From assembly GCA_025201865.1 (NCBI GenBank), contig MU602797.1, positions 1 to 45,280 of the forward strand: a stretch of 45,280 bases of DNA, written 5' to 3'. The first letter of the stretch is position 1. Every line of letters begins with the position of its first letter. The DNA is from Ramicandelaber brevisporus. Lineage: Eukaryota; Kickxellomycota; Ramicandelaberales; Ramicandelaberaceae. Positions 1 through 45,280 of this stretch are shown piece by piece. The position numbers were made by a program, and so were the translations under genes. The notes under the pieces are model-generated. The model saw only the letters and a list, made by a program, of their open reading frames with translations. It was not told the origin of the DNA and made no database searches.

Positions 1-1590
1 GGATGCTATTCCTGATAATGGCAATACTGTAACTGCCGCATAGTTCATTATATCGTCTAATCCATCCTTTTCTGCCTGTCGTCTCTTTCTCTCTCGTTCT
101 TGTTCTTGTACCTCTTTTTCGTTAAAGTTTGTTGATACCACTGCAAAGTCATCGTCATCATCATCTTCATCTCCATTACCATCACCATTCACTTCATTTA
201 TTGTTACAGGTGTTGCAATTGGATGCGGTCGTTTTCTAGAGTTACTGTTAATGGCTGGCGATCGATTTGTTTCGACAACCATGAAATCATCATCATCATC
301 ATCATCATAATCTTCTTCCTCTTCTTTTTCTTTCTCTGCTTCGTTGCCATCGTTGTTTATGGTATTCATGAGTGATTGGCTTTGTTGGGTGTAGTCCAAT
401 ATGATAACTGGAGCAGTTGCTGTAGTTTGAATGATCGCTTCGTCAAGGTCACCATCGTCGTTATCGTTATCACCATCGTCACCATCGTCATCGTACAGTG
501 ATATACTTTCACTTGGTCTGGTGGCATTGTTGTCATTAACTGATTGAGCAGATATTGAGTCTACGGCTGACGGCAGCGGTGCATCCGTGTGTGAATCGCT
601 AAATAATTCCTCAACTTCAACAGCAGGCAACTCGCGCTGTGCAGTGATTGTTTCGTCAAAATCATTTCCAAGAGCGCTGAGCAATTCAGAGTCACTCAAG
701 TCATCTGCGAGGAAGTCATTCTCATTATATTGTGTATATTGAGATAGCTGTTGCTGCTGCTGTTGTTGTTGAGGAATTTGTTGCTGCTGAGAAATCTGTT
801 CTGGCTTAGAGACTGATGGCTGGACCGGAGATTGTGTCGGTGATGATGGAGGTAGAGGTATATGCTCTGAGATGAGGGCATGGGAATCAATAGAGTCAAG
901 TGCAAGAGATGGTGGTTGAGCTGGATTTGGCAGTGAATCCGTCCATAAATCTTCCAGTGCTTCAATGTTTATAATATCGTCATTCTGAATTGGTGCTACT
1001 GTTGATGCTGTTATTGCTGGTAGTTCGGGATCCACAATGGGAGACAATGTGGCTTGTGGCGCAGTAATCCTCCCAGATTCTGTATTGCTATCACGGATTA
1101 TTGTTGGAAAGAAGTCATCTAGGGTGGTTCCGATTACTGTGGACGCTCGCACTGGTTGTGCTCTGTTAGCTGTTTGTTGACGCAATGATGACTGTTCTGG
1201 CTGCGTGTTTGACACATTGGTAGTGGTAGTAGTCGTTCTGAAAGGAAGAGTCGTCTGTCTTAATCCTGGTCCAGCTATTGCAGATGGTGATAGTGCTGAC
1301 GATGATGATGAGGATACCACATTCGAGCTCTGCCTAGTAGCAGCTTCCTTCCTTGCTTCAAAGTCTTCAATCAGCTGCGGTGAGATAGTGTCATCCAACA
1401 TGAACTGCGACCTTGGTGAGGATCCTTGTTCAGAGGAACCCGATCTAAAAGCAGGCTGTGCTCCAGATCCAGAGGCTGAGCTGCTGGTTACTGCTGTGAT
1501 ATGACCGTGGATGTCACTGCCAGTGCCATTGGCGTCGTTTATGTTGTATTCGTTATCGTCATCATCGCGTGTCCGTCTCATTTGCTGCAT
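1..1590 (-). CDS. RING-type E3 ligase, partial copy without its RING
   Basis: This is the mirror copy of the complete gene at 36882-38681. It reads from ATG at 1590 to the window edge, giving 530 codons. The last residues fall just before the first zinc-binding cysteine, so none of the RING domain is inside the window. The rest is present: low-complexity Ser/Gln/Asp-rich sequence, a glutamine run and acidic clusters. It has seven Asp-type repeat codons at about 287-308 where the right copy has six, a microsatellite difference. If position 1 is a real contig end, this is an assembly truncation rather than a broken gene. Confidence 0.8.
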   Translation of the reverse strand, partial: MQQMRRTRDDDDNEYNINDANGTGSDIHGHITAVTSSSASGSGAQPAFRSGSSEQGSSPRSQFMLDDTISPQLIEDFEARKEAATRQSSNVVSSSSSSALSPSAIAGPGLRQTTLPFRTTTTTTNVSNTQPEQSSLRQQTANRAQPVRASTVIGTTLDDFFPTIIRDSNTESGRITAPQATLSPIVDPELPAITASTVAPIQNDDIINIEALEDLWTDSLPNPAQPPSLALDSIDSHALISEHIPLPPSSPTQSPVQPSVSKPEQISQQQQIPQQQQQQQQLSQYTQYNENDFLADDLSDSELLSALGNDFDETITAQRELPAVEVEELFSDSHTDAPLPSAVDSISAQSVNDNNATRPSESISLYDDDGDDGDNDNDDGDLDEAIIQTTATAPVIILDYTQQSQSLMNTINNDGNEAEKEKEEEEDYDDDDDDDFMVVETNRSPAINSNSRKRPHPIATPVTINEVNGDGNGDEDDDDDDFAVVSTNFNEKEVQEQERERKRRQAEKDGLDDIMNYAAVTVLPLSGIAS

Positions 1591-1764
1591 CTTACAAAAG
1601 TTGGTGTGTTTAGATTTCTCCACACAGCAAAAGCACAAAAGAAAAAAGAGAGAAAAATGCTCAAAGAAAAAGAGAGGGAAAAGTATACAACACGAGAAGA
1701 GTGGAATGGAATGGAAGCGGGTATGAAGAACGTAGTGAAAGAGAGGGAATGGGAGAGAGAGTAT

Positions 1765-4149
1765 TTAAGAGGAAGAAGAAGAGGTGAGATGTGTATAGGA
1801 CGCGGTCAGGAATGATGTGCGACGTGCAACTTTGGCAAGCCATGACGTAGCTTTTTTCTTGCTTGATGGAGAAGTACCAAGATCGGCCGCGGACGATGCT
1901 GCAGTGGGCTGTTTACGCTGCAAGCTAGCTGCTGGAGCTGGAGGAGGCACAGGGAGATGAGGAAAGAGCAGCACGGGCTGCTGCTGAGAAAGCATCCGAG
2001 TACCATCCATGGCAAGCGAGTGGCTGCGGAAAATGAGTGGCGCCAAATCTGGAGAAACTAGCTGAGAGTACCGTTGTGGTTGCAGCTGCTCAGAGACTGC
2101 GGTTGATGCTGTTGTTGCACGTGTATGCCTTGGTGGAGCTGATGGAGATGGTAAAGATGGTGGAGATGGAGGAGACGGTTTGTTGAACGGAATTGGCATC
2201 CGTCTCTTTGGAGGAGCGCGAGCACCACCGGGACAAGAGAGTCCACGGCCTCTGCTCACTGTTGAGCTGAGAATATCTGAAGATGTAAAGCTGCTGAGAC
2301 GAGAGCCTGGTGCTGGAGTGGATATGACTGTGGAGAATGAAGGCGGATCGAGTGATTTCTCGTTCTGCGACTGGAATGGAGACATTTGTGCCAGCAAAGG
2401 TGGAAGTGGAGAATCGTGTTTACCGTCGCCCAAGCATGAATCTGGTCGGTAAAAGTGCATTGGTGGAGATACCATTGCGAGTGCCAGTGGAGAGGCTGAG
2501 GGATGCTGAGATGGCGAGAGATTGTGGCGTTCAGGCTGTGGAGATGACTGAGCTGGAGATGATGTACCTGATGATGATGGCGGAGTGACTGTTCGTGGTG
2601 ACATTTGAGACTGCTTTTGGTTGTGTTGGTGCTGTTGCTGTTTGTGAATGACAGTGTATGCATGTCTGAGCTTGGCTGAGTTGACAGATTCAGTATCAGA
2701 AAGTGCACCAAACGTGGTGTGAGTTGAGGTACGTGGGCGAGGAATCCGTGAGATGAATGGAGAGCTAGAATCAACCCGGCTGACTGACTGCAGTTTTATG
2801 CGCAAATCGTGCCATTCTTGTTCGATACGCTCGAAGCAATCAATGAGTTGTTGCTGTTGATATTGTTGCATTTGAAGAGCGGAGCGGATTGCACTCATTA
2901 ACTCTTCGACTGCATTGAGGATCTCGCTGCGGTACTTGGATGCAACCACTGGAGGGTAGCAGCGATGAGTCGATACAAGAATGTTGGCTCGCAATGTGTG
3001 AATCTGCAAAACCAACAGCTGACTACCGCAGCTGATGAGTGCCTTCGCATCACGCACTCGTTGCTGAACACTAGCCAGCTCACTCGGCAGTGCATCAAAT
3101 TGTCGCTGCACATGGTCAATACGCGTGCGCAGAGAATGGCTGGCATTTGGGAATGCTCGCAAGATACGCCGCCACAATATGCCGAGCCACACTCCCAAAT
3201 CAGTCACTTTGCGATTCCATGACGATCCATCATCTCCAAGTGCTGCTGCTGTAGCCTGCTGACTCTCGTGGAGTGCAGCTGATGAGATGGCCAGAATCTG
3301 CTCAGCTGAATGCTTGCCATCGAGATACATTGGTGCTGTGTTCCCACGCATTGAGCTTGGTGATTTGTTTCCTGTTGTAGGAGTAACATTCACTGTTGCT
3401 GCTACTATTGCTATTGCTGTTGTTGTTGTAGAAGTGGCTGCAGCTGCAACTGATGCTCTCTTACTGTCTGCCCGCAGACTGTTCATTGTCGTCTCAAAAT
3501 GCTGATCAAACGCCACAACTCGCTTCTTCCATCGTGCATCGAGCTTGCAGATTGCTTGCGCCACATTCTGGACATCATCTGCAGCACGCTCCAAACACAT
3601 TGTCAAGTCGTGCTTAGTCTTCTCATTTGCAACACTGGCTTTGACGTGATGCAGCATCGCCCATGCATTTGCCCAGCTCGTCAGCATATTCTCAAGTCGA
3701 CGGGGCACTTGCACTCGAACTCGCTCACCCTCAAATCCATCGCCAGCGACTTCATCAGTGCCATCCAATGACTGTGAAGCTGTAAACAAGGAACGAATAC
3801 GAGAGCTCAGAGCTTTGATCACATGTACCGACGAACCAAATCCACGCAACTTTGATTCAACGTCATCTATCGCTGTAGCATCACTGCCATTAGCCGCAGA
3901 ATTGGTACTGGAAGCTTGTTGCTGCTGCTGCTGTTTATGCTGTTGCTGCTGTTGAAGGTGTGAGCAGATGGAGGAGAGCCAAATATCGGCTTGACGAACA
4001 CTGCTGTCAAAGTGATTGAGCCATGCTGTTAAAGAGGTGGAATCGGCCACTGCATCTGTAGTAATGACCGGTGGCTGTGGCAGCACTATCGATGTCGCCA
4101 CTGCCGTTTTGGTCATCAATTGCTGCTCTTTCTGCTGCTCTTTCTGCAT
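1765..4149 (-). CDS. Kar9-like, SxIP-containing cytoskeletal protein (copy 1)
   Basis: The product is 794 aa and matches the copy at 34323-36707 residue for residue as far as I compared. The N-terminal half (about residues 25-460) is predicted helical with few prolines, carries a Gln-rich stretch near residues 64-78, and looks like the spectrin-like core of Kar9-type proteins. The C-terminal 330 residues are Ser/Pro/Gln-rich and basic, and hold an S-R-I-P tetrapeptide (residues 467-470) followed by P-R-P-R, which fits the SxIP motif that binds EB1/Bim1 at microtubule plus ends. ATG at 4149 is chosen because the frame further upstream opens only with a GTG. The Kar9 assignment rests on general architecture and one short motif, so it is tentative. 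Confidence 0.6.
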   Translation of the reverse strand: MQKEQQKEQQLMTKTAVATSIVLPQPPVITTDAVADSTSLTAWLNHFDSSVRQADIWLSSICSHLQQQQQHKQQQQQQASSTNSAANGSDATAIDDVESKLRGFGSSVHVIKALSSRIRSLFTASQSLDGTDEVAGDGFEGERVRVQVPRRLENMLTSWANAWAMLHHVKASVANEKTKHDLTMCLERAADDVQNVAQAICKLDARWKKRVVAFDQHFETTMNSLRADSKRASVAAAATSTTTTAIAIVAATVNVTPTTGNKSPSSMRGNTAPMYLDGKHSAEQILAISSAALHESQQATAAALGDDGSSWNRKVTDLGVWLGILWRRILRAFPNASHSLRTRIDHVQRQFDALPSELASVQQRVRDAKALISCGSQLLVLQIHTLRANILVSTHRCYPPVVASKYRSEILNAVEELMSAIRSALQMQQYQQQQLIDCFERIEQEWHDLRIKLQSVSRVDSSSPFISRIPRPRTSTHTTFGALSDTESVNSAKLRHAYTVIHKQQQHQHNQKQSQMSPRTVTPPSSSGTSSPAQSSPQPERHNLSPSQHPSASPLALAMVSPPMHFYRPDSCLGDGKHDSPLPPLLAQMSPFQSQNEKSLDPPSFSTVISTPAPGSRLSSFTSSDILSSTVSRGRGLSCPGGARAPPKRRMPIPFNKPSPPSPPSLPSPSAPPRHTRATTASTAVSEQLQPQRYSQLVSPDLAPLIFRSHSLAMDGTRMLSQQQPVLLFPHLPVPPPAPAASLQRKQPTAASSAADLGTSPSSKKKATSWLAKVARRTSFLTASYTHLTSSSSS

Positions 4150-4505
4150 GGATATTGGTCGGCTGTAGTATTTGTTCAAAAAAATAAAAATGTAATTGTG
4201 TATGGAAACAATGAAGGCAGACTCGACTTGCAAGAAAAGAAGTGTTTTTGGGGGAGACCAGGGAAAGAGAACCAAAAGAGTAAACACAACAGAATCCAGT
4301 GACAGAAAAAAGGGAAGTTGAGTTTATTCGATGTTTTGCTGCTTCTCCAGTCCGCTGTTTTTCGGAGGAGATCAATGGTCTTTAATGCAAGGGGGTGACT
4401 TTTGACATTGATAAGGGAAACTGTCAATAACAACAACAACAACAACAACAACAAAACAAGACAGGAACAACAAGAAGGACAGCAGTAAGAGCGCTCAAAC
4501 CAGAG

Positions 4506-4570
4506 CCAGGAGGTCACAGTCGACGACGATGACAGCCGAAACATTCAATGTTTTCGGCATTACCTCCTGA
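4506..4570. repeat. Nested inverted repeat (stem-loop) upstream of Kar9-like gene
   Basis: An outer pair (CCAGGAGGT at 4506-4514 and ACCTCCTGA at 4562-4570) encloses an inner near-perfect hairpin at 4535-4558 (arms GCCGAAACATT / AATGTTTTCGGC). It lies in the 751-bp interval between the NUG1 stop and the Kar9-like start, likely within the promoter or 5' UTR of the latter. The rest of that interval holds a (CAA)n run near 4430-4455 and a (CACA/CACT)n-rich tract near 4750-4825; no gene is seen there. The same structure occurs at 33906-33968. Confidence 0.6.
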
Positions 4571-4900
4571 CCAAAAAAGAGCATATTGTTTACTCACACT
4601 GTTGCTACTACTGTAGCGGTTTGGTGAGTCGATCGCCATCACTCATCATGTCGGGTCGGGGACACCGAGTCAACACAAAATTGAACACAAAACTGAACAC
4701 ATGAGTGGCGCCGCCTCTACTCTACTTCCCCGTCCAATTCTCAACAAACTTCCCACACAAACACACTCACACACAAACACACTCTCTGTCTCTGTCACTC
4801 ATTCACTCATTCACTCATTCATACACACAAATGTGGCGTTCAGGAACAGTTGAGTTACAGAAAAAAGAAATGAGTTATTAAAAAAAGAATAGTTGTAAGT

Positions 4901-6901
4901 TTACTCCATATCAACATCCTTGTCAACGCCGCGGCCGGATGACTTCTTGCCGAGATATTTCTTGAAGTTGTAATCGGTATCTGGGTCATCGCTGCCATCA
5001 TCTTCGGCATTGCCGTTGCCGCCAATATCCATACGAGATGCAGCCCATGCGGCGTGTCTGCGATCCTCCTTTTGCTGCTTCTTGGCAGCCTTCTTTTGCA
5101 CATCGCGCAGATCAACAGTCTTGTTGGCTGCGGCTTCGGCAGTCGACACCTTGGCCTTGGCAGTCTTGTAATTGTCAGCCTGACTCTTGCCGCCCTTCTG
5201 CTTGAACTGGACAACCGTCTTGTTCGGTGCTGGGGCATCTTCATCATCGTCAGATTCATCCATTGCATCAGAGTCATCCTCGTCCATGTCATCGGAATCA
5301 TCGTCGTCATCCATGTCGCTGTCCATCTCATCAGAATCGTAATCCGCTCCATCCATGTCCTCATCGCTGCTCAGCTCGTCCATGCCGTTGTCGATGGTAG
5401 CATCCAAAACGCTGCCCGATGCCATCTTGAAACTGTTCTTGAATTCCTTGGTAGCCTTGGTCGAGTCCAGCACCAGCTTGTCAGCAGCGCCGCCATTCTC
5501 AGACAGCAGTGCGTCAATGTCAAACTCCTTGCTCCAAGTGTTGACAAACGTCGTCTGCTCAACCTTGGCCTCCAGCTTGGTCGAACCGGCGGATGGCGGC
5601 AGAGTGTAGTACGAGATGCGACCAGTGTTCCAGTCGTTCAAGATGACACGAGCTGCCTCGTAAATGTTTGGCACGCCACCACGGATCAAGCGACCGCGCT
5701 TGCGAGCCAGCTCAGCCAAGAACGACGTTGTGTTAAGGAACGCTGGAACTGAGTAGAACTTGCTCAGCTGCTCTGGATCACAGCGAGACACAATGATGTC
5801 GACTGGAGCCACTGGATCTTGCAGCAGCTCAACCTTGACGCAGTTGCGCAGCATGATTTCGGCAGCTGTGCGCTTGTCGACGCCATCGCTGCGAGCAAAC
5901 ACAATACCGGGGCAGTCAATGAGCTTGATGTTCTTGTCGAGAATGATTTCCTGGGCAACTTTGGTGGCGCCTGGAGTGGCAGCGACTTGACAGACCTTGG
6001 CACGCTTCAGCGAGTTGATCACACTGGATTTGCCGACATTTGGGAAACCAATAATGCCGACAGTGACGCTGGTCTTCATGTTGAGAGACCGAGAGTAGTT
6101 CTTGAGCAGCTTGATCAATGTATCAGCACCAACACACTCGCTGCCCTGCATCATGGCGTCGGAGGCATTCACAGCTGAACCACTGCCGGCGTGACCAAGA
6201 TTGCTGCGCTGCTGCTGAGTGGATGCCTTGAATGCAATAGTCGGGAACTCGTTACGCAAATGACGCAGCCAGCCCTCGAGAGCCTCGCGCGGTACCAAGT
6301 CACTCTTGTTGAGCAACAAAACCAGACGCTTGTTTGTTCCACTGTCGACAACCATCTTCTCAATCTCGCGTGCACGGCAACCCAGTGGATCGCGTGCATC
6401 CAAGACCTGAATAATCACATCCGCACTCTCAAGCACCTTGTTGAATTCACGATAGTACGCACGACGCGAGTTATCCTTGCGTCCACTCGTTGCTCCCTCG
6501 GTTTCCGCTCCCATTGCAAACGAATCCAGTGCTGCTAATCTCGCTGCCTCATCCTTGTCAAATGCCGCACCAGCTGCAGTAGCCCGCTTGGCCATCTCTG
6601 CAATCGAATTCGAATTGCTCGCCAATCCACGATTTTGATTTGCCAACTGCAGACGCTGATTCTTTTGACGCTCCCGCATTTCCTCAACCTGTCGCTTGTT
6701 CTTCTGGGCTTGCTCGAGAATCTTGTCCTTGAATGGAAGCAGGGATGGAATGCCCGGATCCTTGTGCTTTTTCGACTGATGGAGATTAGGGTTCTTGCGA
6801 GCCTCCTTGCGGGCTTTGCGACGAGCTTCGCGCGCGTTCTTTTCGTTCTTGTAGCGGCGAGATGCTGACTGCCGCTTCGACTTGTGCTGTTTTGGAACCA
6901 T
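4901..6901 (-). CDS. NUG1: NUG1/nucleostemin-family nucleolar GTPase (copy 1)
   Basis: This circularly permuted GTPase acts in 60S ribosomal subunit maturation and export (established for yeast Nug1 and human GNL3). The 666-aa product starts with a basic coiled segment typical of the family (about residues 1-90, with K-D-P-G-I-P at 48-52). The G motifs are in permuted order: D-A-R-D-P near 168-172, G4 N-K-S-D at 198-201, G1 G-F-P-N-V-G-K-S-S at 285-293 and G3 D-C-P-G at 329-332. A long Asp/Glu/Met-rich acidic region follows from about residue 515, then a Lys-rich tail. The start is ATG 6901. The protein appears identical to that of 31574-33574; the DNA differs by rare silent SNPs. Confidence 0.95.
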   Translation of the reverse strand: MVPKQHKSKRQSASRRYKNEKNAREARRKARKEARKNPNLHQSKKHKDPGIPSLLPFKDKILEQAQKNKRQVEEMRERQKNQRLQLANQNRGLASNSNSIAEMAKRATAAGAAFDKDEAARLAALDSFAMGAETEGATSGRKDNSRRAYYREFNKVLESADVIIQVLDARDPLGCRAREIEKMVVDSGTNKRLVLLLNKSDLVPREALEGWLRHLRNEFPTIAFKASTQQQRSNLGHAGSGSAVNASDAMMQGSECVGADTLIKLLKNYSRSLNMKTSVTVGIIGFPNVGKSSVINSLKRAKVCQVAATPGATKVAQEIILDKNIKLIDCPGIVFARSDGVDKRTAAEIMLRNCVKVELLQDPVAPVDIIVSRCDPEQLSKFYSVPAFLNTTSFLAELARKRGRLIRGGVPNIYEAARVILNDWNTGRISYYTLPPSAGSTKLEAKVEQTTFVNTWSKEFDIDALLSENGGAADKLVLDSTKATKEFKNSFKMASGSVLDATIDNGMDELSSDEDMDGADYDSDEMDSDMDDDDDSDDMDEDDSDAMDESDDDEDAPAPNKTVVQFKQKGGKSQADNYKTAKAKVSTAEAAANKTVDLRDVQKKAAKKQQKEDRRHAAWAASRMDIGGNGNAEDDGSDDPDTDYNFKKYLGKKSSGRGVDKDVDME

Positions 6902-7089
6902 CCGTATATGTGTATGTATATAAGTGTCTTTTCTTTTTCTTTTCTTCTTTTTAGATGCGCAAATCCGCCAGATCAACTTACACTGCTGTACTCACTCAAA
7001 AAAACAACGCTGAAAATGAAAAATGAAAAATGAAAAATAAATATCCTCTCGTATTGAATACACCGCTTGTTTAATAAAAAAAAACAAAT

Positions 7090-8733
7090 TTACAGAATTT
7101 GAACATTATAGACTTCAATGCGAGGATACATGGATTGCAACTTTGTGATCACATCTTGTGAATATCCTGGTATGTGTATAGTGGTCAAATTGGGAAACAG
7201 TGAGACGAGCGCAAAGAATGCCTCGGCTGTGGAAGATTTCTGTCCCTCGTATTCGACGGACAGCACCCATACCGTTGACAATAGCGAAGGATGAACGCCT
7301 TTTAGGTCGCTTGGTTTCCAGTAACAATTGGAGTACTTTACTACTCGAATTCCGGGTGTGTCCATCACAAACTGAAGAGTTGCTGCCACCCTGTAGGATC
7401 CGACAAATTTCACTGAACGAAGACACTGGCTCACTGATGTGCTACCAAGTCTCTGTGCCAGCTGCAGTGGCTGCAGTGGTGGGTATTGACGCAATCGAGA
7501 GCCGTTTGTCAATGAATGAGTTGATGTTGAAGTTGACGCTGATGCTGATGTTGATGATGATGTTGATATTGGAGAATAGTTAAAGTTGACGGCAGCTATA
7601 CAAAGATCGCTTGCACGAAGCAAGTATGGCACGATATCAGCTACATTGACAGACGACGATGCCGATGAAACTTGTAGATGTAAACTGGTCAAATTAGGTA
7701 GCGCCTTGAGAATCTCCACAACTGGCTCCAGCCGCATATACGACATTCTGAGTGCAAGCTGAGTGATGCTGGGCCAACGAATAGAGAAGATGTCATCCGT
7801 TGCATAGCCATACTTTGCAATGTTGCCACAGCCCATGTCACTCACTGTTAAATCCATCTTTTCAAGACTTGGAAACCGAGCTGGAGCAATGGATGTAAAG
7901 TCAAAAGTCTCGGTGTTGCGACAGCAAACGCTGAGCTGGAGTTCACGCAAACACGGATAGATGGTCATTTGCTGTGCAGCGCCAATAACTGCTCCAAGTT
8001 TCGCAACTACACATCTTCGTCTGTATCCACCCCATAGCAGCAGCTTTGTGAGCATTGGTATAAACTGTGGTTCAACTGGCGAATTCACCTCCTCATAAGG
8101 AAGAGCAAGTACAAGCTGAATGCGATGCAAATCATGAATCATATTCATAACTTTACATGTAATAACATATTCGTCGCTACTATACGATCTATCGAGCCAG
8201 ACAATATCTTGTACATGGCCGCTTCTCGTAGGGTCGTTGATCCAGTTCACCAGAGCTCTGTACTTGGAAGCAAGTGTGTTAAATGGGTGTAGAATCACTC
8301 GCCTTAGATGTCGCATCTTGCCGAGATGCTCGCTAATCACCACATGTGGACACGATGCAACGTAGACCTCGAGAGTCTTCACATTCGAGAACACAGCTGC
8401 CACATCAAGGTCAGGGCATTTTGACATGTCTAGCAAGCAAAGGTATCGTACATATCGGCCAAACACTGAAACACGTCGGTACAAGGTAGAGTCACTCACA
8501 AACGAAGCGCTCACTCTGAAACGCTTGTATCGTGAGCGCAGGTACACTGGAATGTCACCACACACGGCGTGGAAATTGTCCAGTGAGTGACTAGAGCAGT
8601 GATCAAGCACAAGTTCGATGAGCTCCTCGGGTAGACTGAACAGTCGGAAGCCGCTGGTAAAGAGCAGCAGCTTTGACGAAGACGCTGCCGTTGTCACTGC
8701 CGAACGCCTTCCCGTTATAATCTTCTTGCCCAT
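7090..8733 (-). CDS. F-box-like leucine-rich protein, type A (intact copy)
   Basis: The product is 547 aa. The N-terminus (about residues 28-75) has the F-box pattern L-P-E-E-L-I-E-L-V-L followed by a helical segment. The remainder has irregular leucine-rich strands (for example repeated L-x-x-L-x-L near residues 125, 265 and 345), typical of fungal F-box/LRR-like substrate adaptors of SCF ubiquitin ligases. A Ser/Thr-rich low-complexity insert lies near residues 385-410. It sits head-to-tail 188 bp upstream of NUG1 and 129 bp from the divergently transcribed secreted-peptide gene at 8863. The right-arm partner at 29744-31386 differs at roughly 20 residues and carries a frameshift, so this is the intact copy. 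No substrate can be inferred. Confidence 0.8.
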   Translation of the reverse strand: MGKKIITGRRSAVTTAASSSKLLLFTSGFRLFSLPEELIELVLDHCSSHSLDNFHAVCGDIPVYLRSRYKRFRVSASFVSDSTLYRRVSVFGRYVRYLCLLDMSKCPDLDVAAVFSNVKTLEVYVASCPHVVISEHLGKMRHLRRVILHPFNTLASKYRALVNWINDPTRSGHVQDIVWLDRSYSSDEYVITCKVMNMIHDLHRIQLVLALPYEEVNSPVEPQFIPMLTKLLLWGGYRRRCVVAKLGAVIGAAQQMTIYPCLRELQLSVCCRNTETFDFTSIAPARFPSLEKMDLTVSDMGCGNIAKYGYATDDIFSIRWPSITQLALRMSYMRLEPVVEILKALPNLTSLHLQVSSASSSVNVADIVPYLLRASDLCIAAVNFNYSPISTSSSTSASASTSTSTHSLTNGSRLRQYPPLQPLQLAQRLGSTSVSQCLRSVKFVGSYRVAATLQFVMDTPGIRVVKYSNCYWKPSDLKGVHPSLLSTVWVLSVEYEGQKSSTAEAFFALVSLFPNLTTIHIPGYSQDVITKLQSMYPRIEVYNVQIL

Positions 8734-8862
8734 CGTGATGACTGATGAGCACGAAGAGGGAGATTAATAATTAATGGCTTGTTTGTTTTTCGTGAATTAA
8801 CATCCGAATCCAATGTGGGTTAACCAGCCATTGGCATCAACACTCGAATACGTTATTCACAA

Positions 8863-9048
8863 ATGAAATCTACTACTTTCATCTTGCTTGCAGTTGTGTT
8901 CGTTGCATTGGTCGTTGTACCCCAGGACCCAACGTGTTACATTAGATGCATCAGCATCTATCAAACCTATATCATATCGCAACCACAAAGCGCACACATC
9001 CGTCAGCATGATATCTGCCTGCATGATTGTGACAATTGCGGAGAGTGA
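8863..9048 (+). CDS. Small secreted cysteine-containing peptide
   Basis: This 61-aa product has a clear signal peptide (basic start M-K-S-T-T, hydrophobic core to about residue 20). The short mature part has five cysteines (a C-x3-C pair after residue 24 and three near the C-terminus, C-L-H-D-C-D-N-C). It is transcribed divergently from F-box A and converges on F-box B. The mirror copy (29342-29605, -) keeps the signal peptide but differs in about a quarter of aligned residues. A one-base indel near the end makes the right copy read on for 26 extra residues. No family recognised; expression is unproven. Confidence 0.6.
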   Translation: MKSTTFILLAVVFVALVVVPQDPTCYIRCISIYQTYIISQPQSAHIRQHDICLHDCDNCGE

Positions 9049-9169
9049 GGAGAGAGCAGCGGATACTAAAGCCCGACAAACTGTGCTCACACAACAGTAT
9101 CAATCAGCGCCACTTATCACTGATCAACACTAACCTAACTTTAATGAACTAAATACAAATTAAACAGCA

Positions 9170-10717
9170 CTAACTGTATTTAAACTTGAGATGTGGGCAG
9201 CGCTGGTGAATCTTTTGAAGGAGAACAACATCAGCATCACATACACCTTTAAGGGTTGGCATTGCAGCCACCCATTCGACAAGTACCTGTAAACATTCTT
9301 CATTAAGAAAACCATCAGGGAACATCAGGCGGACTGACCAGTGTGAACGGCGCTGAATGGGGTTCTTGTGAATGCGCTTGAGTAGCTTCAATGCCGACTT
9401 GGGATCGATCAGCACTATATTCTCGAACAACACTTCCCTAAGTTTTGGAAGCGATAGCATCCAGACCAGCACAGAAGGCGATATGCTACATCCATCAATA
9501 TCTACCTTATCCAGGCATTTGCCTACAATATTGTCAGACACTGTCTGCGGGTTGTAATCTAAGCGGAGAGTTGCTGGGCCGGCTATTTCAATACATTGCA
9601 GTTTTGGAAGCAGATGCAGCAACCAATCCATGTTCATCGTAGCTTCAACGATATGCTTGACATTTCGCTGAAATATCGGGAAATTATGTGTGTGCACCAG
9701 ATTTAAATGCGTGATATGCGGATTCGCTCGGAAGATGCGCTTCAAGCCAGCCTGGTCAATCAGTGCACCCAGTGTTATCTGGTTTAAAAGCGGCCAATGC
9801 CTCGCGCAGATGGCCAAACATGCAGTTTTGAAGTCCTCGACGGAATGTCGACAGGCTTCTGCTTCATAGATGTGGAGCCTTTTGAGCCTGGTAAATCTCT
9901 CCGGTGTTATGCAACTTGGATCAAACACATCTTTTCGATGGCAGCAAAGAGAGAGAGTCAGAGTTACAGCCATTGGAAACACCACTGACTTGTCATTGAA
10001 GTACCGGGCATTCACCTGAGATGCGCAGATACCGATGTTGTTTCCAGTGGATGGCACAAGGCCGAGTAGATATGGTGCCAAAGCATGACACTGACGCACT
10101 GGTACTGGAGAGATGTCCAGAATTGGGTAGTCGTTCACACCAAGTTTCGGAATGTTTAGCGGCGCCAGTTTCTTGCAGAACCGCATGCCAGTATCCCACG
10201 GAGACGATACACTGTTATCCCCGACCACCAAACACACCTCGATTAATTTGCGCTTGGTTGGATCCCGATGGCGCGCCAGAATGATACTCGCCAATCCATC
10301 GGCTGTATACGGTGCCTCATCAACTTCAAAGTATGCGGTGAGACGATGCAAGTTGACCAATGAGCGAATGCCCACAAAAATGCGGCGTCTGAACTCAGTA
10401 CCGAGCTTGTTGTTAATGGTGAAGCAGAATCTAACAACATGTGGTAATTTCAGATGCCAGTTTAGTGGGAACAAGAGAAAGGCGTCATGGTACTTGCGTA
10501 TAGTGACAAGGCGAACAAGATGCCCGTAATGGGCCAGAGCAGCAGAGCGAGTGATAGGGTCCAGTACGAATGTTATGGCATCAAGAGTACGCCAAACAGC
10601 ATGAGCGAACAAATAATGAAACTGGCTGGAGACGGTGAGCAACGGAAGCGCCTCATAGTACTCGAAGAAGTCGGTCAAGTAGAGCAGTATGTCGCGCGGC
10701 AGATCGAGCAGCCTCAT
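9170..10717 (-). CDS. F-box-like leucine-rich protein, type B (left allele or paralogue)
   Basis: The product is 515 aa from ATG 10717; the frame upstream opens only with GTG, and the right-arm gene starts at the same point. The F-box occupies the extreme N-terminus (L-L-D-L-P-R-D-I-L-L-Y-L, residues 3-14). It is followed by a long leucine-rich region with conserved blocks shared with the copy at 27748-29295 (for example N-N-K-L-G, F-R-R-R-I-F-V-G-I-R-S-L, H-I-V-E-A-T-M-N). Overall identity to that copy is about 72%, with clustered differences near residues 45-52, 71-80 and 335-355. It probably acts as an SCF adaptor with unknown target. Its upstream region is part of the repeated cassette described at 25463 and 26599. 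Confidence 0.8.
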   Translation of the reverse strand: MRLLDLPRDILLYLTDFFEYYEALPLLTVSSQFHYLFAHAVWRTLDAITFVLDPITRSAALAHYGHLVRLVTIRKYHDAFLLFPLNWHLKLPHVVRFCFTINNKLGTEFRRRIFVGIRSLVNLHRLTAYFEVDEAPYTADGLASIILARHRDPTKRKLIEVCLVVGDNSVSSPWDTGMRFCKKLAPLNIPKLGVNDYPILDISPVPVRQCHALAPYLLGLVPSTGNNIGICASQVNARYFNDKSVVFPMAVTLTLSLCCHRKDVFDPSCITPERFTRLKRLHIYEAEACRHSVEDFKTACLAICARHWPLLNQITLGALIDQAGLKRIFRANPHITHLNLVHTHNFPIFQRNVKHIVEATMNMDWLLHLLPKLQCIEIAGPATLRLDYNPQTVSDNIVGKCLDKVDIDGCSISPSVLVWMLSLPKLREVLFENIVLIDPKSALKLLKRIHKNPIQRRSHWSVRLMFPDGFLNEECLQVLVEWVAAMPTLKGVCDADVVLLQKIHQRCPHLKFKYS

Positions 10718-11131
10718 CGTTGCGGTTTGTTTCAGATTAGTTTGCTTGGGAGAGAGAAATGAAGTGATGTTGGTAGTCACAGCCACTCGAGCCGAGAGAA
10801 ATCAATCAAGGAGTGCAGCATGTAAGCTTCAGAACATGTCTTCACTGTTGGCAGCTTGATTCATTGCACTTTACACAGCAATGCTCATCGGCATCCTGCA
10901 GCAACCATCTTGGCGACAGCGACAGCAGCAGTGATGCCATTCTTGAGCACACTGTTTCAAATCTGTTTAAAGCAACGGGTCTGTTCAACCAGAATCGGAT
11001 CCGCACGATGGCTTGCCAAGAGCACACAGCTGCCCAGTCAGTGGCAACGCCGGATGTGCAGCGATCACGGGACGAGGCACCAGATGTGGCGCACTTTAGC
11101 TGCTATTCTTGTATTTTGTAGCATTCCAAAT
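10718..11131 (-). promoter_or_regulatory. Upstream region of F-box B, member of a repeated cassette
   Basis: No gene is seen here. The sequence matches the reverse complement of 26060-26506 closely, including the ACACAAGAATAGCAGCTAAAG variant that also marks the cassette copy at 25463-26506 and is absent from the other two copies. It is therefore closer to that copy than to the one directly in front of the right-arm F-box B gene. It ends in the gap. Confidence 0.65.
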
Positions 11132-12077
11132 NNNNNNNNNNNNNNNNNNNNNNNNNNNNNNNNNNNNNNNNNNNNNNNNNNNNNNNNNNNNNNNNNNNNN
11201 NNNNNNNNNNNNNNNNNNNNNNNNNNNNNNNNNNNNNNNNNNNNNNNNNNNNNNNNNNNNNNNNNNNNNNNNNNNNNNNNNNNNNNNNNNNNNNNNNNNN
11301 NNNNNNNNNNNNNNNNNNNNNNNNNNNNNNNNNNNNNNNNNNNNNNNNNNNNNNNNNNNNNNNNNNNNNNNNNNNNNNNNNNNNNNNNNNNNNNNNNNNN
11401 NNNNNNNNNNNNNNNNNNNNNNNNNNNNNNNNNNNNNNNNNNNNNNNNNNNNNNNNNNNNNNNNNNNNNNNNNNNNNNNNNNNNNNNNNNNNNNNNNNNN
11501 NNNNNNNNNNNNNNNNNNNNNNNNNNNNNNNNNNNNNNNNNNNNNNNNNNNNNNNNNNNNNNNNNNNNNNNNNNNNNNNNNNNNNNNNNNNNNNNNNNNN
11601 NNNNNNNNNNNNNNNNNNNNNNNNNNNNNNNNNNNNNNNNNNNNNNNNNNNNNNNNNNNNNNNNNNNNNNNNNNNNNNNNNNNNNNNNNNNNNNNNNNNN
11701 NNNNNNNNNNNNNNNNNNNNNNNNNNNNNNNNNNNNNNNNNNNNNNNNNNNNNNNNNNNNNNNNNNNNNNNNNNNNNNNNNNNNNNNNNNNNNNNNNNNN
11801 NNNNNNNNNNNNNNNNNNNNNNNNNNNNNNNNNNNNNNNNNNNNNNNNNNNNNNNNNNNNNNNNNNNNNNNNNNNNNNNNNNNNNNNNNNNNNNNNNNNN
11901 NNNNNNNNNNNNNNNNNNNNNNNNNNNNNNNNNNNNNNNNNNNNNNNNNNNNNNNNNNNNNNNNNNNNNNNNNNNNNNNNNNNNNNNNNNNNNNNNNNNN
12001 NNNNNNNNNNNNNNNNNNNNNNNNNNNNNNNNNNNNNNNNNNNNNNNNNNNNNNNNNNNNNNNNNNNNNNNNNNNNN
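11132..12077. other. Assembly gap of 946 N
   Basis: This run of unknown bases separates the left arm from the central region. The sequence before the gap (ending GCATTCCAAAT) occurs in every copy of the F-box B upstream cassette, so the contig broke in repeated DNA. The gap probably hides more cassette sequence, possibly another copy of the 8-Cys secreted gene. Open reading frames drawn through it are meaningless. Confidence 0.99.
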
Positions 12078-12192
12078 CTTTTGCCTTCATCTCTCTGCTG
12101 TTTCTGCCACTCTTGTTTCCGTTCCGTCACTCCTTATCCTTTTGCAATCACGAACTTTTATTATTGTTGTTATTGCTGCTGTTGTAGTTGCT

Positions 12193-14094
12193 ATGCTCGG
12201 TAGACTCTTTGGCTTCGTGTCGCCAAGTCGCGCCAGAGCATCTCCCAGCTCTCTTCGGCAGCAACAATCTCGAAGCGACTATCACGGCGTCCACACTGAC
12301 TTTGAAGATGATGACGCCGTCTCAACGTCCTCAGGCAGCGACTCTGCCGCCAACAACTCGTCTGGCCCGCTCTCCACCGGCACGAACGCCAATGCCGCAC
12401 AGTTAGCCGATCGTACATTCTCTCAAGCCGTTATTGGCTACCTTGCATTGGTGATTTGCATCATTGTTTATTGTTTACAGACGATTCTGGCCAGATATTT
12501 GCAAGGCGCCGCGCAGTACCAAAAGCCATACATGCTGCTGTGGCTAGCGCATGGTGGATATTTCATCATGTTTCCGCTGCATATCGGATTCTTGGCTGTG
12601 GCTAGCTTGATCAAGGGACGATTCAGAAGAAGCAGCAGAGCGAGACAGGTACCAAGAAGAGGATTCTCAGTTAAGCGAATCTGGAACAAAGTGATGTACT
12701 GCGCAGCATTGTTGATGTTGCAGCGTGGAAAGACCAGTGTGGGCGGCGTTGGAATCATGGAGGCACTGGGTGCGCCGGATCTGAGCGCGCTGGCTGTGCG
12801 TCGGACATCATTGTTGTCGCCGACTGCTAATGGTGGCGAGCCAACCGAGGAAAATCAGCAGCTACGTCGAAGCGATTTGAGCGAGGTTGATTTGGATGAT
12901 AATGACGAGTCGAACCGGCCACTTGCTCCGCAGTCTCGTAATCAGCCAAGCTCGACTACCGGTAATGTTGTTGGTAACGCAGTCAGTGATCCATTGCGAA
13001 TCGAGATTGAAGCGACATCGCGCAGTCCAAGCACGCCACATCGCTCGCTCAGCAACTCCAGCTCAACTAGCAACAGCAGCAGTAGTAACAAATCAGGAAA
13101 AGGAAAGCAGAGTCGACTCGAGCGTGCACTCCTTGCTAATGATCACCACAACCAGCGAAGTCCCAGCATTACTGGCGCAGCGACAATGGGCATCCATTCA
13201 AACGAAATTCCAATTATTCCCAAGTCGCTGCACAAGCACTTGTTGATGTTCCTGCTTGTGATTTGTACAGCACTGTCATGCTTGCTTAACTTTGCAACCT
13301 ATTTGTGGTACAAGGCATCTGCAATGACAACAATGGCGAAAGTAACTGCACTTTACAATTGTGCTTGTTTCTTTGCGTACATTTTCTCGATCTGGCTATT
13401 AAAAGAGCGCATTCAAACGCTCAAAGTTGCTGCGGTTATTATTTCAATTGCTGGAGTTGTGTTAATGATGTTGATCAACACTGGAAGCTCAAATGATGGT
13501 AAAAATAATGACAAACCATCAGCTGCAGAGAACACTTTTGCTGAAGGAAATGACAAACACACTGAGCTGGTTGGTGACATTTTCAGTGTAGTCTGTTCAG
13601 TGTTGATTGGTTTGTACCAAGTTGTCTACAAGCGGTTTATCCTGCCGCATCCTCAGCCTGAGCTGCATGGATCACCACGCACAATTCCGCTGGCGTTTGT
13701 CAATTTACTCACGACGCTTGTTGGCGTGGCTACAATATTCGTTTGCTGGATTCCACTTCCCATTCTGCATTGGACCGGTGTGGAAACCATCGAACTGCCA
13801 ACTCTGTCTGCTGCTCGATTGATTGCACTCAACTCTGTCCTGGGTGTAGCCTACAATGCATCGTACATGATTATGGTGGCTGTTACATCACCTGTGTTTG
13901 CATCCATTGGAATCATGGTCACTTCGCCGACTATGGCTATATTGGACGTGATTATCACCGGAAAGATGATGGCTTGGAACCAGGCAGTTGGTGCAGTATT
14001 GACATTGTTTGCATTTGGGCTGTTGACGTATGCTCAAATCAGATCAGCCAAGCAGGCAGCCCCAGGCGCATTCCAACAAGCTCATCCTCACTAA
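12193..14094 (+). CDS. EamA/DMT-superfamily membrane transporter (SLC35F5/THI74-like)
   Basis: The product is 633 aa from ATG 12193; the frame extends further upstream only from a TTG. It has about ten hydrophobic segments in two sets. The first pair lies near residues 80-145. A long Ser/Asn-rich cytosolic insert (about 160-335) follows, then a block of eight segments to the C-terminus. The segment K-A-S-A-M-T-T-M-A-K-V-T-A-L-Y-N followed by I-W-L-L-K-E-R matches the drug/metabolite transporter pattern seen in SLC35F5 and yeast vacuolar YML018C/THI74 proteins. The substrate is unknown. The gene converges on CHO2, with 343 bp between their stops holding a TTTAG repeat and A/T-rich sequence. 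Confidence 0.8.
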   Translation: MLGRLFGFVSPSRARASPSSLRQQQSRSDYHGVHTDFEDDDAVSTSSGSDSAANNSSGPLSTGTNANAAQLADRTFSQAVIGYLALVICIIVYCLQTILARYLQGAAQYQKPYMLLWLAHGGYFIMFPLHIGFLAVASLIKGRFRRSSRARQVPRRGFSVKRIWNKVMYCAALLMLQRGKTSVGGVGIMEALGAPDLSALAVRRTSLLSPTANGGEPTEENQQLRRSDLSEVDLDDNDESNRPLAPQSRNQPSSTTGNVVGNAVSDPLRIEIEATSRSPSTPHRSLSNSSSTSNSSSSNKSGKGKQSRLERALLANDHHNQRSPSITGAATMGIHSNEIPIIPKSLHKHLLMFLLVICTALSCLLNFATYLWYKASAMTTMAKVTALYNCACFFAYIFSIWLLKERIQTLKVAAVIISIAGVVLMMLINTGSSNDGKNNDKPSAAENTFAEGNDKHTELVGDIFSVVCSVLIGLYQVVYKRFILPHPQPELHGSPRTIPLAFVNLLTTLVGVATIFVCWIPLPILHWTGVETIELPTLSAARLIALNSVLGVAYNASYMIMVAVTSPVFASIGIMVTSPTMAILDVIITGKMMAWNQAVGAVLTLFAFGLLTYAQIRSAKQAAPGAFQQAHPH

Positions 14095-14201
14095 CTCTGC
14101 ATCTATGCTCATACTCATTAAACTCCTCCATTTCTTTCTTTCCTTCTTTTCTTTCCATCTTTATTTCTGTCCTTCTCTTTTTCGTTAACGTCATGCACTG
14201 T

Positions 14202-14230
14202 TTTAGTTTAGTTTAGTTTAGTTTAGTTTA
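14202..14230. repeat. (TTTAG)n microsatellite
   Basis: Five tandem TTTAG units plus a partial one in the 3' intergenic space between the convergent transporter and CHO2 genes. It resembles telomere-type repeats only superficially; the array is short and internal. Confidence 0.9.
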
Positions 14231-14437
14231 TGTTTAATTTTAATGGACTCTTTACTCTTTCCATTCACGTTAATTACTCAAACTGGATAATTAGAAGTAT
14301 TTTACTTTAAATCAAACATTGAAAAAAGCAAACAATATAAGAAGCAATCATTGGGAAGAGGGTATGCTATGGAAATGAAATAAATACTATAAAAAGGAAT
14401 GAAAAGAAGGAAAGAATGAAAAGAATGAAAGGAATAT

Positions 14438-17400
14438 TTAACTTTGAATATCATCAGGTGTAGCGACGCCAGATCCATTGGCAGATTCATCAGCTGTAAA
14501 AGTATCATAACTCATTACAGACTCAATTGAGTTAGATGCAACTTCTCCAGATGGAACACTGGCTGGCTGTGGCGATGTCGCTGCAGTTGAGAATGGAGCC
14601 AGGGCTTGCAAAGCATCAAACACACGGGCAGCAAGGCGGCGTGGAGTCACATCAATGGCAATGACTGTCCATGCCAACTCAACTCCAAACATCTGTTGGA
14701 TACCATAAACCATGCGGCGTGAGAACTTCTCGGAAATGCCAGTTGGGCCAAAGGCAGAGAAGCCATCATCTGCTCCGAGTGTCTGCGAGCGACGACTAAC
14801 GCCAGTAGGTACCAGAGCAGGATCCACCGAGCCAGATACTGTCGCTGCTGAGGTTGATGCTGATGCTGAATCTGCAGCTGTGGTAGTGGCAGGTACAGCT
14901 AATGAGGACGAGGAATCGGTGCCAGATGTAGAGGCAGCGGTGTCAACATCCTCAATATCAGCGAGTGCCACGCGGGTGTATGGCAGCAGCTTCTCCAGCA
15001 CTGCACTTGACGAATTAGTATCATTCGAGGACACGGCAGGAGCGACAATGTCGAATGGCTGCGAGATCGCAATGACGGCGTGACCTTCGTTAATATGCAT
15101 GCGAACCTCATAAGTGCCAACCTCCCATGGCAAAGTATCTCCAATCAATACTGCTTCGCCATAGACAATGTTGCGACGGCGACCTCCCGTGGCGGCAGAG
15201 TCATCATCTTCACTGCTGCTAATCTCATTCTGATTGGAATCAACTGGCTGACCAATGACACCATCAACGCGACTACGGCAGTGAATGGCTGGAGGTATGA
15301 TACCGTCAAATCCAACAGACTCTGCCTCAGCTTCGCTGGTTGGTGGCTGGACATAAACCCATCTGCCTTTAGAAGACACAATTGACACCATTGGAGAGGG
15401 ATTTGCAGTCATTTTATAGATTCCAATCCAGTCCCGTCTGGCGTGGTTCTGAGGAACGCACCATGCCAATGTAATCGGTGCACCGAGCTCAAACACCAAG
15501 GATGATGAGTTTGACACTGCGGATGCTGGTGAAGATGGAGAGATTGCAGCAATGGCCGGAGATGTTACGGCGTGACTGGATGAGGTTGCCAAAGAAGAAG
15601 AAGATGATGACGACACTGGAGGAACAATTTGAACACAGTACAGGTCAGGGTCTTGTAAGCCAGCAATCTCTTCATGCAGGAACATTTTGTGAGTAGATTC
15701 GCTGACTAGCTTGGCAGTTGACTTGATTAACTTACGCTGAGTCTCAGATACAATTTGACGAATCATGCGTGGACCAGATCGGATTACGGCAGCAGCTGAA
15801 GCTGATGGAGATGGCTTGTGTTCGGAATCATCAGCAATGCCCAGAGCATCATCGGCATCCAATGAAGTGCGAGCAGATTCAGACTGAGACTCTGAAATGA
15901 ATGGAATGGCACCACTTGTAAGACTGTTTGCGTCGATTACAGCAGCTGCGGCAACGTTATTGCGAGCTGCTGCTTGGCGTCTCCGGCGAGCTGATGTCGA
16001 AGAAGTGCCAGCGGAGCGATTGCGAGAAGCGCCAGATTTGACAACACTCGCAGCAGCAGCATGAACGCGATCCACCTCAGACTCACTCACAGTATCTGAC
16101 GGTGGAGATGAATGGCGAATGCCAGGCAGACTACGAAGCAGATTCTTTGTGCCATGTTTAACGGTCTTTGTAATGCCAGACTCACCTCTAATCTGATTTC
16201 CATATCGTAGCTTCATGTGAGGTGTTTCAACCAATTCCAAAAAGAGGAAGGATGCAAGCTGAAGCAGAATAGCCACGGCAAATGAATACGGAGACCATGA
16301 GATTACAGCCAGTGCCCAGAATGCAACCACTCCAAGAACCTTTTCGGGATTGTTCAGGTAACGATAGATGCCGGTGTATTCCAGCTTACCTGGATATTCA
16401 TCAATAAAGAAATCGCCATAGAACCATCCATAGTCGCCCAGCACTTCATACACTGACATTGCAGCCCACAGGTGCAACAGAATAAGCAATCCGCCAAATG
16501 TTACGCGAAGCGAGAACCATCCAAACAGACTGTGGTCAAGTCCAGTGATTGAGGCTGGTGCACGGAATGTCAGCAGTGCAACCAGCAGAGCAGATGCATA
16601 TGTCATGGCCAGAGCGAGATTGTAGAGACTCTTCCAGTTGTCAAAAGCATCGCGAGTAGACCAGCCATTTTTAATAAACACTCGAGTCCACTGCTTGCTC
16701 TTGCTTTGCTTGTGCAGAATCAAACCAATAACACCATATCTAACGCCAATCCACACCACTGCTTGCAACAATGCAAACACTTTAAAGGTAACACCAATAA
16801 CTGGATAGGCTCCACTAAACATGACAAACAGTACCAATGGTACTGCAAATGCATACACAAGCAGCAACAGAAGAGATAAATCAGTAAATCTGCAAATGTC
16901 AAAGTTCTTGAAGACAATCAAATCCCGGCGGAAATAGGTATTGTACACATCCAGCTGCTTGAACAATGAGCGGGTGACTGGCACGGCAGTTGGTCTATTG
17001 TACGTCTTATCAATATGTGGGTTTTCAACAATGTGTAGGAACACAAACTGCAAAGCATGGGCCAAGAGTGAGACATAGAAGACAGCATGCGAACCAGTAA
17101 TTAACGAGATTCCATAGTAACCAGCATAGCCAACAGAGTACATTGGATGAGGAGCCATTTCAAACACTCCATCAAAGGTCAACTCTTGATCAATCAAAAA
17201 GAAGAAGTCGCCCCAGTACCATGCATAGTCCTTAATGACTCGATGCGCATCCAGCTTGACCCATACGTTAAATAAGATTAATGAGAGTCCACCAAGATAG
17301 CGCAGGATTGACGATGCACCGGATGGAGACTCAAACAGTGAAAGCGCAAAGCAGATGTACGTGGTGAAGTCATTCATCAGAATCAAATCAACCAGCTGGC

Positions 17401-17998
17401 GGAACAAGATCCAGGCGTTGAATTCCAGTGGAACAGCATCAAAGTCGTAGTCAGGGTCCATCTTGCGAATCATTTCTGAGCGGATCAATGTCAATAACCA
17501 GCTATCCTTGCGCTTCTCAGTATCGCACAGTCCCAGTTTACGAACCCAGCGAACAATCAGTCTGTGCTTACTCTGGCGATCCAGTAGCCAACCCAATCCA
17601 GCATTGTAGCCAAGACGCCAGAATCCAAACATGAGTCCCAGCACAACAGACTTGAATGTTGTGGCTGGAGCCAGAAGCAGAATCAAGACGGGAACAGCCA
17701 TCACCGAAAGGGTAATCACATCAAACAGCGTCTTGGACTTGGTTGGCGACAGCAAAGAATGGAGCATGTCCATCGTCTGGGGAACCCGGAAGGTGCGTTC
17801 GCCATCTGGGCCAGCGGTCTTGCCATAAATGATACCAGTGTTCGTCAGCGCAAACAGGTCGTCGCTCAGAGTCTTGCTGGCTGTCTTGCTTGTTGGCTTG
17901 CTGCCAGCCTCTTGACGAGCGCTGGTGGCGGTGACGCTGGCAGATGAAGATGAGGCGACTGCAGAAGCTGCCGCTTGTTGGTCAGCTGATTCGGCCAT
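14438..17998 (-). CDS. CHO2: Phosphatidylethanolamine N-methyltransferase
   Basis: CHO2 catalyses the first SAM-dependent methylation of phosphatidylethanolamine toward phosphatidylcholine in the ER membrane. The 1186-aa protein has the fungal two-lobe layout: a membrane lobe with the methyltransferase signature (H-P-M-Y-S-V-G-Y-A-G-Y-Y-G, about residues 290-302), then V-E-N-P-H-I-D, and a second membrane lobe with Y-R-Y-L-N-N-P-E-K and V-E-T-P-H-M-K near 545-605. A soluble C-terminal beta-rich domain follows (about 780-1010), with the W-I-G-I-Y and G-T-Y-E-V-R motifs usual for fungal Cho2. It is longer than the yeast protein (about 870 aa) because of Ser/Ala-rich linkers near 640-780 and 1030-1090. 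ATG 17998 follows in-frame stops and opens a low-complexity leader. Confidence 0.95.
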   Translation of the reverse strand: MAESADQQAAASAVASSSSASVTATSARQEAGSKPTSKTASKTLSDDLFALTNTGIIYGKTAGPDGERTFRVPQTMDMLHSLLSPTKSKTLFDVITLSVMAVPVLILLLAPATTFKSVVLGLMFGFWRLGYNAGLGWLLDRQSKHRLIVRWVRKLGLCDTEKRKDSWLLTLIRSEMIRKMDPDYDFDAVPLEFNAWILFRQLVDLILMNDFTTYICFALSLFESPSGASSILRYLGGLSLILFNVWVKLDAHRVIKDYAWYWGDFFFLIDQELTFDGVFEMAPHPMYSVGYAGYYGISLITGSHAVFYVSLLAHALQFVFLHIVENPHIDKTYNRPTAVPVTRSLFKQLDVYNTYFRRDLIVFKNFDICRFTDLSLLLLLVYAFAVPLVLFVMFSGAYPVIGVTFKVFALLQAVVWIGVRYGVIGLILHKQSKSKQWTRVFIKNGWSTRDAFDNWKSLYNLALAMTYASALLVALLTFRAPASITGLDHSLFGWFSLRVTFGGLLILLHLWAAMSVYEVLGDYGWFYGDFFIDEYPGKLEYTGIYRYLNNPEKVLGVVAFWALAVISWSPYSFAVAILLQLASFLFLELVETPHMKLRYGNQIRGESGITKTVKHGTKNLLRSLPGIRHSSPPSDTVSESEVDRVHAAAASVVKSGASRNRSAGTSSTSARRRRQAAARNNVAAAAVIDANSLTSGAIPFISESQSESARTSLDADDALGIADDSEHKPSPSASAAAVIRSGPRMIRQIVSETQRKLIKSTAKLVSESTHKMFLHEEIAGLQDPDLYCVQIVPPVSSSSSSSLATSSSHAVTSPAIAAISPSSPASAVSNSSSLVFELGAPITLAWCVPQNHARRDWIGIYKMTANPSPMVSIVSSKGRWVYVQPPTSEAEAESVGFDGIIPPAIHCRSRVDGVIGQPVDSNQNEISSSEDDDSAATGGRRRNIVYGEAVLIGDTLPWEVGTYEVRMHINEGHAVIAISQPFDIVAPAVSSNDTNSSSAVLEKLLPYTRVALADIEDVDTAASTSGTDSSSSLAVPATTTAADSASASTSAATVSGSVDPALVPTGVSRRSQTLGADDGFSAFGPTGISEKFSRRMVYGIQQMFGVELAWTVIAIDVTPRRLAARVFDALQALAPFSTAATSPQPASVPSGEVASNSIESVMSYDTFTADESANGSGVATPDDIQS

Positions 17999-18861
17999 CT
18001 CGTCACTCAGAGTTTATTAAAGTTATACCAAGGAAGCTGGTTATTACTCGTGGACAAAGAAGACTGGCCAGTCAGTTGAGCTTGCGTGCTTGTGCTTGTG
18101 CTTGTGCGTCTGCGTGTGAGAGTGAGAGCGAGAGTGAGTGTGTGTCTGCCTGTGCTTGTTCTGGTTCTGGTTCTGCTGCTTGTGCTTGTTCTTTGTAAGT
18201 GCTTTGAGGGCGGTAAAGGATGTGTGTGTGTGGCGCGGCTTTTGTGGAGAGAGGTAGTGGGCCTGGAGAGAGCAGAGTTGTTGAAAATTGTATGGACTCG
18301 CCTTCTGAATGTGTCTACTTCTACTGCTGCTGGTTGCTGCTGGTTGCTGGCTGCCCCTTTCCACTTATGCTGTCTTCTCTCTCTCTCTCTATATCTCTCT
18401 TGCTGAAGATAAAATGGAGTCAAGATGATATCGCTTGAGGCAAAAAACCACCTGATTGTTGATGTTTGCCTTTTACAGCTGCTCTCTCGTGGATGTGCGT
18501 GTACGTGGCAGCTTTCGGAAGCGGGACTGCGCACTAAAAGGAAAAATATCTGGCCACAGTGACAATTCTTTGTATGCGTGTGTGTGTATGTGTGCGTGTG
18601 AATATTCGTGTGAAGGTTCAGGGTGAGCAGATATCTTGTGGTTGTGCTAGTGCGTATGAGTGTGCGAGTCTATGTACAAGCTGGCCATGTCAACGGAAGC
18701 GGCACAAAGCTACCATGTCCGGCTCGCACGTCTTCTATCTATATTTCTAGTTGATCTCACATTGCGCGACTTTATCCTTTAACGATTGGTTGAATTTTTT
18801 TCCTCTCTCGTTTACAAATCAAGGTGCTTAGAAATGAGATCTGAATTCCTCCAGTTAATTC
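17999..18861. promoter_or_regulatory. Intergenic region upstream of CHO2
   Basis: This stretch of 863 bp lies between the CHO2 start and the stop of the Myb/U-box gene, both on -. It is rich in simple sequence: GTGCTT-type hexamers around 18085-18200, GAGAGCGAGAGTGAG runs, (CT)n near 18375-18400 and TGTG-rich sequence near 18570-18610. It should hold the CHO2 promoter and the 3' end of its neighbour. I see no gene and no confident regulatory motif. Confidence 0.5.
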
Positions 18862-21368
18862 TTACTTGTTTAGGCCGTGGATCTTGTCGCGGTACTGGTC
18901 AATATTGTCGTGCGTGAGAATAACCAAGTCACGCTTCGACAGTGGTTTCTTGGTCAGCGGGCAAATGTTGCGACGGCCAGAGGCATCCAGCGATGTCAAG
19001 CAGCGCACCCAGCTGTCGTAGCCCATCACATGGCCATAAGGCGAAATGGCTGGACGCTCCACATTGTCAAGAGTGATTGGGTCGATGAAATCAGGCAGTG
19101 GATTCTCCGGGTCGTAGTCATCATCGTAGTACGCATCTCCTCCATCGCCAGCATTATCATCGTACTGTTCCTCGGCAGCAGATGACTGAGCAGCTTCTGA
19201 GGCAGATGGCGCTGCGGCTGTGGTAGTTGATAGCTGGGAAACAACAGTTGGGACTGGCGTTTCAGCTACTGGAGTGATGTCGCTGATGATTGAAGAGATC
19301 GAGGCACTGGTAGCGATACCACGAGTGCGAGCAGTTGTGCGACGAGTGGTTGTGGTGCGTGCGCCGTAGTAGTCATCATCATCGCTGTCAATACCAAAGT
19401 CATCATCATCGTCAGACGATACACGAACCTTACGTCGGGCTCTGGTTTTGCGCTTGGTGGTAGTCACAGTCTCACTAGCTTCGGCGGCAGCAGCAGCAGC
19501 AGCTGTATCTTTCTTGCGAGTTGTGCGACGGCGCTTCGGCTCTGGCTCAACAATGTCAACCAGCTCATACGAATCATCAATTGGGGCAGATGGTATGTCA
19601 GCTTCATTCGAACTGGTATTGGCCGCAGCAGAGGCAGCGGATTCAGCAGATGCAGCGGGTGGAGCAGCGGGTGGAGCAGATGGAACGACAGATGGAACAG
19701 TCGATGGAGCAGATGAATCTGCTGTCATTGAACCGCCGCTTGATGAAGAGGCAGCCGCTGCGGTAGCTGTAGCAGTAGCAGTAGTAGCAGTGGTGGTGGT
19801 GGTAGCAGTAGTAATCTCTGCATCATCATCAGACTCGTCGTCGCTACGTTCACCCTTCTTCTTCTTCTTTGTATGTTTGCGAATGGTTTTGACAGATGAG
19901 CCATCATCATTCTTCTTCTTTGAGGCAAACAGATAATGAGCTTTACCCTTTTCATCCAACAAGTAGTTTGGATCAATAATCTGGCGAGTCTCAATCAGCT
20001 GTCGATAATAATTTGAACATTGGTATCCAACTCGACCAGGAATAGTCATTGAAAAGATGCCCCATTGTCCATTGGCACCAACCGCCGCAAGACGCTGATG
20101 GAACAGCTTTTGCTCGTCATCGGTCCATGCTCCAGTACGCTGCACTTCGCCAGGAGCGTTGAATCGATAGTAGTACGAGTTTGGATTCTTGCTAATCTGA
20201 CCATATGCTCGAATACGTGCCTGAGACCAGCCTTTCATCAACTCCTCCAAATTGTCGCCAGCTTCACCTGGTGGCTTGCCTTGGATCTGGCGCAGGGCAT
20301 CGTCGAGAGCCAAGCGTCCTTGGTAGCGATACTTGCGCTTAGCCTCTTCGGTGGTCTTCTTGCGCAAAGTGCGAGTACGCTTAACCATCAACTGCTCATA
20401 CTGCAACTGCTGGTCTGTTGTCATTGTAACTGCCTGCTGAGTGGCCGTTGATGTTTGACTATACTTCATTGCTACTGTCTTGCGTATTCCATTCAAATAC
20501 GTTGGCTGCGTCAATGACACCAGTGCATCATCCTCATCATTGCGACAATCCGCCAAAATCTCCTTCAGCTCTTCGTCAGTGATATAGTCAAACATCTGGC
20601 GGATCTTGCGAGCTTTGCGCTCAAATTCACGGCGCTCAAACTCGGCAAATCGACGCTGCTGAAGCTGAACACGCTGTTGAATAATATCACGTTCCTGCTC
20701 AGTGATTTCACTCTTTTCAAACACTTGGGTACGGCGGACAACAGCAATCTTGCTGCTTTCTTCAAAGAGAGTTGGGCCGACTGAAGGAGAGATGCCAGCC
20801 ATTTCGTCACCCGAAGACACTGCCGCGAGTGGGGCTACCAAAGGAGAGGATGAGATGGGCATTTGAGCAGGTGAGCTACTAGCAATGCCAGTCAGAGGAA
20901 GAGGAGGGAGAGGAGGGGGAGCAGATATAGCGGCAGCATTGGTGCCGTTGAGTGAGACAGATGGCTCCAAGTTGGATGAAGATGGGACGATGCCGGCAGT
21001 GTAGAATGTCTCTTCATTCACCTGCTGCAGCTTCATGGCAGCCATCTTTGAGCGCAGCAGCTCACGAACATGGTCAAACGCAGCATATGCGTCAGGCTTG
21101 GGAACAACAGCCGGTGGAGCTGCACTGATGCCCTTTGGCAGAGATGTGTCTGTTAGAGTCGTAAACAAAAAGAAACGAGTAAGATTGAGGACGATACTAA
21201 GTTGTCAGTTTGAATCTGTGAGTAAGACGACGGGAAAGGTGAAAGATCACAAGATCAGCGTGTGCTGTGGTGATTGTCTATAACGTTACTTTTCTCCGGA
21301 TAGAAGGTGCTCGTCGTTGGCGGCACAGAATCAGCACGGGTGTCCTTGCCCTTGCGAGTCGTAGTCAT
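18862..21368 (-). CDS. CUE-like/Myb(SANT)/U-box protein, two exons
   Basis: The coding sequence joins 21368..21290 and 21149..18862, giving 788 aa. The short first exon adds 26 residues and the frame continues cleanly across a GT-AG intron. In order there are a Pro/Ser/Ala-rich N-terminus, a charged coiled coil with a CUE-like helix bundle (about 170-250, D-Y-I-T-D-E-E-L-K-E-I-L), a Myb/SANT repeat (about 366-412, G-A-W-T-D-D-E-Q-K-L-F ... Q-C-S-N-Y-Y-R), a nuclear-type basic/acidic and Ala/Thr-rich region, and a C-terminal U-box (about 705-785, D-P-I-T-L-D-N ... C-P-L-T-K-K-P-L). This suggests a chromatin-linked ubiquitin ligase. I do not recognise a named orthologue. The middle contains several low-complexity acidic and Thr/Ala runs. 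Confidence 0.8.
21150..21289 (-). other. Spliceosomal intron in the Myb/U-box gene
   Basis: On the minus strand the intron starts GTAACG after exon 1 (...GAGAAAA) and ends in TCTAACAG before ACACATCTC. Removal of 140 bp keeps the frame (E-K | N-T-S-L-P-K) and replaces an in-frame stop-containing segment. A pyrimidine-rich tract and CTTAC/CTAAC branch-like sequences precede the acceptor. It is inferred from sequence only. Confidence 0.7.
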
Positions 21369-21923
21369 TTCTTCTTCGAATAAAAAAGTGTGTTTATTGT
21401 TTGTTTGGTTTGGTTTGAGTTCAATCGAAAAAAGAAAAACAAACAAACGATACACACCAAAACCAACACTTGCATTCACACACGCACTTGTACACTCCTC
21501 GTTCAGCCTACTTGTACGATCCATGGGGGGGGGTTTTTGCAGACACGCGCACGCTGATTACTAACCCAAAAGGACATACCAGGTTTAAGGAATGGTGCGA
21601 AAGCTCGCGCAAGTGGAAAATGTGCTACGCTGGCGACCATAATGGAGGTGATCCATCATTCTGCCAGGAGAGCTCAACGTGCTCCAAATAAACATCACTT
21701 TGTTACAGCTGACCATATCATTTGAGAGTATTCTAATTACCTTTTCTTATTAAGAATAATATTACTTTGTGTTAAAAATAGTAACTATAGTGCTGGTGTA
21801 ACTCGAGGCTGACACCAGGGATAAAGTTTAGAAGATGGATTTAGAGCCGTGGGTAACTATCGTAACGATCGTAACGACTCAATACACGCGTGGTCGACTC
21901 ATCCATTCACCACACTACAATAA
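21369..21923. other. Intergenic region with a cysteine-rich remnant
   Basis: This 555-bp interval lies between the Myb/U-box start and the NAMPT stop. It contains A/T-rich sequence, a nine-G run followed by TTTTTGCAG near 21525-21541, and the cysteine-rich coding remnant at 21583-21691. No complete gene is visible. Confidence 0.6.
21583..21691 (+). pseudogene. Possible terminal exon or remnant of a cysteine-rich secreted protein
   Basis: A TACTAAC branch-point consensus (21559-21565) is followed 16 bases later by an acceptor-like ACCAG (ending 21582). The frame then encodes about 35 residues with four cysteines spaced C-x8-C-x12-C-x6-C before TAA at 21689-21691. Small fungal secreted proteins often look like this. 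No matching first exon with a signal peptide is evident upstream, where the divergent Myb/U-box gene begins, so it may be 5'-truncated debris. Low certainty. Confidence 0.35.
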
Positions 21924-23459
21924 TTATTTGGACCGATGGTGAGTGGCCAAAGTGGCTTTAATCTTGACATCAAGTTCAGAGGAGATTACATTGGTAACAG
22001 GCGGCAGTGCCTGCCACTGCCTGTTCAATCTAGCCCGAACTGAATCGAAATCATCCCAGGTATGACCTTTAACCGGTCCACAATCATACACAACTTTGAG
22101 CAAGTTCTCACCATCGCCTTGACTGCCAGCCTCCGTTGGATAAACTTGTGGGATGTGCGGTTCGCTGGTCGAAGAATACACTGCAAATTCACCAGGCAAA
22201 CTGATCTTGCCACCATCCGTGAGCGGGAACTTCATCACGTCACGCGTCGAACCATCCTTGTACAGGACATGGCACAACTTGGTTGCAAAGCTCATTGTAT
22301 CGCGATTAACCTTCTGAAGCAAACCACCACCCATTCCAAATGCAATATTCTGAGCTGCATAGCCTTCTTTGGTCGCGGCGTCAAGAATATTATCAATAAC
22401 TTTATAGTTGATTCCATCACCTTGAATAACACCACATCCATTCAATACTTTGAAGCCCTTGGAGTTAACAGTGTGTCCAAACACTTTATCAGCTGCACGA
22501 AGCGCCATCATCACAGTCTCCACTGGGTCTCCAGAATCCGGACGCAACACCATGAATCCACCCTTGGCTACCTTTTCAGCGGCAATACTCGGCAGCACTT
22601 CATTCAAAGCATTCGCATAATCGTAAGAATCCATCACACATGCAAACACTTTATCGCCATACTTTTCAATCATTCTCAAAATGGCCTCGCGCTCAGTTCG
22701 ATACGACGTCATGACTGAGTGCTCGGTGGCTGGAATTGAGTTCGCAACTGGATTCCCATTGTTCAGCGTAAACTGTGCATAAAACGCTGCGCTCATAGTA
22801 TCCGAGCCTTCAAAGCTGAGCAAATGCGCCGCGCCGCCAATCATCGACTGTTCAACGCTGGTGCAGCCTCGGAATCCAAAGTCATGCAGCCGACTTGGCA
22901 ACAGCATGTCGTGGAGACTGTCGTCGACAGTTTCAGTGAATGAGCGCTGGATTCTTGTGCGCGAACGGCGTGATAGCGTGGCGACTGTTGACGGATACCA
23001 CACCATTGTCAAAATTGTTTCGAGATATGTCACCAATCTTGCAAATTCATCACTGGCCGTAATCTGATACACTGGCACATGCGGGTAAATCACGCTGCCC
23101 TCTGGCAAGGCTTGAATCTTCACCGGGAAATATCCATTGTGCTCCTCAACAATGCGCACAAACAAGTCTCGTGGATACTCAAACTTGCTAAAGCCAGCAT
23201 TGTGCGTCTCGAAGAACTTGTCCAACTGCTTGATATCGGCGTGAGTCCATTGTACGGCAATGTAGTTGTCGATAATGTGGCGAATGCCGTAAAAGACGAT
23301 GCGCTGATCGAGTGGGTCGCGATCCATAGCAGCGCGAAACTCGCCGTACGCAACCATCTTGGCAGCGTCAGGGTACTCAAACGGGTGCGACACCTTGTAG
23401 GAGTCGGCGAGGACGCCAGGGATGAGGCCAAGCGAGCGGATGAAGGTGGTACTGGCCAT
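21924..23459 (-). CDS. NAMPT: Nicotinamide phosphoribosyltransferase
   Basis: NAMPT converts nicotinamide and PRPP to nicotinamide mononucleotide in NAD salvage. The 511-aa protein is close to the usual ~490 aa and keeps the key positions: D-S-Y-K-V-S-H near residue 19, D-F-G-F-R-G (F195/R197) for nicotinamide stacking, D220 in F-E-G-S-D-T, the catalytic histidine in P-A-T-E-H (H247), R306 and D308 in L-R-P-D-S-G-D-P, and R386 in the phosphate site after G-M-G-G-G-L. ATG 23459 is the first ATG after an in-frame TAG. A GTGAGT...CTCCTAG intron (23472-23589) could instead join a 12-bp exon starting at ATG 23601 and add six residues. Most fungi recycle nicotinamide by a nicotinamidase instead, so this gene is unusual if the host is a fungus. 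Confidence 0.93.
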   Translation of the reverse strand: MASTTFIRSLGLIPGVLADSYKVSHPFEYPDAAKMVAYGEFRAAMDRDPLDQRIVFYGIRHIIDNYIAVQWTHADIKQLDKFFETHNAGFSKFEYPRDLFVRIVEEHNGYFPVKIQALPEGSVIYPHVPVYQITASDEFARLVTYLETILTMVWYPSTVATLSRRSRTRIQRSFTETVDDSLHDMLLPSRLHDFGFRGCTSVEQSMIGGAAHLLSFEGSDTMSAAFYAQFTLNNGNPVANSIPATEHSVMTSYRTEREAILRMIEKYGDKVFACVMDSYDYANALNEVLPSIAAEKVAKGGFMVLRPDSGDPVETVMMALRAADKVFGHTVNSKGFKVLNGCGVIQGDGINYKVIDNILDAATKEGYAAQNIAFGMGGGLLQKVNRDTMSFATKLCHVLYKDGSTRDVMKFPLTDGGKISLPGEFAVYSSTSEPHIPQVYPTEAGSQGDGENLLKVVYDCGPVKGHTWDDFDSVRARLNRQWQALPPVTNVISSELDVKIKATLATHHRSK

Positions 23460-23710
23460 CACGATGAGCAACTAGGAGAAACAAATAAATAAAAAAAGAT
23501 GTGACTCTATCTCTGTGAACGAAATCGATGTCTGCCTCCAACCCAACAGCATCGTATGAGAGAAGCACAGGGCAGTCAGCGACACTCACTGAAACTGGCA
23601 TCTGGAGACTGGGAGGGGGATCACATCGACCTGCAAGAAACGCAAGGACGGCATCACTATTGGGAGGCTGAGGGGAAGAAGTTGATAGACTACTAGACAG
23701 CTCAATCGAT

Positions 23711-24049
23711 ATGAAGCTCTGCAGCTACGCTACTTTCTACTGTGCCGCTATTGTCACAGCAATCACCGCTGTGTCTGCCACTCCTCCTGCTTGTCCTGAT
23801 GGTTCTGTGTGCTTTTTCTCTGGAAGTGACTATCATGGTACAAGTTGGGAGTGGGTTGCAAGCAGTGGTTACAGGGACTTGCCTCCTCAACTCCACAAGA
23901 ACGTTGGTTCGTTTGTAGCGAGTACAGATGCTTGCTTTATTAACTGGCAGCCTAAGGAGACTCGTACGATTCATAACGGTGATTGGCGCAGATCATACCC
24001 GGGTGATTTTGGATCAAAAATTGATGCTGTAAATGGCGGTCATTGTTAA
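23711..24049 (+). CDS. Small secreted protein, peptidase inhibitor I36-like
   Basis: The product is 112 aa with a signal peptide (cleavage probably after A-V-S-A, residue 23) and four cysteines (28, 34, 75, 112). The mature part has the pattern C-P-D-G-S-V-C-F-F-S-G-x2-Y-x-G, followed by a second strand-rich block around N-V-G-S-F-V-A. This resembles the beta/gamma-crystallin-like fold of the I36 family, known mainly from actinobacterial metalloprotease inhibitors. Inhibitory activity is inferred. It stands alone on + between NAMPT and the 8-Cys secreted gene. Confidence 0.6.
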   Translation: MKLCSYATFYCAAIVTAITAVSATPPACPDGSVCFFSGSDYHGTSWEWVASSGYRDLPPQLHKNVGSFVASTDACFINWQPKETRTIHNGDWRRSYPGDFGSKIDAVNGGHC

Positions 24050-24288
24050 TCGGTATAATCTCAAGTTAATTACACTGTAAGAAAGGGCTTGTAGATTTGG
24101 CATCTCGTTTTAGATTTTGATTCTTTTAGAACTCATTCATTATCATTTTCTATCATCGTGAGTTAATGCTAATGTTCCACGAGTGGTCGGCAGCTGAGAT
24201 GGCTGCCTTTCATAAAGAACAGGGCCGTGTATTGATTCAAAGAGGAAAGAGGAAAGTGATCGGAAAGATTGGAACATTTAATCACAAC

Positions 24289-24633
24289 TTAGGCGAGAGT
24301 GGCAAGGAAGGCGGAGGAGCACTGCGGACGCACGCTCGAGCACTTTGGCACGATGCCGTCGGCGCCGGTGTTGCCCTTGAAGAAGCACTTCTGCTTGGTG
24401 GCATACAGCCAGCAGCCGGCGGCAGACGCGGCGTCCGGCGTCTGGCACGCGATGGCGACGCACGGGTTTGGCAGGTAGTCGGCAACCACCTTCGACTTGT
24501 CGCTTGGCTTGGCGTAGCACTTGGTCTCGACAATCATGTCGATGCAGGTGGTGTCGGCAGCCTGGTCGACCGGAGTGGCAGCGGCGACAGCAGCAGCAAG
24601 CGCGACGGCGGCGAAGACAGTGAAGCGGGCCAT
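24289..24633 (-). CDS. Secreted protein with eight cysteines
   Basis: The product is 114 aa from ATG 24633. It has an Ala/Val-rich signal peptide (residues 1-20) and a mature domain with eight cysteines (30, 39, 58, 63, 74, 83, 98, 105), which suggests four disulfides. I recognise no named family; the spacing does not fit CFEM or hydrophobins. A TATAAATA box lies 138 bp upstream of the ATG. The same start region and promoter recur in cassette copy C (26599-27747), where only the signal peptide survives. It is divergently arranged relative to F-box B genes through the cassette. Confidence 0.7.
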   Translation of the reverse strand: MARFTVFAAVALAAAVAAATPVDQAADTTCIDMIVETKCYAKPSDKSKVVADYLPNPCVAIACQTPDAASAAGCWLYATKQKCFFKGNTGADGIVPKCSSVRPQCSSAFLATLA

Positions 24634-24770
24634 GTTTGAGAGCTTGGTGAGTGTTTTTGAGAATGTTCTCGAGAGTGTCGAGTATCGAGTGTCGAGTGAA
24701 TGTGAGAATGACTTGGATGATGGCGAGAATGGAGATGATGATGGCGGCAAAGGTGCGATGAGTGGAGATG

Positions 24771-24778
24771 TATTTATA
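24771..24778 (-). promoter_or_regulatory. TATA box of the 8-Cys secreted gene
   Basis: TATAAATA on the minus strand, 138 bp upstream of the ATG at 24633. It is conserved in the cassette copies at 25509-25516 and 26798-26805. Confidence 0.6.
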
Positions 24779-24999
24779 TCTCGCCGATAGCAGACACACA
24801 CACGCAGTTTGGTTATCAACATGCTATCGTCACCAGCTAGCAGTGGCAGTGTGTCTGTCTGTGCCTGAGGTCTCATTTCGCAGATGCGGTCGAATGACGA
24901 TGGATGCGCGAGTACGTGAGTGAGCGAATGGATGTGGATGTGAGTGTATGGTGTGGTGTGAGCGCGAGTCTTGGAATATGCGGCAACACATCCCCAAAA

Positions 25000-25047
25000 C
25001 TGCCTCGAAGCTGCCTCGAACACTGCCTCGAACACTGCCTCGAACAC
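25000..25047. repeat. 12-bp VNTR (CTGCCTCGAACA)n
   Basis: About four tandem units, the first one 11 bp. The same site has four degenerate units in copy B (about 25733-25780) and only two in copy C (about 26998-27022), so the array changes length between copies. Confidence 0.8.
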
Positions 25048-25452
25048 GGATGCCGGCAACATTCGACGAGCACTGCCCACGAGCACTCGCTTCCGCACAC
25101 ACAGCACTGAGGCTCAATCTCAAACTCAAACTCAATCTGGCATTGCTGTGGGTGATGGATGAAGCTGCAGCTGGCCCGAAACAGCCACTGGGAATCTTTC
25201 ATCTGCAGCTGCGACAGTGACTGCGACTGCGACTGCGATCTGGCGGTGTGTTGGGGGATGGAGGACGGTGCCCAATTCAGATCACGGGCACTCTCTTGTG
25301 GGAACGATCGGTTCTATCACGCTGCCCACATTTGGAATGCTACAAAAAGAACAGCTAAAGTGTGCCACATCTGGTACCTCGTCCCGTGATCGCTGCACAT
25401 CCGGCGTTGCCACTGGCTGGGCAGCTGTGTGCTCTTGGCAAGCCATCGTGCG

Positions 25453-25462
25453 NNNNNNNNNN
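25453..25462. other. Assembly gap of 10 N
   Basis: A short placeholder gap inside the tandem cassettes. The sequence to the left stops within the F-box upstream region and the sequence to the right starts in the secreted-gene promoter, so at least an F-box end and a secreted-gene start are missing. Its real size is unknown. Confidence 0.95.
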
Positions 25463-26506
25463 GAGAATGGAGATGATGATGGCGGCAAAGGTGCGATGGC
25501 TGGAGATGTATTTATATCTTGCTGATGGGACAGGTGCACACACACGCAGTTTGGTTATCGACACGCTATCGTTACCAGCCAGCAGCAGTGTCTGTCTGTG
25601 CCTGAGGTCTCTTTTCGCAGATGCGGTCGAATGACGATGGATGCGCGAGTGAGTGGATGTGGATATGTGGATGTGTGTGTATGGTGTGGTGTGAGCGCGA
25701 GTCTTGGAATATGCGGCAACACATCCCCAAAACTGCCTCGAAGCTGCCTCGAACATTGCCTCGAACACTGCTCCGAACACGGATGCCGGCAACATTCGAC
25801 GAAGACTGCCCACGAGCACTCGCTTCCGCACATACAGCAATGAGACTCAAACTCAAACTCAAACTCAATCTGGCATTGCTGTGGATGGTGGATGGAGCTG
25901 CAGCTGGCCTGAAACAGCCACTGGGAATCATCTGCAGCTGTAACGGTGACTGCGACTGCGACTGCGATCTGGCGGTGCGTTGGGGGATGGAGGACGGTGC
26001 CCAATTCAGATCACGGGCACTCTCTTGTGGGAACGATCGTTTCTATCGCGCCGCCCACATTTGGAATGCTACAAAACACAAGAATAGCAGCTAAAGTGCG
26101 CCACATCTGGTGCCTCGTCCCGTGATCGATGCACATCCGGCGTTGCCACTGACTGGGCAGCTGTGTGCTCTTGGCGGGCCATCGTGCGGATCCGATTCTG
26201 CCTGAACAGTCTCGCTGTTTTAAACAAAAGCACGCTCAAAGCAGATTTGAAACAGTGTGCTCAAGAATGGCATCACTGCTGCTGTCGCTGTCGCCAAGAT
26301 GGTTGCTGCAGGATGCCGATGAGCATTGCTGTGTAAAGTGCAATGAATCAAGCTGCCAACAGTGAAGACATGTTCTGAAGCTTACATGCCGCACTCCTTG
26401 ATAGTTATTTTCTCGACTCGAGTGTCTGTTACTACCAACAAACAAACTCTGTTTGCCACTTCATCTCCTAATCCCCCTCCAAACTAATCTGAAACAAACC
26501 TCAACG
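25463..26506. repeat. Cassette copy B
   Basis: This copy begins inside the secreted-gene promoter (TATA at 25509-25516) and runs to the broken F-box fragment at 26507. It is more diverged from A and C than they are from each other. From 26060 on it matches the left-arm sequence 10718-11131 best. No intact gene lies in it. Confidence 0.8.
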
Positions 26507-26601
26507 ATGAGACTGCTCGATCTGCCGCGCGACATACTGCTCTACTTGACCGACTTCTTCAAGTACAATGAAGCGTTCCCGTTGCTGGCCGTCTCCAATC
26601 G
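26507..26601 (+). pseudogene. Truncated F-box B gene fragment
   Basis: ATG 26507 opens the F-box (L-L-D-L-P-R-D-I-L-L-Y-L) for about 30 residues. The sequence then switches near 26599 into the antisense of the 8-Cys secreted gene start. The fragment is closer to the left-arm F-box B (MRLL start) than to the right-arm gene (MNLL start), but matches neither exactly, so it represents a third copy. The open frame continues as an Arg/Gln-rich artefact to 26656. Confidence 0.75.
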
Positions 26602-26666
26602 ACCGGAGTGGCAGCGGCGACAGCAGCAGCAAGCACGACGGCGGCGAAGACAGTGAAGCGGGCCAT
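26559..26666 (-). pseudogene. Signal-peptide remnant of the 8-Cys secreted gene
   Basis: ATG 26666 encodes the first 23 residues of the secreted protein (M-A-R-F-T-V...T-P-V-D). The frame then runs into antisense F-box sequence for 12 codons before a stop. The cysteine domain is absent. The TATA box remains at 26798-26805, so a 35-aa product could in principle still be transcribed. Confidence 0.7.
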
Positions 26667-27747
26667 GTTTGAGAGCTTGGTGAGTGTTTTTGGAGAGTGG
26701 TTATGTGAGTGTCGAGTGTCGAGTGAATGTGGGAATGACTTGAGTGATGGTGAGAATGGAGATGATGATGGCGGCAAAGGTGCGATGAGTGGAGATGTAT
26801 TTATATCTCGCCGACCGCAGACACACTCGCAGTTTGGAAAACGACATGCTATCATCACCAGCCAGTGGCAGTGTGTCTGTGTACCTGAGGTCTCATTTCG
26901 CAGATGCGGTCGAATGACGATGGATGTGGATGTGTGGGTGTGTGTATGGTGTGGTGTGAGCGCGAGTCTTGGAATGTGTGGCAACGCATCCCCAAAACTG
27001 CCTCGAACACTGCCTCGAACACGGATGCCGGCAACATTCGACGAGCACTGCCCACGAGCACTCGCTTCCGCACACACAGCACTGAGGCTCAATCTCAAAC
27101 TCAAACTCAATCTGGCATTGCTGTGGGTGATGGATGAAGCTGCAGCTGGCCCGAAACAGCCACTGGGAATCTTTCATCTGCAGCTGCGACAGTGACTGCG
27201 ACTGCGACTGCGATCTGGCGGTGTGTTGGGGGATGGAGGACGGTGCCCAATTCAGATCACGGGCACTCTCTTGTGGGAACGATCGGTTCTATCACGCTGC
27301 CCACATTTGGAATGCTACAAAAAGAACAGCTAAAGTGTGCCACATCTGGTACCTCGTCCCGTGATCGCTGCACATCCGGCGTTGCCACTGGCTGGGCAGC
27401 TGTGTGCTCTTGGCAAGCCATCGTGCGGATCCGATTCGGTTTGAACAGACCCGCTGTTTTAAACAGAGCACTCTCAGGGCAGATTTGAAACACTGGATGC
27501 TCAACAAGTGACACCACTGTTGATGTCGCTGTCGCCAAGATGGCTGTCGCAGGGTGCCGATGAGCACTGCTGTGAATAGTGTAATGAATCAAGCTGCCAA
27601 CAATGAAGACGCGCACTGGAGCTTGCACGCCGCACTCCTTGATAGTTATTTTCTTGATTCGAGTGTCTGTTACTACCAACAAACAAACTCTTTCTCTCCC
27701 CTTGATCTCTCTTTCTCTCACAAACTAATCTGAAACAAACATCAACG
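26599..27747. repeat. Cassette copy C, upstream of right-arm F-box B
   Basis: This copy starts at the junction with the F-box fragment (shared TCGACCGG) and matches copy A to 27427, then continues to the F-box B start at 27748. It accounts for the extra ~1.15 kb of the right arm relative to the left. Confidence 0.8.
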
Positions 27748-29295
27748 ATGAACTTACTCGATCTGCCGCGCGACATACTGCTGTACTTGACAGACTTCTT
27801 TGAGTGCTTTGAAGCGTTTCCTTCTCTGGCCGTCTCCAGCCAGTTTCACGATTTATTTGCTCGTTCTGTCTGGCGTATGCTCGGTCCAAAAGCATACAAA
27901 CTGGACCCTATCACTCGTTCTGCAGCTTTTGCACGCTATGGGCATCTTGTTCGCTTGGTCATGCTACCCATGAACATTAGAATCCCTCTCTTGTACCCAC
28001 TTAACTGGCATCTGAAACTGCCGCATGTGGTTGGGTTCTGCTTCACTATCAACAACAAGCTCGGTGCTGAGTTCAGACGCCGCATATTTGTAGGCATTCG
28101 CTCGTTGGTCAACCTGCATCGCCTCACCGCATTCTTTGAGATTGAAAAGGCACCGTATACAACTGATGGACTGGCGAGTGTCATTGTGGCGCGCCATCGA
28201 GATGCGACCAAGCGCAAGTTAATTGAAGTGTCCTTGATAGTCACAGATGACTATGGTTCAGCTCCATGGGATGCCTGTGTACGGTTCTGCAAGAAACTGA
28301 AGCCGCTGAACATTGCGAAACTTGGTGTGGATGGATACCCAACCATGGATATACCCCCGCCTTCAGCGGCTCAATGCCATATTTTGGCACCATATCTGGT
28401 AAGCATTGCACCATCCACCGGAAACAATATCGGCATCTGCGCGTCTCAGCTGAATGCCCGATACTTCAATGACAAGTCGCTGGTGTTTCCAATGGTCGAA
28501 ACTCTGACTCTCACTCTTTGCTGCCATCGAATGGAAGTGTTTGATCCAAACTGCATAACACCTGAGAGATTCAGCAATCTTCAGAAGCTCTACATCCTTG
28601 AAACAGAAATTTGTGTGCATTCCGTCGAGGACCTCAGAGCTGATTGTCTGGCCATTTGCACGAGACGTTGGCCATATCTAACTCACATGATCATGTGTGC
28701 AATGATTGACCAGGCTGGCTTGGAGCGCATCTTCCGAGTGAATCCACAGCTCACGAGTTTTACTCTTATGTACCAGCACGATCGCATGCGAATGAATCGA
28801 GGCGTCAAGCATATCGTTGAAGCCACGATGAACCTGGAGCGACTGGTGCATCTCCTTCCACAGCTGCAATCTATTCACATAGTCGGTCCAGCAACTCTCC
28901 GCTTAGATTACAAGTCGCAAGCAGCATCTGATCATATTGTAGGCAGATACTTGGCTAGAGTAAAGATAGATGACTGCAGTATATCACCTGCTATACTGAT
29001 TTGGCTGCTATCGCTTCCAAAACTTAAGGAAGTGTTATTTGAGAATGTGGCACTATCCGATCCCAAGTCAGCATTGAAATTAATCAAGCGCATTCGCAAG
29101 AAACCCATTCAAAGGCGTTCACACGATTCAGTCCGCCTGGCATTCCCCGATGTTAAACTCAGTGAAGAGTGTTCCCAGGTGCTTGTTGAATGGGTGGCTG
29201 CAATGCCAACACTTCAGTATGTTTGCGAAGCAGACGCTGCTCTTCGTCAAAAGATACACCGGCGCTGCCCATATCTCGGGTTTAAATACAGTTAA
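27748..29295 (+). CDS. F-box-like leucine-rich protein, type B (right allele or paralogue)
   Basis: The product is 515 aa, the same length as the left-arm gene, and about 72% identical. The N-terminal F-box and the C-terminal block (P-I-Q-R-R-S-H ... L-V-E-W-V-A-A-M-P-T-L) are well conserved, while the leucine-rich middle is variable. Equal length without frameshifts suggests that both copies stay functional. The gene ends 46 bp from the convergent small secreted gene at 29342. The upstream region is cassette copy C. Confidence 0.8.
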   Translation: MNLLDLPRDILLYLTDFFECFEAFPSLAVSSQFHDLFARSVWRMLGPKAYKLDPITRSAAFARYGHLVRLVMLPMNIRIPLLYPLNWHLKLPHVVGFCFTINNKLGAEFRRRIFVGIRSLVNLHRLTAFFEIEKAPYTTDGLASVIVARHRDATKRKLIEVSLIVTDDYGSAPWDACVRFCKKLKPLNIAKLGVDGYPTMDIPPPSAAQCHILAPYLVSIAPSTGNNIGICASQLNARYFNDKSLVFPMVETLTLTLCCHRMEVFDPNCITPERFSNLQKLYILETEICVHSVEDLRADCLAICTRRWPYLTHMIMCAMIDQAGLERIFRVNPQLTSFTLMYQHDRMRMNRGVKHIVEATMNLERLVHLLPQLQSIHIVGPATLRLDYKSQAASDHIVGRYLARVKIDDCSISPAILIWLLSLPKLKEVLFENVALSDPKSALKLIKRIRKKPIQRRSHDSVRLAFPDVKLSEECSQVLVEWVAAMPTLQYVCEADAALRQKIHRRCPYLGFKYS

Positions 29296-29341
29296 TTTTG
29301 TTTAATTTTTAGTTATACAGTTGAAGCTAATTTAGTGTTGA

Positions 29342-29605
29342 TCAGTGATAAGTGGCGCTAACAGATGTTGGTGTGTGTATGAACACAGACAGCCTGGCTT
29401 TGATACTGAGGACTCTCTCCTCACTCTCTGCAACTTCGTAGTCATGCAGGCAGATACTACGCTGACGGATGCATACGCTTTGTGGCTGCGATATGAGACA
29501 AGTCTGATAGGTGCTGGTGCATCTAATGTAACACGTTGGGTTCTGGGCTACAGCGACCAATGCAACGAACACAGCTGCAAGCAAGATGAAAGTAGTAGAT
29601 TTCAT
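29342..29605 (-). CDS. Small secreted peptide, right-arm copy with extended C-terminus
   Basis: The product is 87 aa with a signal peptide almost the same as at 8863-9048 (M-K-S-T-T-F-I-L-L-A). It has five cysteines, but the last two of the left copy are lost: a one-base difference shifts the frame after C-L-H-D and adds 26 residues without cysteines. Either copy could be the altered one. It is convergent with F-box B and divergent from F-box A. Confidence 0.5.
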   Translation of the reverse strand: MKSTTFILLAAVFVALVAVAQNPTCYIRCTSTYQTCLISQPQSVCIRQRSICLHDYEVAESEERVLSIKARLSVFIHTPTSVSATYH

Positions 29606-29743
29606 TTGTGAATAACGTATCCGAGTGTTGATGCCAATGGCTGGTTAACTTACATTTAATATGGTTGCTAATTTACGAAACAAACAAACAAGCCATTAAT
29701 TATTAATCTCTCTCTTCGTGCTCATCAGTCATCAGTCATCACG

Positions 29744-31386
29744 ATGGGCAAGAAGATTACAACGGGAAGGCGTTCGGCAGTGACAACGGCAGCGTCTTCG
29801 TCAAAGCTGCTGCTCTTTACCAGCGGCTTCCGACTGTTCAGTCTACCCGAGGAGCTCATCGAACTTGTGCTTGATCACTGCTCTAGTCACTCACTGGACA
29901 ATTTCCACGTCGTATGTGGTGACATTCCAGTGTACCTGCGCTCACGATACAAGCGTTTCAGAGTGAGCGCTTCGTTCGTGAGTGACTCTACCTTGTACCG
30001 ACGTGCTTCAGTGTTTGGCCGATATGTACGACACCTTTGCTTGCTGGACATGTCAAAATGCTCTAGTCTTAACGTGGCAGCTGTGTTCTCGAATGTGAAG
30101 ATTCTCGAGGTCTACGTTGCATCGTGTCCACATGTGGTGATTAGCGAGCATCTCGGCATGATGCGACATCTAAGGCGAGTGATTCTACACCCATTTAACA
30201 CACTTGCTTCCAAGTACAGAGCTCTGGTGAACTGGATCAACGACCCTACGAGAAGCGGCCATGTACAAGATATTGTCTGGCTCGATAGATCGTATAGTAG
30301 CGACGAATATGTTATTACATGTAAAGTTATGAGTATGATTCATGATTGCATCGCATTCGACTCATACTTGCTCTTCCATATGAGGAGGTGAATTCACCGG
30401 TTGAACCGCAGTTTATACCAATACTCACTAAACTGTTGCTATGGGATGGATACAGACGAAGATGTGTAGTTGCGAAACTTGGAGCAGTTATTGGCGCTGT
30501 ACAGCAAATGACCATCTATCCGTGTTTGCGTGAACTCCAGCTCAGCGTTTGCTGTCGCAACACCGAGACTTTTGACTTTACATCCATTGCTCCAGCTAGG
30601 TTTCCAAGTCTTGAAAAGATGGATTTAACAGTGAGTGACATGGGCTGTGGCAACATTGCAAAGTATGGCTATGCAACGGATGACATCTTCTCTATTCGTT
30701 GGCCCAGCATCACTCAGCTTGCACTCAGAATGTCGTATATGCGGCTGGAGCCAGTAGTGGTGATTCTCAAGGCACTGCCTAATTTGACCAGTTTGCATCT
30801 GCAAGTTTCATCGGCATCGTCGCCTGTCAATGTAGCTGATATCGTGCCATACTTGCCTCGTGCTCGCGATCTTTGTATAGCTGCCGTCAACTTTAACTAT
30901 TCTCCAATATCAACATCATCATCAACATCAGCATCAGCGTCAACTTCAACATCAACTCATTCATTGACAAACGGCTCTCGATTGCGTCAATACCCACCAC
31001 TGCAGCCACTGCAGCTGGCACAGAGACTTGGTAGCACATCAGTGAGCCAGTGTCTTCGTTCAGTGAAATTTGTCGGATCCTACAGGGTGGCAGCAACTCT
31101 TCAGTTTGTGATGGACACACCCGGAATTCGAGTAGTAAAGTACTCCAATTGTTACTGGAAACCAAGCGACCTAAAGGGCATTCATCCTTCGCTACTGTCA
31201 ACGGTATGTGTGCTGTCCGTCGAATACGAGGGACAGAAATCTTCCACAGCCGAGGCATTCTTTGCGCTCGTCTCACTGTTTCCCAATTTGACCACTATAC
31301 ACATACCAGGATATTCACAAGATGTGATCACAAAGTTGCAATCCATGTATCCTCGCATTGAAGTCTATAATGTTCAAATTCTGTAA
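29744..31386 (+). pseudogene. F-box type A, right-arm copy with frameshift
   Basis: The N-terminal part (from ATG 29744) matches the intact left-arm gene. A T is missing in the run at 30346-30347 compared with the left copy (ATTG against ATTTG), and the frame leaves the family sequence after about residue 200, stopping at 30391. The remaining 345 residues continue in another frame to 31386. About 20 further residue changes separate the copies. This could be a genuine pseudogene or a sequencing error, though the added divergence favours a real difference. Confidence 0.75.
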
Positions 31387-31573
31387 ATTTGTTTTTTTTT
31401 ATTAAACAAGCGGTGTATTCAATACGAGAGGATATTTATTTTTCATTTTTCATTTTTCATTTTCAGCGTTGTTTTTTTGAGTGAGTACAGCAGTGTAAGT
31501 TGATCTGGCGGATTTGCGCATCTAAAAAGAAGAAAAGAAAAGAAAAGACACTTATATACATACACATATACGG

Positions 31574-33574
31574 ATGGTTCCAAAACAGCACAAGTCGAAG
31601 CGGCAGTCAGCATCTCGCCGCTACAAGAACGAAAAGAACGCGCGCGAAGCTCGTCGCAAAGCCCGCAAGGAGGCTCGCAAGAACCCTAATCTCCATCAGT
31701 CGAAAAAGCACAAGGATCCGGGTATTCCATCCCTGCTTCCATTCAAGGACAAGATTCTCGAGCAAGCCCAGAAGAACAAGCGACAGGTTGAGGAAATGCG
31801 GGAGCGTCAAAAGAATCAGCGTCTGCAGTTGGCAAATCAAAATCGTGGATTGGCGAGCAATTCGAATTCGATTGCAGAGATGGCCAAGCGGGCTACTGCA
31901 GCTGGTGCGGCATTTGACAAGGATGAGGCAGCGAGATTAGCAGCACTGGATTCGTTTGCAATGGGAGCGGAAACCGAGGGAGCAACGAGTGGACGCAAGG
32001 ATAACTCGCGTCGTGCGTACTATCGTGAATTCAACAAGGTGCTTGAGAGTGCGGATGTGATTATTCAGGTCTTGGATGCACGCGATCCACTGGGTTGCCG
32101 TGCACGCGAGATTGAGAAGATGGTTGTCGACAGTGGAACAAACAAGCGTCTGGTTTTGTTGCTCAACAAGAGTGACTTGGTACCGCGCGAGGCTCTCGAG
32201 GGCTGGCTGCGTCATTTGCGTAACGAGTTCCCGACTATTGCATTCAAGGCATCCACTCAGCAGCAGCGCAGCAATCTTGGTCACGCCGGCAGTGGTTCAG
32301 CTGTGAATGCCTCCGACGCCATGATGCAGGGCAGCGAGTGTGTTGGTGCTGATACATTGATCAAGCTGCTCAAGAACTACTCTCGTTCTCTCAACATGAA
32401 GACCAGCGTCACTGTCGGCATTATTGGTTTCCCAAATGTCGGCAAATCCAGTGTGATCAACTCGCTGAAGCGTGCCAAGGTCTGTCAAGTCGCTGCCACT
32501 CCAGGCGCCACCAAAGTTGCCCAGGAAATCATTCTCGACAAGAACATCAAGCTCATTGACTGCCCCGGTATTGTGTTTGCTCGCAGCGATGGCGTCGACA
32601 AGCGCACAGCTGCCGAAATCATGCTGCGCAACTGCGTCAAGGTTGAGCTGCTGCAAGATCCAGTGGCTCCAGTCGACATCATTGTGTCTCGCTGTGATCC
32701 AGAGCAGCTGAGCAAGTTCTACTCAGTTCCAGCGTTCCTTAACACAACGTCGTTCTTGGCTGAGCTGGCTCGCAAGCGCGGTCGCTTGATCCGTGGTGGC
32801 GTGCCAAACATTTACGAGGCAGCTCGTGTCATCTTGAACGACTGGAACACTGGTCGCATCTCGTACTACACTCTGCCGCCATCCGCCGGTTCGACCAAGC
32901 TGGAGGCCAAGGTTGAGCAGACGACGTTTGTCAACACTTGGAGCAAGGAGTTTGACATTGACGCACTGCTGTCTGAGAATGGCGGCGCTGCTGACAAGCT
33001 GGTGCTGGACTCGACCAAGGCTACCAAGGAATTCAAGAACAGTTTCAAGATGGCATCGGGCAGCGTTTTGGATGCTACCATCGACAACGGCATGGACGAG
33101 CTGAGCAGCGATGAGGACATGGATGGAGCGGATTACGATTCTGATGAGATGGACAGCGACATGGATGACGACGATGATTCCGATGACATGGACGAGGATG
33201 ACTCTGATGCAATGGATGAATCTGACGATGATGAAGATGCCCCAGCACCGAACAAGACGGTTGTCCAGTTCAAGCAGAAGGGCGGCAAGAGTCAGGCTGA
33301 CAATTACAAGACTGCCAAGGCCAAGGTGTCGACTGCCGAAGCCGCAGCCAACAAGACTGTTGATCTGCGCGATGTGCAAAAGAAGGCTGCCAAGAAGCAG
33401 CAAAAGGAGGATCGCAGACACGCCGCATGGGCTGCATCTCGTATGGATATTGGCGGCAACGGCAATGCCGAAGATGATGGCAGCGATGACCCAGATACCG
33501 ATTACAACTTCAAGAAATATCTCGGCAAGAAGTCATCCGGCCGCGGCGTTGACAAGGATGTTGATATGGAGTAA
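31574..33574 (+). CDS. NUG1: NUG1/nucleostemin-family nucleolar GTPase (copy 2)
   Basis: This is the mirror copy of 4901-6901, with the same 666-aa product: basic N-terminal coil, permuted G4-G1-G3 motifs and acidic C-terminal region. The DNA differs only by rare SNPs (for example one in the codon series for D-P-G-I-P near 31722) and by one A in the upstream purine run near 31540. Two identical copies of a normally single-copy essential gene are unexpected, and point to a very recent duplication or two alleles in one scaffold. Confidence 0.95.
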   Translation: MVPKQHKSKRQSASRRYKNEKNAREARRKARKEARKNPNLHQSKKHKDPGIPSLLPFKDKILEQAQKNKRQVEEMRERQKNQRLQLANQNRGLASNSNSIAEMAKRATAAGAAFDKDEAARLAALDSFAMGAETEGATSGRKDNSRRAYYREFNKVLESADVIIQVLDARDPLGCRAREIEKMVVDSGTNKRLVLLLNKSDLVPREALEGWLRHLRNEFPTIAFKASTQQQRSNLGHAGSGSAVNASDAMMQGSECVGADTLIKLLKNYSRSLNMKTSVTVGIIGFPNVGKSSVINSLKRAKVCQVAATPGATKVAQEIILDKNIKLIDCPGIVFARSDGVDKRTAAEIMLRNCVKVELLQDPVAPVDIIVSRCDPEQLSKFYSVPAFLNTTSFLAELARKRGRLIRGGVPNIYEAARVILNDWNTGRISYYTLPPSAGSTKLEAKVEQTTFVNTWSKEFDIDALLSENGGAADKLVLDSTKATKEFKNSFKMASGSVLDATIDNGMDELSSDEDMDGADYDSDEMDSDMDDDDDSDDMDEDDSDAMDESDDDEDAPAPNKTVVQFKQKGGKSQADNYKTAKAKVSTAEAAANKTVDLRDVQKKAAKKQQKEDRRHAAWAASRMDIGGNGNAEDDGSDDPDTDYNFKKYLGKKSSGRGVDKDVDME

Positions 33575-33905
33575 ACTTACAACTATTCTTTTTTTAATAA
33601 CTCATTTCTTTTTTCTGTAACTCAACTGTTCCTGAACGCCACATTTGTGTGTATGAATGAGTGAATGAGTGAATGAGTGACAGAGACAGAGAGTGTGTTT
33701 GTGTGTGAGTGTGTTTGTGTGGGAAGTTTGTTGAGAATTGGACGGGGAAGTAGAGTAGAGGCGGCGCCACTCATGTGTTCAGTTTTGTGTTCAATTTTGT
33801 GTTGACTCGGTGTCCCCGACCCGACATGATGAGTGATGGCGATCGACTCACCAAACCGCTACAGTAGTAGCAACAGTGTGAGTAAACAATATGCTCTTTT
33901 TTGGT

Positions 33906-33968
33906 CAGGAGGTAATGCCGAAAACATTGAATGTTTCGGCTGTCATCGTCGTCGACTGTGACCTCCTG
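33906..33968. repeat. Nested inverted repeat, right-arm copy
   Basis: The outer pair CAGGAGGT/ACCTCCTG (33906-33913, 33961-33968) encloses the hairpin at 33917-33940. It is the same as the structure at 4506-4570, in the 748-bp NUG1 to Kar9-like interval, which also has (GTT)n near 34021-34042 and no gene. Confidence 0.6.
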
Positions 33969-34322
33969 GCTCTGGTTTGAGCGCTCTTACTGCTGTCCTT
34001 CTTGTTGTTCCTGTCTTGTTTTGTTGTTGTTGTTGTTGTTGTTATTGACAGTTTCCCTTATCAATGTCAAAAGTCACCCCCTTGCATTAAAGACCATTGA
34101 TCTCCTCCGAAAAACAGCGGACTGGAGAAGCAGCAAAACATCGAGTAAACTCAACTTCCCTTTTTTCTGTCACTGGATTCTGTTGTGTTTACTCTTTTGG
34201 TTCTCTTTCCCTGGTCTCCCCCAAAAACACTTCTTTTCTTGCAAGTCGAGTCTGCCTTCATTGTTTCCATACACAATTACATTTTTATTTTTTTGAACAA
34301 ATACTACAGCCGACCAATATCC

Positions 34323-36707
34323 ATGCAGAAAGAGCAGCAGAAAGAGCAGCAATTGATGACCAAAACGGCAGTGGCGACATCGATAGTGCTGCCACAGCCA
34401 CCTGTCATTACCACAGATGCAGTGGCCGATTCCACCTCTTTAACAGCATGGCTCAATCACTTTGACAGCAGTGTTCGTCAAGCCGATATTTGGCTCTCCT
34501 CCATCTGCTCACACCTTCAACAGCAGCAACAGCATAAACAGCAGCAGCAGCAACAAGCTTCCAGTACCAATTCTGCGGCTAATGGCAGTGATGCTACAGC
34601 GATAGATGACGTTGAATCAAAGTTGCGTGGATTTGGTTCGTCGGTACATGTGATCAAAGCTCTGAGCTCTCGTATTCGTTCCTTGTTTACAGCTTCACAG
34701 TCATTGGATGGCACTGATGAAGTCGCTGGCGATGGATTTGAGGGTGAGCGAGTTCGAGTGCAAGTGCCCCGTCGACTTGAGAATATGCTGACGAGCTGGG
34801 CAAATGCATGGGCGATGCTGCATCACGTCAAAGCCAGTGTTGCAAATGAGAAGACTAAGCACGACTTGACAATGTGTTTGGAGCGTGCTGCAGATGATGT
34901 CCAGAATGTGGCGCAAGCAATCTGCAAGCTCGATGCACGATGGAAGAAGCGAGTTGTGGCGTTTGATCAGCATTTTGAGACGACAATGAACAGTCTGCGG
35001 GCAGACAGTAAGAGAGCATCAGTTGCAGCTGCAGCCACTTCTACAACAACAACAGCAATAGCAATAGTAGCAGCAACAGTGAATGTTACTCCTACAACAG
35101 GAAACAAATCACCAAGCTCAATGCGTGGGAACACAGCACCAATGTATCTCGATGGCAAGCATTCAGCTGAGCAGATTCTGGCCATCTCATCAGCTGCACT
35201 CCACGAGAGTCAGCAGGCTACAGCAGCAGCACTTGGAGATGATGGATCGTCATGGAATCGCAAAGTGACTGATTTGGGAGTGTGGCTCGGCATATTGTGG
35301 CGGCGTATCTTGCGAGCATTCCCAAATGCCAGCCATTCTCTGCGCACGCGTATTGACCATGTGCAGCGACAATTTGATGCACTGCCGAGTGAGCTGGCTA
35401 GTGTTCAGCAACGAGTGCGTGATGCGAAGGCACTCATCAGCTGCGGTAGTCAGCTGTTGGTTTTGCAGATTCACACATTGCGAGCCAACATTCTTGTATC
35501 GACTCATCGCTGCTACCCTCCAGTGGTTGCATCCAAGTACCGCAGCGAGATCCTCAATGCAGTCGAAGAGTTAATGAGTGCAATCCGCTCCGCTCTTCAA
35601 ATGCAACAATATCAACAGCAACAACTCATTGATTGCTTCGAGCGTATCGAACAAGAATGGCACGATTTGCGCATAAAACTGCAGTCAGTCAGCCGGGTTG
35701 ATTCTAGCTCTCCATTCATCTCACGGATTCCTCGCCCACGTACCTCAACTCACACCACGTTTGGTGCACTTTCTGATACTGAATCTGTCAACTCAGCCAA
35801 GCTCAGACATGCATACACTGTCATTCACAAACAGCAACAGCACCAACACAACCAAAAGCAGTCTCAAATGTCACCACGAACAGTCACTCCGCCATCATCA
35901 TCAGGTACATCATCTCCAGCTCAGTCATCTCCACAGCCTGAACGCCACAATCTCTCGCCATCTCAGCATCCCTCAGCCTCTCCACTGGCACTCGCAATGG
36001 TATCTCCACCAATGCACTTTTACCGACCAGATTCATGCTTGGGCGACGGTAAACACGATTCTCCACTTCCACCTTTGCTGGCACAAATGTCTCCATTCCA
36101 GTCGCAGAACGAGAAATCACTCGATCCGCCTTCATTCTCCACAGTCATATCCACTCCAGCACCAGGCTCTCGTCTCAGCAGCTTTACATCTTCAGATATT
36201 CTCAGCTCAACAGTGAGCAGAGGCCGTGGACTCTCTTGTCCCGGTGGTGCTCGCGCTCCTCCAAAGAGACGGATGCCAATTCCGTTCAACAAACCGTCTC
36301 CTCCATCTCCACCATCTTTACCATCTCCATCAGCTCCACCAAGGCATACACGTGCAACAACAGCATCAACCGCAGTCTCTGAGCAGCTGCAACCACAACG
36401 GTACTCTCAGCTAGTTTCTCCAGATTTGGCGCCACTCATTTTCCGCAGCCACTCGCTTGCCATGGATGGTACTCGGATGCTTTCTCAGCAGCAGCCCGTG
36501 CTGCTCTTTCCTCATCTCCCTGTGCCTCCTCCAGCTCCAGCAGCTAGCTTGCAGCGTAAACAGCCCACTGCAGCATCGTCCGCGGCCGATCTTGGTACTT
36601 CTCCATCAAGCAAGAAAAAAGCTACGTCATGGCTTGCCAAAGTTGCACGTCGCACATCATTCCTGACCGCGTCCTATACACATCTCACCTCTTCTTCTTC
36701 CTCTTAA
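34323..36707 (+). CDS. Kar9-like, SxIP-containing cytoskeletal protein (copy 2)
   Basis: The 794-aa product equals that of 1765-4149. The SxIP motif (S-R-I-P) is at residues 467-470, encoded at 35721-35732, in a Ser/Pro/basic setting that favours EB1 binding. Helical N-terminal half, Gln-rich inserts near 64-78 and 415-430, and a long Ser/Pro tail ending in a basic Lys/Arg segment. ATG 34323 is used because the frame further upstream starts only with GTG. Known Kar9 proteins link microtubule plus ends to actin-based transport for spindle orientation; this role is inferred here. Confidence 0.6.
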   Translation: MQKEQQKEQQLMTKTAVATSIVLPQPPVITTDAVADSTSLTAWLNHFDSSVRQADIWLSSICSHLQQQQQHKQQQQQQASSTNSAANGSDATAIDDVESKLRGFGSSVHVIKALSSRIRSLFTASQSLDGTDEVAGDGFEGERVRVQVPRRLENMLTSWANAWAMLHHVKASVANEKTKHDLTMCLERAADDVQNVAQAICKLDARWKKRVVAFDQHFETTMNSLRADSKRASVAAAATSTTTTAIAIVAATVNVTPTTGNKSPSSMRGNTAPMYLDGKHSAEQILAISSAALHESQQATAAALGDDGSSWNRKVTDLGVWLGILWRRILRAFPNASHSLRTRIDHVQRQFDALPSELASVQQRVRDAKALISCGSQLLVLQIHTLRANILVSTHRCYPPVVASKYRSEILNAVEELMSAIRSALQMQQYQQQQLIDCFERIEQEWHDLRIKLQSVSRVDSSSPFISRIPRPRTSTHTTFGALSDTESVNSAKLRHAYTVIHKQQQHQHNQKQSQMSPRTVTPPSSSGTSSPAQSSPQPERHNLSPSQHPSASPLALAMVSPPMHFYRPDSCLGDGKHDSPLPPLLAQMSPFQSQNEKSLDPPSFSTVISTPAPGSRLSSFTSSDILSSTVSRGRGLSCPGGARAPPKRRMPIPFNKPSPPSPPSLPSPSAPPRHTRATTASTAVSEQLQPQRYSQLVSPDLAPLIFRSHSLAMDGTRMLSQQQPVLLFPHLPVPPPAPAASLQRKQPTAASSAADLGTSPSSKKKATSWLAKVARRTSFLTASYTHLTSSSSS

Positions 36708-36881
36708 ATACTCTCTCTCCCATTCCCTCTCTTTCACTACGTTCTTCATACCCGCTTCCATTCCATTCCACTCTTCTCGTGTTGTATACTTTTCCCTCTC
36801 TTTTTCTTTGAGCATTTTTCTCTCTTTTTTCTTTTGTGCTTTTGCTGTGTGGAGAAATCTAAACACACCAACTTTTGTAAG

Positions 36882-38681
36882 ATGCAGCAAATGAGACGGA
36901 CACGCGATGATGACGATAACGAATACAACATAAACGACGCCAATGGCACTGGCAGTGACATCCACGGTCATATCACAGCAGTAACCAGCAGCTCAGCCTC
37001 TGGATCTGGAGCACAGCCTGCTTTTAGATCGGGTTCCTCTGAACAAGGATCCTCACCAAGGTCGCAGTTCATGTTGGATGACACTATCTCACCGCAGCTG
37101 ATTGAAGACTTTGAAGCAAGGAAGGAAGCTGCTACTAGGCAGAGCTCGAATGTGGTATCCTCATCATCATCGTCAGCACTATCACCATCTGCAATAGCTG
37201 GACCAGGATTAAGACAGACGACTCTTCCTTTCAGAACGACTACTACCACTACCAATGTGTCAAACACGCAGCCAGAACAGTCATCATTGCGTCAACAAAC
37301 AGCTAACAGAGCACAACCAGTGCGAGCGTCCACAGTAATCGGAACCACCCTAGATGACTTCTTTCCAACAATAATCCGTGATAGCAATACAGAATCTGGG
37401 AGGATTACTGCGCCACAAGCCACATTGTCTCCCATTGTGGATCCCGAACTACCAGCAATAACAGCATCAACAGTAGCACCAATTCAGAATGACGATATTA
37501 TAAACATTGAAGCACTGGAAGATTTATGGACGGATTCACTGCCAAATCCAGCTCAACCACCATCTCTTGCACTTGACTCTATTGATTCCCATGCCCTCAT
37601 CTCAGAGCATATACCTCTACCTCCATCATCACCGACACAATCTCCGGTCCAGCCATCAGTCTCTAAGCCAGAACAGATTTCTCAGCAGCAACAAATTCCT
37701 CAACAACAACAGCAGCAGCAACAGCTATCTCAATATACACAATATAATGAGAATGACTTCCTCGCAGATGACTTGAGTGACTCTGAATTGCTCAGCGCTC
37801 TTGGAAATGATTTTGACGAAACAATCACTGCACAGCGCGAGTTGCCTGCTGTTGAAGTTGAGGAATTATTTAGCGATTCACACACGGATGCACCGCTGCC
37901 GTCAGCCGTAGACTCAATATCTGCTCAATCAGTTAATGACAACAATGCCACCAGACCAAGTGAAAGTATATCACTGTACGATGACGATGGTGACGATGGT
38001 GATAACGATAACGACGATGGTGACCTTGACGAAGCGATCATTCAAACTACAGCAACTGCTCCAGTTATCATATTGGACTACACCCAACAAAGCCAATCAC
38101 TCATGAATACCATAAACAACGATGGCAACGAAGCAGAGAAAGAAAAAGAAGAGGAAGAAGATTATGATGATGATGATGATGATTTCATGGTTGTCGAAAC
38201 AAATCGATCGCCAGCCATTAACAGTAACTCTAGAAAACGACCGCATCCAATTGCAACACCTGTAACAATAAATGAAGTGAATGGTGATGGTAATGGAGAT
38301 GAAGATGATGATGACGATGACTTTGCAGTGGTATCAACAAACTTTAACGAAAAAGAGGTACAAGAACAAGAACGAGAGAGAAAGAGACGACAGGCAGAAA
38401 AGGATGGATTAGACGATATAATGAACTATGCGGCAGTTACAGTATTGCCATTATCAGGAATAGCATCCACTAAATGCGTAGTTTGTTTGGATGTGCCTAC
38501 TCCTGCTGTCTGCACTCCCTGTGGTCACATCTTCTGTGAAACCTGCATATTGAACTCTGTCTCTCAACTAGGCAACTGTCCTGTATGTAGAAAGAAGCTA
38601 TCAAACTCTAAAGGACTACGAGTACTACAGTTCAGCACAGCTCCCGGAAGAATAGTCACTCTACCATCAGCCGTGAGTTAA
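36882..38681 (+). CDS. RING-type E3 ligase, candidate SUMO-targeted ubiquitin ligase
   Basis: The product is 599 aa from ATG 36882; an upstream in-frame extension has only a TTG. The C-terminal C3HC4 RING has ligands C532, C535, C547, H549, C552, C555, C566 and C569. The long N-terminal part is disordered (Ser, Gln, Asp). Three hydrophobic clusters next to Asp/Glu runs look like SUMO-interacting motifs: V-I-I-L-D near 395, F-M-V-V-E near 435 and F-A-V-V-S near 481. A SIM-rich tail with a C-terminal RING is the plan of Slx8/RNF4 ligases, which ubiquitinate SUMO-modified proteins in the nucleus. This assignment is inferred; only the RING is certain. The inverted repeat ends three residues before C532. 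Confidence 0.8.
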   Translation: MQQMRRTRDDDDNEYNINDANGTGSDIHGHITAVTSSSASGSGAQPAFRSGSSEQGSSPRSQFMLDDTISPQLIEDFEARKEAATRQSSNVVSSSSSSALSPSAIAGPGLRQTTLPFRTTTTTTNVSNTQPEQSSLRQQTANRAQPVRASTVIGTTLDDFFPTIIRDSNTESGRITAPQATLSPIVDPELPAITASTVAPIQNDDIINIEALEDLWTDSLPNPAQPPSLALDSIDSHALISEHIPLPPSSPTQSPVQPSVSKPEQISQQQQIPQQQQQQQQLSQYTQYNENDFLADDLSDSELLSALGNDFDETITAQRELPAVEVEELFSDSHTDAPLPSAVDSISAQSVNDNNATRPSESISLYDDDGDDGDNDNDDGDLDEAIIQTTATAPVIILDYTQQSQSLMNTINNDGNEAEKEKEEEEDYDDDDDDFMVVETNRSPAINSNSRKRPHPIATPVTINEVNGDGNGDEDDDDDDFAVVSTNFNEKEVQEQERERKRRQAEKDGLDDIMNYAAVTVLPLSGIASTKCVVCLDVPTPAVCTPCGHIFCETCILNSVSQLGNCPVCRKKLSNSKGLRVLQFSTAPGRIVTLPSAVS

Positions 38682-38852
38682 TAATTTATCACTTAAGAGT
38701 TTGTTTACTTCTTCTCTTTCTTTCTTTAAAGAGTATAAAAAAGTAAAGTAAAATTAAAAACAAAGGGAGCAAACATGTATTCGGGTAACTTAAAATAGAG
38801 GGGGAAGTGCAGGTATTGACAGAGTAGAGTAGAGCAGAGAACAAGTGAATGA

Positions 38853-39737
38853 TCATTGACCAGGTTTACTAACAACTGCAGCCAATGACTTGACAGTGCC
38901 TTGCAAACCAATCTGGTAATCACCGCCAGCTGTCAGCACTTCGTGGACACGTTCAATAGAGCGGAAGTATCTCACTGTCTTTACATGCAATTCCAAAGTG
39001 GCATCTTCATCGCACACCACCAATCCGCGCTGATGCAGCTGAATGGCACTAACCGTCCACATGTGATTGACTCCCTCTTCGATGCATTTCGCCAGTGCAA
39101 GTGCTTTATGAGTTCCGGTAATCAGCACCACAACTTCACGAGCATCCATAATTGTGCCAACTCCAACCGTCAGTGCCAATTTGGGAACCTTCTGAATGCT
39201 CTCAATTCCGTCTCCAAAGAATCTCGCATTTGCCAAAATAGTCTCGTATGCCAGCGTCTTTACACGAGTGCGCGATGTAAGCGACGAACCTGGCTCGTTA
39301 AATGCAATGTGACCATCTGGACCAATGCCGCACAAGAACAGCTCAATGCCTCCCAGCTCTTTAATCTTTTCTTCGTATCTCAAGCACTCCGCTTGCAAGT
39401 CATCCGCACTTCCATCCAAAAGGTTGATGTTGTTTGGGTCAATATCCACGTGATCAAACAAATATGTACGCATGTAGTGAGCAGATGATGCAGCGTGGTC
39501 CTGAGGCAGAGTAACCAGCTCATCCATGCCCAAGCAAATCACATGTTTGAATGAGAGCTCACTGCGCTGGTAGAGATCAACCAGCTTGCGATACACGAGG
39601 ATGGGGCTAGAGCCGGTGGGCAGCCCAAGCACAAAGGGACGTTCAGCAGTCGGATTGAAGTCGTTTATTCGCTGCTTGAGGTAATTGGCAAGATAATCGG
39701 CCACCTGTTCGGCCGTGTGTCGGATAACGAGACGCAT
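38853..39737 (-). CDS. GNPDA: Glucosamine-6-phosphate deaminase
   Basis: This enzyme converts glucosamine-6-phosphate to fructose-6-phosphate and ammonia in N-acetylglucosamine catabolism, often tied to chitin turnover. The 294-aa protein has G-L-P-T-G-S-S-P at 38-45 for phosphate binding. Its catalytic residues fall at the same numbers as in bacterial NagB: D72 (G-M-D-E), D141 and H143 (D-G-H), and E148 (F-N-E-P). L-T-V-G-V-G-T and V-N-H-M-W-T are also present. Start ATG 39737. It is divergent from the acid phosphatase, with a 965-bp shared upstream region. Confidence 0.95.
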   Translation of the reverse strand: MRLVIRHTAEQVADYLANYLKQRINDFNPTAERPFVLGLPTGSSPILVYRKLVDLYQRSELSFKHVICLGMDELVTLPQDHAASSAHYMRTYLFDHVDIDPNNINLLDGSADDLQAECLRYEEKIKELGGIELFLCGIGPDGHIAFNEPGSSLTSRTRVKTLAYETILANARFFGDGIESIQKVPKLALTVGVGTIMDAREVVVLITGTHKALALAKCIEEGVNHMWTVSAIQLHQRGLVVCDEDATLELHVKTVRYFRSIERVHEVLTAGGDYQIGLQGTVKSLAAVVSKPGQ

Positions 39738-40702
39738 AGTTTAACAAGGAGCAGTACAGGCACACTCACTCACTCAGTCACTCACTCACGCGTGTATGGG
39801 CACAAGCTGATGGTTGATTCCGTCTGCGTCGTTGGCAAGTATGGACGCGATGAGCTCTGGTTTGAAAAAAAAAAGAAAACGAAAAAGAAAACAACAAAGC
39901 AAAAGTGTAAACAAGCAGAACGGAGCGATACGAAACCAGAAGCCAAAAGTCAGAAACCAGAGAGAGCGAGAGAGAGAGCGGGAGAGCGAGACGAAGTGAC
40001 AGAGCCGATGTCGGAGAGGCGGGTTGGCTGGCGGTGAATTGGATTGGATGCTGACGTCGCTCGTCCAACCAGGGACATTTAGGAAAAACATGATAGTCAT
40101 GTGGTTGCCTTTATAACAGTATGGTGACCGCGAACAAGAGACAGAGAGACAGCAACCGTACACGCACATGCGAGCGTGTGGTTTTTTCTTGTGTTGCTGT
40201 GTATCGGTCAATGCGGCGGTGGTGGTAGTAACCCTTATCTCGTTTTGCACAAGGTATATTGCATCCGCATGCTCAAGACGGACTGTCACATGGATAGAAC
40301 ACGACCCGCAGCCGAGAATTACTAATTTTAGGTAAACTATGATAGTGCGTCAGTCGGGGCAACCAACTACATAATAAGCTCAGATAGCAGCAGCAGTAAC
40401 AGCAACAATAGCACCAGTTGCAGCACTGGTGGTGTAATAAAAACTGGCACCAGCTGTGACCCTCCTCCCCATTCCCCCGCGTTGTTTTTTCTTTCTTTCT
40501 TCTGGTTAGTGAGTGAGTAAGCGCGGTCAAAAACGGCTTTTGCGGATGTGACGCAGCTTTGTCAGCCTGCATGCATATCGAAGAGTGCTCGAGATCTTTC
40601 GTGCCAAGGATCATCTTCACGTAGCTCAAACCCCTCCCTCCGTTCATTATACAAACTTGCAACTTTACCTCCCTCCCTCTCTCCCTCTCCATTCACAACA
40701 AG
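39738..40702. promoter_or_regulatory. Divergent intergenic region (deaminase / acid phosphatase)
   Basis: These 965 bp hold the promoters of both genes. Seen here: an A-rich tract (39867-39905), a GAGA/AGCGAG purine tract (39960-40000), (CAG/CAA)n near 40388-40412 and pyrimidine-rich sequence just before the phosphatase ATG (40668-40690). No gene is supported; the small reading frames are low complexity. Confidence 0.5.
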
Positions 40703-42454
40703 ATGACACCCACTAGCTCGACTTCCACGTCCAAGAGCGCAGCAGGCGCGCCACAGTTTTCGTTTCGCGAGAAGCCAGCGCGTCCGTTCTCGGCTTCACT
40801 TCCCGAAGTATCGGTTGAGAGCCTGAAACGCGAATATCCGCCATATCTCCAGCTTGCGCAGGTCCAGCTCATTCACCGCCACGGTGAGCGAACTCCGGTG
40901 AGACCACGCTTCGTGACCAAGAACGATGCCGTTGTGGATGGCAGTGCCGGCTACCCGGCTGTTTGGCAACTGTGCCAGCTTGGCAACCAATTCCACACGG
41001 AAATGTGTCGCTTGCTGAAGCTGGGTGACCGATATGGTGCCGCTAGCCATGATGACTCGGAGCGACCAATTCCAGATGCCAACGGCGTTGCCACAGCTGC
41101 GGCAGCAACAGCAACAGCAGTAGCAACAACAAAGGCAGCGTCGAATGGCAATGGTGTTCCAGCGGGCCACGAGGGTGTTGAGCGTTTGTTCAAATATGCC
41201 AGAGAAATTACGCTCTCATCAGTTGATGTTAAGAACGTCAAGGCTGCGAGTATCAGGGCTGCCATTGCACGTGGTCCAATTACATCGGCTTCGTGTGGCT
41301 ACGGCCAACTGACAGATGTCGGCAGAGAGAGCTTGGAGCTGCTTGGCGAACGATTGCGCGGTCTGTACATTGATGGACTTGGATTCATGCCAAAAGATGC
41401 CAAAGCTGCTTCCGCCGAGCTATACCTGCGCAGCACGGATTACGCTCGCACAGTTGAGTCGCTCCATGCAACTCTGTCTGGCATGTATCCTGTCGAATCT
41501 GCCTCCGCCATCAAGTCTCGCAACCAGGCTCATCGCGGCATGTTCCCAATCAGCATCCGACCAGAAAGCTCTGAGACTCTGTACTCTGACTGGGGCTGCC
41601 GTCGCTGGACAAACTTGTACAAGCACTACATGGGCCGCGTCTCCAACCCAGCCATCAAGCGCGATCCCGAGTTCAAGGAAGTCATGGAGCGACTCTCCAA
41701 GGCTCCAAACGGCATTGGCGATGAGATTGCCACTCTGCTGCGTGAAAACATCAAGACTGGCACTTTGAAGCTCTACGAGCTGATGGATGCCATGGTGGCA
41801 GCAGCGGCAAACGGCTACAAGATCCCTGAAGGCGTTTCTGTCGACGATGTCAAGAAGGCTGCCTATTTTGCATTCAAGGAGATTCACATGCCCAGTGATT
41901 TTGGCAATGGAGACTCGTACCGCCTCCAGAGCGGTCGTGCTCTTGGCGAGATGGCGGCTTTGATGGCCCAGAAGATTGCTGAGCCAACTGTCGATACCAC
42001 GGTGACGGCAAATGGCTCCAACGCCTCGGTCAAGGCGGCAAAGATGGCCATCTATTCTGGACACGACATTACAGTTGCTGCGCTCAAGTCTGGGCTCGGC
42101 GCTGAGGTTGAGCAATGGCCGGATTTTGCAAGCATGATGGCTATCGAGCTGATTAAAGATACTACTGAGGTCAGCCGCATCAACTCCACTCCAGTTTTGG
42201 CAGCCTCCACTGCCGCCGCCAAGCCGCGTCCACAGACTTTCCCGAAAGACGTGCCGAGCAAGGGTTACTATGTGCGTGTGCGTGAGAATGACAAGATTAT
42301 GACGCTGCCAACATGCACAGCTGCCGGTCAGCACCACGAGCGTCTGCGCAAAGAAACTGGCGAGACTATGTGCACGCTGGATGCCTTCTTGGAAACGATC
42401 GAAAACATCGTTCCAGGTGACTCATACCGTGCTCAGTGTGATCGAGTTGATTAA
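40703..42454 (+). CDS. Histidine acid phosphatase (clade 2), apparently non-secreted
   Basis: The product is 583 aa. The catalytic motif R-H-G-E-R-T-P is at residues 59-65 (nucleophile H60), and the proton-donor pair H454-D455 lies in Y-S-G-H-D-I-T. Between them are an Ala/Thr-rich insert (about 130-150) and R-P-E-S-S-E-T-L-Y, typical of the acid phosphatase branch. It should hydrolyse phosphomonoesters. The N-terminus is Ser/Thr-rich without a signal peptide, and no transmembrane tail is visible, which is unusual for a family that is mostly secreted or lysosomal. Start ATG 40703 follows a pyrimidine-rich leader. Confidence 0.88.
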   Translation: MTPTSSTSTSKSAAGAPQFSFREKPARPFSASLPEVSVESLKREYPPYLQLAQVQLIHRHGERTPVRPRFVTKNDAVVDGSAGYPAVWQLCQLGNQFHTEMCRLLKLGDRYGAASHDDSERPIPDANGVATAAAATATAVATTKAASNGNGVPAGHEGVERLFKYAREITLSSVDVKNVKAASIRAAIARGPITSASCGYGQLTDVGRESLELLGERLRGLYIDGLGFMPKDAKAASAELYLRSTDYARTVESLHATLSGMYPVESASAIKSRNQAHRGMFPISIRPESSETLYSDWGCRRWTNLYKHYMGRVSNPAIKRDPEFKEVMERLSKAPNGIGDEIATLLRENIKTGTLKLYELMDAMVAAAANGYKIPEGVSVDDVKKAAYFAFKEIHMPSDFGNGDSYRLQSGRALGEMAALMAQKIAEPTVDTTVTANGSNASVKAAKMAIYSGHDITVAALKSGLGAEVEQWPDFASMMAIELIKDTTEVSRINSTPVLAASTAAAKPRPQTFPKDVPSKGYYVRVRENDKIMTLPTCTAAGQHHERLRKETGETMCTLDAFLETIENIVPGDSYRAQCDRVD

Positions 42455-42568
42455 AAAAAACGATTCTCTTTTCAATGTCCCGATTCTTTGGTATTAGTGC
42501 TGTCAAGTATCAATATAGAACTGTGAGTACCATCCAATCCAACAGAGAAAAAATGTGATATCAACACC

Positions 42569-42573
42569 AAAAA
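42569..42573 (-). terminator. RNA polymerase III T-run
   Basis: Five T on the minus strand, 13 bases downstream of the tRNA-Val 3' end, as expected for Pol III termination. Confidence 0.6.
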
Positions 42574-42586
42574 GAGTAGAGAAGAG

Positions 42587-42660
42587 TGGCTTCGCCCGGG
42601 TTCGAACCGGGGACCGTCTGTGTGTTAGACAGACGTGATAACCGACTACACCACGAAACC
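42587..42660 (-). tRNA. tRNA-Val (anticodon AAC)
   Basis: A 74-nt intronless tRNA. The acceptor stem GGTTTCG pairs with CGAAGCC (one G-T pair) with discriminator A. The anticodon stem TCTGT/ACAGA carries loop CTAACAC with anticodon AAC (42624-42626 on the plus strand). The T arm includes the B-box GGTTCGAACC. It is isolated from other genes. Confidence 0.95.
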
Positions 42661-43059
42661 TATCTGAAGTGAACGAACTTTCCAATCATCCGCGGCACAT
42701 GTGATCTCAATCCATGGAATCAGTTCTTTGATGAGTGGTGTTATAATTCAGTGTGATTTTGTTACATGTCTGTACAACTGTGAATTGGAGCAATCCATAC
42801 AACACAACTGATATCGACTTTGGTTAGTACAGACACATCTTATCCACAAGTTGTTCATTCTACTTTTGTTCAATCATATGAAATGAGTGGATAGTGTTGT
42901 ATTAGGCTTCTTTCCTTCTCCAACCAACCTACGTTCTTATCTCCTTTAGTTATCGCCCGAACTATGATTGTTTATATAACTTCGTTCACACGTTGATCGA
43001 GGTCACAGTTGCACGTCCATTCATATAGTTCTTCAATCTAGGTCGCTTACGACCTAAGT
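42661..43059. other. Intergenic, nothing recognised
   Basis: These 399 bp lie between the tRNA 5' side and the stop of the F-box-like gene. The sequence is A/T-rich, without coding signals, repeats or RNA structures that I can support. Confidence 0.5.
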
Positions 43060-44379
43060 TCACAGTAGTGTCCAAAGTCCGTCGTTGATGAAATTTAGCA
43101 GATGCGCACCTTGATGAGATAATGAGCAGTCGTTAACGATAATGTGCTGCAGCTTCCGCAGCCGTGGCCGGGGACTGCCAGGCTCGAACAACATTTCGCT
43201 CAATAAAGCGTCGTTGAGACGGGGAATGTTTTCAATCAATAGAAAACGCAGATTTGGGAAGCGGTCTGGAATACCCATGAGACATGACGGCGTAAAGAAA
43301 ACTTCGATAGAACGAGGGCCGTTGCTACTGGGGTAAGCACTAATCTGCAGGTATTCGAGAGATACAACCGGAATCTCCAGTGAAATCACATCAAAGAAAC
43401 GGCATACAGGAGGAGACAAATCAAACCGGTCAAATGTGAGCGAGCGTATATCCAACACTCGAACCACATCTGCGTTACCGATTGTCCTCCAATGCATATT
43501 TGGATACATCTTGATCTCATCAAACATTGTCACAGCAGGTCGTGGTTCCGTGGCCCTCCCCATCGCATCCAGTGACTCATGACCTTGCTTGCAAAGTTCG
43601 CGCAATATTCCAGTGCATTGCGACGGCAGCTTATCCAGTCCAGTTGGTAGTGGATCACCGTATCGAGACGGTGTAATCAGTCGTAGTATTGGATAACTGT
43701 CTCGATAGATAAGCCCTTCGCCACTTGGCAAGCCTAGTGTCGTAGAACCTGCTTGGCGTATCACTTTAAGACGTGGCCAGTTGCGATAATCAATACTAGG
43801 TGGATTGATTACATGCAATCGTTCAACCCAATCGCTTGTCAGTTCACCACGTAGTTTGCTCGGAAACAAAACGTTGGGACTGAGCAGGCCGAGGAACGGA
43901 AACTGCCATCCAGAGAAAGGCTTGTAGCCAGTCTTCTGGAATATGGCTGCAATCTCCCTAGTGCACTTGGACAACGTAAACTGACGGTACTGCTCATCGC
44001 CAAACGGAATGGCACCGATGAATCCAAGAAGCGCAACAACGTTGTGAGGTTCTGTTCCATTCAGCACCCGCAATCTCACAATTCGACTCGCGTTACCCTT
44101 CAGCCAGGTCCACAAAGCTACGTAGTCGGCTCCGGTGTAATCCTTCACAGACTTATTCTTGTCGCCAATGGACAGCTCTCTCACCAAGTGGCCATGCTTT
44201 GACAGGTGCTCTTCAAGCGAGATTGTGTGCCTCGAGTGGCGGACGAGGTAGACGAGAAGAGATCGCACCTTCGGAACAAGCGCATCTGCCCACGCAAAGC
44301 ACACCAGCGACATGCTAATCTGGTCAGTGTGCTCCACATATGCGGCAATCTCGAGCAGCACGTCTGAAGGTATGAACAT
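43060..44379 (-). CDS. F-box-like protein, type C
   Basis: The product is 439 aa. An F-box-like N-terminus (I-P-S-D-V-L-L-E-I-A-A-Y, then S-L-V-C-F-A-W-A) is followed by irregular leucine-rich sequence, including L-E-Y-L-Q-I-S and N-L-R-F-L-L-I-E-N-I near the end. It shares layout but little direct sequence with types A and B. It is not part of the inverted repeat. It lies 242 bp from the next gene on the same strand, again a small secreted protein. Function beyond probable SCF adaptor is unknown. Confidence 0.7.
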   Translation of the reverse strand: MFIPSDVLLEIAAYVEHTDQISMSLVCFAWADALVPKVRSLLVYLVRHSRHTISLEEHLSKHGHLVRELSIGDKNKSVKDYTGADYVALWTWLKGNASRIVRLRVLNGTEPHNVVALLGFIGAIPFGDEQYRQFTLSKCTREIAAIFQKTGYKPFSGWQFPFLGLLSPNVLFPSKLRGELTSDWVERLHVINPPSIDYRNWPRLKVIRQAGSTTLGLPSGEGLIYRDSYPILRLITPSRYGDPLPTGLDKLPSQCTGILRELCKQGHESLDAMGRATEPRPAVTMFDEIKMYPNMHWRTIGNADVVRVLDIRSLTFDRFDLSPPVCRFFDVISLEIPVVSLEYLQISAYPSSNGPRSIEVFFTPSCLMGIPDRFPNLRFLLIENIPRLNDALLSEMLFEPGSPRPRLRKLQHIIVNDCSLSHQGAHLLNFINDGLWTLL

Positions 44380-44621
44380 CTCGTCAATGGACAGCCGTGT
44401 CTATTCACAGAATATTTTTGATGAGAGGGAATCGGAGTGGATGGGATCGTGAACACTGAGCATGAATCTGCCAACATACAAGCCAAGCCACGATTGGAAA
44501 CGTCGAATTAACGCACTGCATGTAGAAGTACATTCATGTGGAATCACCTTTCCTCAATCTTGGCTGTTATCTGACAAATTGAACAACACTATTCAAACAA
44601 TAGTTTTATGTGTATCGATGT

Positions 44622-44948
44622 TTAATAGTTGGCGCAGGCAGCGGCTGGCGAATAGATGCCAACATATGAGGAGCAGCGCTCGCGGATGCGTGGGCAGGCA
44701 ACGGCTGGCTCAACGGAGCCGGTGCAGTACAGCTCCTTGCGGGCACCAATTGGACCTGGTGGGCCGAGCTGGCAGCGGAAATCACCAGCGGCATTCTCAC
44801 CGGCAGTGATGACCTCGATGATCTTGGCAGCCTGGATGCAGCCGCCGTAGTTGAACGGAGTGGCAGCGCCATTGTTGGCGTAGTAGATGTTGGTCGCAGA
44901 GACGGTGGCGACAGCAGCGGCGGCAACGGCAATGGCAGAGAAACGCAT
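44622..44948 (-). CDS. Secreted protein with six cysteines
   Basis: The product is 108 aa with an Ala/Val-rich signal peptide ending near T-V-S-A (residue 18) and six cysteines in the mature part, compatible with three disulfides. It is not similar to the 8-Cys protein beyond the signal-peptide style. A TATAAATA box lies 126 bp upstream. No family recognised; a secreted or wall-associated role is inferred only from the signal peptide. Confidence 0.7.
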   Translation of the reverse strand: MRFSAIAVAAAAVATVSATNIYYANNGAATPFNYGGCIQAAKIIEVITAGENAAGDFRCQLGPPGPIGARKELYCTGSVEPAVACPRIRERCSSYVGIYSPAAACANY

Positions 44949-45073
44949 TGTTATTGTTATTTGTGTGTGTGTATGTGGGTGGAAGAAGATGGCGGTGTTT
45001 ATGAATGGTGCTGCTGATACTGATGAGTAAGTGGATGGAGATGTAATGTTGACAGCTTTCAGGATATGTCAGC

Positions 45074-45081
45074 TATTTATA
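45074..45081 (-). promoter_or_regulatory. TATA box of the 6-Cys secreted gene
   Basis: TATAAATA on the minus strand, 126 bp upstream of ATG 44948. It is the same octamer at nearly the same distance as in the 8-Cys secreted gene. Confidence 0.6.
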
Positions 45082-45280
45082 CCTGGCATCAAGCTGCCAA
45101 GCTGCGTCTTCAAGCTGCCGCCTCGGTGATGCACAAAGTATATTCGTGGTGGAAGTGCCAATGAAGCTTCAGCACGGGTGCATGTTCAAAGGTATTGAGT
45201 GTCCCAGCTAATCGCGGGTGAGGTGGAAAAGGGAAGATGGCGCCGCAGAAAAAAATAACAAACGAATGAATGTGGTCGAC

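Follow-up and report, generated by a model that had tools for sequence, protein, structure and literature searches.

The inverted repeat of more than 11 kb in the window (the whole of contig C129, 45280 bases) is probably a false duplication of the heterotype kind, with two haplotypes of one locus scaffolded in inverted orientation; we put the probability of this reading at roughly 70 per cent. We infer that the source held two haplotypes, that one join is wrong and that the two copies of the gene for F-box-like protein B are alleles. The reading is based on the left arm, which is bounded by a contig start and an N gap and lacks outer sequence of its own, on further near-identical duplicates in the assembly that reach contig ends, on the presence of a GTPase gene in two nearly exact copies and on a 431-bp identity at the end of the middle contig.

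Layout and graded divergence of the arms

The draft genome is that of a kickxellomycotan soil fungus, Ramicandelaber brevisporus, to judge from the identity of window proteins with records of that species (GQ42DRAFT). The window is made up of three sequence contigs (1-11131, 12078-25452 and 25463-45280), and the features that matter here are the following:

1..11131, left arm, a separate sequence contig mirroring 38468-27305; starts inside the RING gene and stops in the F-box-like B promoter
11132..12077, scaffold gap of 946 N between left arm and middle contig, which it joins
12078..25452, middle contig: EamA-type transporter, phospholipid methyltransferase, NAMPT, a secreted protein and one weak-match protein
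25453..25462, gap of 10 N, with a copy of one promoter repeat on either side (U1 and U2, 90.7% alike)
27305..38468, right arm, colinear with the left arm, reversed; beyond it, to 45280, sequence absent from the left arm
36882..38681, + strand, RING-finger protein; only this right-arm copy is complete, the left one at 1-1590 (- strand) being truncated by the contig start
34323..36707, + strand, 794-aa protein without Pfam match; left copy 1765-4149 (- strand)
31574..33574, + strand, GNL3L/Grn1-type GTPase (PF08701, PF01926); left copy 4901-6901 (- strand)
7090..8733, - strand, F-box-like/LRR protein A, left; open frame of 547 aa; deposited model GQ42DRAFT_162398
29744..31386, + strand, F-box-like/LRR protein A, right; deposited model GQ42DRAFT_162403
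9170..10717, - strand, F-box-like protein B, left; 515 aa
27748..29295, + strand, F-box-like protein B, right; 515 aa
8863..9048, + strand, small secreted peptide, left, between A and B; 61 aa
29605-29342, - strand, right counterpart of the small secreted peptide; 87 aa

Positions 1-11131 aligned with the reversed segment 38468-27305 at 94.99% identity over 11183 columns, in agreement with the long inverted repeat described in the first-pass annotation. The right arm, which had been placed from 26060 onwards, begins at 27305; the match at 26059-26226 is a second, non-colinear copy of the promoter repeat. Three outer genes had been described as almost identical in both arms, and near-identical they are, but the left RING gene is cut and only the other two are complete twice. 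Up to base 7200 the arms differed by five mismatches and three small indels (about 0.1% in the outer 7 kb). The polyglutamine tracts, said to be alike together with the acidic ones, showed no difference between the arms, but one acidic run in the RING gene differed by one codon (3 bp, 286-288). This is the outermost difference between the arms, and base 1 lies 285 bp past it.

Towards the centre the divergence increased by segment. Differences per aligned base were 0/1587 in the RING gene, 2/2385 in the gene of the 794-aa protein, 1/748 in the intergenic region after it, 2/2001 in the GTPase gene, 45/1643 (2.7%) in F-box-like A, 67/435 (15.4%) between A and B and 335/1548 (21.6%) in F-box-like B. 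The corresponding synonymous divergence (dS) was 0 for the RING gene, 0.0034 for the 794-aa gene and 0.0045 for the GTPase gene (each of the last two values resting on two synonymous differences), 0.060 for A and 0.51 for B. The change is thus a gradient, not the step that had been proposed. The accompanying argument that simple age is insufficient is borne out: dS climbs about 100-fold, from an outer value that stands for two synonymous differences, between the GTPase gene and B, which are 4-5 kb apart. Outside A, the intergenic bases of the outer arms contained one mismatch in 1109 aligned, and since the outer non-coding sequence is as unchanged as the coding sequence, constraint does not explain the identity of the arms.

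When region 4850-9100 was compared with the genome, four matches were obtained. The two long ones were both on the window's contig (the other two measured 52 and 41 bp), which shows that the conserved GTPase gene is present twice almost exactly. The genome search revealed no further copy of F-box-like A beyond the two in the window, and, compared with the left A frame, the right one is disrupted by a single base. Neither A nor B gave an F-box domain match (Pfam PF00646/PF12937) at an E value of 0.01, and a weak LRR match, below the cut-off, was seen for A alone. The label 'F-box-like' follows the naming in the first-pass annotation and an N-terminal motif taken to be of this type.

The 45 differences within A were patchy, with difference-free stretches of 150-311 bp. 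The longest of these had a p value of 0.0035, and the clustering in 100-bp bins was matched by none of 20000 random placements. Two long-separated lineages with partial exchange would fit this pattern, be they alleles or arms. A real inverted segmental duplication, that is, an ancient palindrome around a 16-kb spacer in which arm-to-arm gene conversion homogenised the outer arms and the inner 2 kb escaped conversion or were overwritten from other F-box-like B copies, is in our view unlikely. The difference clusters in A do resemble conversion patches, both arms lie on one scaffold, seemingly also in the deposited record as judged by its length, and conversion tracts with minimum lengths of up to 9 kb were inferred for a human Y palindrome, as stated in the accessible part of PMC3723533. 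However, conversion alone does not predict that the arms are least alike beside the spacer, the flankless left arm has no arm boundary on that side, its inner side touches a gap, and the assembly contains other near-identical duplicates reaching contig ends. Judged from the same part of PMC3723533, the human P6 palindrome is similar in having arms about 99.9% alike over kilobases and an unduplicated spacer; in contrast to P6, the inner 2 kb here are 15-22% divergent, there is no outer boundary on the left, and the arms are known from one scaffold.

The F-box-like B genes and their promoter units

The B proteins of the two arms shared 358 of 515 residues (69.5%). An identity of about 72-75% had been given for B together with the neighbouring secreted peptide; the strong divergence was confirmed, with a value for B a little lower than that and peptides of unequal length (61 and 87 aa). 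At the DNA level the two B genes were 78.4% identical, and against seven dispersed paralogs (three on C8 and one each on C415, C74, C68 and C359, the last partial) the identities were 74.2-78.2% for left B and 75.6-79.6% for right B. In the family search 38 of 41 candidates were scored, and the family may be larger. The dS of 0.51 between left and right B compares with 0.45-0.61 for either of them against the paralogs. A grouping of left and right B as sister copies was not supported: in a tree built without the fragments C8:41088-41678 and C10:58969-59369, which were too short, its support was only 55, and the distances were star-like. By these sequence comparisons each arm has what is effectively its own member of a dispersed B family at the same place beside A.

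On C415 and at two sites on C8, a divergent promoter is common to B and a secreted-protein gene; a gap truncates one of the secreted-protein genes on C8. The promoter repeat of B has at least six relatives, three of them within the window, which contains the same parts in broken-up form:

24289..24633, - strand, secreted protein of 114 aa, on the opposite side of a promoter unit which at other loci is shared with F-box-like B
25463..26597, + strand, promoter unit U2, in which an F-box-like B gene is limited to its initial ~90 bp
26598..27427, promoter unit U3, beginning inside a secreted-protein gene

The last 431 bp of the middle contig (25022-25452) recur exactly at the end of U3 (26997-27427). 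The 10-N gap tells a story similar to that of the larger one, as its flanks are promoter versions 90.7% alike and the 431 bases before it are those that recur.

Tandem or truncated B units, such as those on C8 and at 25463-26597, might also point to a misassembled array of tandem F-box-like A/B units, two different units having been attached to one collapsed outer flank. This we regard as highly improbable, since the genome search gave no further F-box-like A and each of the two A copies continues, uninterrupted by any gap, into outer sequence that is near-identical but has differences of its own.

Contig ends, gaps and other duplicates in the assembly

Base 1, where the left arm begins, falls partway through the RING reading frame, and the arm finishes, within the B promoter repeat, at the 946-N gap. 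It has no unique outer flank, whereas the right arm has one. The duplicates are separated on the same scaffold by two gaps, 946 N at 11132-12077 and 10 N at 25453-25462. Such an arrangement probably arose from a source with two versions of the locus that were near-identical outside, so that the outer side was mostly collapsed, and very unlike at F-box-like B, where the assembler would have built a second, haplotype-specific contig (1-11131) extending outward until the versions became indistinguishable. The inner end of this contig, lying in a promoter repeat common to other F-box-like B loci, would invite a wrong join, and the scaffolder would then have bridged the 946-N gap to the wrong side of the middle contig, with the second contig in reversed orientation.

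The inner end of a plain allele of the right arm should face the 25452 side, but in the scaffold it faces 12078; the false-duplication reading therefore needs, in addition, either a wrong join or an inversion. A heterozygous inversion, in which a 13-kb middle block flanked by F-box-like B/secreted-protein repeats lies in opposite orientations in the two haplotypes, would reconcile the scaffold with allelism; both block ends would then have a version of the same outer region as their true neighbour, one end in each haplotype. It would explain why the left contig is at the 12078 end and the right arm at the other, inverted copies of the promoter repeat are present on both sides, and the matches listed contain a single copy of the middle block: a genome search with 12078-24165 gave no near-identical second copy among the matches listed, from which the query's own place was also missing. 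Yet the sequence past 12078 is neither F-box-like B nor promoter repeat and the expected third neighbour, an outer left flank, was not identified, which makes the inversion quite unlikely. One protein of the middle contig had sub-threshold or weak Myb/U-box matches.

For both copies of F-box-like A, the deposited models belong to records of equal length, 50184 bp, which is 4904 over the 45280 of the window. Presumably these are one record, and the scaffold as deposited would then seem to match the window; this seeming agreement counts against a false duplication. A similar size mismatch was seen for C415 (13243 here, 18196 deposited).

Near-identical duplicates were also found elsewhere in the assembly. 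In a survey of kinase domains (76 rows of at least 100 bits, out of 122 rows), five pairs had exactly tied scores and three of the five also had equal spans; 70 of the 76 rows were in no equal-span tie. Comparison of the sequences showed that C484:157-4158 and C344:24000-20001 are 99.93% identical, with one mismatch and one 2-bp gap, and that identity between C465:1-4000 and C234:24701-28703 is about 100%, the net difference being 3 bp. C465 thus starts inside C234, and C344 (24156 long) would end where C484 starts, if the aligned match continues. The third pair, C164/C275, is tied by score, span and frame only, and its C164 copy is 584 bp from the end of C164. In each of the three pairs one copy lies at most about 2.2 kb from a contig end. 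C484/C344 and C465/C234 diverge to a degree similar in order to the outer arms. The pairs may be alleles, but they could also be real recent duplications; this, like the 70 rows outside any equal-span tie, weighs against the false-duplication reading. In an MMR_HSR1 survey (31 rows, inspected by eye) the sole equal-span tie was the GTPase pair of the window.

Five other stretches (45.1 kb, not random, picked near the locus or its relatives) had no multi-kb near-identical second copy among the matches listed; for two of the five, where even the query's own place was not listed, this absence is weaker. These results, which also weigh against the false-duplication reading, suggest that the duplication is local, not general. 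C415, C359 and C245 were considered as haplotypes of other contigs and rejected, as no multi-kb near-identical partner was among the matches listed. C359 contains a dispersed repeat with matches of up to 91% (188 first-look candidates, of which 40 were scored). Three pieces of C130 (22 kb, a comparison chosen by number) gave self-matches only, none between or within pieces; the first 4830 bases of the first piece had no self-match and may be N.

Heterotype false duplication is among the closest known systems, as described in the available portions of PMC9516828 and, for allelic contigs in Assembly 19 of Candida albicans, of PMC1896002. Common to these cases and to the window are a near-identical duplicate by a gap, one copy at a contig end, further pairs in the assembly and extra divergence at one locus, whereas an inverted second copy and a core as divergent as paralogs distinguish the window. 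The available text of PMC9516828 names heterotype duplication as the main source of false duplication in three vertebrate assemblies, finds 7-24% of false duplication on the same scaffold and describes gaps between the pair as a hallmark; it also reports that in an Illumina hummingbird assembly homotype duplication exceeded heterotype duplication, which counts against the false-duplication reading. An indirect argument for two haplotypes is that three of four Zoopagomycota examined were not haploid, according to the accessible part of PMC6784888. Ramicandelaber does not appear in that part of the text, and our literature search found no published ploidy of Ramicandelaber brevisporus. Zoopagomycota have been sequenced from amplified single cells (PMC6784888, same part), and a chimera from such amplification was considered. 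It was discarded because identity between the arms is not uniform, because Ramicandelaber is absent from the accessible part of PMC6784888 and because the strain named for the species in the available text of PMC5285503, CBS 109374, bears a culture-collection number. The genome analysed here is, we infer, that of CBS 109374.

Three options had been put forward for the repeat: arm-to-arm conversion, recombination between haplotypes of a variable locus and one haplotype scaffolded in reverse. The last is best supported, by the flankless left arm, the gap and the other duplicates, and conversion less so; recombination between haplotypes may have acted jointly with mis-scaffolding. As an assembly product, the repeat would mean that gene counts and 'palindromes' in this draft genome need checking, since the GTPase gene, part of the RING gene and three kinase genes are doubled in ways resembling assembly duplication.

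The locus if the arms are alleles

That the arms are true alleles of a hyperdivergent locus under long-term balancing selection in an early-diverging fungus is a tentative reading, which we hold to be possible but doubtful. The dS of the B core lies far above that of its flanks (0.060 for A, 0-0.0045 across the three genes farther out), and left and right B are no nearer to each other than to the dispersed paralogs, with the outer flanks shared. If alleles, the B copies would be hyperdivergent with a footprint of about 2 kb, and the haplotypes would differ in B as much as members of the dispersed family do, against about 0.5% synonymous difference in a gene about 2 kb away. Such a pattern would be in keeping with a kickxellomycotan locus for self-recognition or incompatibility, perhaps beside a heterozygous inversion, and would make the site a ready candidate for a variable recognition locus; we know of no such locus in this group. 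Unequal exchange in a variable B array, without selection, would give the same picture.

The available text of PMC11138114, in which the term 'F-box' does not occur, describes heterokaryon-incompatibility genes of Aspergillus fumigatus. They differ from the present case, which consists of one genome and of sequence alone, but resemble it in combining a very divergent coding core with a narrow footprint of balanced polymorphism. In those genes, as around B in the window, the divergence dies down over distances between hundreds of bases and a few kb.

Reading frame of the right F-box-like A copy

The two copies of F-box-like A, one in each arm of the inverted duplication, differ in length by a single base, located at 30348 in the right copy and at 8129 in the left. 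Relative to the left copy, the frame of the right copy is broken at 30348, and the region around this position has been omitted from the deposited gene model of the right copy.

Surroundings of the F-box-like B units and the right end of the window

An abrupt junction was found at 26598, where the first ~90 bp of an F-box-like B gene are followed, without a gap, by the region in which a secreted-protein gene starts. As judged by eye from the alignment, the secreted-protein gene (24289-24633 in the window) is nearly identical across loci, whereas its promoter is strongly diverged, as is the F-box-like B gene with which it is paired.

An F-box-related gene, whose PF00646 score is just below the cut-off, has copies on two other contigs of the assembly:

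43060-45280, right end of the window: F-box-related gene
C79:22556-24753: 89% copy
C168:3080-4467: 84% copy

Repeats, duplicates and record lengths elsewhere in the assembly

A dispersed repeat family, with identities up to 91%, is represented on contig C359 (piece L042, 4896-8940), and partial copies of it are present on C252, C47, C7, C435 and others. The segments C484:157-4158 (L052) and C344:20001-24000 (L053) are 99.93% identical and lie at the ends of their contigs; joined head to head, C484 and C344 would give another palindrome. Likewise, C465:1-4000 (L054) shows almost no difference from C234:24701-28703, the start of C465 falling within C234.

The deposited record carrying the window's proteins is 50184 bp long, whereas the sequence analysed stops at 45280; contigs C415, C68 and C8, as analysed, are also shorter than their deposited records.
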